A stretch of 41,303 bases of DNA from a virus. The position numbers and the translations under genes are program-made. A model generated the notes under the pieces. It was not told the DNA's origin. It searched no databases and worked only from the letters and a program-made list of their open reading frames with translations. Positions within the stretch are counted from its first letter, which is position 1. Each line of letters starts with the position of its first letter. The stretch covers positions 1 to 41,303 of IMG/VR virus record IMGVR_UViG_3300009169_000006; one strand, 5' to 3'. Positions 1 through 41,303 of the stretch are shown here, piece by piece.

Positions 1-1565
1 CATTCTTTACCAAGACAGACTTCTCAGACTGTGCAGCTCTCTGGAAGAGATCTTACTTAACCCGTCGTGAAGTGATGAGCTTACTACCATCATACTCAGA
101 TCTTATATTGGATATCCCTATAAACAACTATGATGGTAAGTTTAACTTTAACCCTAACAATTATGCTCTAAGACCTAACAATAAGATGGTTTATGATGAG
201 TTCTGGTATCAGGACTATAGAGAACAAACCATGTTGATTGACCCCAAAACAGGCGAGTCCATGGAATGGCGAGGCGATAAAGAGAAGCTTGATCAATTCC
301 TTATGGCTTATCCAGATGTACAGATAACTAAGACTGACATTCCTACTGTACGCTGTGCCATCATCGTGGAAAATGTTGTCATATTGGATAATAATATCAA
401 CGGAATAGACCGCATGCCTTTTGTACCTTGTATGGGATATTATAATCCTGAATTACCCAATCTAGCCGAGCGATTGCAAGGAGTCGTCAGGGCGCTCAGA
501 GATCCACAATTTCTATATAATAGACGTCTTATTATAGAGTCTGATTCTCTTGAGGCTACTATCAATAGTGGTTGGATGTATAAAGAGGATGCTCTTGTTG
601 ATCCTAATTCAGTGTTTGAGTGTGGCAATGGCAAAGGCATAGCCATAAAGAAGAACTTTAATATTCAAGAATCTATCCAGAAGATACCTCAAGAAGTTAT
701 ACCACCAACAACTCAAGAGTTACGCAAGGCCTACAGCTCAGAAATGCCCCAAATATCTGGTGTATCGGAGGAGCTTATGGGCGCCGCTTCTGATGATGTA
801 GCTGGTGTATTATCCATGTTACGCCAAGGTGCTGGTTTAGTATCATTACAGGGCTTATTTGATCAATTGGATTTCTCACAGAAGGCACTTGGCCATATCA
901 TACTAGATCTTATACAAACCAACTTTATGCCTGGCAAGGTACAAAACATTCTTGGTGAAGGTGTAGAGATGTCACCAGCCTTTTACAGTAGGCTATTCGG
1001 TAAATATAACTGTGTTATCGAAGAAGGAATGCTAACAGCTACGCAAAAGCAGATGCAGTTTGCACAACTTATGGAGTTACGCAAGTTAGGCGTTGCTATA
1101 CCAGACGATGTGCTTATTGATTCATGCACAGTTACTAACAAGACAGAACTTATGGAGTCTATCAAGAAGCAACAAGAATCTGCACAACAGGCACAGCAAC
1201 AACAAATGCAAGTCGAACAACAAGAACTTCAAGCACGTGCAGAACTGGCACAAGCCAAAGCACAAGCAGATAGAGGCCTTGCAATTGAACGAGTATCACG
1301 TGTAGAGGAGAATGAAGCACTAGCCATAGAACGTAAAGCAGCAGCCAAGAAAGACGAAGAAATAGCCTTATTGAACATGGTTAGAGCACTTAAAGAGATT
1401 GAGCAAATAGATATAGACCAATTACAGAAGCTTATCATGTTAAGCAAAATGTTAAGTCCAGAGACTACAGCTGGACAAGGTAACCCTGTACAACAAAAAG
1501 CGCCTGCGAAGTCATTGAATCCCAAACCAATGGCGTCTCAGGCGCCTAAATCGTTAGGACTATAA
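1..1565 (+). CDS. Portal protein, C-terminal part (gene continues from 40676)
   Basis: This is the 3' part of the portal gene. The reading frame is open from base 3 and joins in frame with 40676-41180 across the circular junction, giving a 689-residue protein, close to the 725 residues of P22 portal. The portal forms the dodecameric DNA entry ring at one capsid vertex and docks the terminase and the tail. Sequence features include GRQRQQRKT near the N-terminus (in the other part), the core up to about residue 520 of the full protein, then a Gln/Ala/Glu-rich coiled-coil stretch near bases 1160-1300 and a basic Pro/Lys C-terminus. The P22-type assignment rests on remembered family pattern and on position, just after large terminase and before scaffold and coat. 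Confidence 0.85.
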   Translation, partial: FFTKTDFSDCAALWKRSYLTRREVMSLLPSYSDLILDIPINNYDGKFNFNPNNYALRPNNKMVYDEFWYQDYREQTMLIDPKTGESMEWRGDKEKLDQFLMAYPDVQITKTDIPTVRCAIIVENVVILDNNINGIDRMPFVPCMGYYNPELPNLAERLQGVVRALRDPQFLYNRRLIIESDSLEATINSGWMYKEDALVDPNSVFECGNGKGIAIKKNFNIQESIQKIPQEVIPPTTQELRKAYSSEMPQISGVSEELMGAASDDVAGVLSMLRQGAGLVSLQGLFDQLDFSQKALGHIILDLIQTNFMPGKVQNILGEGVEMSPAFYSRLFGKYNCVIEEGMLTATQKQMQFAQLMELRKLGVAIPDDVLIDSCTVTNKTELMESIKKQQESAQQAQQQQMQVEQQELQARAELAQAKAQADRGLAIERVSRVEENEALAIERKAAAKKDEEIALLNMVRALKEIEQIDIDQLQKLIMLSKMLSPETTAGQGNPVQQKAPAKSLNPKPMASQAPKSLGL

Positions 1566-1723
1566 TGGAATGCGATTATAAGAAGGTAAATATCAAGCCT
1601 TTCGAAAAAGAAATGGTTATCGGTAAGATACCAACTTACGATAACAACGTTCAAGAATCTGATTATCAAAACAATAAAGGTAAGGAAAAACATGAAAAAA
1701 AGCATAAAAAAAGAAATTATTAA
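1565..1723 (+). CDS. Small charged protein (52 aa), unknown function
   Basis: An ORF starting MECDYKKVNIKPFEK and ending EKHEKKHKKRNY. Its ATG overlaps the last base of the portal stop codon (TAATG), the usual arrangement for translational coupling, and its 3' end overlaps the next gene by 32 nt in another frame. The C-terminus is strongly basic (Lys/His). I do not recognise a family. Coupling to the portal suggests co-expression with virion genes; a real gene is likely but not certain. Confidence 0.5.
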   Translation: MECDYKKVNIKPFEKEMVIGKIPTYDNNVQESDYQNNKGKEKHEKKHKKRNY

Positions 1724-1901
1724 GGGCGAGAAGGCCGAATTCAAAGAGCATAAGAAGGCAATCAAGGGCAAGAAGTCAGTGGCTAAGCAAATTGCTAAAG
1801 ACCATATAATTGGCGAGAAGATGCCAAAGTACTACGAAGAACTTGATAAGATGGAAAAGAAAGCCAAGAAGCCTAAGAAATCAAAGAAAGGTAAGAAATG
1901 A
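1692..1901 (+). CDS. Lysine-rich small protein (69 aa)
   Basis: It starts MKKSIKKEIIKGEK and ends KKAKKPKKSKKGKK; about 40% of residues are Lys, with no hydrophobic core, so it is probably unstructured and able to bind nucleic acid. A purine-rich GGTAAGGAAA stands in front of the ATG, and its stop overlaps the next start (ATGA). No family is recognised. A DNA-condensing or scaffold-associated role would fit the position between portal and scaffold genes, but that is inference only. Confidence 0.6.
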   Translation: MKKSIKKEIIKGEKAEFKEHKKAIKGKKSVAKQIAKDHIIGEKMPKYYEELDKMEKKAKKPKKSKKGKK

Positions 1902-2086
1902 CAATTGAAGTTCTCAATAAACTGTTCCCATTAATGAATTTAATGAAAGATCTGGGAGAAGATGAGCTTGAATTTTTACAGAAGTATATTACATCTACCT
2001 TGGCGGACGATTTTAAAGATATGTTCCACCACTTTATTGCTGCTCAAGTGGGATTTATTGAAGAAGAAATTGAAAAGAAGTTCTGA
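1898..2086 (+). CDS. Small acidic helical protein (62 aa), unknown function
   Basis: It starts MTIEVLNKLFPLMNLMKDLGEDELEFLQKY by composition (amphipathic and acidic) and ends EEEIEKKF. The start overlaps the previous stop as ATGA, so translation is probably coupled. Predicted to be all helical. Its acidic charge contrasts with the basic product just upstream, so the two could interact; this is inference. No family recognised. Confidence 0.55.
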   Translation: MTIEVLNKLFPLMNLMKDLGEDELEFLQKYITSTLADDFKDMFHHFIAAQVGFIEEEIEKKF

Positions 2087-2100
2087 TAATGAAAAGCCCT

Positions 2101-2146
2101 AAGTTAGGGGTATAACCTTGCTCTCATGTCGTGACAAAATGTCACG
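2101..2146 (+). other. Two hairpins in the intergenic leader before 2177
   Basis: In the 90-nt gap after 2086 there are two close inverted repeats: CCCTA-agt-TAGGG near 2097-2109, and a perfect 7-bp stem CGTGACA-aaa-TGTCACG at 2130-2146. Neither is followed by a T-tract, so they are not typical terminators. They could be RNA-processing sites, an mRNA stabiliser or a protein-binding palindrome. The downstream gene has its own Shine-Dalgarno AAGGAG at about 2165. Confidence 0.4.
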
Positions 2147-2176
2147 GGTTGAAAAGCAGTTTCTAAGGAGCCAACA

Positions 2177-2371
2177 ATGGCAAAGAGATATCACGGCGGA
2201 TTCACACTGTCAGATGCGCCAGTGTTTCCAAAAGAAGTACGGTTTCAAGAGATGGCTGATCCATATCAATCATTAAACATTACCTATGCTGATGACATTG
2301 TTGGTGTAGATAAGCAGATTCGCGATGATACCAAAGATATGCATAAAGGACTTGATCCGCAGAAGGTGTAA
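2177..2371 (+). CDS. Small conserved-looking phage protein (64 aa), unknown function
   Basis: It starts MAKRYHGGFTLSDAPVFPKEV and contains DDIVGVDKQIRDDTKDMHK near the C-terminus. A good AAGGAG ribosome-binding site precedes the ATG. Short proteins with a Gly-rich N-terminus and a DxIxGVDxQIxxD-like C-terminus are familiar to me from small tailed phages near portal genes, but I cannot name a function. Position suggests a minor morphogenesis protein. Confidence 0.6.
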   Translation: MAKRYHGGFTLSDAPVFPKEVRFQEMADPYQSLNITYADDIVGVDKQIRDDTKDMHKGLDPQKV

Positions 2372-2372
2372 A

Positions 2373-2534
2373 ATGCCATCTATGCCAAGAATAAACGCAA
2401 AGTGTAGCAAGATAGCATATCAAATTCTCGGTGAACCTGAGCCATTGCGCTATAAAAAAAGCAAGAAGCAAAGAAAGATCGATGATATAGCTGTTAAAGA
2501 GTCTATTTATCCAGTAGCTCTGCGACACGTGTAA
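2373..2534 (+). CDS. Small basic protein (53 aa), unknown function
   Basis: I use the ATG at 2373, two bases after the upstream stop and with AAGGTG in front, in preference to an in-frame ATG at 2325 that would overlap the upstream gene. The protein starts MPSMPRINAKCSK and carries a basic patch RYKKSKKQRK. No family recognised. It is followed immediately by a perfect 11-bp hairpin. Confidence 0.5.
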   Translation: MPSMPRINAKCSKIAYQILGEPEPLRYKKSKKQRKIDDIAVKESIYPVALRHV

Positions 2535-2539
2535 GATGT

Positions 2540-2567
2540 TGTAGGGGTTGTTCTAGCAACCCCTACA
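2540..2567 (+). other. Perfect 11-bp hairpin without T-tract
   Basis: TGTAGGGGTTG (2540-2550) and CAACCCCTACA (2557-2567) form an 11-bp perfect stem with a 6-nt loop (TTCTAG). The stem is strong enough for a terminator, but the following bases (TATCAATG) contain no U-run. It may pause or attenuate transcription, or be cut by RNase III, between the small-protein cluster and the gene at 2592. Confidence 0.5.
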
Positions 2568-2591
2568 TATCAATGCCAAAAGGATAGGAAA

Positions 2592-3101
2592 TTGGAAAAT
2601 CTAACACAAAAGGCATATGAAACTTTAGTCTCGGACACTCAACCTCAGGGTGTTCATGATGTAGCATCTGGTTTCTATTCATTATATGAAAATGCTGTAA
2701 GAAGTGCACTTGATAATGGTATAAAAGAGATCCCTGGAGACTTTTATATATTGGGTATCGTGTACAAAGATCCTATGATCAAGACACAAAATGCTCTACA
2801 AATAAGGGCAAGATGCTGTGCAACCTGCCCGATACCTACATGGAGTTCTAATGTATATAAATATCACAGATCTACTTCTGAATTAGAACTTCTTTGGTCG
2901 ATACCTCCTTTATCTACTTGTTGTTACTATGAATATAACAAGAAATTAGTACCACCATCTGAGTATTGCATACTCAAGAATGTGTTGGATTTCCACTCGG
3001 GAGAACTCGATATTATCTGTGCACGAGAACAAGCACTCACTGACCCAAGTAAAGCCAAATGTTATAAGATTAAAGACCCAACGGAAGGCCAAGCGGCCTA
3101 A
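2592..3101 (+). CDS. Cysteine-containing phage protein (169 aa), probable morphogenesis role
   Basis: The start is a TTG with AGGATAGGAA directly upstream; no nearer ATG exists. The central region holds RCCATCPIPTW followed by VYKYHRSTSELELLWSIPP and a CC pair, then a C-terminal helical region ending EGQAA. The C-x2-C plus later cysteines could bind a metal. The YKYHR...ELLWSIP block reads like a conserved motif seen between portal and scaffold in related podoviruses, but I cannot assign a biochemical function. Confidence 0.6.
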   Translation: MENLTQKAYETLVSDTQPQGVHDVASGFYSLYENAVRSALDNGIKEIPGDFYILGIVYKDPMIKTQNALQIRARCCATCPIPTWSSNVYKYHRSTSELELLWSIPPLSTCCYYEYNKKLVPPSEYCILKNVLDFHSGELDIICAREQALTDPSKAKCYKIKDPTEGQAA

Positions 3102-3121
3102 CGTGCCTTACAAGGAATAGT

Positions 3122-3823
3122 ATGATTGATGATACAGTAATGGAATCACTTGAGACACCAGAAGTTGAACCAACACAGACTACAGAAATTGCTAAAGAAC
3201 CCGTCATTGACAATGCTGCTATTGAAAAACGAGCCGAAGAACTCTATCAGGCTCGTAACTTTAAGACTTTACGGTCACAAGCAGAGCAATTGGCTAAAGA
3301 ACGTGATGAATATAGAAGATTATATGAAACATCTCGCCAAACCCCATTGGAAGTTGACCCTGATGATGACTCATATATTGAAAAAAAGCATCTCAAGCAG
3401 ACAAAACGACAACTCGATGAACAATATGCCAAATTAGCCCAACAACAACAAGAACTTCAAGCCAGTATAATTGAACAGAACATAAGAAGTCGTTGCCCTG
3501 ACTTTGAAACTGTTGTTACTGATGAGACACTAGCTAAGTTACGCAATGAATACCCTGAAGTTGCTGCAACTCTCAATAGTTCACCAGATATTCAATCAAA
3601 AGCTATAGCCGCATATAAACTTATCAAGAAACTAGGTGTTCATGATCCAGTAGTTGAAGCAGACAAGGCACTTATTGCCAAGAATGCTGCTAAGCCTAGA
3701 GTATCTGCAACATTGCCTCAAAGTGGTGATCTTTCCAGAGCAAATGCCTTTGAACGTGGTATGACTGATGCTGAGAAAGAAGAAGTCTTTAGAAGAGCAC
3801 AAGAATTCGCCATGAAGGGTTAA
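3122..3823 (+). CDS. Scaffolding protein (putative)
   Basis: 233 residues, highly charged, with an acidic N-terminus rich in Glu/Thr/Pro, long Gln/Glu/Lys coiled-coil helices around residues 30-120 (KQTKRQLDEQYAKLAQQQQE) and a helical, charged C-terminus (DAEKEEVFRRAQEF). This composition and the place between portal and coat genes fit an internal scaffold that directs procapsid assembly and leaves or is degraded on maturation. Known scaffolds have little sequence conservation, so the call rests on architecture and synteny. Confidence 0.7.
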   Translation: MIDDTVMESLETPEVEPTQTTEIAKEPVIDNAAIEKRAEELYQARNFKTLRSQAEQLAKERDEYRRLYETSRQTPLEVDPDDDSYIEKKHLKQTKRQLDEQYAKLAQQQQELQASIIEQNIRSRCPDFETVVTDETLAKLRNEYPEVAATLNSSPDIQSKAIAAYKLIKKLGVHDPVVEADKALIAKNAAKPRVSATLPQSGDLSRANAFERGMTDAEKEEVFRRAQEFAMKG

Positions 3824-3824
3824 T

Positions 3825-4022
3825 ATGGAAATAATCTTTTCATATGATTTTTGTAGTATCGCCTATGAAGGTAAGCGAATATATGTAGGTAATTCATTCC
3901 ATATATCTGAAGATGACTCAGTATTATGTGAAGTTGCTAAGCGATTCGGTGTTAGCGTTCATCTAATAGTTAGAACTCTTGAAAGTATGAAGTTTTGGGT
4001 TAAAGAACTTAAGAAGGATTAA
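3825..4022 (+). CDS. Small hypothetical protein (65 aa)
   Basis: It starts MEIIFSYDFCSIAYEGKRIYVG and includes DSVLCEVAKRFGVSVHLIVRTLESMKFW. The segment CEVAKRFGVSVHLIVRTLE resembles a short helix-turn-helix (A-x3-G-V-S pattern), so DNA binding is possible, though the domain is small. It starts one base after the scaffold stop with GAAGGG as ribosome-binding site. No family named. Confidence 0.5.
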   Translation: MEIIFSYDFCSIAYEGKRIYVGNSFHISEDDSVLCEVAKRFGVSVHLIVRTLESMKFWVKELKKD

Positions 4023-4023
4023 C

Positions 4024-4230
4024 ATGGATATTGAACAATTTATTATGGAAAATCCAACATGGATTAATGTAAAAGAGAAATATCCTCCAGATTATACAGA
4101 TGTTAAAGCATTAGTTTGGATGTTTAACAATTTTTCTATAGAAACTGTTCATCATGAAATTGAAGGTAACTTCTCAACACATACACCACATGGTTGGTGG
4201 TCAGAAAAGGTAAGTCATTGGACCTTATAG
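4024..4230 (+). CDS. DUF551-like small protein (68 aa)
   Basis: The pattern WINVKEKYPPDYTDVKALVW near residue 13 and the C-terminal end VSHWTL match the layout of DUF551 proteins (W-I-x-V-x-x-x-x-P ... V-x-H-W-x-x-L), common in phage genomes and of unknown function. Its start follows the previous stop by one base with AAGGATT in front. The last part of the gene overlaps the possible upstream start of the next gene. Confidence 0.6.
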   Translation: MDIEQFIMENPTWINVKEKYPPDYTDVKALVWMFNNFSIETVHHEIEGNFSTHTPHGWWSEKVSHWTL

Positions 4231-4424
4231 ATTTAGAAAACATTCTCAAAAAGTTGGGACTTAGCGAGAAATGTAGGTATTGTGAACCATGTTCTATTGC
4301 TGATCCTATTAAGGAAGCGTGCAAACAGATGCATAGAGAAGGCAAGTTAAAGGGTGATACTACATTTGTTGATATTGCTGAATATGTAGCGCAGCGAACC
4401 AAAAAAGAGAAAGATGAAAAATGA
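4218..4424 (+). CDS. Small protein (68 aa), paralogue of the next gene
   Basis: I choose the TTG at 4218, preceded by AAAAGGTAAG, because the alternative TTG at 4194 has no ribosome-binding site. The body contains ADPIKEACKQMHREGKLKG then TTFVDIAEYVAQR. The next product has the same spacing (K-x7-Q-M-x3-G-x-L ... TT-x6-Y), so the two look like an old tandem duplication. A CRYCEPC cluster near residue 18 could bind metal. Function unknown. Confidence 0.5.
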   Translation: MDLIDLENILKKLGLSEKCRYCEPCSIADPIKEACKQMHREGKLKGDTTFVDIAEYVAQRTKKEKDEK

Positions 4425-4615
4425 AAATGCGCTATTATGATCCATTCCATATCGGTAAAGCATTAACTGGTGTTTTAAACCAAATGGAAAGTGATGGAGT
4501 ATTGAACGAATCTACAACAATAGATCAAGTATCAAATTATGCTGGAAGTCATATTAAAATACAAGAAGTAGAACCTGAAAAAGAAAATATTATCTATTTA
4601 AAAGAGACCAAGTAA
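4421..4615 (+). CDS. Small protein (64 aa), paralogue of the previous gene
   Basis: The start overlaps the previous stop (ATGA). It contains GKALTGVLNQMESDGVLNE and STTIDQVSNYAGSH, aligning with the previous gene without gaps but lacking its CRYC-x2-C cluster. The stop codon lies inside the loop of a 7-bp inverted repeat (GAGACCA 4604-4610 / TGGTCTC 4632-4638). Function unknown. Confidence 0.5.
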   Translation: MKMRYYDPFHIGKALTGVLNQMESDGVLNESTTIDQVSNYAGSHIKIQEVEPEKENIIYLKETK

Positions 4616-4664
4616 GAATACGATTAACACCTGGTCTCCTATTGAATTCGATTCATCATATAAC

Positions 4665-4694
4665 TTGTCATTAGATTTTTCAATGATCTATAAT
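4665..4694 (+). promoter_or_regulatory. Strong sigma70-like promoter for the coat gene
   Basis: TTGTCA (4665-4670), an 18-base spacer and TATAAT (4689-4694). The -10 is a perfect consensus and the -35 matches at four of six positions. Transcription would start near 4701, leaving a leader of about 140 nt before the coat start at 4842. A dedicated strong promoter for the most abundant virion protein is sensible. Confidence 0.65.
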
Positions 4695-4700
4695 CATTTT

Positions 4701-4841
4701 AACGTAATAATTGAGATCGTAACTCATAGGCGTATATCAATGGCTTCGCCAACCACTCGACGTACATAGTGAGTTCGTCACTCACCGACGTGTAAATAGG
4801 TTTCGTCTCCTATAAAATCAAATTAGTTTAGTGGGAATACT
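4701..4841 (+). promoter_or_regulatory. Structured 5' leader of the coat gene with UUCG-containing loops
   Basis: This gene-free stretch holds several short hairpins: TGAG/CTCA near 4712-4726, TGGC-ttc-GCCA (4741-4751), AGTGA-gttcg-TCACT (4768-4782) and ATAGG-tttcgtct-CCTAT (4796-4813). Three loops contain TTCG, which makes stable RNA turns. The last hairpin ends about 28 nt before the ATG. It may stabilise or control the coat mRNA; no known riboswitch family is recognised. Confidence 0.4.
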
Positions 4842-6196
4842 ATGCCTACAGTAACGACAAGTATAATGCCTGCTGCGGTACAAGCTTCGTTTGACCAAAC
4901 GTTGTTATCTACCCCAACTAGGAATTTTATATATAATATTGCCGCCCAAAGGCGACAAAAGACAGCAAACTCAGGTGATACGATTCGATTCATGCGTTTT
5001 AACCAGTTAGACGCAGCTCTCGTTCCGTTAAATGAAAAACTAGCGGAAGTAAAATTTTCTCTGATTGACTTGGAGTTCGAAGTGGCGAAAAGCTAACCGA
5101 TGACAAGGGGCAAGATGATTGATAAAATAACTTTGATTACTACTGCAGTGCAAGACCACTTAAGCATCTACCGGGAAAGTGCTAGCGTTTGCACACGCCA
5201 GTTATGGCTAACAAAACTCGCTAATGACGAGACAAAAACCATAATGAGTCAGGTTCGACTCCTGAAGCGCGGGAAGCAGGTCAGTAGTAATCATTTCAAT
5301 TATCAGCCTGAACGACTAAGTGAGAAAACCTCTAGTAATAGAGGATGCGATAGTCTGAACTCTACACGATAAGGTAGAGAGTCTGGGTCGAAGAACCTGG
5401 ATCGCCTAGAAATAGGTCATAAAAGTAACAGTTTGTAGGAAATTCTGGGATTACGCCGCCTGCATCGACACTTTCAGCGATTTACGTTGACGCGAAGATG
5501 TCATTTTATGGATCATGGATTGCAATTAACGAACAAGTTCAGTTGCAACATCAATGTCCTATCTTGAATCAAGCGGCAATTCGTCTTGGTGTACAAATGC
5601 GTATTACTGAAGATGAACTTACAAAAGATATGCTTAGCGCCACAGCGAACATGATTAACTGTACTTCTGGTGTATCTGCTGATCTTCCTACTGAAATTAA
5701 CCCAACAGACATTTTGGAAGCTACTACAAGGCTCCAAAGTGCTGATGCGATGACTATTTCAGCTATGATCGGTGCAGAGAATAAATTCGGTACAGGTCCA
5801 GTGTATTCGGCTTTCTGGTGCATGACTCATACTAATTTAATCCCTGGATTGACTGGAATGCCTGGGTTCTTACCTAAGTATGCCTATGCAAAACAAGAGA
5901 ATGTTCTGAACTCAGAAATAGGTTCTTTTGCATATGCAAGATTCCTAGTCAGTTCTGCTGGTTCAACAACTCCTAATGGTTCTGTTAATGGGCAGACGGT
6001 TTACAATAGCATAATTGTTGGTGGTGAATCTTACGGTATTATCGACCAAGATAGCTACAAACCACAATTTATCTATTTACCTCCTCAATATTCAGGCCCA
6101 TTAGCTCAAAACTCAACAGTAGCGTGGAAAACTGCAATGGTCCCACGAATATTTAATGATCAATGGATCTGCATGTTAAGGTCTACGTTACTTTAA
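4842..6196 (+). CDS. Major capsid protein, N4-gp56 family, split by a group I intron (join 4842..5028, 5436..6196)
   Basis: Exon 1 (187 nt) ends in codon 63 and exon 2 (761 nt) completes it. The spliced product has 315 residues and reads LVPLGNSGITPPASTLSA over the junction, restoring the usual PLGNSG-like segment of this coat family, whereas unspliced translation stops at 5096. Family signs are an N-terminal arm (QASFDQTLLSTPTRNF), TIRFMRFNQL, the DAKMSFYGSWIAINEQ strand and the C-terminal MLRSTLL. The protein builds the icosahedral shell with an HK97-type fold. The second exon alone has an internal ATG at 5498, but a protein from it would lack the N-arm. Confidence 0.85.
5029..5435 (+). ncRNA. 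Group I self-splicing intron in the coat gene (407 nt, no ORF)
   Basis: The internal guide GCGGAA (5043-5048) pairs with the 5' exon end TTCCGT (5023-5028), with the required U-G pair at the splice site. CTA (5040-5042) pairs with the first 3' exon bases TAG (5436-5438), forming P10. The intron ends in G (5435). P7 is GACTA (5314-5318) with TAGTC (5351-5355), inside segments like the conserved R and S motifs. P8 is CCTCTA-gtaa-TAGAGG (5329-5344), P9 is CTCTAC/GTAGAG (5361-5380), and a GAAA-capped hairpin follows near 5405. The layout resembles the T4 td intron (IA group). No homing endonuclease is present. Confidence 0.9.
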
Positions 6197-6205
6197 GGAG
6201 ATTAT

Positions 6206-7234
6206 ATGTTGACTATAACAACACAAGGTTCATTTGTATCTGATGGGACATCACATATCGTGACAGTTCCACAAGGTATTGATTGGTTCAAGGTATTTAA
6301 CTATTCAGTTTGGCAAGCTCAAACATTAGCTAGTGGATATGAATTCACATGGTTACGTGGAATGCCAATCAATGAAGGTCTGATTCAGTTTAATACTCAA
6401 ACAGCAGCTTTTGACTTCGTTTCAGCATCTGCTGCTTGTTCTACAGCACCTGTTTCACCAGGATTCATCTTATTTGACTCTACAACTCAGTTGCCTTCGG
6501 TACAAGTTGTAGTTGCTGCTTGTTCTAACAACGTAGCTCCAGTCATTACCACAGCTAATACACTTAGTTTAGTACCTGACCAAACAGTCATTAGGATTTA
6601 TGGTTATACAACTGCTGAATCTATTAATGGTATTGATTATACAGTTACCGCTGTAACTCCAGCTACTAACTTTACATTACCAACTCATGCAACTGCTATA
6701 CCTGCTGATGCTGGTAGTGCAAATTCTAATTACCGTGTGATCTCATACGATCCATCACCAATGTTCTATCCAACTAACCGCACGATTATTAATATTTCTC
6801 AAGCGGTTAATGCTGTAGTGACAACTTCTGTTGTTCACCAATACACAGTTGGCCAAAAAGTACGTTTGATGGTTCCATCAGCAAGCTACGGTATGGTAGA
6901 AGCTAATAACTTACTAGTAACTGTTACTGTTGCTTCAGCAGCAACTCCTACACAGTTCACTTGTAACTTAGATACTACTGGATTTACAGCCTTTACTTGG
7001 CCAACAACCTTGGCAACAAGACAACAATTGGCCCAAGTAATTCCAGTTGGTGAAGAGTGTTCTAACTTTACACCTGCATCGGGATATGTACCACCTTACG
7101 CCTCATTAAGTTTCTTCGATGCTACCGAAAATAAAGGTATTCGAGGAATGTTATTAGGCGCTGGTGCTATGTCACCTGCTGGTGTGAATACGAACATCAT
7201 CTATTGGCAAGCCGGTAAAGTCGAGAATCTATAA
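6206..7234 (+). CDS. Virion structural protein with E1-FCCH-like beta domain (342 aa)
   Basis: A beta-rich, Thr/Ala/Val-rich protein with no charged helices, preceded by AAGGAG. Residues about 195-280 (VVTTSVVHQYTVGQKVRLMV ... FTCNLDTTGFTAF) follow the pattern of the domain annotated in phages as ubiquitin-activating E1 FCCH-like: V-V-T-x5-H-x-Y/L-x-x-G-x-x-V ... F-x-x-x-x-D-T-T-G-F/Y-T-A. That domain is structural here and has nothing to do with ubiquitin. Position right after coat suggests a capsid decoration or head-tail protein. Confidence 0.65.
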   Translation: MLTITTQGSFVSDGTSHIVTVPQGIDWFKVFNYSVWQAQTLASGYEFTWLRGMPINEGLIQFNTQTAAFDFVSASAACSTAPVSPGFILFDSTTQLPSVQVVVAACSNNVAPVITTANTLSLVPDQTVIRIYGYTTAESINGIDYTVTAVTPATNFTLPTHATAIPADAGSANSNYRVISYDPSPMFYPTNRTIINISQAVNAVVTTSVVHQYTVGQKVRLMVPSASYGMVEANNLLVTVTVASAATPTQFTCNLDTTGFTAFTWPTTLATRQQLAQVIPVGEECSNFTPASGYVPPYASLSFFDATENKGIRGMLLGAGAMSPAGVNTNIIYWQAGKVENL

Positions 7235-7240
7235 GATACC

Positions 7241-7307
7241 GAAGATCGTGAGATCTTCCTAGTGATTTATCCCAAGGCTCGTTTCCTTTTGGCTATGAGC
7301 CTTGGGG
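7241..7307 (+). other. Two strong hairpins between structural genes
   Basis: GAAGATC-gtga-GATCTTC (7241-7258) is a 7-bp stem with a GNRA loop, followed by CCCAAGGCTC (7271-7280) / GAGCCTTGGG (7297-7306), a 10-bp stem with a 16-nt loop. Neither is followed by a T-run. This placement downstream of coat and the following structural gene would suit partial termination or mRNA 3'-end protection; both hairpins would also be RNase III substrates. Confidence 0.45.
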
Positions 7308-7341
7308 TCTGTGAAAATTCCTATAGCCACAAGGGGAAAAA

Positions 7342-7731
7342 ATGGTTACAGAAGTGAAAAAAGACAAAAAACAAGTAAATATCCAGTACATGAGAGATAA
7401 AGATGCCCAAAAAGTTAAAGGTATCTTTAGATTCCATGAACGTAAGGGCGGCACCCTAGATTTCTCGTATAAATTCTATAAGGGTGATCCAATTGAAGAT
7501 TATCACCTTACAGATGATCAGATATACGATATACCACTGGGTGTTGCTAAACATCTTAATAGAAGTGGTCGATATGCAATCCATGAATTTACCACTGATA
7601 AGAATGGTGTACCTTCATCGAACATTGGTAAACGTGTAGCTCGATACTCATTTGAATCATTAGAGTTCATGGATGTGAACGATATGAAAGATACGAGTGA
7701 TATGATACCCGAAGTAACATCAGCAGGTTAA
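7342..7731 (+). CDS. Conserved-type phage head protein (129 aa), unknown function
   Basis: It starts MVTEVKKDKKQVNIQYMRDKD and contains KVKGIFRFHERKGGTLDFSYKFYKGDP, DIPLGVAKHLNRSG and a PRY/ARYSF-type end (RVARYSFESLEF). This block pattern is familiar from podovirus genomes immediately downstream of coat genes, where it is left as hypothetical. It probably belongs to the virion or its assembly. The ATG follows AAGGGG. Confidence 0.6.
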   Translation: MVTEVKKDKKQVNIQYMRDKDAQKVKGIFRFHERKGGTLDFSYKFYKGDPIEDYHLTDDQIYDIPLGVAKHLNRSGRYAIHEFTTDKNGVPSSNIGKRVARYSFESLEFMDVNDMKDTSDMIPEVTSAG

Positions 7732-7732
7732 T

Positions 7733-8086
7733 ATGCCAATATATGCCCTTCAAGACAATGTATATGCACCAGCAATGCGACTCATTACAGCAATAACACA
7801 AGCAGAGTTAGCGGAGGTTACGACTTCGTTTGCTCATGGTTATGTTAATAATACGATAGTTCGGTTCTATATACCTCTTGGATGGGGCATGTATCAGATT
7901 AACCAGCAAACAGGCACTATAACTGTTACAGGAGCTACTACTTTTCTTGTTTCTATCGATACCAGGTCGTTCGAAGCGTTCGTAGCTCCTGTAATTCAAC
8001 TCGAAGTTGCCCAAGTAGTTCCCATTGGTTCGCAGGGTGGTGTTCCCCTTACATATAATCCTGCATTAAATAATATTTTATATTAA
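7733..8086 (+). CDS. Small virion protein built from one E1-FCCH-like domain (117 aa)
   Basis: The whole protein follows the same pattern as residues 195-280 of the product at 6206: LAEVTTSFAHGYVNNTIVRFYIP ... TFLVSIDTRSFEAF. It ends with VPIGSQGGVPLTYNPALNN. The gene starts one base after the previous stop (TAATATG). It probably decorates the head or connector. The repeated use of one small beta domain in three neighbouring virion genes suggests internal duplication. Confidence 0.6.
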   Translation: MPIYALQDNVYAPAMRLITAITQAELAEVTTSFAHGYVNNTIVRFYIPLGWGMYQINQQTGTITVTGATTFLVSIDTRSFEAFVAPVIQLEVAQVVPIGSQGGVPLTYNPALNNILY

Positions 8087-8094
8087 GGAAGAGT

Positions 8095-9123
8095 ATGCCA
8101 ACACTATTAGATATACAGACTCTTGTTAGAAACCTTACGAGGGCACCATCACCAGCACAGTTATCAGATGCTGCGATCAATGAGGCTGTTAATACCTTTC
8201 TACTATATGACTTCTCATATCGTATAAGACCACTAGATTTAAGGCGTACGCTAACATTCTATACCTCGCCTTATGTTGATACCTATTCTACAAATACCGT
8301 TGATCCTACAAGTCCTTTGTACGATTTTAAGAATAAGTATGTTAATGTCATGAATCCTTTCTATGTTGCTGGCTTTCCTGCTGTACTAGCACAAGATAGA
8401 GAATCATTCTGGGCTATGTATCCACAACAGCAATATGTTACGACATTGCCCCAACTGGGCGATGGCGTAAATAGCCACTTCACAGGTAGATTAGCCTATG
8501 TTCCAGCTATATACCAAAATACAGTGACCTTTACATCACAGACACTAATTGGTGCTGATATAGCAGCTAATACTATCAAAGATGTACCTAATTATTTACC
8601 TAATGGAATAATGGCTACTACAGGACAGTTTGTTGTTCCTGATCAGTTAGCACCATTCTGGGGTACGATTAATTATGTAACAGGTGACTATGATATTACA
8701 TTCCCGTTACCTCCAATGGCTCAAAAACCTATAACAGTAGAGTACTTATCTTATGTTCCAGGTAGACCTTATAATATATTGTTTTATAATGACACTTTTT
8801 ATCTCCGCCCTTCTCCTGATAGAGCTTACCCTGTTACTATGGATGTAACAGTTAGACCTGTAGAATTAATCAATACTGGGCAGATAGTCGAGATAGCTCA
8901 ATGGTGGCAATATATTGCTTATGGAGCATCTATCAAGATACTACAAAGGCGATTAGACCAGGATACTGTTGCACTTATTACGCCTGAATTCCTTGAACAG
9001 GAAGCACTTTGCATGCGCAAAACGCTTGTACAAAACACAAGTAAACGAACAGTAACTATCTATAATCAGCCAAGTAACTTTAGATATGGATATGGTTGGC
9101 CAACAGACTGGAATTTCTTTTAA
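8095..9123 (+). CDS. Head-to-tail adaptor / tail tube protein (putative, 342 aa)
   Basis: The N-terminus LLDIQTLVRNLTRAPSPAQLSDAAINEAVNTFL is a helical pair typical of connector or adaptor proteins that bind the portal. The middle is beta-rich with many Tyr/Pro, and the C-terminus is again helical (WQYIAYGASIKILQRRLDQD). Size and place between head genes and the large nozzle gene fit the adaptor or tail-tube A protein of podoviruses. Ribosome-binding site AAGGAAGAG. Confidence 0.6.
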   Translation: MPTLLDIQTLVRNLTRAPSPAQLSDAAINEAVNTFLLYDFSYRIRPLDLRRTLTFYTSPYVDTYSTNTVDPTSPLYDFKNKYVNVMNPFYVAGFPAVLAQDRESFWAMYPQQQYVTTLPQLGDGVNSHFTGRLAYVPAIYQNTVTFTSQTLIGADIAANTIKDVPNYLPNGIMATTGQFVVPDQLAPFWGTINYVTGDYDITFPLPPMAQKPITVEYLSYVPGRPYNILFYNDTFYLRPSPDRAYPVTMDVTVRPVELINTGQIVEIAQWWQYIAYGASIKILQRRLDQDTVALITPEFLEQEALCMRKTLVQNTSKRTVTIYNQPSNFRYGYGWPTDWNFF

Positions 9124-9150
9124 TATTAAGATTTTTATTAGGAATAAAAT

Positions 9151-9780
9151 ATGCCTTATAATCCGAATGTTCCTCAAGCATTACAGCGTATTAGTGCAAC
9201 ACAACAACCTATTTTAGGTAACTTCACTGAACTTAATACCGATTTCAATACCAACCATATTAATTATACTTATGTTAATGCAGCAGATCGTGGAAAACAT
9301 AACCTTGTGCAATTTGTTACACAAGCACCACTTGCGGTACCAGCAGTTGGAGCAACAGAAGTTGGTATGTATAACAAAGTTCCTGAAGCTCCATTTCCAA
9401 TAACAGGCAAACAAGAATTATTTGTAAAAATACCTAATCATGCTGTGATTGGAGCGGGCGATTTAGATATTCCAATAACAGCTCAGCTTTATGATATAGG
9501 AACACAAGAGGGGTACTTTTATCTTCCATGTGGTTTATTAGTTAAATATGGATATAAATCTACTGGTCTAGTCGGTCAAATTGATTATCCAGTGGCAGCT
9601 AACATACCAGTATTTAAAGGCGTATTTTGGGCAAATGCTACAACGCATAGTAATCTTAATTATTTTGCTGTTATAAGAGATTATACAACATCTGTGGCTC
9701 ATATAATCGTTGTATGTGTTGATACTAACGGTAATGTTGTGACTGGCGAAAATGTAAACTATATCGCAATAGGATACTAA
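9151..9780 (+). CDS. Tail fibre/knob protein (209 aa)
   Basis: The N-terminus contains QPILGNFTELNTDFNTNHINY then NAADRGKHNLVQF, matching a familiar virion segment (Q-P-x-I-x-x-N-F-x-x-L-N ... G-K-H-x-x-V). The second half contains GYFYLPCGLLVKYGY, the L-P-G-G-L-L/I-x-x-Y-G strand found in gp53-like fibre tips. This suggests an N-terminal virion-docking part and a C-terminal receptor-facing beta domain. Confidence 0.65.
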   Translation: MPYNPNVPQALQRISATQQPILGNFTELNTDFNTNHINYTYVNAADRGKHNLVQFVTQAPLAVPAVGATEVGMYNKVPEAPFPITGKQELFVKIPNHAVIGAGDLDIPITAQLYDIGTQEGYFYLPCGLLVKYGYKSTGLVGQIDYPVAANIPVFKGVFWANATTHSNLNYFAVIRDYTTSVAHIIVVCVDTNGNVVTGENVNYIAIGY

Positions 9781-9781
9781 A

Positions 9782-12319
9782 ATGGCCTACGATAGATTCA
9801 TGATTGCGCCCTATGAGACAGGTCTTAGGCTAGATGTCAAAAGCTGGGCGATTCCTGAGGAAGCATTCGAAACTATAGATAATGCTTATGTTTGGCGTGG
9901 AAGAGTTCGTAAAAGATTCGGTGCGCAACCAATGAATCCATCAGTAGATCTAGAAAATCAGCAGTTTCATACTCGATTGCGCATGAAATTACCAGATCCT
10001 ATTGATTTAATCGCTATTCCAGCAATTGGTAACTTTAGTTACTTCCTAAAACAACCCGGTAATGCAATAGATGTATGGACAGAGTATAAAATAGGTCAAA
10101 AGTTTAATGTTGCACCTAACGTTTATTACGAGATAACTTCTTTAGCTGCTGGACCTCAAGCAATGACTCGATTACCTGCTTTAGGAGGTCATACAGGTAC
10201 ATTTGATGTAGATACAGGTGAAGTTATTATTATAGGCGAAAATGCTTTTGCAGGTAATATAGTCACTTTTATACCAACTGGTGGATCTTCAACGATATTA
10301 GCCGCTTCACATAGTGCTACTGGATTAGTCCCAGGTCATGGTATGTTAGCAGGTGGAGAATTCGCCCCAGGTGGCATGTTTTCTATCGCCCCAGTAAATC
10401 CATTATTACCTATACAATCATTCACTATAGCTACAGGTGGTGCAGGTAACCATGATCTCATAAACAATGTAGTTCCAGCACCGACAACAGCTACGTTTAA
10501 CAACACAACAGGTAGATACGTATTCCTATTTACAAATGCAGACTATGATGGCCAACCAATATACTATTATCCAGGACAACCTGTAATGGGTCTTCCTAGT
10601 TATGAAGATGGTTCAGTTAATACTAATCCTGTTATAGCATTTGATACTCAATTTGCTTATCAATATATAGGTGCTGTACCAGCATGGGAAAGACTTGGAA
10701 CTGCTGTTTGGACAGGTGATGATACTTATTATTTTGGTGGTGATACGTGGTATGGATTAACGGGAGAGTATACTCCTGTATTATATGTCACTAATTTCAA
10801 TGCAACTGATAATATCAAATATTATAATGGACTAAACTGGTATAATTTAAGGCCTATTACTAATTTAATAGGTGCGACACTTGAATCTGCACGAATAATC
10901 ATACTATTTAAGGGTCGTCTCATAGCATTAAATACGATAGAAACTACTATAGGTGGTGGACCATTACTTAGATTTGTTAATAGAGCACGATATTGTTGGC
11001 AGGGTGATCCTACGGATGTTGATGCTTGGTTATTTAATGGATCAGGTCTTGCAGATACAGTAGATGCACCTACAAAAGAATCTATTCTTGCAGCAACTAT
11101 CATAAAAGATAGATTAATCGTGTACTTTGAGGCTTCTACATGGGAATTAGTGTTCACTAATGCTGAGAATATACCCTTCATGTGGCAACAGATTAACTCT
11201 GAATTAGGGTCACAATCTACATTCTCCTGTATAAATCTTGATAGATCTATCATTGCTATAGGTAATACAGGTGTGCATTCATGTGCTGGTATCAATGTAG
11301 AGCGTATTGATAATAAGATACCTAATGAAATATACAAGATGTTTGCTGATGATGCTGGATCATTACGAGTAGCAGGTATTCGCGACTTCATTAATGAAAT
11401 GATCTATTGGTCTGTACCTAAGCATACTGTACAGAACCTCGATACTGACAAGTATTGTAACAAGATATTGGCTTATAATTATAAGAGCGATTGTTGGTCA
11501 TACTTTGATGATTCTATTACTGCTTTTGGGTACTATGAAAACCAGTTAGCTCGAACATGGGCATCCATGTCGCAGACATGGGGATCATGTGACGATACCT
11601 GGGAAGGTAATAATCTACAAGCACATCCAAAGTTAATTGTAGCTGGTAACCAACAAGGTTTTACATTCCTTATAGATAACGAACTAGCTAAGAACTCAAT
11701 CAGTTTGCAGATAACTAACATTACTGCACCTAATATAATAACCAGTATCAACCACAACCTACCATATAGTTCATATGTATACATTACTAATTGTACAGGC
11801 CAAACGGCTTATAATGACCAAATTTGGCAGGTAACTGCTATCGATGAGAATACATTAACTGTAAATGCAACTGCTATACCTGCTGTATATACAGGGAATG
11901 GTCTTATGACCTTAGTATCACGGGTAAATATATTAACTAAAGCGTATAACTTTTATATAAAAGAGAATCGCAATACAGCTATCCAGAAAGTAGATTTCTT
12001 AGTAAACAACAACTCTGGTGGGTTAATATGTGTAGATTTTAGGCCTTCATATTCTGATTTAGACATTAATCACGATGTTGCTCAACCAAGTTATCTTGAA
12101 TTAACACCGTATGCGCTTATTCCTCTGGAGAGCCGTCAAGATCAGTTCTGGCACCCATTATACTTTAGTTCTGAAGGCGAAGCAGTACAGTTTAGAATAT
12201 ATTATGATGATTACATTATGACTCATCAAGATACAAACGGCTTTTATAATGCTTTTGCTGGATTCCAATTACAGGCAATGACTATATATGCAACAAGAAC
12301 AAGTTCAACTACGAGGTAA
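9782..12319 (+). CDS. Large tail nozzle/tube protein (845 aa) with E1-FCCH-like domain
   Basis: It starts MAYDRFMIAPYETGLRLDVKSW and has AYVWRGRVRKRFG near residue 40, then a long beta-propeller-like middle with FKGRLIALNT, NRARYCWQGDP, ILAATIIKDRLIVYFEASTW and IRDFINEMIYWSVP. These are hallmarks I associate with podovirus tail tube B/nozzle proteins. Residues about 640-710 (IITSINHNLPYSSYVYITN ... NTLTVNATAIPA) are a third E1-FCCH-like domain. It probably forms the hexameric tail nozzle below the adaptor. Confidence 0.7.
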   Translation: MAYDRFMIAPYETGLRLDVKSWAIPEEAFETIDNAYVWRGRVRKRFGAQPMNPSVDLENQQFHTRLRMKLPDPIDLIAIPAIGNFSYFLKQPGNAIDVWTEYKIGQKFNVAPNVYYEITSLAAGPQAMTRLPALGGHTGTFDVDTGEVIIIGENAFAGNIVTFIPTGGSSTILAASHSATGLVPGHGMLAGGEFAPGGMFSIAPVNPLLPIQSFTIATGGAGNHDLINNVVPAPTTATFNNTTGRYVFLFTNADYDGQPIYYYPGQPVMGLPSYEDGSVNTNPVIAFDTQFAYQYIGAVPAWERLGTAVWTGDDTYYFGGDTWYGLTGEYTPVLYVTNFNATDNIKYYNGLNWYNLRPITNLIGATLESARIIILFKGRLIALNTIETTIGGGPLLRFVNRARYCWQGDPTDVDAWLFNGSGLADTVDAPTKESILAATIIKDRLIVYFEASTWELVFTNAENIPFMWQQINSELGSQSTFSCINLDRSIIAIGNTGVHSCAGINVERIDNKIPNEIYKMFADDAGSLRVAGIRDFINEMIYWSVPKHTVQNLDTDKYCNKILAYNYKSDCWSYFDDSITAFGYYENQLARTWASMSQTWGSCDDTWEGNNLQAHPKLIVAGNQQGFTFLIDNELAKNSISLQITNITAPNIITSINHNLPYSSYVYITNCTGQTAYNDQIWQVTAIDENTLTVNATAIPAVYTGNGLMTLVSRVNILTKAYNFYIKENRNTAIQKVDFLVNNNSGGLICVDFRPSYSDLDINHDVAQPSYLELTPYALIPLESRQDQFWHPLYFSSEGEAVQFRIYYDDYIMTHQDTNGFYNAFAGFQLQAMTIYATRTSSTTR

Positions 12320-12866
12320 GATATTCTAGGCAGATATATATAGTATTAAATGTCGGTCTAGGTATGCCTACAGCAGTTAAAACAATATCAGTAGCATTAA
12401 CTTCAATACATATATTGTTTCCTAATGGATCAAGATGTGGAATCTTGAAATACAGCCTATTGGTTGTATCACATGCAGTACCATCAATGAATGTAGTACT
12501 CCATTCAGATAAAGCTAGAGGAGTTATATTAAGGCCATGTGGAAACGTATTAGGTCCAAGAAGTAAACCACCAGGAATTATAAATGATTTCCTTGTTACC
12601 ATGCGTTTAGTTGGTTTTTGCTTGGATAATGGTGTTAATAATGGATTGGGTGGATACGTCTTGCCACATACAAATTCATTATTAGAGTAAATGCCAGTAT
12701 CTTTTAAGTTTAAAGCTTTGTATACATCGCCAACATTCTCACGCAATTTAATGATAAATTGTTTAAAGGCATCACTATTAACGTCCATACTTTGAATGAC
12801 ATCATCATCGTAAGCTGCTGTAGTTTGTAAGAATAAACCACCCTCGTATCCTGGTCTACTTGGCAT
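12309..12866 (-). CDS. Virion/tail-fibre-type protein encoded against the late operon (185 aa)
   Basis: It starts MPSRPGYEGGLFLQTTAAYD, has DVNSDAFKQFIIKLRENVGDVYKALNLKDTG and a C-terminal half with FIIPGGLLLGPNTFPHGLNIT, a strand pattern typical of fibre or knob domains, ending NTIYICLEYLTS. The gene is leftward and overlaps the end of the nozzle gene by 11 bp, although its neighbours all read rightward. Its own ribosome-binding site is AAGGGG. It is probably a virion protein that was inverted relative to relatives, and it needs its own promoter. Confidence 0.65.
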   Translation of the reverse strand: MPSRPGYEGGLFLQTTAAYDDDVIQSMDVNSDAFKQFIIKLRENVGDVYKALNLKDTGIYSNNEFVCGKTYPPNPLLTPLSKQKPTKRMVTRKSFIIPGGLLLGPNTFPHGLNITPLALSEWSTTFIDGTACDTTNRLYFKIPHLDPLGNNICIEVNATDIVLTAVGIPRPTFNTIYICLEYLTS

Positions 12867-12894
12867 GATCTGCCCCTTTTATTTAGAATATACT

Positions 12895-12908
12895 TGATAT
12901 CGATATCA
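12895..12908. promoter_or_regulatory. 14-bp perfect palindrome in a divergent intergenic region
   Basis: TGATATCGATATCA is a perfect palindrome lying between the divergent starts at 12866 (leftward) and 12958 (rightward). A leftward -10-like TATAAT is read on the minus strand from 12909-12914, directly beside it, though no good -35 is visible. A dimeric repressor such as the Arc-like protein at 17051 could bind here; that partner is inference. Confidence 0.35.
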
Positions 12909-12919
12909 TTATACACAAA

Positions 12920-12944
12920 GGAAGAGCGTCGACGGGCGTCTTTC
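12920..12944 (+). promoter_or_regulatory. Leader element, divergent copy A (before 12958)
   Basis: Begins GGAAG and ends CTTTC, followed by TGAAAGGAAT and the ATG at 12958. It keeps the ends and position of the better copies, but the central hairpin is GACG-gg-CGTC instead of the usual arrangement, and TGACG is replaced by CGACG. This is the weakest of the seven copies. Confidence 0.4.
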
Positions 12945-12957
12945 TGAAAGGAATATC

Positions 12958-13782
12958 ATGGCTGGAATGAACAATCCATTACAAAACAGTCTAAAGCAGT
13001 TAGGAATAAACAATCCTCAACAACAACAAAGTCAATTACCATGGGCAAATGGTTTTCAGCCTTCATGGGAAGATAAAGCACTTGGTTGGTTAAATCCTGT
13101 TGGCGATGCTATTGGCGCTATTGGTGGTGGATTAGAAGATATATTTGGAGAAAGATTATTTGGAAAACCAGAACAATGGAATCAAAGATCTACACAAACG
13201 CCTATACAAAGACAATGGGCTGAACAACAGATGCAAAATTCTATGGATGCTCCAAAACCACAATGGGATCCATTAGAAAAATTCGTTAGGCAGAACTATC
13301 AACAGAAATCTATCCCATCATTAATGTCTCGTATTGGCAGATTAAACGGTATGAATACTGGTGCAGGACGGCAAATGATGGCGCAAGCTGATGTAGACTT
13401 TGAAAATCAATTAGGTGCAATGAAATCAGATTGGGAACGTGGCAACCGTCAAGATCTTAATAGAAATGCTATGACCGCATTTCAGCAACCAGCTTTTTAT
13501 GATGAACATCAGCAAAAACAAGAAGGAGCTGCATGGCCTATTATGATGGCAGCATTAAGTGGTGCTACTGGCGGGGGCGCAGGTATGGGAACAAATGCTA
13601 TCGCCGAATTCATTAAACAACTTATGCAACAACAAAACCAACAACCAACAGGTGAATCACAATATGGGAATTCATTCTCTATTCCTAATAAGCAAAATGA
13701 CAATTGGAACAATCCTAACAACTTATTAGCTTCGTTATATCAACGAAGACCTTCATTGATGCCTAATCCACAACCATTTTAA
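12958..13782 (+). CDS. Probable internal/ejection virion protein (274 aa, Gln/Asn-rich)
   Basis: A Gln/Asn/Trp-rich protein with a small Gly/Ile/Ala-rich patch near residues 45-62 (GDAIGAIGGGLEDIFGERLFG) and a second near 190-210 (AAWPIMMAALSGATGGGAGMG). The rest is helical and low complexity. Short amphipathic or membrane-active patches within otherwise polar helices, and position after the nozzle gene, are typical of internal proteins ejected with DNA in short-tailed phages. No specific family is recognised. Confidence 0.5.
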   Translation: MAGMNNPLQNSLKQLGINNPQQQQSQLPWANGFQPSWEDKALGWLNPVGDAIGAIGGGLEDIFGERLFGKPEQWNQRSTQTPIQRQWAEQQMQNSMDAPKPQWDPLEKFVRQNYQQKSIPSLMSRIGRLNGMNTGAGRQMMAQADVDFENQLGAMKSDWERGNRQDLNRNAMTAFQQPAFYDEHQQKQEGAAWPIMMAALSGATGGGAGMGTNAIAEFIKQLMQQQNQQPTGESQYGNSFSIPNKQNDNWNNPNNLLASLYQRRPSLMPNPQPF

Positions 13783-13791
13783 GGAGTTTTT

Positions 13792-14946
13792 ATGTTCGTT
13801 TATGAAAATAAGGGTGAATCAACACCAAATCCATTGACCAAGTATATTGATCAATTTAGCCAAATGATGCAACAAAAGTCTCAAATGTTATCTGAATTCA
13901 AGATAAACGAGATGATGAAACAGCTTCAAAAACAACGACAAATGCCAGCTTTAAAAGATATGTTTGGCGAAGAAAGAGGTCAAATGTATGGAGAACTTGA
14001 ACCTAATGCTCTTCGTGAAGCGATAAGAAATCAACAGAGAACACAAGGAAATCGAGCTTATGCTAATACTACTCAGCAAATGATTAATCGTTTGGTGAAT
14101 GGTAATAATGCACAAGGACAAGAAGGTGGTATTGAAGTTGACCCATCCATGAATGCATCAGAAATAAGAGATACTGGCAAGTTAGGCATGGATATATATA
14201 AAACAAATCAAAAGAATGAACGAGATTTAAAGCAACAACAACTTGCTACTGATACATTTTCAAATAAAAAAGATGAGCAAAAAGCGAAAAAACAATTAGA
14301 AAAACAAAAAGTATATAACAAAGACGCTCAACCATGGAAAGATTATCATACTAAGCGTGGTGGAGCACTTGACGATCTTTTTAAAGACGCATTAAAAGCA
14401 AAATCATTACTCAATGGCGGTACAATTAAAAATAATGGTTGGGCGATAACCAAGCAACTTATGCCTGCAAGTCACTATAATACAGATACCCAAGACTGGG
14501 AAGGTATAATGAAAAAAGTTGTAACCGATACAACTTTGGCACAAAAAGGTAATCCAACAAAGTATCGTCTTGAAATGACAGAAGCACAAAAACCTACCAT
14601 ATTTGATACTCCAGAAACACAACAACGCAAGTTAGATCGATATCTTAATCAAGTCGCTGAAATATTACTTGATAAGCGTATTGGTGAAGATATTATGGCA
14701 GAAAATGATGGCGAAGTTCCTAAAAACTTCTCTCAATTACGTTCTGAACGCCGAGATGAAATGCGTAGACAGGGCATTGATCCAATAGAAGAAGTGATGC
14801 AACGCCGTGGAGATCAAGGCGAAGAAGAAGAGTTTGACGATGCTGAGGTACTCGCACATCCAGAGAACTATGAAGAAGACCAAGAATATATAGATTCAAA
14901 TGATAAACATTATATTATTAAAAATGGTAAATGGATGGATAAATAA
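13792..14946 (+). CDS. Probable internal virion protein (384 aa, coiled-coil)
   Basis: Highly charged, Gln/Lys/Glu-rich, with repeated helical stretches (MMQQKSQMLSEFKINEMMKQL; DEQKAKKQLEKQKVY) and an acidic C-terminus with RRGDQGEEEEFDDAEV. The C-terminal end (EDQEYIDSNDKHYIIKNGKWMDK) looks like a small separate beta element. Ribosome-binding site AAGGAG. Tandem position between two other likely ejection proteins suggests the same complex; direct evidence for function is lacking. Confidence 0.5.
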   Translation: MFVYENKGESTPNPLTKYIDQFSQMMQQKSQMLSEFKINEMMKQLQKQRQMPALKDMFGEERGQMYGELEPNALREAIRNQQRTQGNRAYANTTQQMINRLVNGNNAQGQEGGIEVDPSMNASEIRDTGKLGMDIYKTNQKNERDLKQQQLATDTFSNKKDEQKAKKQLEKQKVYNKDAQPWKDYHTKRGGALDDLFKDALKAKSLLNGGTIKNNGWAITKQLMPASHYNTDTQDWEGIMKKVVTDTTLAQKGNPTKYRLEMTEAQKPTIFDTPETQQRKLDRYLNQVAEILLDKRIGEDIMAENDGEVPKNFSQLRSERRDEMRRQGIDPIEEVMQRRGDQGEEEEFDDAEVLAHPENYEEDQEYIDSNDKHYIIKNGKWMDK

Positions 14947-17003
14947 TGGGAAAATTCGTTAAAAAGGGTCCTGCACCCCAAGAATCTACAGGTAAATTCA
15001 TAGGACGAAATCTTAGCAAAGCTCCTGCATTATGGTATGAATCTGCACGTTCTGGATTAGGACTTGGAAATATTCTTGATATGGCTATACGTCAAACAGA
15101 ACCTGCAAAACAACAATATGCAGAACCAACTAACCAATTAGATGCTATAGGACAAGCAGTTAATAAACGATTTGGTGATGTGTTTAGCAATTTAAGATCT
15201 GGTGCAAGTAGGATTCTGCCAAGTACACAGAAGGCCAATGAAGAGATCTCTCATATACTACCTAAATCAATGACTGAACATAAACCTGAAGATTGGCTTA
15301 TGGAGTTATTGATAAATGAATTGCCAATGGCTGCTATGTCAGGAGGATTCTCTGGTGGCTTGAAAGGCCTAGGTAAATACTCTCTAGGTGCTGGTGCTAT
15401 GCATGCAGGAGGACACTTTGGCGGCGAACTTGGTGGCGCTGTAGGTTCAGAGCTTGGCAATGAAGAAGTAGGCCGATTATTAGGTGGATTGGCTGGTGGT
15501 GTTGGAGCTGGTATGTTAACACATAAAATACTACCTTCGCAGGTACTACCAGGAATGCAAGAAGAGTCTCAAAGAAAGTCATGGGAAGAACAAAAAAAGA
15601 TGTCTTACGAAGATTTCCAAGCACAATTAGCTAAAGAACATGAAGACTTCTTGAACAAACAGGAATATGACATTAAGTATCTTGAGAATATGACTGAACA
15701 AGAACGAGCCGATTTTAGAAATGAACAGTCATCAGAGTTAAAAGCTATACAAGAAGAACATCGACAACTCGTTAAAGAACTTGAAGATGAACATACTTCT
15801 GCAAGCCAAAAGCTACCTCAAGAAACAGAGGCTTTTAGAAAAGAAAAACAAGCCCGTATAAAAGCGCTTCAAAAGAGAAAATCTGATTATGACAAGAAGA
15901 TAAAAGAACATAAAGCTGTAGTTAAAGAATTTGGCGAAAAACATAGCAACTTTACAGGTCAAGAAGTAGGTGATGCTTCAGGAATCCTCGATACTATAGA
16001 TAAAATAAGAAGAGAACTCGGCGAAGGTATAACTAAGGCAGATAGAGATGAAATTGAAGAATTCATAGGTCAATTACAAGCATCAATTAAGGGAAAATAC
16101 ATGTCTCTTAAGACAGCTAAGAAGTTTCTTAAGAGAAAGAACGAGCGAGTTTTTCCATCAAAAACACCCAAAGAATTCAATACAGTTAGAGAGGTGTCAA
16201 ACACCTTAAAAGAAGAACTTAATAGATTATCTGAACCATTACATCAATTCATTTCAGATACAGCTAGTCCAGAACACGCTGAAGCCTTTCAAAAATACAA
16301 TGAATCTACACAGGCTTATAAGCAGATGGAAATGGAAAGACCAAATTTCAGAAGATCTGTTGATGAAGAAATAGGTCATGCAAGAGCAGATAAGTTCTCT
16401 GAAACTCGGAAAAATGCTCTTGAAAGGCAACAAAAACAGGCAGCAGATAAATTAGCTACTACTAAAGCCCAACATAAAAAAGAAGTTTCTGCTTTAGAAA
16501 AAAGGAAACCTGCTGGGACTCATGCGAAGGCTCTTGAAGAAGCAAGAACACGTAAGATAGATGATGCGGTTATTCAAGGTAAAATAACAGAACTTGAGAA
16601 ACAGACATGGGAAGGTCATAAGAAGAGCCAGATACGTAATGCATCTGACACTGAGAAGATCTTAAAGCATCTAGGTAAACTTACTACTAGTTGGGGATCA
16701 AGTGGCGCCTATGCAGCTTATGGTATCTATAAATCACTTGGTTTAATACCTAACGCAGCAGGAACTGCTTTAGTTAAAATTGGTACTAAAGCAGCACAAG
16801 AAATTGCACTAGCTACAAAGGTCCTTAAAGAGAATCCAGAACTGAGACAACCTTATGCGAAACTTCTTACTATGACTGCTAAAGAACAATTACCAGATGC
16901 TATTAGAATAGCTGATAGATTAGGTGAAGATCTTCAACGTAAAATAGAAGAACAAAAGAAAAAGAAAAAAGGTGGACGTTTTGTTAAGCGGGCATCTAAA
17001 TAA
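14946..17003 (+). CDS. Large probable ejection protein (685 aa) with Gly-rich hydrophobic segment
   Basis: Starts MGKFVKKGPAPQESTGKF. Residues about 130-205 are rich in Gly/Ala/Leu (GGFSGGLKGLGKYSLGAGAM; GGALGGL-like repeats ending GGVGAGMLTH), a pattern that can insert into membranes. It is followed by about 350 residues of strongly predicted coiled coil, then a second hydrophobic region near 590-620 and a basic end KKKKKGGRFVKR. This arrangement matches inner-core proteins that form a DNA conduit across the cell envelope. The start overlaps the previous stop (TAATG). Confidence 0.55.
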   Translation: MGKFVKKGPAPQESTGKFIGRNLSKAPALWYESARSGLGLGNILDMAIRQTEPAKQQYAEPTNQLDAIGQAVNKRFGDVFSNLRSGASRILPSTQKANEEISHILPKSMTEHKPEDWLMELLINELPMAAMSGGFSGGLKGLGKYSLGAGAMHAGGHFGGELGGAVGSELGNEEVGRLLGGLAGGVGAGMLTHKILPSQVLPGMQEESQRKSWEEQKKMSYEDFQAQLAKEHEDFLNKQEYDIKYLENMTEQERADFRNEQSSELKAIQEEHRQLVKELEDEHTSASQKLPQETEAFRKEKQARIKALQKRKSDYDKKIKEHKAVVKEFGEKHSNFTGQEVGDASGILDTIDKIRRELGEGITKADRDEIEEFIGQLQASIKGKYMSLKTAKKFLKRKNERVFPSKTPKEFNTVREVSNTLKEELNRLSEPLHQFISDTASPEHAEAFQKYNESTQAYKQMEMERPNFRRSVDEEIGHARADKFSETRKNALERQQKQAADKLATTKAQHKKEVSALEKRKPAGTHAKALEEARTRKIDDAVIQGKITELEKQTWEGHKKSQIRNASDTEKILKHLGKLTTSWGSSGAYAAYGIYKSLGLIPNAAGTALVKIGTKAAQEIALATKVLKENPELRQPYAKLLTMTAKEQLPDAIRIADRLGEDLQRKIEEQKKKKKGGRFVKRASK

Positions 17004-17050
17004 AAACCCCCCAACCCGCATCGATTGGAGGATCATAACATAAACCATTA

Positions 17051-17206
17051 CTATTTTAGCATACGCTTATCATTAAGCAATTTTAACGCTATTGCTTTCA
17101 ATACATATTCATTTATGGATGATCTTGTCATAGCAGAAATGATTTTTATTTCTCTGTGAAACTCTTCATTCATTCTAAGGCATATCTTCTTATCTTTTTT
17201 ATCCAT
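17051..17206 (-). CDS. Arc-like ribbon-helix-helix repressor (51 aa)
   Basis: I use the ATG at 17206, which has GGAG in front. The product MDKKDKKICLRMNEEFHREIK then helices ending NEYVLKAIALKLLND has the Arc/Mnt layout: a short beta strand (KICLRM), helix A (EEFHREIKIISAM), and helix B after a turn (SINEYVLKAIALKLL). Such proteins bind DNA as dimers through the strand. It is leftward in a rightward late block, so it may control the flanking transcripts. The full open frame runs further upstream to 17296, but no ribosome-binding site supports that. Confidence 0.7.
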   Translation of the reverse strand: MDKKDKKICLRMNEEFHREIKIISAMTRSSINEYVLKAIALKLLNDKRMLK

Positions 17207-17311
17207 GGTTCTCCTATAGGAAGCTATCATGCTATAAGCGTACCACAAATACATTGCCTTTAGCTTCTGCTTTTTTATCTGATTGTAGAGATACATTAAT
17301 ATCCTACAAAA

Positions 17312-17336
17312 GGAAGACTGAAAGTCTGACGTCTTC
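17312..17336 (+). promoter_or_regulatory. Leader element copy B (before 17348)
   Basis: GGAA, hairpin GACT-gaa-AGTC, TGACGT, CTTC; then AG and the Shine-Dalgarno AAGGAAG with the ATG two bases later. The outer GAAGAC/GTCTTC can also pair (6 bp), so two alternative folds exist. This is one of six good copies of the element. Confidence 0.65.
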
Positions 17337-17347
17337 AGAAGGAAGCC

Positions 17348-17530
17348 ATGGAAATCAAAGATATCGTCTCTATTACAATACCCAAAGGTACATTAACATA
17401 CTCATTCAATATCCCTGTTGGAGCAACTCTTGGAGAAGCGTTTGATGCTTGCTTTGAATGCCTTAACACAATATTGGATATGCAAAAGAAGGCTATTCAG
17501 AAACCAGAAGAAAAAGCAGGTGATGAATGA
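17348..17530 (+). CDS. Small protein (60 aa), unknown function
   Basis: MEIKDIVSITIPKGTLTYSF followed by VGATLGEAFDACFECLNTIL and a charged tail. Start chosen because leader copy B and AAGGAAG lie directly in front. It is coupled to the next gene by an ATGA overlap. Predicted as two strands and a long helix. Its place at the head of the adhesion module suggests a virion or chaperone role, but nothing specific is recognised. Confidence 0.55.
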   Translation: MEIKDIVSITIPKGTLTYSFNIPVGATLGEAFDACFECLNTILDMQKKAIQKPEEKAGDE

Positions 17531-17874
17531 GCTTACAAAATAAGGTCACACCACTAGCTCTACAGCTTATTGGAGCACCATTCACTGGAGCATGGCAGTT
17601 ACTATACCCAGGATTCGAACAACCTATATTCATGATTCGCATAATCAACGATTCAGATGTTGGATTACTTGTCAGTTATGACTCTGCTGATGCTGGCCAA
17701 GTTGAAAATGACTACGTAGCTGAAAATGACACTATCCAGATATATTTCCAAGCTAATGCTCAACCTAACTATGCACCTGCCAATTTAAGTCAAGGACGCA
17801 AAGTCTGGATTCGTAGTATAGGTGCTGGTGGTGCAGGTTTAGTAGCATGTACAGGTTATACGAGTTACAGGTGA
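17527..17874 (+). CDS. Small beta-rich virion protein, paralogue 1 of 3 (115 aa)
   Basis: Contains IRIINDSDVGLLVSYDSADAG, VENDYVAENDTIQIYF and RKVWIRSIGAGG near the end. The arrangement (strand, N-D/N-S, L-V-S-Y-D, then D-Y-x-A-x-N-D-T, then a W/V-x-x strand) recurs in the next two genes, so the three are duplicates. Composition is typical of surface or tail attachment proteins. Translationally coupled to the gene before it. Confidence 0.55.
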   Translation: MSLQNKVTPLALQLIGAPFTGAWQLLYPGFEQPIFMIRIINDSDVGLLVSYDSADAGQVENDYVAENDTIQIYFQANAQPNYAPANLSQGRKVWIRSIGAGGAGLVACTGYTSYR

Positions 17875-17878
17875 AATA

Positions 17879-18232
17879 ATGAACCATAATTCGTATGTTA
17901 ATCCAATATTCTTTGATGCTATTGCATTAGCTGATCTTACAGGTGCATTTACTGCTATTAATGTACCACTAGATCAACCAGCATTCTATTTATCCATAAA
18001 AAACGTCTCTAATTATGCAATTGTTATTTCGTATGATGGAATCGCAGCAAATGATTATATCCCTGCTAACGACACTTTCAATATAGATACGGACACTATG
18101 TTCAACAGGGAGAAGTTAACAACTCCTTTATGGCCTGTTGGAACAATTGTATATGCAGCAGTGCTAGATTTTCCATTTCTGAAACCACCTGTTGGAGTTA
18201 TCTCAGTATCTGGATTTACAAGTTTTACATGA
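17879..18232 (+). CDS. Small beta-rich virion protein, paralogue 2 of 3 (117 aa)
   Basis: Contains FYLSIKNVSNYAIVISYDGI, NDYIPANDTFNIDTD and VGTIVYAAVLDFPF, and ends SVSGFTSFT. These segments line up with IRIINDS...VSYD, NDYVAENDT and GYTSYR of the product at 17527. It probably has the same jelly-roll or sandwich fold and the same role in the tail tip or capsid surface. Confidence 0.55.
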   Translation: MNHNSYVNPIFFDAIALADLTGAFTAINVPLDQPAFYLSIKNVSNYAIVISYDGIAANDYIPANDTFNIDTDTMFNREKLTTPLWPVGTIVYAAVLDFPFLKPPVGVISVSGFTSFT

Positions 18233-18244
18233 TAAAGGAGCAAT

Positions 18245-18628
18245 ATGGCAAATACGATGACAGCAATGAGAGCAACACATGATCCTATTAGGGAATTGAT
18301 ATGGAGCGAAATTGGATTTGATTGGACCCCAATAGATACTCCACTAACTCATCCAGCTCGATTAGTAGTTTTACAAAATTGGACTGATTCAGATCTCATG
18401 ATTAGTACGAAGTGGACTGATCTTCTAATAGATCCAGATTATGGAGAGATTGCCCTTAAGGCCAGTTCTCATCGCGTACTTGATATAAGTTCAAATAACT
18501 TTTCTACGCAAACTGGTGGCATCTTTGCCTATCCAGCAGGTACTCAGTTTTGGGTTAGATGGATAGATATTGCGCCTACAATCCAAAGTCTTTATCTGGA
18601 AGTTATTTATGGGGAAGATTTATTATGA
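18245..18628 (+). CDS. Small beta-rich virion protein, paralogue 3 of 3 (127 aa)
   Basis: Contains ARLVVLQNWTDSDLMISTKWT, ASSHRVLDISSNN and AGTQFWVRWIDI. It follows the layout of the two previous genes but has diverged furthest, with WT in place of the YD of LVSYD. Ribosome-binding site AAAGGAG. Its stop overlaps the next gene's ATG (ATGA). Confidence 0.5.
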   Translation: MANTMTAMRATHDPIRELIWSEIGFDWTPIDTPLTHPARLVVLQNWTDSDLMISTKWTDLLIDPDYGEIALKASSHRVLDISSNNFSTQTGGIFAYPAGTQFWVRWIDIAPTIQSLYLEVIYGEDLL

Positions 18629-19917
18629 GCCAAATAACCTTTTTTAATGGTTTCGGACCTGTACCACCTGGAGCAGTTCTTAGAGTTAATACTCCAGCAG
18701 GATTTGCAACACCTGACGCTGGTGGAATAATCAATCTTAATCCAGGTGCAAACATTATTACGAGAGGTAATAATGCCCATTCACTTTCCGTTGAAGTAAC
18801 AGATTCTATATATTTACCAGCGACTGAAGGTCCTGATGGCACTGGACTATCAAAAGGCGTATATGGGATAGAAGACACAAGAGTACTTCATACTATGGGC
18901 GGCTTAGCCCTTAGGAATGTTTTTGTAGGATTTAGAGCTGGCAATCTTAATGCTGGCCTTGTAGGAGAGGGTAATACATCTTGTGGTACTCAGTCTTTGG
19001 CTCTTTTAACTTCTGGTAATGGGAATTGTGCTTTTGGAGCTTCATCGTTATCTACAAACGACGTAGGGTTCAACAATTGCGCATATGGTGACGGGTCTCT
19101 TGCTGCAAATATTGATGGAGAAAACAATTGCGCATATGGTCATTTGTCATTATTTAGTAATTCAAGCGGATCGAGGAACATATCGATTGGTAGCGCTTCT
19201 TCTTTCGATATGGATATTGATGCTAATGATAATATAGTTATCGGAAACCGTGGAAATACTGGGATCAACAATACTATTATTATAGGTGATAGTGCCAGTC
19301 AAGATGCCAACTATCAAGCAGGAATATATCAAAAGACTGTTGGCACTACAAACGAAAATGTGGTTATAGACAGCGTAGGTAAACTTGGTACTTCTGGACC
19401 AGTTTGCGGGTCTTATGGATTCCTAGCAACAATAGATGCTGATCTTCCAGCAAATCTGGCTCCGCACTTTGGATATTTCCTAGGAAGAGGCGTATTTGCG
19501 TTAACGCCAAAATACGATAATTCACTCGGTGCGTTCTATATAGGCGATGCTATTTTAGAAGCAAGTTATACAGCTCCAATAACTGGATTGTATTCTTTCA
19601 CATATAATCTTGTTTTGCACAATGTGAAAGTAACCAATTCTACTAACTGCTGGATGCTACTTGGAACAGGTATAGTTGGACAGCCTGGCGCATTTGCTTC
19701 ATGGTCACCTTATTACATGGGGGCAGGTAATCAAATAGGTTCAGCAAATCAAGCAACTTTAAGAGGTATGTACTCTTTTACTCAACAAATTTATTTAACA
19801 ATCGGTCAGCAGGTTTTATTTAGATTCTTTCCATATGCTGCAAACATGGGTTCTGAAACAGCAGATCTAGGGCTGGGTCAATATACAAGTATTTCAGGAT
19901 ATTTAGTTCACACATAA
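18625..19917 (+). CDS. Tail fibre with YadA-head-like repeats and C1q-like tip (430 aa)
   Basis: I choose the ATG at 18625, which overlaps the upstream stop and follows GGGGAAG. Residues about 115-200 carry repeats of the type N-x-x-x-G-x-x-[SA]-L (GNTSCGTQSLALL, GNCAFGASSLST, NNCAYGDGSLAAN, NNCAYGHLSLFSN), the left-handed beta-roll of trimeric YadA heads. Then comes NYQAGIYQKTVGTTNENVVI and DSVGKLGT, a known fibre linker motif. The last 130 residues (ALTPKYDNSLGAFY, TAPITGLYSFTYNL) resemble a C1q-like jelly roll. It is likely a trimeric receptor-binding fibre. Confidence 0.65.
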   Translation: MSQITFFNGFGPVPPGAVLRVNTPAGFATPDAGGIINLNPGANIITRGNNAHSLSVEVTDSIYLPATEGPDGTGLSKGVYGIEDTRVLHTMGGLALRNVFVGFRAGNLNAGLVGEGNTSCGTQSLALLTSGNGNCAFGASSLSTNDVGFNNCAYGDGSLAANIDGENNCAYGHLSLFSNSSGSRNISIGSASSFDMDIDANDNIVIGNRGNTGINNTIIIGDSASQDANYQAGIYQKTVGTTNENVVIDSVGKLGTSGPVCGSYGFLATIDADLPANLAPHFGYFLGRGVFALTPKYDNSLGAFYIGDAILEASYTAPITGLYSFTYNLVLHNVKVTNSTNCWMLLGTGIVGQPGAFASWSPYYMGAGNQIGSANQATLRGMYSFTQQIYLTIGQQVLFRFFPYAANMGSETADLGLGQYTSISGYLVHT

Positions 19918-19932
19918 TAGTTTAATTATAAA

Positions 19933-19959
19933 GGAAGTTCGTCAGAACTGACGTTCTTC
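19933..19959 (+). promoter_or_regulatory. Leader element copy C (before 19973)
   Basis: GGAA, hairpin GTTC-gtca-GAAC, TGACGTT, CTTC; then AAG and AAGGAAG before the ATG. The GAAC arm can pair with the upstream GTTC or with the GTTC just downstream, and CTTC can pair with GAAG on either side, so the Shine-Dalgarno could be exposed or masked. Confidence 0.65.
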
Positions 19960-19972
19960 AAGAAGGAAGAAA

Positions 19973-20524
19973 ATGCCTAAATTATACACAAAAAGAGTGG
20001 CGTACGGATTAACACCACCTAATATTAATATAGTAGAATCTCCAAAACAAGCGTTTAGTGATCCTACAGTTAATGATCGTTATGATGCAGGTCAATTATG
20101 GCTTAACCAGACTGATAATACTGCTTGGCTATTAGTATCATATACGGGTGGTATACCTATTTGGATCCAGATAGATAATTCGAACATCACTGGAGTAGCT
20201 TGGGTTATATCAGCGAATAATGCTATAGCAGCTGCAAATAACACTGGTTATATAGTAACTGGCAACCCACCGGCAATTACATTACCTGCAAATTCACCAG
20301 TTGGAACCATTATCCAAGTAGTTGGAAGAGGCGCAAATAACTGGCAAATACTTACAAATGCAGGACAACGCATTGTATTCAATGGTGTTACTAGTCTTGC
20401 AGGTGCTGGTGTTCGATTAGTAGCTACACATGCAGGTGATACATTAACACTTACTACAACAGTTGCAGACGTAGAATTTACCGTAATACAAACAAATGAC
20501 AACCTTAACCTTATCACTGTTTAA
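19973..20524 (+). CDS. Fibre-associated protein with shared C-terminal domain (183 aa)
   Basis: The N-terminal 75 residues include AGQLWLNQTDNTAWLLVSYTGG, a motif seen in fibre and collar proteins. The C-terminal 105 residues (WVISANNAIAAANNTGYIV ... LPANSPVGTIIQVVGRGANNWQI ... TNDNLNLITV) match the C-terminal domains of the next two genes: gap-free L-P-A-x-S-x-V-G, V-x-G-x-G-x-x-x-W-x-I and a final N-L-x-x-[IV]-x-V. It is likely a tip or cap domain that can be swapped between fibres. Confidence 0.6.
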   Translation: MPKLYTKRVAYGLTPPNINIVESPKQAFSDPTVNDRYDAGQLWLNQTDNTAWLLVSYTGGIPIWIQIDNSNITGVAWVISANNAIAAANNTGYIVTGNPPAITLPANSPVGTIIQVVGRGANNWQILTNAGQRIVFNGVTSLAGAGVRLVATHAGDTLTLTTTVADVEFTVIQTNDNLNLITV

Positions 20525-20550
20525 GGAAGCACATACGTGCTGACTTCTTC
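20525..20550 (+). promoter_or_regulatory. Leader element copy D (before 20565)
   Basis: GGAA, hairpin GCAC-atac-GTGC, TGACTT, CTTC; then AC and AAAGGAAT before the ATG at 20565. It begins within a base or two of the previous gene's stop, so it fills the whole gap between the two fibre genes. Confidence 0.65.
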
Positions 20551-20564
20551 ACAAAGGAATAACT

Positions 20565-22301
20565 ATGCCTTTTTTAAATATGACAAATAACTACCAATCA
20601 AGTAAATACATCGTAGACGTTGCTGGCGATACCCCATTTGCAACTATACAGTCAGCTATTGACCAAGTGTTAATAGATTTTGGTGGTGCGCCAGCAGCTG
20701 GCGTTAATATTGAAATTAGACCAGGTACATATACAGAAAACCTCATTCTCGATAACAACATCAACCTTAGTGGATGTACTGATGTTATCGGAACAGGCAC
20801 AGCTGGTTCAGCGATTGCTCAAGTTGTTATTGATGGTATCCATTTCCCTCCAGGAACAGGCTCAATAGTATTTTCTAATATTAAGTTCGTTACTGCGACA
20901 TCTGTTTTATCTGAAGTAGCAGCAGATTCAACCAATATAGCATTCTACAACTGCGTTTTCGCTTGTGCTAATGGATATGTCTGTGATCTTCTTAATTACA
21001 CTGGTGATATTACTTTTGAGTCTTGCAGTGATATCTCGGCAGACAATGGTATTGTTAACAATACAGGTGGTTCTGCAGTCGATGTTAAAGACTCGCAACT
21101 TGGAGCCACTGGTCATACCCTATCTTTAACAGGTCCAACAAGAATATTTAACAGTCGTATATTCTGTCCAGTGTCGTTTACAACTGCTACAGCAGTCGCA
21201 CAAATACAAGATTCGACCATTGATGCATTGATTACAATAGATAATCTTGCTGATGTTTCTATCTATAACTCGTATTTGCACAATACCGCAGCATGTATTA
21301 CTACCGCTTCAGCCGTAGGCACTCCATTAAAACTCGGTAACGTTGTCATTGATACCCCTGTAGTTGGCGATGCTATTGAAGGTACTGGTTCAATTAGCAT
21401 GGGTGGTGTAGTTTACATGGAAACTTCAGCCATAGCAGGAACTTTGACAGTATCTACACTTGATGTATTAGCTTCAAGTTTGCTTCGCACCTATGGCAAT
21501 ATTGAGATGCCTGCAACGAATGCAGCAGGATCTAGAGGCGTACTATATCTTGATGCTGCTCCATTTGTTCAATCTCTAGGTACAAACAACACTTTTGTAG
21601 GTGAAGAAGCTGCCAATCTTACTTTGACAGTTGCCAATGCTACAGATGACACTGCACTTGGATATCAAGCCCTTCATCACGTTACCACGGGGCAACAGAA
21701 TACAAGCATTGGGTCTTCAAGCCTTCATATTACAACTGGGTCAAACAACGTCGCAATCGGATATAATGCGGGTTCTGCTTTAGTAGCGGCTGAATCTGGC
21801 AATATCATGATTGACTCCGTTGGTGTGATTGGAGATGCAACAACTACTAGAATTGGTACGGCACAAACAGCTAACTACCAAGCAGGCATCTATCAAGCTA
21901 CAAGTGGTGCGGTAAAAGAAGTCGTATATGTGGATAATACGGGCAAACTCTCATCTTCTAACCTTGGTGTTGCTCAATGGACTACAGCAACAGCATCGCT
22001 TAATGCTGCTGTAAATACTGCTTACCTCGTTAAGATGGCTATACCAGGGTTGTGTACAATAACGCTTCCAGCCGTATCGGCAGTTGGTGACGTTATCGAA
22101 ATAACTGGATATACCGTAGGTGGCTGGTTACTAGCTCAAGGTGCTTTGCAGCAGGTCAACTTTATTGCAGCTTCGACTACTTTGGGTGCTGGTGGCTCAT
22201 TAGCTTCAACACAGCGTTATGACAGTATCAAGATCGTATGTGTTACTGCAAACACTGATTGGAACGTGCTTTCATCGTCGGGAAACATCACAATCGTTTA
22301 A
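20565..22301 (+). CDS. Tail fibre/spike: beta-helix, YadA-like repeats and shared C-terminal domain (578 aa)
   Basis: Residues about 15-75 (DTPFATIQSAIDQVLIDFGG ... IRPGTYTENLIL) are a pectin-lyase-type beta-helix start, followed by helix-like rungs to about residue 330. Residues 340-405 (NTFVGEEAANL, DTALGYQALHHV, NTSIGSSSLHIT, NNVAIGYNAGSA) are YadA-head-like repeats. NYQAGIYQATSG and DNTGKLSSS form the linker. The last 105 residues share the C-terminal domain of its neighbours. No catalytic residues for a depolymerase can be claimed. It is probably a trimeric spike. Confidence 0.65.
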   Translation: MPFLNMTNNYQSSKYIVDVAGDTPFATIQSAIDQVLIDFGGAPAAGVNIEIRPGTYTENLILDNNINLSGCTDVIGTGTAGSAIAQVVIDGIHFPPGTGSIVFSNIKFVTATSVLSEVAADSTNIAFYNCVFACANGYVCDLLNYTGDITFESCSDISADNGIVNNTGGSAVDVKDSQLGATGHTLSLTGPTRIFNSRIFCPVSFTTATAVAQIQDSTIDALITIDNLADVSIYNSYLHNTAACITTASAVGTPLKLGNVVIDTPVVGDAIEGTGSISMGGVVYMETSAIAGTLTVSTLDVLASSLLRTYGNIEMPATNAAGSRGVLYLDAAPFVQSLGTNNTFVGEEAANLTLTVANATDDTALGYQALHHVTTGQQNTSIGSSSLHITTGSNNVAIGYNAGSALVAAESGNIMIDSVGVIGDATTTRIGTAQTANYQAGIYQATSGAVKEVVYVDNTGKLSSSNLGVAQWTTATASLNAAVNTAYLVKMAIPGLCTITLPAVSAVGDVIEITGYTVGGWLLAQGALQQVNFIAASTTLGAGGSLASTQRYDSIKIVCVTANTDWNVLSSSGNITIV

Positions 22302-22315
22302 TATAAGGAACTACA

Positions 22316-22915
22316 ATGGCAACACAAAACTCAATTAATAATCATGCATATACACTTGTTACAGACACTGCTATTACAGCAGATACAGGTAATATCACAG
22401 CTACACTGGGTAATATAGTTATCACCAATGGTATGTTGTCAGTTGGGGGTGTAACTGGAACCGATGGTCAGGTCTTACTAGCAGCGACAGCGGCAAACCC
22501 AGCTTGGGGGTCTATTTCAGCTGGTTCTGGTATAACTGTCACTCCAGGTGTTAATACTTTGTCTATAGCATCAACAGTAGTACCAGGTATTAGCTGGTCT
22601 CAAGTTGGTGTTGATGGTGCATTAGTAGTTGATACTGGAATCGTTAACAGCAAGGCAGCCTTGTTGACAATGTCACTACCTGCCGTATCGCCTATTAACT
22701 CCATAGTCAAAATAGTAGGTTGGGGTGCCGGAGGATGGATAATAACCCAGGCAGCTAACCAACAGATATTATTTGGCAATACTAATACAACATTAGGCGC
22801 TGGTGGCTCACTTGCCTCAAGTAATGCTGGAGACACAGTAGAGCTTATATGTGTAGTTGCAGACTTAGTATGGCGTGTCATGACAGGACCTGTTGGCAAT
22901 CTGACAGTTGTATAA
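22316..22915 (+). CDS. Fibre protein with MATxN-type N-terminus and shared C-terminal domain (199 aa)
   Basis: The N-terminus MATQNSINN resembles the MATNNAIN anchor of the six genes downstream. The middle has GTDGQVLLAATAANPAWGSI, a frequent fibre motif. The C-terminal 105 residues (MSLPAVSPINSIVKIVGWGAGGW ... VGNLTVV) match those of the two previous genes. It therefore combines parts of both neighbouring groups. Ribosome-binding site AAGGAA. Confidence 0.6.
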   Translation: MATQNSINNHAYTLVTDTAITADTGNITATLGNIVITNGMLSVGGVTGTDGQVLLAATAANPAWGSISAGSGITVTPGVNTLSIASTVVPGISWSQVGVDGALVVDTGIVNSKAALLTMSLPAVSPINSIVKIVGWGAGGWIITQAANQQILFGNTNTTLGAGGSLASSNAGDTVELICVVADLVWRVMTGPVGNLTVV

Positions 22916-22934
22916 TTGAAACAAATATATAATT

Positions 22935-22972
22935 AAGCCCCTGGATGCATCATGGCTGAAGGGGGCTTTTTT
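22935..22972 (+). terminator. Intrinsic terminator after the fibre genes
   Basis: AGCCCC (22936-22941) pairs with GGGGCT (22962-22967) and is followed by a run of six T. It separates the fibre genes from the six C1q-like genes, which therefore depend on readthrough or on their own promoter. Confidence 0.75.
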
Positions 22973-22984
22973 AAAAGGTGAAAC

Positions 22985-23455
22985 ATGGCAACAAACAATG
23001 CGATTAACAACCCAAAGATCATGTTCTTTGCATATCTTAATGCATCGACTGGAGCGGTTACTGGTGACGCTACAGTATACTCAATAGCTTACGATCGAGT
23101 CTTATATGACTCAACTGCCAGCATGAACTTAGCTACTGGAGCATATCTGGTACCAAAAACAGGCAAATATTTTCTAACATTTACAACGCTTCTAGGTGGT
23201 CTAGCAGCTCATACATCAGCTAATTATTATATGTCAGTTGCTGGCGTTTTGGATTGGAATGGTGCCCTTATAAATCCAGGAGTTGTTGATCAAGCTGGTT
23301 TATTAAGTTTAACTGATGCGGCGATAGTTAATTTAACTGCTGGTCAATCCGTTATAGTGACAGGGAACGTAGCAGGCGGAGCTAAATCAGTTACCATACA
23401 ATCAGGCGGCGCAGCTAGTCCTCAATCATGGTTTTGCGGATTCTTAATTGATTAA
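22985..23455 (+). CDS. C1q-like small adhesin, paralogue 1 of 6 (156 aa)
   Basis: First of six tandem genes sharing the N-terminal octapeptide MATNNAIN and a C1q/TNF-like jelly-roll pattern: FFAYLNASTGAVTGD, an aromatic strand before TGKYFLTFTTLLGG, and a final AGGAKSVTIQSGG...WFCGFLI. The conserved tag is probably a docking peptide for the virion, while the body varies. Expected to be a trimeric surface adhesin; enzymatic motifs are absent. Ribosome-binding site AAAGGTG. Confidence 0.6.
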   Translation: MATNNAINNPKIMFFAYLNASTGAVTGDATVYSIAYDRVLYDSTASMNLATGAYLVPKTGKYFLTFTTLLGGLAAHTSANYYMSVAGVLDWNGALINPGVVDQAGLLSLTDAAIVNLTAGQSVIVTGNVAGGAKSVTIQSGGAASPQSWFCGFLID

Positions 23456-23464
23456 GGAGATATT

Positions 23465-23932
23465 ATGGCAACAAATAACGCAGTTAATTTTAAAAAACCA
23501 TTTCCATCGTTTTACGCGTATGCAAGTGCTGATGTGGCAAATGTAACTGGTGATGGTACAGTTGTGACTCTTCCTCTGAATAGTACATTACATAATGTTA
23601 CAACATCCTATAGCACGGCTACGTACACATTCACTGCCGATAGAACAGGCAAATTTTTAGTAGCATCGCAGCTATTTCTAGGTGAGCTTGTGGGTCATTC
23701 TTCTGTGGATTTCACTATAGTTACAACAGCTAGAAACTATGCTGTTACTGCAAATTTGACACCTATGGCAAGTGGCGCAACAACAGTATGCGGATTCCAA
23801 AACATAGCTCTGGTAGATATGACAGCAGGAGACACTTTGTATTTGACGGCTGCATGCGGTGGAGGTGGAAAAACGGTAGATCTTATAGGTCTAAAATATT
23901 ACTCATATTTATCATGTAGCTATATAGGTTAA
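23465..23932 (+). CDS. C1q-like small adhesin, paralogue 2 of 6 (155 aa)
   Basis: Starts MATNNAVNFKK, has FYAYASADVANVTGDGTV, DRTGKFLVASQLFLGEL and a C-terminal CGGGGKTVDLIGL. Same layout as the flanking paralogues, with AV in place of AI in the tag. It is separated from its neighbours by only 9 nt on each side, each gap carrying AAGGAG. Confidence 0.6.
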   Translation: MATNNAVNFKKPFPSFYAYASADVANVTGDGTVVTLPLNSTLHNVTTSYSTATYTFTADRTGKFLVASQLFLGELVGHSSVDFTIVTTARNYAVTANLTPMASGATTVCGFQNIALVDMTAGDTLYLTAACGGGGKTVDLIGLKYYSYLSCSYIG

Positions 23933-23941
23933 GGAGAAACC

Positions 23942-24412
23942 ATGGCAACAAACAATGCAATAAATCAGCATAAACCTATCCCTTTATTTTTTGCATATAT
24001 GGCTGCATCAACAGGAGCAGTCACAGGTGATGGGACAACTGTTAAGGTACCATACGATTCAACATTATTTAATGATGGAAGTTTCAACACAGCGACCTAT
24101 GAATTCATAGCACCAAGTAACGGTATATATTTATTGAATACTGGAATTATTGCTGATAATGCTAACGGCAAAACGTCTGCAGGGATTCAGTTTTATATAA
24201 ATGGCGTCCTTTTCAACGCATATGGCTGTAACCCTAATTTAATAACAGTAGGCGGATCATATAGTAAGAACGTTAACTGTATTGTTGAAATGACTGCTGC
24301 ACAATCAGCATACCTTATTTTTTATGTAGCAGGTGGCGCTAAAAACTGTGCAATTATTAGTGCAGGCGCTGCTAACCCAAGAACGTGGTTCTCAGCAACT
24401 CTAATAGGATGA
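23942..24412 (+). CDS. C1q-like small adhesin, paralogue 3 of 6 (156 aa)
   Basis: Starts MATNNAINQHK, has FFAYMAASTGAVTGDGTTV, a PSNGIYLLNTGII strand pair and AGGAKNCAIISAG near the end. The segment MAASTGAVTGDGT is closest to paralogue 1. Its TGA stop is one of few TGA stops in the window. Confidence 0.6.
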   Translation: MATNNAINQHKPIPLFFAYMAASTGAVTGDGTTVKVPYDSTLFNDGSFNTATYEFIAPSNGIYLLNTGIIADNANGKTSAGIQFYINGVLFNAYGCNPNLITVGGSYSKNVNCIVEMTAAQSAYLIFYVAGGAKNCAIISAGAANPRTWFSATLIG

Positions 24413-24414
24413 CT

Positions 24415-24900
24415 ATGGCAACAAATAACGCAATAAACCAAATCGGCGTGCTGCCTTCATTTATGGCTGTTCAAAATGCCGACCAAGCAAGCGTGACTGG
24501 TGATGGGAGTGTTTACGTACCACAATTTACTAATGTTGTTTATAATGCAACAAGTTCATTTGATGGAACTTCTACTTTTACTGCACCACTAACAGGCAAA
24601 TATTGTTTCGGTGTCCATTTTCAATTTACAAATGTAGCAGCTGGTATGACTATTGGATATTGTCAGTTAATTACTACATTAGCTACATATAATTTATTTT
24701 TTTTAAACCCAGGAACTATGAGAGCCGCTAACAATATACTTACAATACAAAATTCTATTATAGTGCCTATGACTGCTACTAATACAGCATCATTAAATAT
24801 TGCCTTTTTGAATGGTGCAAAAGCAGTAACTATACAAGGAGCAACAGCAGCGGCATCAAGAACTCCATTCTTCAGCGGTTATATGATTTCAGGAATTTAA
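24415..24900 (+). CDS. C1q-like small adhesin, paralogue 4 of 6 (161 aa)
   Basis: The start is set at the conserved MATNNAIN (24415), two bases after the previous stop, instead of an in-frame codon at 24385 inside the previous gene. It has FMAVQNADQASVTGDGSVY, LTGKYCFGVHFQF and FLNGAKAVTIQGATAA. It is the only copy without a clear AAGGAG in front, the nearest being AGGATG in the previous coding sequence. Confidence 0.6.
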   Translation: MATNNAINQIGVLPSFMAVQNADQASVTGDGSVYVPQFTNVVYNATSSFDGTSTFTAPLTGKYCFGVHFQFTNVAAGMTIGYCQLITTLATYNLFFLNPGTMRAANNILTIQNSIIVPMTATNTASLNIAFLNGAKAVTIQGATAAASRTPFFSGYMISGI

Positions 24901-24910
24901 CGGAGAAACT

Positions 24911-25384
24911 ATGGCAACAAATAATGCAATAAATTATAGACCAATATCATGGTTCGTTTACCCAAGTATAGACACCGACGATCAAACTGGTGATGGCACT
25001 GGGATAAGTCCTTTTTTTGATACGACTAAGTTTTTAATTGGTGGAGCTACTTTTTTTGGTCATCAAATTGGTGCGCCTGTTGCTGGATATTACATGATTA
25101 ATGCACAAGTTACGTTTGGAAATGTCGCAGCTCATACAGCAGCGAGCATCAATATATTGAATACAACAACGGGAGAACAATCAACTCCATGCGAATGTAA
25201 TCCGTCTGTTTTGAAAGATTCAAGTGATAAGTTCATGTTAAGCACACAGGCTGTTTTTTATTTAAATGTAGGTGATTTTATAGGTGTTACATGCGTTGTT
25301 AGTGGTGGAGCTAAAACGGTTGATTTATTGAGTGGTATCGCTAGTGAACCATTAACATGGTTTTCAGGGGCAATTTTAATATAA
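24911..25384 (+). CDS. C1q-like small adhesin, paralogue 5 of 6 (157 aa)
   Basis: Starts MATNNAINYRPI, has FVYPSIDTDDQTGDGTG, APVAGYYMINAQVTFGN and SGGAKTVDLLSGI before WFSGAILI. It fits the C1q-like strand order of the others but has diverged in the first strand. Ribosome-binding site CGGAGA. Confidence 0.6.
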   Translation: MATNNAINYRPISWFVYPSIDTDDQTGDGTGISPFFDTTKFLIGGATFFGHQIGAPVAGYYMINAQVTFGNVAAHTAASINILNTTTGEQSTPCECNPSVLKDSSDKFMLSTQAVFYLNVGDFIGVTCVVSGGAKTVDLLSGIASEPLTWFSGAILI

Positions 25385-25392
25385 GGGAAAAC

Positions 25393-25863
25393 ATGGCAAC
25401 AAATAATGCAATTAATTTAGCAAAGCCTTATCCATTATTTTTTGGATATTACAGTGCAACAACAGCAGCGATTACTGGTGATGGTACGCTGTTTCCGCTT
25501 GCTTTTGATACAGACAAATTCGATCTTGGCGGCAATCTTCTTAACGGAGTCGTGACGATACCTACGACTGGCAAATACTATATATATGTAACTACTCAAT
25601 TAGGCTCTTTGGCTGTTGGGCATACATCATGCTTGCTGCAAGTAGGTTTAGCAGGTAACTATTTGGATGGTGGTTATGTCAACATAGGAGCAATACGTGA
25701 TTCAGCTGATACAGCATCAGTTTCAGTATGTGGTCTTATGGATTTTACAGCAGCAGATATCGTGCAAGCATCAATAACGGTGACAGGAGCTGCTAAGGCA
25801 GTAACAGTTATCGGCGCAGCTACATATAGCTCGTACATATGCGGTTATTTGATTAATAGTTAA
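25393..25863 (+). CDS. C1q-like small adhesin, paralogue 6 of 6 (156 aa)
   Basis: Start set at the MATNNAIN codon at 25393 after AAGGGAAA; a longer in-frame start at 25357 lies inside the previous gene. It has FFGYYSATTAAITGDGTLF, TTGKYYIYVTTQLGSL and TGAAKAVTVIGAAT, and ends YICGYLINS. It is the last gene of the rightward late block and is followed by a hairpin terminator facing the other way. Confidence 0.6.
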   Translation: MATNNAINLAKPYPLFFGYYSATTAAITGDGTLFPLAFDTDKFDLGGNLLNGVVTIPTTGKYYIYVTTQLGSLAVGHTSCLLQVGLAGNYLDGGYVNIGAIRDSADTASVSVCGLMDFTAADIVQASITVTGAAKAVTVIGAATYSSYICGYLINS

Positions 25864-25866
25864 AAA

Positions 25867-25895
25867 CCCAGTGCAGCAGGATCAACTGCACTGGG
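25867..25895 (-). terminator. Terminator of the leftward recombination operon
   Basis: CCCAGTGCAG (25867-25876) and CTGCACTGGG (25886-25895) form a perfect 10-bp stem with a 9-nt loop. On the minus strand it is followed by TTTTTA, giving a good intrinsic terminator for the leftward genes that end at 25925. On the plus strand A-runs follow, so it is weaker for the late operon. Confidence 0.75.
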
Positions 25896-25924
25896 AAAAA
25901 AAGGAGAGTAGTAATGAAGCCTCG

Positions 25925-26194
25925 TCAAAGCTTATATTGGATCAACTTAGCCAATCCAATAATAGAGCGTTCACAATCTTGGAACTGAGCCAAGAGTTCT
26001 TTCATAAATTCTTCATCTTCATAGAGACTTTTGAATATTCTATCGAATAGGTAACTTATAGGTTGCCAATCGATAACATCTTCTTCACCTAATTGAATGT
26101 AATATTCTATAGCTCCACTGTCACAATAAACCTTCAAGATAGTAGCATAGGGCTTTATATCGAATTTGGTTGGTGGACAATGGCGCTCAATCAT
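25925..26194 (-). CDS. Hypothetical protein (89 aa), end of the ERF operon
   Basis: MIERHCPPTKFDIKPYATIL, then YYIQLGEEDVIDWQPISYLF and a helical C-terminus with FMKELLAQFQDCERSI. The start overlaps the stop of the upstream ERF-like gene (ATGA). No family is recognised. Co-transcription with two annealing proteins suggests a recombination or replication accessory role, which is inference. Confidence 0.55.
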   Translation of the reverse strand: MIERHCPPTKFDIKPYATILKVYCDSGAIEYYIQLGEEDVIDWQPISYLFDRIFKSLYEDEEFMKELLAQFQDCERSIIGLAKLIQYKL

Positions 26195-26943
26195 TTCACA
26201 CTCTTTCGTGTTTCTCGAATGCGGTAAATCTCTCGCTTAACGGATTGATATTGATCTTGTGGGATCTCTGAAAGATAAGATACTCTCATGGATTTTAGGA
26301 TTGATTTGTAAACATCTTTCATATCTTCTCCCGATAACAAGTCATCGAGTTCGTCGAGCTGTGTTTTATTTATCCGCTTGTACTGGTCATCTGGTATATT
26401 ACCATAGTTATGACGGAGAGATACACCTTCAATTTGCTCATCTCTAGAAATCTTCGTTTCCTCTTCACAATCATCATCATCTCTGCAATTTCTTGGCGCA
26501 ATGCCAAGAATTGCTAGAAGAGCTTGTTTCTTAGTCTCATTTAACAATGAACAAAATACCTTCATTTCCCCTGATATTGCCGTAACCTTGCTGAGACATT
26601 CAAAGTACTGTCCTGAAGAATGCACAAGCTTAGTGTACAACGTAGTGCCATCGCTATCGGTAATAGGTAGTTGAGTAACAGCCAGTTGGTTAGCTTCAAG
26701 TGCTTTTCTCGTCGCTGTAAAGATTGCATCTATATCTACATACTCTGTTTGTGTTCTTGGATTCATCCTGTTAAAAAACAGTGGCAAATATGACCCCTGA
26801 GCCAAGCTAAGGGCAGAAGCCAATAGATTAGTCTCAGGGGATTGAAAGGTGCGCCTAGGGTAATTTTTAAGCTTTTCTTGATAACCAGCTTCCAATAGCT
26901 CAGTCATAGCCTTATATAGATGAATAAGTTCGTTTGTTTCCAT
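26191..26943 (-). CDS. ERF-family ssDNA annealing protein, diverged copy (250 aa)
   Basis: ERF pattern: NLLASALSLAQG near residue 40, MNPRTQTEYVDIDAIFTATRKALEAN, LAVTQLPITD, TTLYTKLVHSSGQYF. The usual Q-x-x-G-S-x-x-T-Y-x-x-R-Y-x-L-x-x-x-L-G-I block is only partly kept (MKVFCSLLNETKKQALLAILGI). An acidic DDDDCEEE linker leads to a C-terminal module (DELDDLLSGED ... VSYLSEIPQDQYQSVKREI) that is also found in the upstream ERF gene. ERF proteins anneal single strands in recombination-dependent replication. It is translationally joined to its neighbours. Confidence 0.7.
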   Translation of the reverse strand: METNELIHLYKAMTELLEAGYQEKLKNYPRRTFQSPETNLLASALSLAQGSYLPLFFNRMNPRTQTEYVDIDAIFTATRKALEANQLAVTQLPITDSDGTTLYTKLVHSSGQYFECLSKVTAISGEMKVFCSLLNETKKQALLAILGIAPRNCRDDDDCEEETKISRDEQIEGVSLRHNYGNIPDDQYKRINKTQLDELDDLLSGEDMKDVYKSILKSMRVSYLSEIPQDQYQSVKREIYRIRETRKSVK

Positions 26944-27554
26944 TATGTACCCTTCAAAGCAGTCTTAATTTTAACGATTGTATCTTTAACTGTCTCGAAA
27001 GAATCGTATGGAATTTCTTCAAACTTAGAAACCTTTATAAGTTTAAACAATGACGTAGACACTTTTTCATCACTGTCGATAAGTTTTTTAAGTTCTGCGA
27101 CATCAGTGTCAGTTATAAATGCTGGTTTAGTTTGCGCTACGAACTCTTCTAATCCATCATCAAAGTCCTGGTCGCCTGTCATGATACCGAACATCGCTCT
27201 AAGATCTTGACGGCATCTATATGTCATTATCTTGCCAAGATCTTGCTGGTTCATGGTTGTAGCTGATTCTTTAGTCCATAAGAAAGACAGTGATGAACGC
27301 CATTCGCCACTTACATGCGTAACTAATGTTTCAAGCATAACGTCGTCATTGTTGTATCTTGGCTCTTGAGCAATGTGAACATCATGCTTATTAGCTATAG
27401 GTAATAATATGAACAACATGTGTTCAAGCCTAACAACCTTGAAACTACGTTGACCACTTACTTGTACGCCAGTCTTATACATTGGTGGTAACTGCTTTTG
27501 TATTGCTATCATCGCCTTTGTAAGCTCAATTATGGAGTCACTTCTATATTGCAT
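26943..27554 (-). CDS. erf: ERF-family ssDNA annealing protein (203 aa)
   Basis: ERF core: SIIELTKAMIAIQKQLPPMYKTG, VVRLEHMLFILLPIANKHDVHIAQE, MLETLVTHVSGEWRSS, then MNQQDLGKIMTYRCRQDLRAMFGI, which keeps the Q-x-x-G-x-x-x-T-Y-x-x-R-x-x-L pattern. The C-terminal module (DVAELKKLIDSDE ... FEEIPYDSFETVKDTI) is shared with the downstream copy. It promotes annealing of complementary single strands, probably for genome circularisation or concatemer formation together with the RusA-like resolvase. Confidence 0.75.
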   Translation of the reverse strand: MQYRSDSIIELTKAMIAIQKQLPPMYKTGVQVSGQRSFKVVRLEHMLFILLPIANKHDVHIAQEPRYNNDDVMLETLVTHVSGEWRSSLSFLWTKESATTMNQQDLGKIMTYRCRQDLRAMFGIMTGDQDFDDGLEEFVAQTKPAFITDTDVAELKKLIDSDEKVSTSLFKLIKVSKFEEIPYDSFETVKDTIVKIKTALKGT

Positions 27555-27556
27555 AT

Positions 27557-27886
27557 CTACCTTTCGAAGTCAGATATTGATTTGTTTTTATGATAATACT
27601 TAAATGCCTTTAATAATAGATCTATGTCTTTATAGAGTAGAGAGACGTTTATATTGTTCTCTTTACAGATATTAACTACTGTTTTAGTACCCATTACATA
27701 CTCTTTAACTACTCTATCTGCTTTGGTTACTATGCCTGCTGCATGCTCATCATATGCTATAAGGTAATCGTCTATTACCTTTAGTCGTTCTTGAAGTGTG
27801 AAAGCAGTATAGAAGTATTCCATATCATCGAATTGTTTTCTGGTTATCTTGCTACGTTTACCAGGACCCGAACGATGATTACCCAT
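27557..27886 (-). CDS. Small protein with possible HTH (109 aa)
   Basis: Basic N-terminus MGNHRSGPGKRSKITRKQF, then helices. Near residues 68-88, VNICKENNINVSLLYKDIDLLL has the spacing of a helix-turn-helix (I-C-x5-N-V-S-x-L-Y). DNA binding is possible. The start overlaps the upstream stop by one base (TAATG). No family is named. Confidence 0.55.
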   Translation of the reverse strand: MGNHRSGPGKRSKITRKQFDDMEYFYTAFTLQERLKVIDDYLIAYDEHAAGIVTKADRVVKEYVMGTKTVVNICKENNINVSLLYKDIDLLLKAFKYYHKNKSISDFER

Positions 27887-28317
27887 TAGTTTTTCTCTAT
27901 TTTATGGATTAACACATCATCTGTTATATTCTTACACATGTAGTTTATAGCGAAGAGTTTCTTTATATTTTGATTGAACTGCGAGAAAAGATATTTTTTC
28001 TCTTCTAATGGGAGGTTATAAAAAGCCTCCAAAGATATATTGCATTTGTCCTTGAGAGCAGCATCCAAATAATAATCTGGATCTACTTTGAATGTGAAAT
28101 AGAACCATGGCAATACGTCCCATAAACCAACTGAAAGATTGATTATAAGATCTAATGGCTCTGATATTTCACTATCTTTAAGGAATTGGTTTATCTCATC
28201 TTGAGGTTTATCTTTGTTGGCTGCAACGTAATCGGACGCTGCTTGTATATATTCATTCGCTGTTTTTATGTACTTATCTGATTGCATGATAAACAACTGG
28301 CTTCTTGTTCTCTTCAC
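27886..28317 (-). CDS. Hypothetical protein (143 aa), first gene of the leftward ERF operon
   Basis: The start is GTG at 28317 with GGGAG seven bases upstream; a downstream in-frame ATG (28287) lacks a ribosome-binding site. All-helical, acidic protein (KTANEYIQAASDYVAAN; ISEPLDLIINLSVGLWDVLPW). No recognised family. It is first behind a clear leftward promoter, so it is probably an early gene. Confidence 0.55.
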   Translation of the reverse strand: MKRTRSQLFIMQSDKYIKTANEYIQAASDYVAANKDKPQDEINQFLKDSEISEPLDLIINLSVGLWDVLPWFYFTFKVDPDYYLDAALKDKCNISLEAFYNLPLEEKKYLFSQFNQNIKKLFAINYMCKNITDDVLIHKIEKN

Positions 28318-28359
28318 TTATAGACTCCCTGTAAATAGAAACAAATAAATACTATTAAC

Positions 28360-28388
28360 AGTCTACAGGATACACAATAAAAAGTCAA
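28360..28388 (-). promoter_or_regulatory. Leftward sigma70-like promoter for the ERF operon
   Basis: On the minus strand: TTGACT (28388-28383), 17-base spacer, TAGACT (28365-28360). It lies back to back with the rightward promoter at 28396. The -10 box is part of an imperfect inverted repeat with TAGACT at 28321-28326, a possible operator. Confidence 0.6.
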
Positions 28389-28395
28389 ATATATC

Positions 28396-28424
28396 TTGCA
28401 CTTATTTATAAACCCACGTATACT
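28396..28424 (+). promoter_or_regulatory. Rightward sigma70-like promoter for the early gene cluster
   Basis: TTGCAC (28396-28401), 17-base spacer, TATACT (28419-28424). The start of transcription would be near 28431, placing leader element copy E inside the 5' untranslated region. The two -35 boxes of this divergent pair are only 7 bp apart, so one regulator could act on both. Confidence 0.65.
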
Positions 28425-28458
28425 TAAATATGGTAAGATAAAACACTTTAACATATAA

Positions 28459-28486
28459 GGAAGCACGTCTGTGCTGACGATGCTTC
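28459..28486 (+). promoter_or_regulatory. Leader element copy E (before 28499)
   Basis: GGAA, hairpin GCAC-gtct-GTGC, TGACGATG, CTTC; then ATAGAGAG and the ATG at 28499. It begins about 28 nt after the predicted transcription start, which supports action as RNA. This copy stands before an early regulator gene, unlike the late copies B, C and D. Confidence 0.65.
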
Positions 28487-28498
28487 ATAGAGAGACCT

Positions 28499-28741
28499 AT
28501 GAAAGAAATGACAATGCTTGAAATATCAGAGAATACTGAGCTATTCAAATCCATGTTGGATAAAATGATTATAGCTGATCCTGATAAGGCTTTATGCAGA
28601 GTAGCCGATGAGATTGGCATAAGTGTCATCACACTGAATAAGTTCTTATTCACAAAAGATGTTCACTCAAGAAAGACTATGTGGAAGTTATATAACTACC
28701 TTCGAAAGGTTGAACGTGATAATACATTGCAATCTGTGTAA
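28499..28741 (+). CDS. Putative HTH regulator (80 aa)
   Basis: Residues about 30-58 (DKALCRVADEIGISVITLNKFLF) read as a helix-turn-helix: A-x-x-I-G-I-S-x-x-T-L-N-x-F-L, as in small Cro/XRE-type proteins. The C-terminal part (TMWKLYNYLRKVE) would be the last helix. It is the first rightward gene after the divergent promoter pair, the classic place for an autoregulating switch protein. The specific family is not certain. Confidence 0.65.
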   Translation: MKEMTMLEISENTELFKSMLDKMIIADPDKALCRVADEIGISVITLNKFLFTKDVHSRKTMWKLYNYLRKVERDNTLQSV

Positions 28742-28931
28742 AGGCTGCCAAGACGAAATCAGAGCCAAGAGAGTGATATCCAAGAGAAACAAAGAGGGAC
28801 AACTTGTTCACTTTGGATATTGCTATACATGTTGGAAAGAATTAATGGAATCTTGCGGCCCTTTTTGGGAAGATATTGACTTAGATTCTAGATTCAACAT
28901 AAAGGATAAAGATGCCAATAACAAATGCTAA
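28716..28931 (+). CDS. Small zinc-finger-like protein (71 aa)
   Basis: The start is uncertain. I prefer GTG 28716 with GAAAGG six bases upstream; the longer in-frame ATG (28659) lies deep inside the previous gene and has no ribosome-binding site. The product has CNLCKGC near its N-terminus and CYTC about 30 residues later, a C-x2-C...C-x2-C metal-binding layout. Its last bases overlap the next start. Function unknown. Confidence 0.5.
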   Translation: MIIHCNLCKGCQDEIRAKRVISKRNKEGQLVHFGYCYTCWKELMESCGPFWEDIDLDSRFNIKDKDANNKC

Positions 28932-29109
28932 AATACCTGATGGATACAAATGCTTCAAATGCGGTATCGATATAACCGATGATAATGGTGTAATGTTTAA
29001 TTGGCCTCATCCATTACAGACTTCTAAGCCAAGTTGCCTTTGCAAGGTTTGTAAAGATGAATATATAGTTAAACGAGATATATTAAATAACGAATACTTT
29101 CCCGATTAA
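28912..29109 (+). CDS. Small zinc-finger-like protein (65 aa)
   Basis: MPITNAKIPDGYKCFKCGID then a C-terminal CLCKVCKDEY: two C-x2-C pairs about 28 residues apart, a small treble-clef or ribbon. AAAGGATAAAG is the ribosome-binding site. It has the same cysteine layout as the previous and the 30852 products, so the cluster encodes at least three such proteins. They may alter host transcription or nucleases, but no function is shown. Confidence 0.55.
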   Translation: MPITNAKIPDGYKCFKCGIDITDDNGVMFNWPHPLQTSKPSCLCKVCKDEYIVKRDILNNEYFPD

Positions 29110-29118
29110 GGTAATAAT

Positions 29119-29805
29119 ATGAACTTAAAGTTTTTGCTTTTTTGCGTATCATTTTCGTTGAGTGCTTGCGAAACACCAAACTATTGTATAGAACGAACAT
29201 CTAGATCTCTACAAAGGAATAACTCACCACAAATTGGGTCATTAACTGTCATAACAGGCCCAATGTACTCAGGAAAGACAGCTAGACTTATAGATTATAT
29301 TAAGTTGGCTAAGTTATCTGGCAAGAAAGTTGAAGTCTACTCTCACGCATTAGACTTTAGAAAAGAGAACTCGCTATCATCAAGAGCATATCCTACAGAG
29401 CGTATGGAAGCATTTAAGACCTGCGATGCGCGAGATATTCTTAAAGACTATTATCGTGGTGACTTTAACTGTGTGGCTATTGATGAAGCCCAGTTCTTTT
29501 CAACTCATTTAGCGCACTATATTAAATTGATGGTAGATTGCCGTGCTACGATATATGTTTCAGGACTTGATACTAACTATAGGGGGGAGCCATTCAGTGA
29601 GACCATGGGCAAATTATGCCAGATGGCTGACCTAGTAGTAAAGTTAACTGCTGTATGTGCTGTATGCGGCGGTGATGCTACATTAACACAACGGCTTATT
29701 AACGGAATACCTGCTGCTCTTAATGATGAACTGGTAGTTGTTGAGGGAACATGTGACGTGATTAAATACGAACCACGTTGCCGAAAGTGCCATGTGATAG
29801 AATGA
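29119..29805 (+). CDS. tdk: Thymidine kinase (type II) with an N-terminal lipoprotein-like signal
   Basis: It phosphorylates thymidine to dTMP with ATP. Walker A is GPMYSGKT (residues 47-54), followed by the Walker B/acid VAIDEAQFF, the lasso region GLDTNYRGEPF and a zinc site CAVCGG...CRKC. The kinase domain begins at about residue 40. The first 39 residues (MNLKFLLFCVSFSLSACETP onward) are unusual: Lys, a hydrophobic core, then lipobox LSAC with Cys17. The ATG has AAGGT seven bases upstream. A second ribosome-binding-like AAAGGAAT stands at about 29214, just before the kinase domain, but no ATG/GTG/TTG follows in frame. Confidence 0.85.
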   Translation: MNLKFLLFCVSFSLSACETPNYCIERTSRSLQRNNSPQIGSLTVITGPMYSGKTARLIDYIKLAKLSGKKVEVYSHALDFRKENSLSSRAYPTERMEAFKTCDARDILKDYYRGDFNCVAIDEAQFFSTHLAHYIKLMVDCRATIYVSGLDTNYRGEPFSETMGKLCQMADLVVKLTAVCAVCGGDATLTQRLINGIPAALNDELVVVEGTCDVIKYEPRCRKCHVIE

Positions 29806-30302
29806 ATGACGAACTATATTTCCATGGCTCTTCTTCTGGTAATCCTGGACCTTCAGCGGCTGGATATTTCATAAATTCAGATTACTTGTTTCGCCCTGAT
29901 GCTGCTTATATAGGTGAATCAACAGCTCCCTTTGCTCAACATATTGCGCTTGTTCTTGGTTTATTAGACTATATTCAGTTCTTTCGATATAAGAAAGATA
30001 AACTCCATATATTTATAGAAAATGGAAATAAGTCTCGTTTATTGAAAACAAAGAAATATGATCTAGCCCTCGCTTGTGATGCATCAGAACGAGTTAGGTA
30101 TAATCTATACAATATGGAATTCTTTCTATTAAGCCAGATACAATACGAAGTTGAAATAGCAACCGAAGAAGACATGCAAGGTGTTAAGCAATTATCACGT
30201 AACGCAATAGTATCCAGGGAAAAGATGGACTCATGGTTTGAAGAATCGTTTAAAGAGTATGGTGTCCAATATATGGACTTTGAAAGAATAAGAAATGACT
30301 GA
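29802..30302 (+). CDS. RNase H-fold protein, probably catalytically inactive (166 aa)
   Basis: The N-terminus LYFHGSSSGNPGPSAAGYFI is the RNase HI first-strand signature (x-F-D-G-x-x-x-G-N-P-G-P), but the catalytic Asp is His8. The second acid, in the usual A-E-Y-x-A-L helix, is replaced (FAQHIALVLGLL, Gln46). The D-S of the fourth strand reads E-N-G. All visible catalytic acids are therefore lost while the fold pattern is kept. The start ATG overlaps the thymidine kinase stop. It could be a nucleic-acid binder or decoy; no activity is predicted. Confidence 0.65.
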   Translation: MNDELYFHGSSSGNPGPSAAGYFINSDYLFRPDAAYIGESTAPFAQHIALVLGLLDYIQFFRYKKDKLHIFIENGNKSRLLKTKKYDLALACDASERVRYNLYNMEFFLLSQIQYEVEIATEEDMQGVKQLSRNAIVSREKMDSWFEESFKEYGVQYMDFERIRND

Positions 30303-30504
30303 CGAACAAGGCAACAGGCTTATCAAGGCAGTATTATTTGTTTCATCTGAACTTGAAAAACACAATAAATATATGGAAACCATTACAGAAAATGGTGATA
30401 TATTATTCAACCGACTTGAAGAAATAGAAAAATCGTTGAATAATATAGGTCGTCAAATTAATCAATTAATGTGCGTTTTAGGTAAAAGGATAAAAAATGA
30501 TTGA
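30295..30504 (+). CDS. Small coiled-coil protein (69 aa)
   Basis: MTDEQGNRLIKAVLFVSSEL then heptad-like NGDILFNRLEEIEKSLNNIGRQINQL. It overlaps the previous gene by 8 nt and the next by 8 nt. Its composition resembles the next product (N-terminal helix then I/L heptads). Function unknown; oligomerisation is likely. Confidence 0.5.
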   Translation: MTDEQGNRLIKAVLFVSSELEKHNKYMETITENGDILFNRLEEIEKSLNNIGRQINQLMCVLGKRIKND

Positions 30505-30655
30505 TGATAACAAAATGTATATCATGCTATCAAACATAGCAGACGCATTGCGGTTAATGAATGAAAATATTGTTATGATAAAGGAGCAATCAAATTCAAT
30601 AGAAACCATAACAGTCGATATATCAACCAAAGTAACAAACCAGATCAAGGACTAA
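30497..30655 (+). CDS. Very small helical protein (52 aa)
   Basis: MIDDNKMYIMLSNIADALRL followed by MNENIVMIKEQSNSI and a C-terminal VTNQIKD. AAAAGGATAAAAA precedes the ATG, which overlaps the end of the previous gene. Helical, with heptad spacing of Ile/Leu/Met. A real gene is suggested by the tight overlaps on both sides; function unknown. Confidence 0.45.
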   Translation: MIDDNKMYIMLSNIADALRLMNENIVMIKEQSNSIETITVDISTKVTNQIKD

Positions 30656-30656
30656 A

Positions 30657-30800
30657 TTGGAAAAAACAGACGGTTTTTCAGTTATATTAGTACCAATAAT
30701 AGCACTGCTTACAATATATGCTTATTACTGGATAGGCTTAAAATTTATCCATGTAATAGGATCAGAAGTAAGAGATACAGTAAAGGTATATAAGAGTTAA
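30657..30800 (+). CDS. Single-membrane-span small protein (47 aa), holin candidate
   Basis: TTG start at 30657, one base after the previous stop, with AAGGA five bases upstream. The product MEKTDGFSVILVPIIALLTI continues YAYYWIGLKF and then a charged tail ending VKVYKS. One membrane segment covers residues about 8-28, with a short N-terminus outside the span. Small single-span proteins can be holins or holin-like regulators, and no other holin is visible. The assignment is inference. Confidence 0.4.
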   Translation: MEKTDGFSVILVPIIALLTIYAYYWIGLKFIHVIGSEVRDTVKVYKS

Positions 30801-30832
30801 CATAATACTAATTATCGGACATAGGAGCATTT

Positions 30833-30871
30833 ATGCCTAAAGAGCGAGGCAATGGATATAATAGAACTTAA
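30833..30871 (+). CDS. Twelve-residue leader ORF overlapping the next start
   Basis: ATG at 30833 with a strong TAGGAG five bases upstream opens a 12-codon frame (MPKERGNGYNRT) that ends inside the next gene. The zinc-protein start at 30852 lies within it and has only a weak site of its own (GAGCGAGG). Translation of the short frame may deliver ribosomes to the downstream start. Confidence 0.3.
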   Translation: MPKERGNGYNRT

Positions 30872-31256
30872 ATTAGAAAGCGTAAACTGTTTTGCATGTG
30901 AACAATTACTACCAACAATAAAAGGTAAATGCTTCAAGTACGAGATAAGAAAAGGCACTGAAACCATTTACTTATGTCAGAAGTGTGATAGTTGCCTTAT
31001 CAATGATGAAGCATTCTATGTTGATATGTGGTTTGATACCCATGATATAAAAAAGCACCAGGAGAACGGCAAATCGTGCTGTTTGTGTAAGCAGGAAATA
31101 CCAAAAGACTTCTTTGGAGGTTTGTCTTGCCATCCGTTTGAGATACACAAAGTGTTTTGTGAGAAATGCGGTAAGACCTTTTCAAAAGCAACGCATGAAT
31201 ATATGACTGCATGGTTAAAAGAAAATGAGGTAGCCACTTGTAACAATGCCATTTAG
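30852..31256 (+). CDS. Protein with two zinc-ribbon-like cysteine clusters (134 aa)
   Basis: CFAC (residues 13-16) pairs with CQKCDSC (about 42-48), and CCLC (about 76-79) pairs with CEKC (about 103-106). The two halves have similar length, suggesting a duplicated zinc ribbon. No catalytic motif. It belongs to the rightward early cluster together with two other Cys-x2-Cys small proteins. Host-takeover proteins often look like this, but the function is unknown. Confidence 0.55.
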   Translation: MDIIELKLESVNCFACEQLLPTIKGKCFKYEIRKGTETIYLCQKCDSCLINDEAFYVDMWFDTHDIKKHQENGKSCCLCKQEIPKDFFGGLSCHPFEIHKVFCEKCGKTFSKATHEYMTAWLKENEVATCNNAI

Positions 31257-31310
31257 GTGTATATTGGCTTCAGTATGATTATTACAACTGCTTTTTGAAA
31301 GGCGACTTCG

Positions 31311-31439
31311 ATGAAATACTTCTGCTCTCTTATTGCTGTATTAGCAATTGTCACTACACTTTCCTCCCTAGCAATGGATAGTACAACTCTTGATCAAACA
31401 ACAACAACTACGAGTGGATCAACTGCGAATAGAAAGTAA
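31311..31439 (+). CDS. Small secreted Thr-rich peptide (42 aa)
   Basis: ATG at 31311 with GAAAGG eight bases upstream. The product begins MKYFCSLIAVLAIVTTLSSL, a typical Sec signal with Lys2, a hydrophobic core and a likely cleavage after SLA. The mature part is about 21 residues (MDSTTLDQTTTTTSGS then TANRK), polar and Thr-rich. It is followed by an intrinsic terminator. Possible roles are lysis, superinfection exclusion or envelope interaction; none is shown. Confidence 0.5.
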   Translation: MKYFCSLIAVLAIVTTLSSLAMDSTTLDQTTTTTSGSTANRK

Positions 31440-31466
31440 AATCTCTATTCAATCGATAAAATATAG

Positions 31467-31495
31467 AACGCCGACTAAATGTCGGCGTTTCTTTT
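31467..31495. terminator. Bidirectional-type intrinsic terminator between convergent genes
   Basis: AACGCCGAC-taaat-GTCGGCGTT (9-bp stem, 5-nt loop) followed by TCTTTT on the plus strand; the minus strand is followed by TTCTATATTTT. It lies exactly between the rightward early cluster and the leftward gene ending at 31494. Confidence 0.7.
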
Positions 31496-31709
31496 ACTGC
31501 TGTAAAACATCTTCTAGAACTATATCAGGCGGGATATCGTCTACTAACTCAAAATGCATATCTGCTTTAACCATGGCTTGTAGCTCATTGATCTTAAACA
31601 GAATCTCTTTGCGTTGCTCTTCACCTTTTAAATAAAGATCTCGCACAACAAATAAAATCAAAGTGTTTAACATTATTAATATACATAGTAGTATCATCAT
31701 TAGCTTCAC
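31494..31709 (-). CDS. N-terminally membrane-anchored small protein (71 aa), spanin-like topology
   Basis: MKLMMILLCILIMLNTLILF forms one membrane span, followed by a basic-to-charged helix (RDLYLKGEEQRKEILFKINEL) and an acidic end. One N-terminal anchor plus a periplasmic coiled coil is the topology of i-spanins, which act in the last lysis step in Gram-negative hosts; the protein is short for that family. A holin-regulator role is also possible. The function is inferred from topology only. Confidence 0.5.
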   Translation of the reverse strand: MKLMMILLCILIMLNTLILFVVRDLYLKGEEQRKEILFKINELQAMVKADMHFELVDDIPPDIVLEDVLQQ

Positions 31710-31719
31710 TTCTACAGTC

Positions 31720-32121
31720 CTAGTAAGATGTTGCTATATATTTATATACTTCCAGGTTATCCAATATATGTTTTGCTTTTCCAATGGCTTTTTCAGGTAT
31801 AAGTCTAAGCATAGCATCCGATGCAGTTGATTTGTTTTCAGCACACCATCTTGCAAACTGATAACTAATATAGAATAGTGTTGAATTTCGACTATAAGAC
31901 TTTAAAGACATTATTGGCACATCTCTGGATGGAAATAACATAATCATTAACCCATACATATTTGCATCCATATTAGTTAATATCCATAAACTTTCATCGA
32001 CTTCAGAGAAAATGAACACTTCTTTATGATAAGTACCAACGGCTATAGCTTTTTTATGTTCAGTATTCTTTTTAGTTTCTCCAGAGCTATAATCTGCTTC
32101 AGAGAACCAACTTATTTCCAT
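31720..32121 (-). CDS. Hypothetical protein (133 aa)
   Basis: MEISWFSEADYSSGETKKNT, then beta-rich middle (AVGTYHKEVFIFSEVDESLW) and helical C-terminus (ASDAMLRLIPEKAIGKAKHIL). Its start overlaps the stop of the upstream gene by one base (TAATG). No family is recognised. It lies in a leftward three-gene cluster behind the promoter at 32562. Confidence 0.5.
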   Translation of the reverse strand: MEISWFSEADYSSGETKKNTEHKKAIAVGTYHKEVFIFSEVDESLWILTNMDANMYGLMIMLFPSRDVPIMSLKSYSRNSTLFYISYQFARWCAENKSTASDAMLRLIPEKAIGKAKHILDNLEVYKYIATSY

Positions 32122-32507
32122 TATTCGCCTTTCATTTGTTGGAATTTTTCACGATCTTTTTTTATTATCTCTTCAAATTCTTCGACGAAATCCATGATAT
32201 GTCTAGAGAATATTATTCTGTCTTCAATTTTGAACTCTACTAATGGTTTGCATATTACGCTTACTGGATCACAATTCTCAGCATAATCATATTGCTCTAT
32301 TTCACCTACAAGACGAAATCTTTTGAAACATTGCTTCCAACATATCCAATATTTCTTTTGTCCTTCAGAGTGCACAAACACATCTATCTCTCTACTGTAG
32401 TTAACTCGCTCAAGAATTACTTCGAGTTTCTGTATCCTTTCGGTTATTTCTTTGAGTGTTGCGTGAAGTTTATCAGCTTCGTCTAGTAATGAATTGAAGT
32501 TATCCAT
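32121..32507 (-). CDS. Hypothetical protein with N-terminal coiled coil (128 aa)
   Basis: The N-terminal 40 residues are heptad-like (LLDEADKLHATLKEI; TERIQKLEVILERV), followed by a compact region with YWICWKQCFKRFRLVGEIEQY and a helical acidic end. The ribosome-binding site GAAAGG stands about 6 nt before the ATG. First gene of its leftward cluster; function unknown. Confidence 0.5.
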   Translation of the reverse strand: MDNFNSLLDEADKLHATLKEITERIQKLEVILERVNYSREIDVFVHSEGQKKYWICWKQCFKRFRLVGEIEQYDYAENCDPVSVICKPLVEFKIEDRIIFSRHIMDFVEEFEEIIKKDREKFQQMKGE

Positions 32508-32561
32508 AAAACCTTTCGTAGGCAGTTAGCCATATAATGTTATTAAGTAATCACTAATCAT

Positions 32562-32590
32562 AATATAACACACATAATTAAAGAAAGCAA
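32562..32590 (-). promoter_or_regulatory. Leftward sigma70-like promoter for the 32507-31494 cluster
   Basis: On the minus strand: TTGCTT (32590-32585), a 17-base spacer, TATATT (32567-32562). The leader to the start at 32507 would be about 47 nt and contains GAAAGG just before the ATG. Confidence 0.6.
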
Positions 32591-32679
32591 GAGATACTTT
32601 ACAAGTTATTTAATATTATGTAGTCTTACGATGTATTGATTGATAGTTTAATAGTGGGATAAGCGATAAAAAAACCTGT

Positions 32680-32706
32680 GAAGCATCGTCAGCCCGTTGG
32701 GCTTCC
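32680..32706 (-). promoter_or_regulatory. Leader element copy F (minus strand)
   Basis: Read on the minus strand: GGAA, hairpin GCCC-aac-GGGC, TGACGATG, CTTC, then ACAGG and seven T. No gene start follows. With the T-run, this copy plus the inverted copy G could end leftward transcription. It is the inverted partner of copy G across a 17-base spacer. Confidence 0.65.
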
Positions 32707-32723
32707 GAAAGCTGCAAACAAGC

Positions 32724-32750
32724 GGAAGGGCGAAGCCCTGACGACGCTTC
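32724..32750 (+). promoter_or_regulatory. Leader element copy G (plus strand)
   Basis: GGAA, hairpin GGGC-gaa-GCCC, TGACGACG, CTTC. Unlike copies A-E it is not followed by a gene: after GTAGGCGTTACTGG comes ATG directly followed by TAA, a start-stop pair at about 32765-32770. Copies F and G can pair over 12 of 13 bp (GAAGC.TCGTCAG with CTGACGA.GCTTC), giving a cruciform-like structure. Confidence 0.65.
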
Positions 32751-32781
32751 GTAGGCGTTACTGGATGTAAGCTTAACAACC

Positions 32782-32809
32782 TTGTATAACTTACTGCTGT
32801 GACTATAAC
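32782..32809 (+). promoter_or_regulatory. Rightward sigma70-like promoter toward the replication genes
   Basis: TTGTAT (32782-32787), a 16-base spacer, TATAAC (32804-32809). It would drive the genes at 33062 and 33371 with a leader of about 245 nt that includes three hairpins. Confidence 0.5.
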
Positions 32810-32814
32810 ATTAT

Positions 32815-32976
32815 TGCAAAAAAAATCCCATGACTTGCAAAATCATGGGAATATTATAAGCTCGTTAATGATAAAAACGATTTAACGAGTAAGTGATTTG
32901 GATTGGCGTCCGCATCACTTCAAAAAAAAGAGTTCTTTTATATGATTAATATATCACAAATATCCGCTCAAAACAA
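32815..32976 (-). ncRNA. Candidate leftward small RNA with three hairpins and terminator
   Basis: On the minus strand a promoter-like TTGTTT (32976-32971), 17-base spacer and TATATT (32953-32948) would start an RNA near 32941. It would contain hairpins AAGTGAT/ATCACTT (about 32891-32919) and CTCGTTA/TAACGAG (about 32862-32890), then TCCCATGA/TCATGGGA followed by eight T, a good intrinsic terminator. The RNA would be about 120 nt and antisense to the leader of the replication genes. Expression is not shown. Confidence 0.4.
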
Positions 32977-33061
32977 CCCCCAAATAAATCTAATCAATAT
33001 ATTCACTTTGAAGAGTGTTAGTACTCGCGAAGCTACTAATACCTTCATAAAGGAGATGGTA

Positions 33062-33325
33062 ATGCGTAAAAAAGCAGCACCTAAGTTATACACTGTCAAT
33101 AAAGACTGGAATCCAACAAAAAAAGGAGTAGATGACCAGACTGAATCAATAGATCCCCATGTAGAAAAGAATCAGTTCTTAATAGATGGAAAGCCATTTG
33201 TATGGACTGAATTAGATCATGTATGGGTTAAAAGATGTTATGACCTACGACAAAACAGAAAACCTGTAATAGAAGACTACATTAAAGACGGTATGAACAG
33301 TGATGATGAAAGTTTTAATTGGTAA
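33062..33325 (+). CDS. Small protein (87 aa) upstream of the primase-helicase
   Basis: I choose the ATG at 33062 with AAGGAG six bases upstream; another ATG two codons earlier abuts the ribosome-binding site, and a further ATG at 32942 lacks one. The product MRKKAAPKLYTVNKDWNPTK then DGKPFVWTELDHVWVKRCYD is basic and Trp-rich. No family is recognised. Its position directly before the primase suggests a replication accessory role. Confidence 0.55.
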   Translation: MRKKAAPKLYTVNKDWNPTKKGVDDQTESIDPHVEKNQFLIDGKPFVWTELDHVWVKRCYDLRQNRKPVIEDYIKDGMNSDDESFNW

Positions 33326-33332
33326 ACTAAAA

Positions 33333-33350
33333 GGCCAGCCCATGCTGGCC
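33333..33350 (+). other. Hairpin between 33062 gene and primase
   Basis: GGCCAGC-ccat-GCTGGCC, a perfect 7-bp GC-rich stem directly after the stop codon at 33325 and about 20 bp before the primase start. No T-run follows, so readthrough into the primase gene is expected. GAAAGG just downstream is the primase ribosome-binding site. Confidence 0.5.
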
Positions 33351-33370
33351 CAACTTCGAAAGGCATTTAT

Positions 33371-35734
33371 ATGAATAATATACCACAACAAGCTAGAAAA
33401 AGCACTATAGATGTGATTTCTGAATGCCATAATCAAATGGCTAATAACAGCCTACCTTTTCCTTCTGGTGAGAATCTTATTCTTGATAATAACATGCATA
33501 GATATTCTGCGGATAATAAACCAGAAAAAGATGAATGGTATTGGGGTATATCAGATGAAGACGGAACAATTGTTGTTTATGGTTCATGGAGCACGGGTGA
33601 TAAATTTACATTCAACAGTTGGTCATCAGAAGATACCGAAGATTCTGATATTAGACTTAGAAGAGAGTACAAGATAAAAGAGTTAAAACAAAAAGCAGAT
33701 AAAGAACGCGATGAGAAACAGTATCAAGCCTCGCTCAAAGCACTTGAATGTTTTGAGAATCATGTAAAGCCTACAGAAACGCACCTAGGATATCCAAACT
33801 ACAAAGGAATTAAGCCTTTAGGCGTACGCTTCATGCCTTCAAGGGCTAATGCATTCATGGTACCATTGCGTGATACACAGGGCAAATTATGGAGTATTCA
33901 ATTTATTATATTCTTTGCTAATACCATGGAAAATGATAAGAAGTTTTTCCCTGACTCAAGAACTGGTAGTGTATTCCATGTAATCAATGATGAAAAGCTT
34001 TGCAATGATATAACAATATATGTTTGCGAAGGCTGGGCTACAGGTGTATCCATATATGAAGTGGTTAAGGCTCCAAATGTTCGTGTAGTTGCTGCTATGA
34101 GTATGCTTAATATTAGTAAGACTATAGATGTTATAAGAAAGTCTTTCAATTGCACGTTTATTATCTGTTCTGATGGTTCGCCTAGAGAAAAAGAAGCAGC
34201 CAATGAGGCTGCTACTAGATTCGGGTGTAAAGTAACATATCCTTATTGTCCTGAAGGTAACGACTTTAATGATGTGCATAAAACACTTGGTATTGAAGCT
34301 CTTAAAGAACAATTAAGCAAAACTGTAGAATTTGAAAGCAATATTGAAGCTGCAAAAAGACTTGCTGGGAAACTTCTAAAAAAAGAAGACCCTTGCGCAG
34401 GATTTAATCTTAAGAATATGCCACCAATTATAAGAGATCACGTTTTAGAGGTGTGTTGTTCGAATTCTGCTAGTCAATTAATAGTATTAACCGCTATCCT
34501 AGCAAGCTGCTCTTCTGCTATAGGTAAACGCTTTATTATGGAAGAAAGTAGAACTCGCGGGGAAGGTTATTTTAATCGTCTATATTGTAATCTATGGATG
34601 TTGTCAATAGCTCCTAGCGGATGGTTCAAAAGTACTGCAATAGGTTGCGGTTCTAGATATGTTAAAGAACACAGAAAGATTGTACGAGAAAAAGTTGAGT
34701 ATCTCAAAGGACAAATTAGAGTTTCAAATAATAAAGATGAGCAGTTAGCATTTTGGGAAATGATTCGCAAAACAGAATTGAAGAGTATTATGCTGCCTGA
34801 CAGAATAACACCAGAAGCACTACTTCAGATGTTAGGACAAGGTAGAGGCGGGGGCATCTTCAATAGTGAATTCGATAGTTTTCTTAAGAGCTTAACAAAA
34901 CCTGGCAATACTGAACTTATGTCTTTGTTTACAAAGTTTTATGACTGTGAAGAAGGAGCTTCAGAGAACAACACAAAGACTCAAGGTTCTGATTATGTTG
35001 ATAGACCATATATAACTATATGTGGTGTAACAACACCTGTCTGGATGTCTTCTGGTTTTAATGATAACGATATAAGAGGAGGCTTCGGAGCTAGATTTCT
35101 TATATTTATATTACCAGGTAATAATAAAAGACCGCCTTCTTTACCTAATGGTGATGATACTGCGCCAATAAACACCTATGCTGCATTTAAAGAGCGTCTT
35201 AATGAGTTACCTACTTTTAGACGATACAAGTTTAGTGAAGATGCATTGCCTTACTATGATGTTATTTACAATCAGATATATGACTTGAAGGACTCATTTG
35301 GCGAAGAAAGCGAAGAGATTTTAACGCCATTTACTCGCAGATGGTGTCCATATATCATCAAGGTAGCTATGATAATGCAGTACTTCTTTGATAAAAATAC
35401 TGACCTCATAAGTATTCAAGCAATAAATGCAGCGTTCGATTTTGTTTTACCCGCTATAAAATCAACAATCTATTTCTTTAAAGAAGAACTTGGCGAATCT
35501 AAGTTTGAACGTGAACAGAAAGCAGTCTTTAAATGGATATGCACACGTACAGAATCACAAGGCTTTGCTCGTCATGATGCATTCGTATCTTCACGCATAG
35601 GCGTAAGCCTTGGGAAGCAGGGCAGACTTGAAGCCATAACCACATTGAAAGAAAGCGGTAAAATCGAAATCATACCTGGTAAGACTATGGAAATGAACGT
35701 TTACAAGATTCTTAATAAAGTACCCATAGATTAA
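33371..35734 (+). CDS. Primase-helicase: TOPRIM domain plus DUF3987 (787 aa)
   Basis: Residues about 200-310 are a TOPRIM primase module: YVCEGWATG (acid Glu220), then CSDGSPREKEAANEAA (Asp268) and PEGNDFNDVHK (296-303). The usual D-x-D is D-G-S here. Residues about 340-780 are a DUF3987 ATPase of the primase-helicase type, with Walker A-like APSGWFKST (414-422) and GGIFNSEFDSF as a likely Walker B region. The N-terminal 100 residues contain a small domain with WYWGISDEDGTI. It should unwind and prime phage DNA. No phage DNA polymerase is visible, so the host enzyme must be used. The putative origin follows directly. Confidence 0.8.
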   Translation: MNNIPQQARKSTIDVISECHNQMANNSLPFPSGENLILDNNMHRYSADNKPEKDEWYWGISDEDGTIVVYGSWSTGDKFTFNSWSSEDTEDSDIRLRREYKIKELKQKADKERDEKQYQASLKALECFENHVKPTETHLGYPNYKGIKPLGVRFMPSRANAFMVPLRDTQGKLWSIQFIIFFANTMENDKKFFPDSRTGSVFHVINDEKLCNDITIYVCEGWATGVSIYEVVKAPNVRVVAAMSMLNISKTIDVIRKSFNCTFIICSDGSPREKEAANEAATRFGCKVTYPYCPEGNDFNDVHKTLGIEALKEQLSKTVEFESNIEAAKRLAGKLLKKEDPCAGFNLKNMPPIIRDHVLEVCCSNSASQLIVLTAILASCSSAIGKRFIMEESRTRGEGYFNRLYCNLWMLSIAPSGWFKSTAIGCGSRYVKEHRKIVREKVEYLKGQIRVSNNKDEQLAFWEMIRKTELKSIMLPDRITPEALLQMLGQGRGGGIFNSEFDSFLKSLTKPGNTELMSLFTKFYDCEEGASENNTKTQGSDYVDRPYITICGVTTPVWMSSGFNDNDIRGGFGARFLIFILPGNNKRPPSLPNGDDTAPINTYAAFKERLNELPTFRRYKFSEDALPYYDVIYNQIYDLKDSFGEESEEILTPFTRRWCPYIIKVAMIMQYFFDKNTDLISIQAINAAFDFVLPAIKSTIYFFKEELGESKFEREQKAVFKWICTRTESQGFARHDAFVSSRIGVSLGKQGRLEAITTLKESGKIEIIPGKTMEMNVYKILNKVPID

Positions 35735-35749
35735 TTGATTTAAAGAGAG

Positions 35750-36071
35750 CCTGACATAGCCTGACGCAGCCTGACAATGAGATGTCAGGTTCTTCTTTTT
35801 GTTTAAAAAGCCTTTATCTTAAGTATTATTATAATATATATATATATATATTACATAGATATAAGATAACCTGACATACCTGACATACTAGCTCGATCAA
35901 ATTATGGTTATTACAAATTGAAAAATTAAACTTACTTTTGAGAAAAAAGACACAAAAAATGTCAGGCTTGTCAGGTTTGTAAAATAGCCTTCGAAAAGAC
36001 TGATCTGATCAACGTATTGAAGCCTGACAATCGCATGTCAGGCAATGTCAGGGCTGTCAGGCAATGTCAGG
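35750..36071. repeat. CCTGACA iteron-like repeats (13 copies, both orientations)
   Basis: Forward copies start at 35750, 35760 (ends in G), 35770, 35870, 35879 and 36023. Reverse copies (TGTCAGG) start at 35783, 35960, 35969, 36036, 36046, 36055 and 36065. Spacing within groups is 9-10 bp. Pairs 35770/35783 and 36023/36036 form hairpins with 6-nt loops. I saw no other cluster of this heptamer in the window. Confidence 0.85.
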
Positions 36072-36106
36072 GAAGGTGTTTTTAGGCTAAAGTTTATACA
36101 TGGTTA

Positions 36107-36134
36107 TTGCTTAATTTATGGATTATGCTACAAT
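36107..36134 (+). promoter_or_regulatory. Sigma70-like promoter for the 36171 gene
   Basis: TTGCTT (36107-36112), a 16-base spacer, TACAAT (36129-36134). It begins 36 bp after the last heptamer repeat, so proteins bound to the repeats could control it. Confidence 0.55.
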
Positions 36135-36170
36135 ATGTTCAGCTACCAAAAGTATTCAAAAAGGAATAAG

Positions 36171-36662
36171 ATGAACGATAATTTAAAGATCAAAATTGAT
36201 GATCGATACATAGAAGTAAAGACGGAGCTAGATTCAGATACTAAACCAAATCTAATAATTATAAGAGATTTTATTGGATTAGGGTGTAGCATCTATATTA
36301 AAACAAAATTAAAAAGCGATAATGTACGAATATTGAATCTTGCTGGATTCGAACGCTATTTTAAAACGCCAACAAGTGAAATGTATAAAGGTGGAATAGT
36401 AGACTTTTTACATGGAAACTGTTTTTATATTAGCCAAGAGACTTTTAAAGAATGTTTAAAAGAAAACCATGGATTGTATCAATTGATTTTGGACTCTATA
36501 GAAGAAAGATCTTTTAAACTTGCTAGATATCTTTGTAATTCAGAAAAAAATATAGAGAATTTACGATGTTTTATGAGTTCATTGGCGACACAAAGATATC
36601 CTGATGAATTTTATTGGGAAGATGAAGAAATACAAACTATCGCCGAAATCCATAAAATTTAA
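36171..36662 (+). CDS. Unknown protein (163 aa) adjoining the origin
   Basis: I choose the ATG at 36171 with AAAAAGGAATAAG in front; an in-frame GTC-region start at 36045 would lie within the repeat array. The product begins MNDNLKIKIDDRYIEVKTEL, has IIIRDFIGLGCSIYIKTKLK (beta) and a helical second half with CLKENHGLYQLILDSIEERS. No initiator or DNA-binding motif is recognisable. Its place beside the repeats makes it a candidate repeat-binding protein, but that is only positional. Confidence 0.55.
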   Translation: MNDNLKIKIDDRYIEVKTELDSDTKPNLIIIRDFIGLGCSIYIKTKLKSDNVRILNLAGFERYFKTPTSEMYKGGIVDFLHGNCFYISQETFKECLKENHGLYQLILDSIEERSFKLARYLCNSEKNIENLRCFMSSLATQRYPDEFYWEDEEIQTIAEIHKI

Positions 36663-36685
36663 ATTAACTTAGATATTTGGTAGCT

Positions 36686-36716
36686 GCCCCGAACCTGCAA
36701 AGGCCAGGGGCTTTTT
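36686..36716 (+). terminator. Intrinsic terminator after the 36171 gene
   Basis: GCCCC pairs with GGGGC, with an internal CCTG/CCAGG extension, followed by TTTTT at 36712-36716. Confidence 0.7.
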
Positions 36717-36724
36717 CATGCATA

Positions 36725-36783
36725 AAAAAGGCGGCCGCAATATACTTAGGGGTTTCCAAAGCATAGATCATTACGCCGCCTTT
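36725..36783 (-). terminator. Leftward terminator-like inverted repeat
   Basis: AAAGGCGGC (36727-36735) and GCCGCCTTT (36775-36783) are perfect 9-bp complements with a 39-nt loop. On the minus strand the stem runs into TTTTTT, so it can end the leftward cluster that finishes at 36812. The long loop makes it less certain. Confidence 0.5.
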
Positions 36784-36811
36784 GAGACTATAAAATCTCT
36801 GCGCACTTCTA

Positions 36812-37363
36812 TTAGTCTACCTTTTCACCATTGATAAGCAATTCACATTTACCAGCAAACACGGTATCAAAGGCTTTTTTCATACCCTTAAGTGACCCTT
36901 CTGTTTTAAGCCACCTATCAATACGTTGAATCATATCTAAATTGTATTCTCGATTGAACGAATTTCTATAAGCCTTGGCCTTCTTGAGAATTCCACTAAG
37001 GTTGCCGTTTATCTTCCAACAAACGATATACCTTTCTTCAGTGATAAGAGGTAATACTAAGTCACTTGATTGCTTACAAAGGATATTTAGCTGTCTAATC
37101 AATGGATTAAGGGTACTTTCAATTTCCTTTTCAAGCACAGTTAAATCAACCGTTGGTTTCTCTCTGTCTTCAGGATTAGTAAAGAACTCAGTGTTTGTGC
37201 TTTCAGGCCATTTAGGATGCACAATACTACAACGCTTAGGTATTTCTAATTTTCTTGCTATTGAGTAAATCTCATTGCACTTTTCTATTATCGCCTGAAT
37301 CTCTAGTCTTTTCTCTTCGGTGTATACTTCGTTGAGTACTCTGTCTATATCTTTAATGTCCAC
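36812..37363 (-). CDS. Unknown protein (183 aa), leftward cluster gene 4
   Basis: I choose GTG 37363 with GAAAGG seven bases upstream, the same signal used by its three neighbours; the upstream in-frame TTG at 37378 is itself part of that signal. The product is mainly helical (DIKDIDRVLNEVYTEEKRLE; LEKEIESTLNPLIRQLNIL), with a C-terminal SLKGMKKAFDTVFAGKCELL. No family is recognised. Confidence 0.5.
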   Translation of the reverse strand: MDIKDIDRVLNEVYTEEKRLEIQAIIEKCNEIYSIARKLEIPKRCSIVHPKWPESTNTEFFTNPEDREKPTVDLTVLEKEIESTLNPLIRQLNILCKQSSDLVLPLITEERYIVCWKINGNLSGILKKAKAYRNSFNREYNLDMIQRIDRWLKTEGSLKGMKKAFDTVFAGKCELLINGEKVD

Positions 37364-37445
37364 GGATAAACCTTTCAATATATTGAAGTTGTTTGCCTAA
37401 TGTCTTGAAGAGAGACCCATTAGGCAAATAGATATTATTTGTTAA

Positions 37446-37679
37446 TTACCAGGCGATTAAGCCTTTATCTACAAGCTTTTGATAATGTGCAAAGAACTTT
37501 GTATATTCACGATTAGACAATTGTTTAGCCATGAACTTAAGCTTGCTGTTATCGCTCTTCTTGTAGAACTTGTGAAAACTCATGCCATGATCATTGAGTA
37601 TGTCACTAATAGGTTTGAGGTGTTCAAGATTGAACATTACTAACACTCTTTGGTTGTATTCTTTCTTAGCTTTGTTCAC
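37446..37679 (-). CDS. Small basic helical protein (77 aa), leftward cluster gene 3
   Basis: GTG start at 37679 with GAAAGGA upstream, following the pattern of the cluster. Product begins MNKAKKEYNQRVLVMFNLEH and has HGMSFHKFYKKSDNSKLKF near the middle. Net positive, all helical. The longer frame to 37694 adds only the ribosome-binding-site codons. Function unknown. Confidence 0.5.
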   Translation of the reverse strand: MNKAKKEYNQRVLVMFNLEHLKPISDILNDHGMSFHKFYKKSDNSKLKFMAKQLSNREYTKFFAHYQKLVDKGLIAW

Positions 37680-37881
37680 GGTTTTTCCTTTCAAAGTATG
37701 CTAAATCTATTACGTGCATTGCTTCGCGAATTAGTTCGCCATTCTCAATTGAATCTTGTATATACCAGAAAAAACCATATAAGCCACGTATCTCTTTTTT
37801 ATCAAGATCAGCTAAAACCTTTGATTGTTCATCATATGACAGCTTAATATAAGCTTGCCATGCCATTCCTATTGGATCCAT
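37666..37881 (-). CDS. Small acidic/aromatic protein (71 aa), leftward cluster gene 2
   Basis: ATG at 37881 preceded by GAAAGGTG. Product begins MDPIGMAWQAYIKLSYDEQ and includes RGLYGFFWYIQDSIENGEL. It overlaps the next gene's start by 14 nt. No recognised family. Confidence 0.5.
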   Translation of the reverse strand: MDPIGMAWQAYIKLSYDEQSKVLADLDKKEIRGLYGFFWYIQDSIENGELIREAMHVIDLAYFERKNREQS

Positions 37882-37882
37882 G

Positions 37883-38173
37883 TTAACACCTTTCCTTAGC
37901 GAAACCCATTTGCCACACAACAAAGTCTTGAAAAGTCTTCATTTGTTGGACAAGCTCATTATCACTGAAAGACTTTGTTTCTCTCGTTTCTTTTTCCATA
38001 ACATCTATATATTTGTCGAATGCTTCATATATATTCTCAAGTATTATCCAATCTAATGGTTTAAGCACTTGGAATACTTCTTTAGCGCTCTTATGTTTAA
38101 AGTGAAACCAATTAGCGCCTAATTCATTGTTTATATATGCGTCAAAGTAAGCCATCTTCTTGTAAATATCCAT
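37883..38173 (-). CDS. Unknown protein (96 aa), first gene of the leftward 38 kb cluster
   Basis: ATG at 38173 preceded by GAAAGGG; the longer frame to 38200 lacks such a site. Product begins MDIYKKMAYFDAYINNELGA and contains FQVLKPLDWIILENIYEAFDKYI. Helical and slightly acidic. It follows a clear leftward promoter, so it is probably early-expressed. Function unknown. Confidence 0.5.
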   Translation of the reverse strand: MDIYKKMAYFDAYINNELGANWFHFKHKSAKEVFQVLKPLDWIILENIYEAFDKYIDVMEKETRETKSFSDNELVQQMKTFQDFVVWQMGFAKERC

Positions 38174-38213
38174 CGTATACCCTTTCAAAGTATCTAACAT
38201 TTAACTATAACTA

Positions 38214-38242
38214 AATATACAACATATAAAGTATAAAGTCAA
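38214..38242 (-). promoter_or_regulatory. Leftward sigma70-like promoter for the 38 kb cluster
   Basis: On the minus strand: TTGACT (38242-38237), a 17-base spacer, TATATT (38219-38214). It is one of the best consensus matches in the window, and its -35 TTGACT is identical to that of the ERF-operon promoter at 28383-28388. Confidence 0.65.
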
Positions 38243-38284
38243 CTATATTTATACAAATACTTTCATTTTATTTGTAGGTTAGTA

Positions 38285-38316
38285 TGCTCCGAGGTAGTTA
38301 CCTTTCACAAGGAGCA
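38285..38316 (+). promoter_or_regulatory. Hairpin that could mask the rusA ribosome-binding site
   Basis: TGCTCC (38285-38290) pairs with GGAGCA (38311-38316), which contains the Shine-Dalgarno GGAG. Inside lies the palindrome AGGTA-gt-TACCT (38292-38303), a possible operator at DNA level. Either function would regulate the packaging genes that begin at 38321. Confidence 0.4.
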
Positions 38317-38320
38317 TTCT

Positions 38321-38875
38321 ATGAGAAACCGAACCTTTACCCTAACAATATATGGATCACCTATTGCTAAGATGCGAGCACGTCTTAACTGTGGATACTC
38401 TCAACGGCGCTTCTATGATGCGCAGCAGCATGAGAAGCAAGCCGAGAAGATATTTGTTTCACGTATGTTCGACGCTATGCCGCAGTTTGAAGGCCCCTGT
38501 AGGTTAGACGCACTGTATTACATGCCAATAAAGAAGAGCCACAACGTCCCCGAAGGATCATATCACTATTATAAAGCTGATCTGGACAATCTTTTGAAGT
38601 GGACTATGGACAATTTAACACAAATAGTATATAAAAATGACTGCATCATAGCCGAGATCTTCACCAAAAAGATATACTCTAAGGAAGCAAGAGCGGTTAT
38701 AACTATAACGGAGTTAGAAAATGGCGAAGATATTAAAGAAGTCCCAAGATTCGATAAAGCCCCGTGTCACGAACACGTTTTACGAAGACTACAAGGATGC
38801 AGCGGGCAACCTTCAACTTCTGACACAGACATTTATCGAAGAACTAAGCGTAAGGTTAATAAAAGCAGCCTCTGA
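38321..38875 (+). CDS. rusA: RusA-like Holliday junction resolvase (184 aa)
   Basis: The N-terminus FTLTIYGSPIAKMRARL is the RusA first strand (G-x-P-x-x-K-x-R-x-R). The active-site block is KADLDNLLKWTMDNLTQIVYKND, with Asp87, Asp89 and Asp107, then Lys117 nearby. RusA dimers cut Holliday junctions, here probably in recombination intermediates or before packaging. The catalytic domain ends near residue 131; the last 50 residues overlap the next gene in another frame and look non-conserved. It lies directly ahead of the terminase genes. Confidence 0.8.
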   Translation: MRNRTFTLTIYGSPIAKMRARLNCGYSQRRFYDAQQHEKQAEKIFVSRMFDAMPQFEGPCRLDALYYMPIKKSHNVPEGSYHYYKADLDNLLKWTMDNLTQIVYKNDCIIAEIFTKKIYSKEARAVITITELENGEDIKEVPRFDKAPCHEHVLRRLQGCSGQPSTSDTDIYRRTKRKVNKSSL

Positions 38876-39200
38876 ATCTGACGGTAGCGATGATCTTACA
38901 GCATTGCTAAGGCCATTAGGTGTAAAGACAAAAACCTTTTATACATGGGTAAATAAATATCCTGTACTAGCTGATGGATATGCACAAGTTAAGTATGAGA
39001 TGGCCTCTAAGATGATTAAGAATGGCCTTAATCGCAAGCATGAAGCATCATTGACTAAGTTCTTACTACATGGATTGATACCAACTGAGTGTAAAGAGAT
39101 TCAAAAAATCATGGCTGTAGACAAAAACAGCGATGACGACAAAGTAAAATACATTATCATGAAGGATATCGGTAAAGATGGAGAAGAACCAGTTAAGTAA
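38721..39200 (+). CDS. Terminase small subunit (putative, 159 aa)
   Basis: The middle has LLRPLGVKTKTFYTWVNKYP, a helix-turn-helix resembling the DNA-recognition part of small terminases, followed by a helical oligomerisation-like region (YEMASKMIKNGLNRKHEASLTKFLLHG) and an acidic end. It precedes and overlaps the large terminase by 23 nt. The start overlaps the end of the rusA gene by 155 nt. The protein would choose the packaging site on phage DNA. Assigned by motif layout and position. Confidence 0.65.
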   Translation: MAKILKKSQDSIKPRVTNTFYEDYKDAAGNLQLLTQTFIEELSVRLIKAASESDGSDDLTALLRPLGVKTKTFYTWVNKYPVLADGYAQVKYEMASKMIKNGLNRKHEASLTKFLLHGLIPTECKEIQKIMAVDKNSDDDKVKYIIMKDIGKDGEEPVK

Positions 39201-40548
39201 TGAATGTAGGATACAGCTTGAAGACCTATATCAGCCACGCAGCTATCAAAAGGCTTTGTTTAATGCTATTGAGAATGATGGATATCGTAGAGCCTTATTA
39301 GTTTGGCCTCGTAGAGCAGGTAAAGATATTACAGTTTGGCATTTCATATTACGCCAAGCTATAAAGAAGATCGGGACTTACGCATACTGTCTGCCTACCT
39401 ACAGCCAATGCAGAAGCGTGATATGGTCGGCGATTAGGTCGGATGAAGTCCGCTTCCTCGACATGATTCCAAAGGGTTTAATAGCCAAGATTAATAGCAG
39501 CGATATGACTGTGACGCTCACTAATGGATCAATGATCAGGTTAGTAGGCAGTGATGCTTATGATCGTTCATTAGTGGGAAGTAACCCTCTAGGTATCGTA
39601 TTTTCAGAATTCAGTAGGGCGGACCCCAACGCATTAAAATACAGTTTGCCAATATTAAATGCTAACGACGGCTGGTTGGTGGTGTTATCAACGCCATATG
39701 GCCATAATTCGTTCTATGAGCTTTACAATATTGGTAAGGCTAATCCTAAAGCATGGTTTGTACAGCATTTAACTATCGATGACACACGCCATATATCACG
39801 CCAATCAGTGGATGACGAGGTGCGTCAAGGCCTAATCAGTCGTGATCTCGCGCAGCAAGAATATTTTTGTTCCTTTGATTTAGGGGTCGAAGGTAGCTTC
39901 TATGCTAAGTATGTAAATAAAATGCGGCTTGATGGCAGAATAACAGATTGCCCTTACGAATCTCATCTTCTCGTGCATACGGCCTGGGATATTGGCCTAT
40001 CAGACGAGTGCGTTATTTTAATGTTTCAAATAGTATCAAACACAGTGCGAATAATAGACTGTTACCATGGTTCTAAGGTTGGATTAGAACACTATGTTAA
40101 AGAGCTTTATACTCGTGATTATTGTTGGGGTTCTCATATCGGGCCTCATGATTTGCGCGTAAAAGATTATGGCTCAGGATTAACGAGACTTGAGATGGCC
40201 GATAGATTAGGCATTAAGTTTGATATCGCCCCGTCATTGTCAATTATGGATGGTATAGAAGCAGTTCGTGCAGGTATATCTAAGTTGTATATAGATCAAA
40301 CCAAGTGTATCAAATTGATCAGTGCTATGGAGAACTACCATGCAGAGTACGACGAGAAGCATAACGTTTACAAATTGAAGCCCGTTCACGACCGAAACAG
40401 CGATTGGGCTGACGCATTACGCTACTTATTCCTTGGTTTGGATATGATAACGACTGAGCCATCAGCAGAAAGAATCAATGAACGGTATAGGAAAGCTGTT
40501 GAAGGTAACAACGTAGCCTATAATCCGTTTGTACAAAAGCCGTGGTGA
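39178..40548 (+). CDS. terL: Terminase large subunit (456 aa)
   Basis: ATPase domain: Walker A VWPRRAGKD (residues about 42-50), Walker B LGIVFSE (138-144) with catalytic Glu144, and coupling motif VVLSTPYG (168-175). RNase H-type nuclease: TAWDIGLSD (Asp271), GPHDLRVKD (about 322-330), and NSDWADALRYL near the C-terminus. It pumps DNA into the procapsid through the portal and cuts the concatemer. The ATG at 39178 overlaps the small subunit gene. Length and motifs are complete. Confidence 0.9.
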   Translation: MEKNQLSNECRIQLEDLYQPRSYQKALFNAIENDGYRRALLVWPRRAGKDITVWHFILRQAIKKIGTYAYCLPTYSQCRSVIWSAIRSDEVRFLDMIPKGLIAKINSSDMTVTLTNGSMIRLVGSDAYDRSLVGSNPLGIVFSEFSRADPNALKYSLPILNANDGWLVVLSTPYGHNSFYELYNIGKANPKAWFVQHLTIDDTRHISRQSVDDEVRQGLISRDLAQQEYFCSFDLGVEGSFYAKYVNKMRLDGRITDCPYESHLLVHTAWDIGLSDECVILMFQIVSNTVRIIDCYHGSKVGLEHYVKELYTRDYCWGSHIGPHDLRVKDYGSGLTRLEMADRLGIKFDIAPSLSIMDGIEAVRAGISKLYIDQTKCIKLISAMENYHAEYDEKHNVYKLKPVHDRNSDWADALRYLFLGLDMITTEPSAERINERYRKAVEGNNVAYNPFVQKPW

Positions 40549-40585
40549 ATCTTTGAATGTGATTTCTCTATACAACCCACGGCTT
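40537..40585 (+). other. Inverted repeat at the end of the terminase gene
   Basis: AAGCCGTGG (40537-40545) and CCACGGCTT (40577-40585) are perfect 9-bp complements. The terminase stop codon lies at the base of the loop (about 31 nt). Only TTAG follows, not a T-run, so termination would be weak. It separates terminase from portal translation. Confidence 0.45.
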
Positions 40586-40675
40586 TAGTTGAGATAGTTA
40601 CTTGTTATTAGCCTTCGCAGATTAATATAATTCATCTTGATATAGCAACAACTTTATACTATACGGAGCAGATAA

Positions 40676-41303
40676 ATGATCTTTCCCGATGAAGCCCTAC
40701 GTTATGCAGACCCAGCCCATCGCATAGTGCTGCAAAGGGTAGAAAACTTTTATGCTGGTGCGATAACGCATAACCAAACATTTTGGGCCGAAGCTAATAT
40801 AGACACTCAGTTTCTTACTGGCTCTCAAGATTATTACAATACTCTTTACGGTCCTCCATTCCCTGGCAAGCGTAAGAACTTCTATTTCAATCATATTCGC
40901 CCTATAGTAAATCAAATAACAGGTAGGCAACGGCAACAGCGTAAAACTACTGTCGTTCTGCCACAGCTCAATGCAGATGATTTAACAGCTGATCAATTAT
41001 CAAAAGTTATGATGTGGGTACATGAAAACGCAAACATTTACGAATCTATTTCTCAAGCTTTTTATGGAGCATGTACAACAGGGTTATCGTTGCTTCATGT
41101 ATATATGGACTATCGTTCTGATTGTATCAGTGGTGATATACGCGTTGACGTGTGCCCATACAATTCTTACATAATAGATCCATTCTTTACCAAGACAGAC
41201 TTCTCAGACTGTGCAGCTCTCTGGAAGAGATCTTACTTAACCCGTCGTGAAGTGATGAGCTTACTACCATCATACTCAGATCTTATATTGGATATCCCTA
41301 TAA
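40676..41303 (+). CDS. Portal protein, N-terminal part (gene continues at 1..1565)
   Basis: ATG at 40676 with ACGGAG upstream. The N-terminal part contains RVENFYAGAITHNQTFWAEA, FPGKRKNFYFNHIRPIVNQI, GRQRQQRKTTVVLPQLN and IRVDVCPYNSYIIDPFF, the order of motifs found in P22-type portals. The frame runs without stop to the window end, and 41181-41303 repeats 1-123, so this and the feature at 1-1565 are one 689-residue protein. No promoter of high quality is seen in the 127-nt gap after the terminase. Confidence 0.85.
   Translation, partial: MIFPDEALRYADPAHRIVLQRVENFYAGAITHNQTFWAEANIDTQFLTGSQDYYNTLYGPPFPGKRKNFYFNHIRPIVNQITGRQRQQRKTTVVLPQLNADDLTADQLSKVMMWVHENANIYESISQAFYGACTTGLSLLHVYMDYRSDCISGDIRVDVCPYNSYIIDPFFTKTDFSDCAALWKRSYLTRREVMSLLPSYSDLILDIPI
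41181..41303 (+). repeat. Terminal 123-bp direct repeat of bases 1-123
   Basis: The last 123 bases equal the first 123. They lie inside the portal coding sequence and continue the frame, which fits an assembly overlap of a circular or circularly permuted genome better than a natural terminal repeat. The unit length would be 41180 bp. Confidence 0.9.

Follow-up and report, generated by a model that had tools for sequence, protein, structure and literature searches.

A covarying hairpin repeated before translation starts in one podovirus genome, a likely leader RNA element

The window analysed here is the entire record of an uncultured, small podovirus, 41,303 bases in length. Its termini carry identical direct repeats of 123 nt (positions 1–123 and 41181–41303), so that the genome is in all likelihood complete, and the ends fall within the portal gene. 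The portal is of the P22 type (PF16510), and further proteins were matched as terminase, major head protein, ERF-type annealing proteins, thymidine kinase and primase. Between the virion genes and a tail-spike-like gene lies a gene for an Arc/HicB-like ribbon-helix-helix protein (17051–17206, minus strand; PHROG 582, PF05534), an order that we take to recall the immI region of P22. Relatives of the portal (L249 and L250, 52–53%) reside on MAG contigs labelled Chlamydiia and Methylococcaceae, labels that give a hint of the hosts of this phage group.

On the plus strand, positions 22985–25863 hold about six tandem paralogous genes of 155–171 aa each, several of which have the common start ATGGCAACAAA. 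The first of them has a weak match to the C1q domain (PF00386), and related runs are present in a relative (L251/L285). A separate plus-strand ORF (29778–30302), for which no Pfam or PHROG match was found, begins like RNase HI (GSSSGNPGPSAAGYF), yet carries His at the place of the expected first catalytic Asp.

The preliminary description of this DNA had claimed six clear copies of a short hairpin element, and all six were verified in exact form at their coordinates and on their strands. Read by part, the consensus is GGAA, G-N3, a loop of 3–4 nt, N3-C, TGAC, N2–4 and CTTC, for a total of approximately 25–28 nt. The copies and the features associated with them are as follows:

17312–17336, plus strand: copy, GGAA GACT GAA AGTC TGAC GT CTTC; 11 nt before ATG 17348
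19933–19959, plus strand: copy, GGAA GTTC GTCA GAAC TGAC GTT CTTC; 13 nt before ATG 19973; nearly palindromic
20525–20550, plus strand: copy, GGAA GCAC ATAC GTGC TGAC TT CTTC; 14 nt before ATG 20565 (tail-spike-like gene)
28459–28486, plus strand: copy, GGAA GCAC GTCT GTGC TGAC GATG CTTC; 12 nt before ATG 28499
32724–32750, plus strand: copy, GGAA GGGC GAA GCCC TGAC GACG CTTC; intergenic, no adjacent ORF start
32680–32706, minus strand: copy, GGAA GCCC AAC GGGC TGAC GATG CTTC; inverted partner of 32724; intergenic
3083–3110, plus strand: slightly diverged seventh copy, GGAAGGCC-AAGC-GGCC-TAAC-GTGC-CTTA; 11 nt before ATG 3122
12920–12944, plus strand: relative by position only, a hairpin that starts with GGAAG and whose 3′ arm is TCTTTC, ahead of ATG 12958; TGAC absent; 7.3 bits
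32664–32766, both strands: inverted pair of copies, which on either strand can fold as one large branched hairpin; energies of −38.8 and −39.5 kcal/mol, with z of −3.3 and −4.2

Hairpins composed of GGAA, a 4 bp stem, a loop of 3 or 4 nt and TGAC were observed six times, against a mean of 0.05 in dinucleotide shuffles; when CTTC is added, the figures are six and zero. To avoid reliance on a motif picked post hoc, hairpins were also counted for all 65,536 possible pairs of 4+4 flanking nucleotides. GGAA/TGAC, with its reverse complement, was the sole significant flank pair in the window (corrected E of 2e-5), and the same flank-pair scan of 19 related genomes gave no hairpins flanked in this way. 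As had been proposed, the stem sequence changes while pairing is kept: 36 of 36 cells pair, all of them Watson-Crick, and in three stem pairs both partners vary. Every copy begins its stem with G-C, and the following three positions show 4, 4 and 2 pair types. The covariation score is 0.667, compared with 0.144 after shuffling and no more than 0.156 with a slid partner. The repeated covarying hairpin is a real feature of this genome. A copy number far above chance, together with the loss of covariation on sliding, counts in favour of an RNA element, whereas the fact that none of the 24 stem cells is a G-U pair suits DNA as well as RNA and counts against it.

A covariance model (R1) was built from the six exact copies and run on the window, where its match at 3081–3108 (17.8 bits) is the seventh copy, which has TAAC for TGAC and CTTA for CTTC. 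If at most one flank mismatch is allowed, this copy is the sole extra match, apart from 19933 itself, which as a near-palindrome also matches on its reverse strand. It provides independent support, because its spacing to the ATG matches that of the other copies although spacing is absent from R1. A weak copy had been reported at 12920 as well; its position and its hairpin stand, the TGAC does not. This leader resembles the element by position and by having a hairpin only, and is at best a putative member.

Distances of 11, 13, 14 and 12 nt separate the ends of the four exact leader copies from an ATG, and all four copies are on the sense strand. Only 0.8% of genome positions lie at such a distance from any ORF start, which corresponds to a probability of approximately 6e-8 for four of six copies. 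Inclusion of the 3083 copy brings the gene-proximal copies to five, each on the sense strand, and a distance of 11–14 nt in this orientation is expected of a translation-initiation element and so argues for a leader RNA. Both early-type and late genes are represented, as suggested earlier, with copies before virion genes and before an early-type gene (ATG 28499 is that of the first gene of a rightward, non-structural operon). Two operon-internal copies touch the stop codon of the preceding gene: that at 3083 overlaps the stop of ORF 2592–3101, and that at 20525 begins immediately past the stop of ORF 19973–20524. Such copies fit a promoter poorly. A gene start follows four of the six exact copies; none follows the pair at 32680–32750, which lies at least 150 nt from any ORF start, with the exception of an ATG-TAA located 14 nt after the plus copy. 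The location of this pair counts against the leader RNA reading.

The members of the pair are arranged head-to-head between the divergently oriented ORFs 32507 (minus) and 32903 (plus). Past the large hairpin that they form, a run of seven T residues is present on the minus strand only; the minus strand after the 32680–32706 copy reads ACAGGTTTTTTT. Just to the right of the pair is a strong leftward terminator (32826–32850, minus strand; 11 bp stem, T8) in an intergenic region that has no evident leftward gene to its right, and a small leftward RNA is possible. No T run was found downstream of the leader copies, and a terminator scan spanning 17312, 19933 and 20525 listed no plus-strand terminators; as hairpins without a following T run, the leader copies were no longer considered as intrinsic terminators. 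Hairpins are also present in several other gene gaps of this phage. A scan for sigma-70 promoters gave matches that were not above those in shuffled sequences.

GGAA and TGAC can pair with each other as a G-C, two G-A mismatches and an A-U, which yields one helix with a tandem G-A step. The 4 bp stem originally described is therefore correct as to its pairing, but the helix is longer than this. The tandem-GA hairpin is the minimum-energy fold of the isolated element in five of the seven copies, which counts for an RNA element; for 19933 and 28459 a form in which GAAG pairs with CTTC is predicted to be better, and this counts against the leader RNA reading. Tandem G-A/A-G pairs beside a helix are reminiscent of a kink-turn, but on inspection of the sequence there is no 3 nt bulge by the G-A pairs and the helix is continuous. 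With GGAA and TGAC opposed without a bulge in six of six copies, the kink-turn was rejected. A CsrA-type site was likewise dropped, because the Shine-Dalgarno sequence of 28499 lacks GGA.

The view that this is no named RNA family was upheld, in that an Rfam cmscan of the whole window (E up to 5) matched none of the copies. IMG/VR was scanned with degenerate patterns, two of them specific and with their matches listed in full, and no second carrier appeared among the matches listed; few of these preserve the stem, each on a contig of its own, and they mostly look like chance, lacking a start codon at the right distance. A search with a covariance model, which the preliminary description had advised, gave the seventh copy within the window, but among related loci and virus records it yielded no carriers: 80 portal-relative loci, 42 whole virus records and two MAGs contained no copies by regular expression or covariance model. 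None was found either in the 274 genomes from the class of one relative-bearing MAG, in a scan run without a positive control. Queries with the primase and with the 13792 and 18559 proteins returned no relatives or weak ones. Among full-length relatives the closest is G313 (loci L285/L286); it shares ORF 19973 (38%), 20565 (46%), 22316 (60%) and thymidine kinase (41%), and its leaders orthologous to 19973 and 20565 carry plain Shine-Dalgarno sequences. No matching hairpin was present in the orthologous leaders of relatives for genes 3122, 12958, 17348, 19973 and 20565, and a search of the literature on phage leader hairpins gave no matching element. At the available sampling, the element is private to this phage lineage and known from one genome.

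The leader RNA interpretation of the element is likely. More specifically, we give an even chance to the proposal that it is a lineage-private 5′-leader RNA that coordinates several genes, probably via a phage-encoded factor. As proposed, the cis-acting RNA would reside in 5′ leaders and intercistronic gaps and would form a 5 bp helix (A-G-N3/N3-C-U) with a variable loop of 3–4 nt, extended by the tandem G-A/A-G mismatch and a closing G-C; the helix would be followed by 2–4 nt, CTTC and then the Shine-Dalgarno sequence. Fixed flanks, a free but paired stem and a single ATG spacing suggest that the shape of an RNA is read by a factor at translation initiation, and a G-A module that stays fixed while stem and loop vary freely would let a protein or other ligand read this shape plus a few bases. 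We infer that RNA is the acting molecule and that it has a trans factor. By binding the hairpin, this phage-encoded factor would jointly set translation initiation, or 5′-end processing or stability, for at least five target genes: one in the head region, a small one behind the Arc-like repressor, two tail genes, and the gene that heads the early-type operon. The presumed effect on translation could be repression or activation.

If the factor is encoded by the phage and has dedicated sites, a private occurrence is what would be expected. Among the phage proteins, none was recognized as RNA-binding. Three small Cys-rich, zinc-finger-like ORFs on the plus strand (28659–28931, 28912–29109 and 30852–31256) belong to the operon that the 28459 copy heads and are candidate factors by position only, with no family match in support.

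The main rival to the leader RNA reading is a role at the level of DNA, in which the copies would be promoter-like or hairpin-promoter sites, in double- or single-stranded DNA, for a phage-specific polymerase or factor. Transcripts would then start just before the Shine-Dalgarno sequence, and the inverted pair would represent divergent promoters. Stems that are exclusively Watson-Crick, the head-to-head pair between divergent ORFs and a private occurrence like that of phage-specific promoters all agree with this explanation, which we nevertheless judge unlikely. No polymerase was seen, the largest ORF in the window being of 845 aa, and none was matched among the scanned proteins; a check for an N4-type hairpin promoter polymerase (PF00940) gave no match, its control being equally silent. 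In addition, a role in translation agrees better with the operon-internal copies that touch stop codons and with the narrow range of distances to the ATG, and variability in loop length and in the spacer before CTTC is seldom tolerated by DNA-binding proteins.

Passive protection of the message would require no trans factor, as a 5′ or intercistronic hairpin could stabilize or insulate a transcript by blocking nucleases or upstream structure. Stable small hairpins do precede these genes, as they occupy other gene gaps, but pairing alone would suffice for such a function, and the invariant GGAAG/CTGAC and CTTC would be left unexplained; we consider this improbable.

A switch had also been put forward. 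In the form considered here, dependent on a ligand or stage, pairing of the 5′ GAAG with CTTC would expose the Shine-Dalgarno sequence, and formation of the tandem-GA hairpin would leave CTTC available to sequester that sequence. Both GAAG and CTTC are retained in six of six copies, the predicted best fold is the GAAG/CTTC form in 19933 and 28459 and the tandem-GA form in the others, and CTTC can pair with the Shine-Dalgarno sequence in 17312 and 19933. However, the mean Shine-Dalgarno accessibility of genes with the element (0.57) was like that of other genes (0.47; p = 0.27). When CTTC was held single-stranded, by constraint of pairing with the sequences left unaltered, accessibility clearly increased in only one of six leaders (19973, from 0.66 to 0.94). 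The Shine-Dalgarno sequence of 28499 (GAGAG) barely pairs with CTTC, and complementarity of this kind is weak evidence, since any CTTC pairs with any purine-rich Shine-Dalgarno sequence. These calculations do not support the switch, and we regard such a mechanism as quite improbable. Finally, a dispersed mobile or selfish palindrome (REP- or MITE-like) inserted by chance near Shine-Dalgarno sites is very improbable: a BIME-like inverted pair would fit, as would the lack of the element in the corresponding leaders of the nearest relative of full length, but stems and loops differ while flanks and pairing are kept, unlike recent duplicates, the gene-proximal copies are all sense-strand at one distance, and no transposase or RAYT was found among the scanned proteins (which include part of the small ORFs), although mobilization in trans is possible.

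Several known systems resemble the proposed leader RNA in part. Com of phage Mu is a small zinc-finger protein that acts on the mom leader hairpin, its one target; the Cys-rich ORFs described here are linked to the element by position only and have no family match to Com. In lambda, short RNA hairpins (nut boxB) serve N antitermination at more than one place in the genome, whereas here no boxA was identified, there is no conserved GNRA-like loop, and the sites lie at the Shine-Dalgarno sequence. Phage translational operators (T4/RB69 gene 43, gene 32 and R17/MS2 coat) are likewise RNA hairpins near the ribosome-binding site that are read by a phage protein; for our element such a reader is presumed. 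Those operators are mostly single autoregulatory sites with conserved loops, whereas the element described here has seven copies, in which the flanks are conserved and the loops vary. The T4/RB69 gene 43 operator, for example, has the conserved loop bases UAAC (PMC3014915). Inhibitory leader structures near the Shine-Dalgarno sequence are carried by T4 genes e, soc, 49 and I-TevI (PMC3014915). In these the helix itself hides the Shine-Dalgarno sequence or AUG, whereas the hairpin described here leaves both outside and accessibility is not reduced.

Leader hairpins are already known in phages, and what is unusual here is their use with multiple genes. A bolder reading, which we offer tentatively as it is rather unlikely, is that of a private post-transcriptional regulon in which one tandem-GA hairpin code, read by a dedicated phage factor, governs early-type and late genes, and in which the inverted pair gives rise to an RNA that acts as a decoy or in antisense towards this same factor or these leaders. 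To our knowledge, the timing of phage gene expression is nearly always explained by promoters, and such a regulon, if true, would parallel the private promoters of other phages. Elements confined to one genome are missed by family-wide comparative RNA discovery, but covariation within a genome can find them. For a small podovirus, a multi-gene RNA leader code that spans structural and non-structural genes would amount to a post-transcriptional regulon, and it would yield a new compact RNA-protein pair.

Follow-up and report, generated by a model that had tools for sequence, protein, structure and literature searches.

The stretch of DNA analysed here, below called the window, comprises 41,303 bases and is a virus record of IMG/VR. 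On its plus strand six genes of 155-161 codons, C1 to C6, follow each other in tandem between positions 22985 and 25863 (Table 1), directly downstream of a group of tail fibre genes. Their proteins are 156, 155, 156, 161, 157 and 156 amino acids long and the gaps between the genes are 9, 9, 2, 10 and 8 nt, so the first-pass annotation, which described six tandem genes of this size with gaps of 2-10 nt, is borne out by the ORF coordinates. All six reading frames are open and intact. The ORF list had earlier starts for C4 and C6 (24385 and 25357), but the ATG of the N-terminal tag was used for both, because it agrees with the other genes of the array. The tag had been called identical in all six genes; the octapeptide MATNNAIN does open five of them, and the small correction is C2, which has MATNNAVN, leaving seven of the eight residues invariant. 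In pairwise comparisons the DNA of the tag is identical in 19-23 of 24 nt, while the following 24 nt agree in only 5-16, and the bodies of the proteins are 21-40% identical. The earlier picture of nearly identical tag DNA in front of strongly diverged bodies is thus confirmed.

The array is flanked by two hairpins. The one between gp199 and C1 is a probable terminator or attenuator; its loop exceeds the length limit of the pattern scan, and the evidence for it is the fold energy. The other is a strong two-way terminator that closes both the array and the convergent minus-strand genes. A syntenic relative, or sister, is a record of 37,915 b (G002), with identities of 49% for TerL, 47% for the portal, 46% for gp578 and 60% for gp199. 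Positions 40676-41303 and 72-1565 of the window each match one part of a single portal protein (702 aa) of this sister, and since both ends of the record match one portal, the record looks circularly permuted, near-complete and cut inside the portal gene.

Table 1. Genes and hairpins of the tip array and the fibre region upstream of it
Feature	Position	Strand	Description
gp452	18625..19917	+	430 aa from MSQITFF; long fibre, repeated head-like motifs, C-terminal C1q-like domain
gp183	19973..20524	+	base protein; G HMM E 1.4e-21, residues 75-179
gp578	20565..22301	+	spike-like; G HMM E 1.2e-35, residues 471-578; PHROG tail spike
gp199	22316..22915	+	extender; N-terminal tag MATQNSIN and C-terminal G domain
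hairpin and T run	22935..22970	+	between gp199 and C1; fold of 22930-22975 -18.1 kcal/mol, z -2.7
C1	22985..23455	+	tag MATNNAIN and C1q-like domain; Pfam C1q E 6e-5, 23.6 bits; C1q-fold model
C2	23465..23932	+	tag MATNNAVN and C1q-like domain; PHROG 15750 E 2e-6; body HMM E 2.2e-45
C3	23942..24412	+	tag MATNNAIN and C1q-like domain; PHROG 15750 E 4e-7; body HMM E 5.3e-47
C4	24415..24900	+	tag MATNNAIN and C1q-like domain; PHROG 15750 E 6e-6; body HMM E 4.4e-50
C5	24911..25384	+	tag MATNNAIN and C1q-like domain; most divergent of C1-C6; body HMM E 5.1e-47
C6	25393..25863	+	tag MATNNAIN and C1q-like domain; body HMM E 7e-44
terminator hairpin	25867..25895		11 pairs on minus strand; fold z -5.1 (+), -5.6 (-)

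In the AlphaFold2 model of C1 (an alignment of 22 relatives, single chain) the mean pLDDT is 86, the tag is unstructured (pLDDT 57) and the first strand begins at residue 13, about five residues past the tag. Among solved structures the model is matched best by the globular heads of C1q (Foldseek E 5e-11; VIA-align Z 18.5, 1.9 Å over 130 residues) and there are further matches to phage spikes and short tail fibres, e.g. of phi812 and cyanophage A-1(L), in a library comparison that lists best matches only and with which other folds remain compatible, here as well as for the G domain below. A profile of the 22 relatives retrieves C1q chains from PDB with E 1e-10 and better. The Pfam C1q family PF00386 gives C1 a score just under its gathering cut-off of 23.7 bits and the other five lower ones; four of the six also match PHROG 15750, a family of unknown function, and no match to NCBIfam was found for the six fibre-region proteins tested. 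The jelly-roll predicted for the bodies at first sight is thereby upheld, by a confident model and by its matches to C1q domains. By analogy with C1q the tips are presumably trimers.

A tree of the C1q domains is mostly unresolved, with long branches of about one change per site (2.0 for the end branch of C5), and C1-C6 do not group together in it; therefore neither common descent in place nor import of single genes can be demonstrated from it. Outside the array, gp452 has a seventh C1q tip of the window at its C-terminus (E 5.7e-7 with a body-only C1q HMM; PHROG virion structural / tail spike). As this long fibre also ends in a C1q-like domain, C1-C6 look like free-standing, tagged fibre tips. 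The array adjoins gp578 and gp199, and such a position beside tail fibre genes is shared with the C1q domains of marine phages, which are highly variable and have been proposed as receptor-binding protein (PMC3909814). In phage HMO-2011 the C1q gene is single and has no tag, unlike the array here, and neither tagged tandem C1q arrays nor a socket domain are described in the passages of that paper considered here. Among named phage records we found no match to C1, and none to the extended tag in the phage collection, where a query of 27 residues makes a weak test; no paper with the tag string was found among open-licence papers.

The tag is found far beyond this phage. A degenerate MATNNAIN pattern occurs in 61 stretches of IMG/VR, compared with three for a scrambled pattern of the same residues, and in 257 Gb of cellular genomes it occurs in 17 stretches, only one of which is a long ORF initiated by the tag. 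A chance origin of the tag is ruled out by the scrambled control and the cellular genomes. The 70 tagged genes use 56 different DNA spellings for the tag, which is therefore conserved as a protein; this codon diversity also rules out that the tag acts as a signal in DNA or RNA and not as a peptide. Of 85 neighbours of tag genes, themselves unselected for the tag, 26 are tagged, compared with 11 of 488 background genes (P 1.8e-15, a value that like the one for the G loci below is too strong, as loci were counted as independent though some records are related; the effect is still large). Clustering of the last 110 residues of the 121 tagged proteins without G, all from uncultured phages, gives 53 sequence clusters, with C1q-like and glycine-rich types as well as some bodies without detectable C1q similarity.

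The tag-initiated ORF from the cellular genomes (L100, position 670) encodes a tagged glycine-rich fibre; the contig, 33.6 kb long, belongs to a metagenome bin of Methylococcaceae. The start and length of this fibre agree with those of a fibre in L057, a hint that Methylococcaceae may be a host group for some of the tagged phages. In another record (L018, 479-2686) two tandem tagged genes for glycine-rich fibres are near-identical in their first 80 residues and diverge towards the C-terminus.

Upstream of the array, gp183, gp578 and gp199 have a common C-terminal domain of about 108 residues, which we call G and which in every match ends no more than 11 residues before the end of the protein. 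The gene of gp199, at 22316, had been linked to the array by its related tag, and this link not only held but became sharper, since the protein has both a tag and a probable socket. Its model has a pLDDT of about 97 for residues 92-199 (G) and 49 for the tag. By VIA-align the fold of G matches XD1 of CBA120 TSP4 (residues 78-185, Z 11.5), T4 gp9 (Z 10.0) and T4 gp10 (residues 49-152, Z 9.4), and no sequence similarity to any of the three was detected. In T4, gp9 connects the long tail fibres to the baseplate, and the G fold is that of its middle domain; it is internal in gp9, unlike the C-terminal position here. Searches with TerL and with the G domain of gp578 found no close relatives. The only annotated phage record that matched is that of Microcoleus phage My-WqHQDG (OR578706.1, L102 7861-9303), where G forms the C-terminus of a hypothetical protein and the tag is absent within three mismatches.

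To avoid circularity, about 100 loci were retrieved by the G domain alone. Of the 131 genes that immediately follow a G gene in these loci, 76 are tagged, counted as a match in at least five of the eight residues, compared with 28 of 668 others (Fisher P 1e-46), and about 40% of the genes that follow a G gene score below five of eight. The consensus M-A-T-N-N-A-I-N also re-emerged when the ribosome-binding site, without regard to the tag, decided which start was taken, and it ended at residue 8. In 49 of 58 cassettes, with up to seven tagged genes each, a G domain is encoded by the gene that precedes the first tagged one, and tagged G proteins stand upstream of tagged proteins without G in 45 of 48 pairs. 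These counts give a cassette order of base-G, plug-G and plug-tip. G was encoded somewhere in all seven rechecked records above 30 kb, and was not recognised in a lineage of shorter records (L025, L033, L049 and L060, 5-18 kb) with tagged C1q genes. The linkage and the gene order point to G as probably the socket for the tag. The shared docking peptide of the first-pass annotation has thus gained support, from its conservation as a protein on many unrelated bodies and from its linkage to a domain of gp9/XD1 fold.

The set of tips differs between relatives. The sister phage has three C1q tips and a fourth tagged gene of another kind, compared with six C1q genes here, and no clear one-to-one orthologues were found between its tips and C1-C6. 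A different lineage includes L066, with three tagged C1q genes. The second and third of this type are found in L060 (3807-6854), and in L049 (990-3574) the first is present together with a remnant, or scar, of the third that spans about 14 codons; in both records the tagged C1q gene comes directly after a portal gene (PHROG 156). The scar implies that two C1q genes were lost in L049 without use of the tag. Aligned with L066, L025 shows 92% identity in the flank of the second gene, and the homology runs as far as nucleotide 17 of the tag; past this breakpoint L025 has a different C1q body, and homology returns after the last stop codon. An exchange at the tag has thus, judging from these alignments, very likely happened in nature at least once, and routes of turnover other than the tag exist as well, e.g. 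the deletion in L049. The gain, loss and shuffling of tips expected at the tag are therefore seen between relatives, with the break of L025 and L066 inside it, but the L049 deletion did not go via the tag. Within the window's own phage no tip exchange could be traced.

We hypothesize, and consider it fairly probable, that C1-C6 are a repertoire of tips with the tag as docking plug and G as the probable socket, and that tagged genes are swapped behind the tag. The tag, its linkage to G, the gene order and the turnover are taken from sequence and the C1q fold from prediction; trimers, the binding of plug to socket, presence in the virion and receptor binding are inferred. Each tip would be an almost shaftless domain of C1q fold that starts with the plug M-A-T-N-N-A-[I/V]-N, and through the plug a trimer of tips would dock onto the exposed end of three G domains, which would themselves form a trimer at the C-terminus of an upstream fibre protein. 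As the first strand of the C1 model begins so near to the tag, the tip would be seated right on its socket. The base proteins with sockets would be gp183 and gp578, while gp199, with a plug at its N-terminus and a socket at its C-terminus, would be an extender that lengthens the chain, and C1-C6 would be alternative or co-mounted end pieces for host recognition. Since the octapeptide seems sufficient for mounting, unrelated tips would be exchangeable behind it, and tagged genes could be gained, lost or replaced, at least sometimes via recombination inside the tag.

Elsewhere tandem C1q genes have their own variants of the tag (L140 5327-7000, L119 5340-6660, L108-L110 and L129), for instance MATINS in L140 and MAKVNAIN in L129, a pattern that would fit a joint drift of plug and socket within each phage.

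Seven proteins of the window are tagged (gp199 and C1-C6) and three carry G, among them gp199, which is itself tagged; this surplus of plugs means either specific pairing, or competing tips and differing particles. Should the tips all compete for one set of sockets, the particles released by a single infected cell would differ in their mix of the six tips, a kind of built-in bet-hedging in host recognition without a machinery for phase variation; we regard this as conceivable but somewhat doubtful. Mammalian C1q trimers are mixed from A, B and C chains, and by analogy mixed trimers of C1q tips may be formed too.

Short conserved N-terminal peptides, between 7 and about 29 residues long, are known from secondary receptor-binding proteins of K1-5, G7C, KP32 and Menlow, where they are proposed or known to dock on a gp10-like domain of the anchored protein, and where the C-terminal modules are exchanged (PMC6872550). 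The candidate receptor-binding proteins here resemble those of K1-5, G7C and KP32 in having such a peptide on unrelated bodies. The candidate socket is XD1/gp9-like and C-terminal, whereas that of K1-5 and KP32 is D2/D3-like (XD2/XD3) and internal, and there are up to seven tagged genes in a cassette, with small, adhesin-like C1q tips. Each of those phage groups also has a peptide of its own, while the one described here recurs in dozens of phages whose tips are unrelated. Because the domain linked to the tag resembles XD1 and not D2/D3, we regard the system as working like the conserved-peptide systems and not as a member of them. CBA120, with TSP1-4, is similar in having several receptor-binding proteins in one complex and an XD1 of the same fold as G (PMC8825819, PMC11414711), but there XD2 and XD3 bind the partners and XD1 is a spacer, and the partners carry XD2 or TD1 and no octapeptide.

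The role of XD1 in CBA120 speaks for a different explanation, in which the tag docks on another conserved tail protein and G is a common end piece of fibres in the same operon, perhaps a glycan binder. XD1 is described as a spacer with an incompletely understood function, which does not bind a trimer end-on, because linkers leave from both of its faces (PMC8825819). The fold binds glycans in CpaA and StcE (PMC8825819), and G itself could thus be an adhesin. Furthermore, a tagged C1q gene lies directly behind the portal gene in L049 and L060, and some records have only the tag or only G. As a terminal domain, G would on the other hand have one free face, which lifts the objection of the two linkers without being a proof, and that G and tag so strongly tend to be neighbours and to come in one order, as well as the presence of G in each of the seven rechecked records above 30 kb, argues against another socket, which we find unlikely.

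Two other explanations do without docking. The tag could be an expression signal, i.e. translation-friendly first codons that were copied together with the ribosome-binding site at duplication, which would fit that it spans the first codons, is A-rich, comes after a ribosome-binding site and is alike in DNA among C1-C6. A constant peptide with variable DNA (56 spellings in 70 genes), whose conservation ends at residue 8 and recurs in the unselected set, makes this hardly credible. It is also quite improbable that C1-C6 are recent duplicates in place, decaying or with a function outside the virion, e.g. as secreted lectins, and that the tag is a remnant of descent. The tandem layout, the similar lengths and the probable terminator between the fibre genes and C1-C6 could be seen in that way, but the six genes are all open and intact and stand ungrouped on long branches (about one change per site), and the tag is also found on bodies without detectable C1q similarity.

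If the pairing of plug and socket is true, MATNNAIN after a gene with a G domain would be a sequence rule for finding receptor-binding proteins in unannotated, uncultured phages, and a role would be suggested for the XD1/gp9 fold at the C-terminus of a protein. An octapeptide appears to be enough to mount an unrelated domain, which would let a phage acquire a new adhesin in a single step, and the natural arrays display which domains have been tried as tips.

Follow-up and report, generated by a model that had tools for sequence, protein, structure and literature searches.

Which element starts replication in this viral genome, and which protein acts on it, is the question raised by a cluster of short repeats directly behind a primase-helicase gene. 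The whole stretch of DNA analysed here, called the window below, covers the 41,303 bases of the source record. The repeats are heptamers of the word CCTGACA, and the gene in front of them encodes a protein with a Toprim and a DUF3987 domain. The array is probably the replication origin used by this adjacent primase-helicase, which is predicted to bind it.

According to Pfam and PHROG matches, the gene content of the window includes a P22-like portal, thymidine kinase, RusA and terminase. Behind a tail-spike-like gene lies a tandem paralogue family of six adjacent ORFs (22985-25863; 155-171 aa). They share 27-44% identity with one another, all have MATNNA(I/V)N at their start or close to it, and a single weak match, to a PHROG of unknown function, was obtained. 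Two neighbouring genes on the minus strand (26191-27554) match Erf-like ssDNA annealing proteins, and represent a duplicated annealing protein.

CCTGACA was found 14 times on the two strands of the whole window, while the shuffled sequences gave a mean of 3.57 and a maximum of 10, and none reached 14. Twelve of these copies fall inside the array (Table 1), and CCTGACG at 35760, the sole one-mismatch site within 35700-36150, makes the thirteenth site. The best other 7-mer in the window, with overlapping words excluded, had 5 copies per 350 bp, and 5 was also the maximum in 40 whole-window shuffles. The heptamers are spaced by 9-10 bp within groups, by 13-14 bp across both inverted pairs and by 53-87 bp from group to group. 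The array begins 16 bp past the stop of the primase-helicase gene and precedes the ATG of the ORF at 36171. A preliminary description of this DNA had reported 13 heptamers in both orientations, in groups phased by 9-10 bp, with A/T-rich surroundings and downstream of the primase-helicase, and all of this was confirmed. It had also described the array as flanking an (AT)n tract. The stretches between the groups are indeed rich in A/T (87%, 77% and 66% A+T), but the pure (AT)n tract separates the first group from the second and does not occupy the array centre. The 60 bp of lowest GC within the array (12% GC) start at 35793, and the A/T tract listed in Table 1 is a possible melting site.

Table 1. 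Coordinates of the array, its parts and the two neighbouring genes in the window
Feature	Position	Strand	Details
Toprim_3 + DUF3987 primase-helicase, 787 aa, proposed initiator	33371..35734	+	Pfam, PHROG DNA primase families
Iteron array	35750..36071	both	13 heptamers: 12 CCTGACA + 1 CCTGACG; order >>><>><<><<<<
Left outer group	35750..35789		35750+, 35760+ (CCTGACG), 35770+, 35783-
Inverted iteron pair doubling as terminator-like hairpin 3' of primase gene	35768..35791	+	RNA fold z -2.46 (35735-35810)
A/T tract with (AT)n	35795..35869		87% A+T
Inner direct pair	35870..35885	+	35870+, 35879+
Central spacer separating both inner pairs	35886..35959		77% A+T
Inner inverted pair	35960..35975	-	35960-, 35969-
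IHF-like sequence GATCAACGTATTG	36007..36019	+	differs from consensus at one end base
Right outer group	36023..36071		36023+, 36036-, 36046-, 36055-, 36065-
Orphan ORF, 163 aa, candidate initiator of the preliminary description	36171..36662	+	no relatives found

DnaA boxes follow the consensus TTWTNCACA. No match to it was present in the window array, the nearest one being at 34273, and a DnaA-driven origin was rejected because the array has no such box. The IHF-like sequence was judged against WATCAANNNNTTR, which we take to be the IHF consensus. Exact matches to this consensus occurred in 8 of 24 arrays against 0.65 expected, with six of the eight seemingly from one or two related contig groups, and assistance by IHF at the window array is possible. 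An Rfam search gave no match. The cumulative GC skew of the window, which had been suggested earlier as a check, took no distinct turn.

The heptamers could also be operators, through which the primase or another protein would control the promoter of the 36171 ORF and the end of primase transcription, with replication starting elsewhere. The array does lie between the 3' end of the primase gene and the downstream start, one of its inverted pairs is terminator-like, and some heptamers overlap -35-like hexamers. However, promoter-like sites numbered 20 against 20.1 in shuffled sequences, thus without excess, and among phages the gene downstream varies whereas array and primase are constant. A mirrored plan of 12-13 sites over 300 bp, which the window has in common with Bdellovibrio phage phi1422, far exceeds the needs of an operator. 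This explanation is considered quite unlikely.

For the protein acting on the array, two neighbours come into question. In the 787-aa protein encoded upstream, Pfam placed Toprim_3 at residues 216-307 and DUF3987 at 371-697, with no match to Pox_D5. The preliminary description had stated that no known initiator gene was visible, and by this it overlooked the adjacent primase-helicase; in the flanking genes that were scanned, Pfam and PHROG revealed no Rep-family initiator. It had instead taken the product of the 36171 ORF as candidate initiator. Relatives of this product were absent from viral contigs, annotated phages, Pfam, PHROGs and NCBIfam, and its best match among 27911 ORFs of the fetched loci had an E value of 0.34. 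In addition, no homologue was present in the viral contig L219, a syntenic relative which does carry an array. As an orphan missing from L219, the 36171 product is a poor initiator candidate and was rejected. The preliminary description thus spotted the right feature and assigned it the wrong gene: its origin is well supported by comparison, and its initiator is not.

A wider form of this idea is that the array is an origin bound by some other phage protein, either the 36171 product or that of a more distant gene, which then recruits the primase-helicase. The 36171 ORF adjoins the array and is unassigned. Two contigs with CCTGACA arrays (L012 and L017) carry a small gene, and the L012 copy matches a PHROG named 'replication initiation protein' (E 2e-4). 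Furthermore, similarity in the C-terminal part of the primases did not predict the array word in a rough comparison. Against this stand the orphan status of the 36171 product, its absence from L219, and the lack of any second gene family common to the array loci. A separate binder is regarded as unlikely.

If the primase-helicase is the binder, its C-terminal part would be the place to look for a DNA-binding domain. AlphaFold gave a poor model for residues 331-787 together with three relatives (mean pLDDT 42.9), and a pLDDT of 47.9 for the C-terminal 133 aa alone. In the 331-787 model, which is of low confidence, the C-terminus was built as helix, short strand, helix, helix, strand, strand, with pLDDT of about 46-70 in this block; as modelled, this order of elements is that of a winged helix. 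Foldseek listed small winged-helix domains among its matches, but no match of any kind fell below E 0.1 (best E 0.15), and a sequence search of the PDB returned nothing or a single chance match at E 0.97. A Mantel test of C-terminal against word similarity gave r 0.094 (84/500, not significant), and was not counted as support because its 7-mer registers were rough. The set for this test took in KA2-1, ECOO78 and Alexa, whose arrays do not directly follow the primase.

A direct search of viral contigs gave no relatives of the window primase; it was the N-terminal Toprim part of the protein that led to relatives among named phages. Twenty loci were fetched, chosen from 40 listed of 54 records, with RefSeq duplicates and close relatives of chosen phages excluded (FoX1, FoX2, M29, Alux-21, Bas97, PT1, ep3, Mcat1, Mcat2, Mcat4 and Mcat6). 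The helicase modules attached to the common Toprim part vary: DUF3987 in the window, AAA_25 in XX1924, CGphi29 and 1N2-2, DUF927 in phiAH14b, a VapE-like module in Alexa, KA2-1 and PS3, and DUF5906 in Mcat5 and P4. The densest 7-mer cluster of each locus was then scanned with no word supplied, and it was called an array when it lay beyond all 40 shuffles. Arrays were revealed in this way in 13 of the 20 loci, namely phi1422 (GGTAACA, 11 copies), XX1924 and PB15 (TGAACCA, 8), CGphi29 (GGGGACA, 5), phiAH14b (GGGGAAC, 10), Alexa (AGTGCAA, 6), KA2-1 (GTGACCA, 8), ECOO78 (GGGTGAC, 6), Mcat5 (CCTGCAC, 8), 1N2-2 (CGGTACA, 8), PS3 (GGGTGAC, 7), MW202478 (CCCGACA, 5) and MW202475 (TGTAACA, 5). Eight of them start 9-53 bp past the stop of the primase, or of the split primase/helicase. 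The Alexa array starts 280 bp behind the primase, those of KA2-1, ECOO78 and MW202475 are 2.3-3.0 kb behind it, and that of MW202478 is upstream of it. The clusters of Mano, FoX3, MW202473, MQ-4, fHe-Yen8-01, U10 and Arya did not exceed all shuffles. Under the identical scan phage P4 returned its annotated ori and crr repeats. The preliminary view that plasmids show such a layout more typically than small lytic podoviruses do is not supported, as arrays are common among phages with the same primase module, including vB_AbaP_Alexa.

The same was seen in viral contigs collected by a profile search, of which the best 80 of 351 relatives were used. Ten of them had no primase stop and four more had less than 300 bases behind it, leaving 66 loci. 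A cluster beyond 30 shuffles was present in 26 of these and in 40 it was not; the filter drops two-letter words, so it hides arrays of the L219 kind. Relative to the primase stop, 19 of the 26 arrays start between -100 and +60; by position 0.53 would be expected there, and 2.6 for a random gene. When the DUF3987 half alone was used to find relatives, none of the five obtained had an array. The primase was the sole gene family beside the arrays in more than four loci, being there in 10 of 13 (12 loci including the window, plus P4).

L219 was the sole full-length relative found among the best 80 of 351, with 31% identity over 764 aa and both Toprim and DUF3987, and L300 is a near-copy of it (98.9% identical). 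Its genes are ordered primase, array, RusA and terminase, as in the window. The L219 array consists of nine CCTCTCT on both strands (7303-7664), 14 bp past the primase stop, compared with a maximum of 5 in 40 shuffles; as part of the stretch is a simple GA repeat, this count is not as clean as those of the other arrays. Between L219 and L300, 60 of 60 bases in the CCTCTC sites were kept, against 315 of 342 outside them, and between XX1924 and PB15 the corresponding values were 46 of 60 and 66 of 131. By these comparisons the array words are kept while the spacers change.

The array of phi1422 has the order >>><>><<><<< with spacings of 9, 10, 14, 64, 8, 89, 8, 64, 14, 10 and 9 bp, and in the same comparison the window spacings were 10, 10, 14, 86, 9, 82, 9, 53, 14, 10, 9 and 10 bp. 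The phi1422 string was contained in 218 of 200000 orientation shuffles and the closeness of spacing was matched by 4 of 100000 permutations, both of which are post hoc values because the likeness was noticed before the test, once the spacings had been printed. The two arrays follow one layout plan with unrelated words. Mirror symmetry was scored with hand-defined sites for 28 loci in 30 rows, most of which were not significant, and only phi1422 (12 of 12 sites, 0/1000), PS3 (12 of 12 with the 5-base core TGACC, 1/1000; 29/1000 with GGTGAC) and ECOO78 (10 of 13, 1/1000) were at 1/1000 or below. The window scored 8 of 13 at a tolerance of 3 bp (127/1000), which is not significant because its inner pairs are centred at 35922.5 and its outer groups near 35906, 17 bp apart. 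The window array is mirrored in order and inexact in distance.

CCTGACA itself was also found elsewhere. A pattern of three copies matched 31 viral loci, against 7 for the reversed word as control. Two or more copies per strand were present in 10 of the 31 loci and in none of the 7 control loci. Arrays of this word lie beside other primases in L014 (primase with DUF3987), L016 and L031 (PriCT_2, D5_N, DUF5906), L036 (Prim-Pol, DUF5906) and L012 and L017, and others are close to terminases or consist of simple tandem repeats. In bacterial genomes at least 119 stretches had the triple, and 3 of 80 among the matches listed were two-sided. The inverted-array pattern matched no viral contig, and neither did its control. 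The occurrence of CCTGACA in other contigs is taken to mean that a similar word came into use more than once, and not as proof of one lineage. That the window array arose by chance or by functionless expansion of a tandem repeat is hardly conceivable. Simple heptamer tandem arrays do exist, as the 7 control loci indicate, yet all 7 are one-sided, and the spacers in the arrays vary between copies while the layout is conserved.

The array might otherwise be a packaging (pac/cos) or partition site. The window terminase is 3.1 kb downstream of it, and CCTGACA arrays of L007, L015, L020, L027, L018, L028 and L019 are near terminase genes. In the relatives, however, arrays track the primase and not the terminase, and the similar repeats of P4 are annotated as ori and crr, which makes such a site very improbable.

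Several of these contigs have features of their own. The small protein beside the arrays of L012 (1850-2248) and L017 (5681-6271) presumably resembles the C-terminal DNA-binding domain of DnaA, as judged by eye. L007, L015, L016, L020, L027 and L031 form one group with two-sided CCTGACA arrays that contain exact IHF-consensus sites, part of them close to terminase genes and part next to a primase; this group possibly has two arrays per genome, as P4 has ori and crr. Twenty one-sided copies of GCCTGACA at about 10-bp spacing were present in L018 (3333-3603) and L028 (5410-5680), near a GpA-type terminase gene. L030, which has an MCM helicase gene and apparently derives from an archaeal virus, contains three tandem TGTCAGG copies (8566-8590) that may be chance.

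With the array read as an origin, the Toprim-DUF3987 primase-helicase would be its own initiator, encoded just upstream of the site it uses. Weighing against this reading are the loci without an array, the arrays 2.3-3.0 kb away from the primase, the poor structure model with its lack of significant Foldseek matches, the mirror score of the window itself and the GC skew. Its winged-helix-like C-terminal domain would bind the CCTGACA heptamers, the A/T-rich DNA near them would melt, the helicase would be loaded there, and the Toprim domain would prime. The near-mirror array carries 4+2 sites in its left half and 2+5 in its right half. One hexamer could be seated on each half, so that two helicases would face opposite ways. 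We infer from the mirror layout, with six sites per half, that two hexamers and a bidirectional start would fit. More tentatively, phages with Toprim primase-helicases may possibly share one mirror-image origin design of about 12 sites, six per half, for two hexamers facing apart, whose word would be exchanged freely between lineages and helicase types (DUF3987, AAA_25, DUF927, VapE, D5) while place and layout are kept.

This reading would give a practical rule for the origins of uncultured phages, which is a both-strand array of a short word directly 3' of a Toprim primase-helicase gene. It would link DUF3987, an uncharacterised ATPase module, to origin-dependent initiation. Exchanged words in a kept layout would supply naturally matched proteins and DNA words with which to study how initiators read their sites, and with six sites per half, double-hexamer loading becomes open to direct test.

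In the open-licence literature, neither an array following a DUF3987 primase nor a mirrored twelve-site plan was found described. CCTGACA/TGTCAGG was not retained as a published origin word, since in the replication papers that contain it, it occurred only within laboratory oligonucleotides (PMC8718748, PMC12205980). With iteron plasmid origins the window shares repeats and A/T-rich DNA, but its sites are in both orientations and its array has no DnaA-box match. Phage phi1422 (JQ177062, L044) has a Toprim primase similar over aa 34-315 (E 9e-27) and an array 10 bp past the primase stop with the identical 12-site layout, while its word is TGTTACC, its primase has no DUF3987 match and the array is unannotated in its record.

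Closest among known systems are satellite phage P4 and SaPI Rep/SCCmec Cch2. The alpha protein of P4 also has Toprim_3 (blastp E 1e-7 over window aa 158-315) and joins primase, ATPase and C-terminal part in a single polypeptide, and P4 has short iterons in both orientations, with crr directly behind the alpha gene. According to PMC4234260, P4 alpha uses a winged-helix domain to bind the origin repeats, after which it unwinds and primes. The helicase part of P4 alpha is D5_N/DUF5906/Pox_D5 instead of DUF3987, its repeat word is GGTGAACA instead of CCTGACA, and its repeats form two separate clusters (ori and crr) instead of one. Because of its different helicase module and the lack of a second repeat cluster, the window was not classed as a P4 replicon.

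In the origins of SaPI Rep, according to PMC7581432, iterons lie directly 3' of the helicase gene and are bound by the C-terminal domain of the helicase, with Rep apparently binding as two hexamers; the C-terminal domain of Cch2 was shown there to bind its own repeats. SaPI Rep and SCCmec Cch2 share with the window the short repeats directly behind the helicase gene, with a gap of 16 bp in the window; they differ by a separate primase, another type of helicase and, in Cch2, the iteron AAGTG. In its anatomy the window thus appears to resemble both P4 and the SaPI Rep/Cch2 systems.
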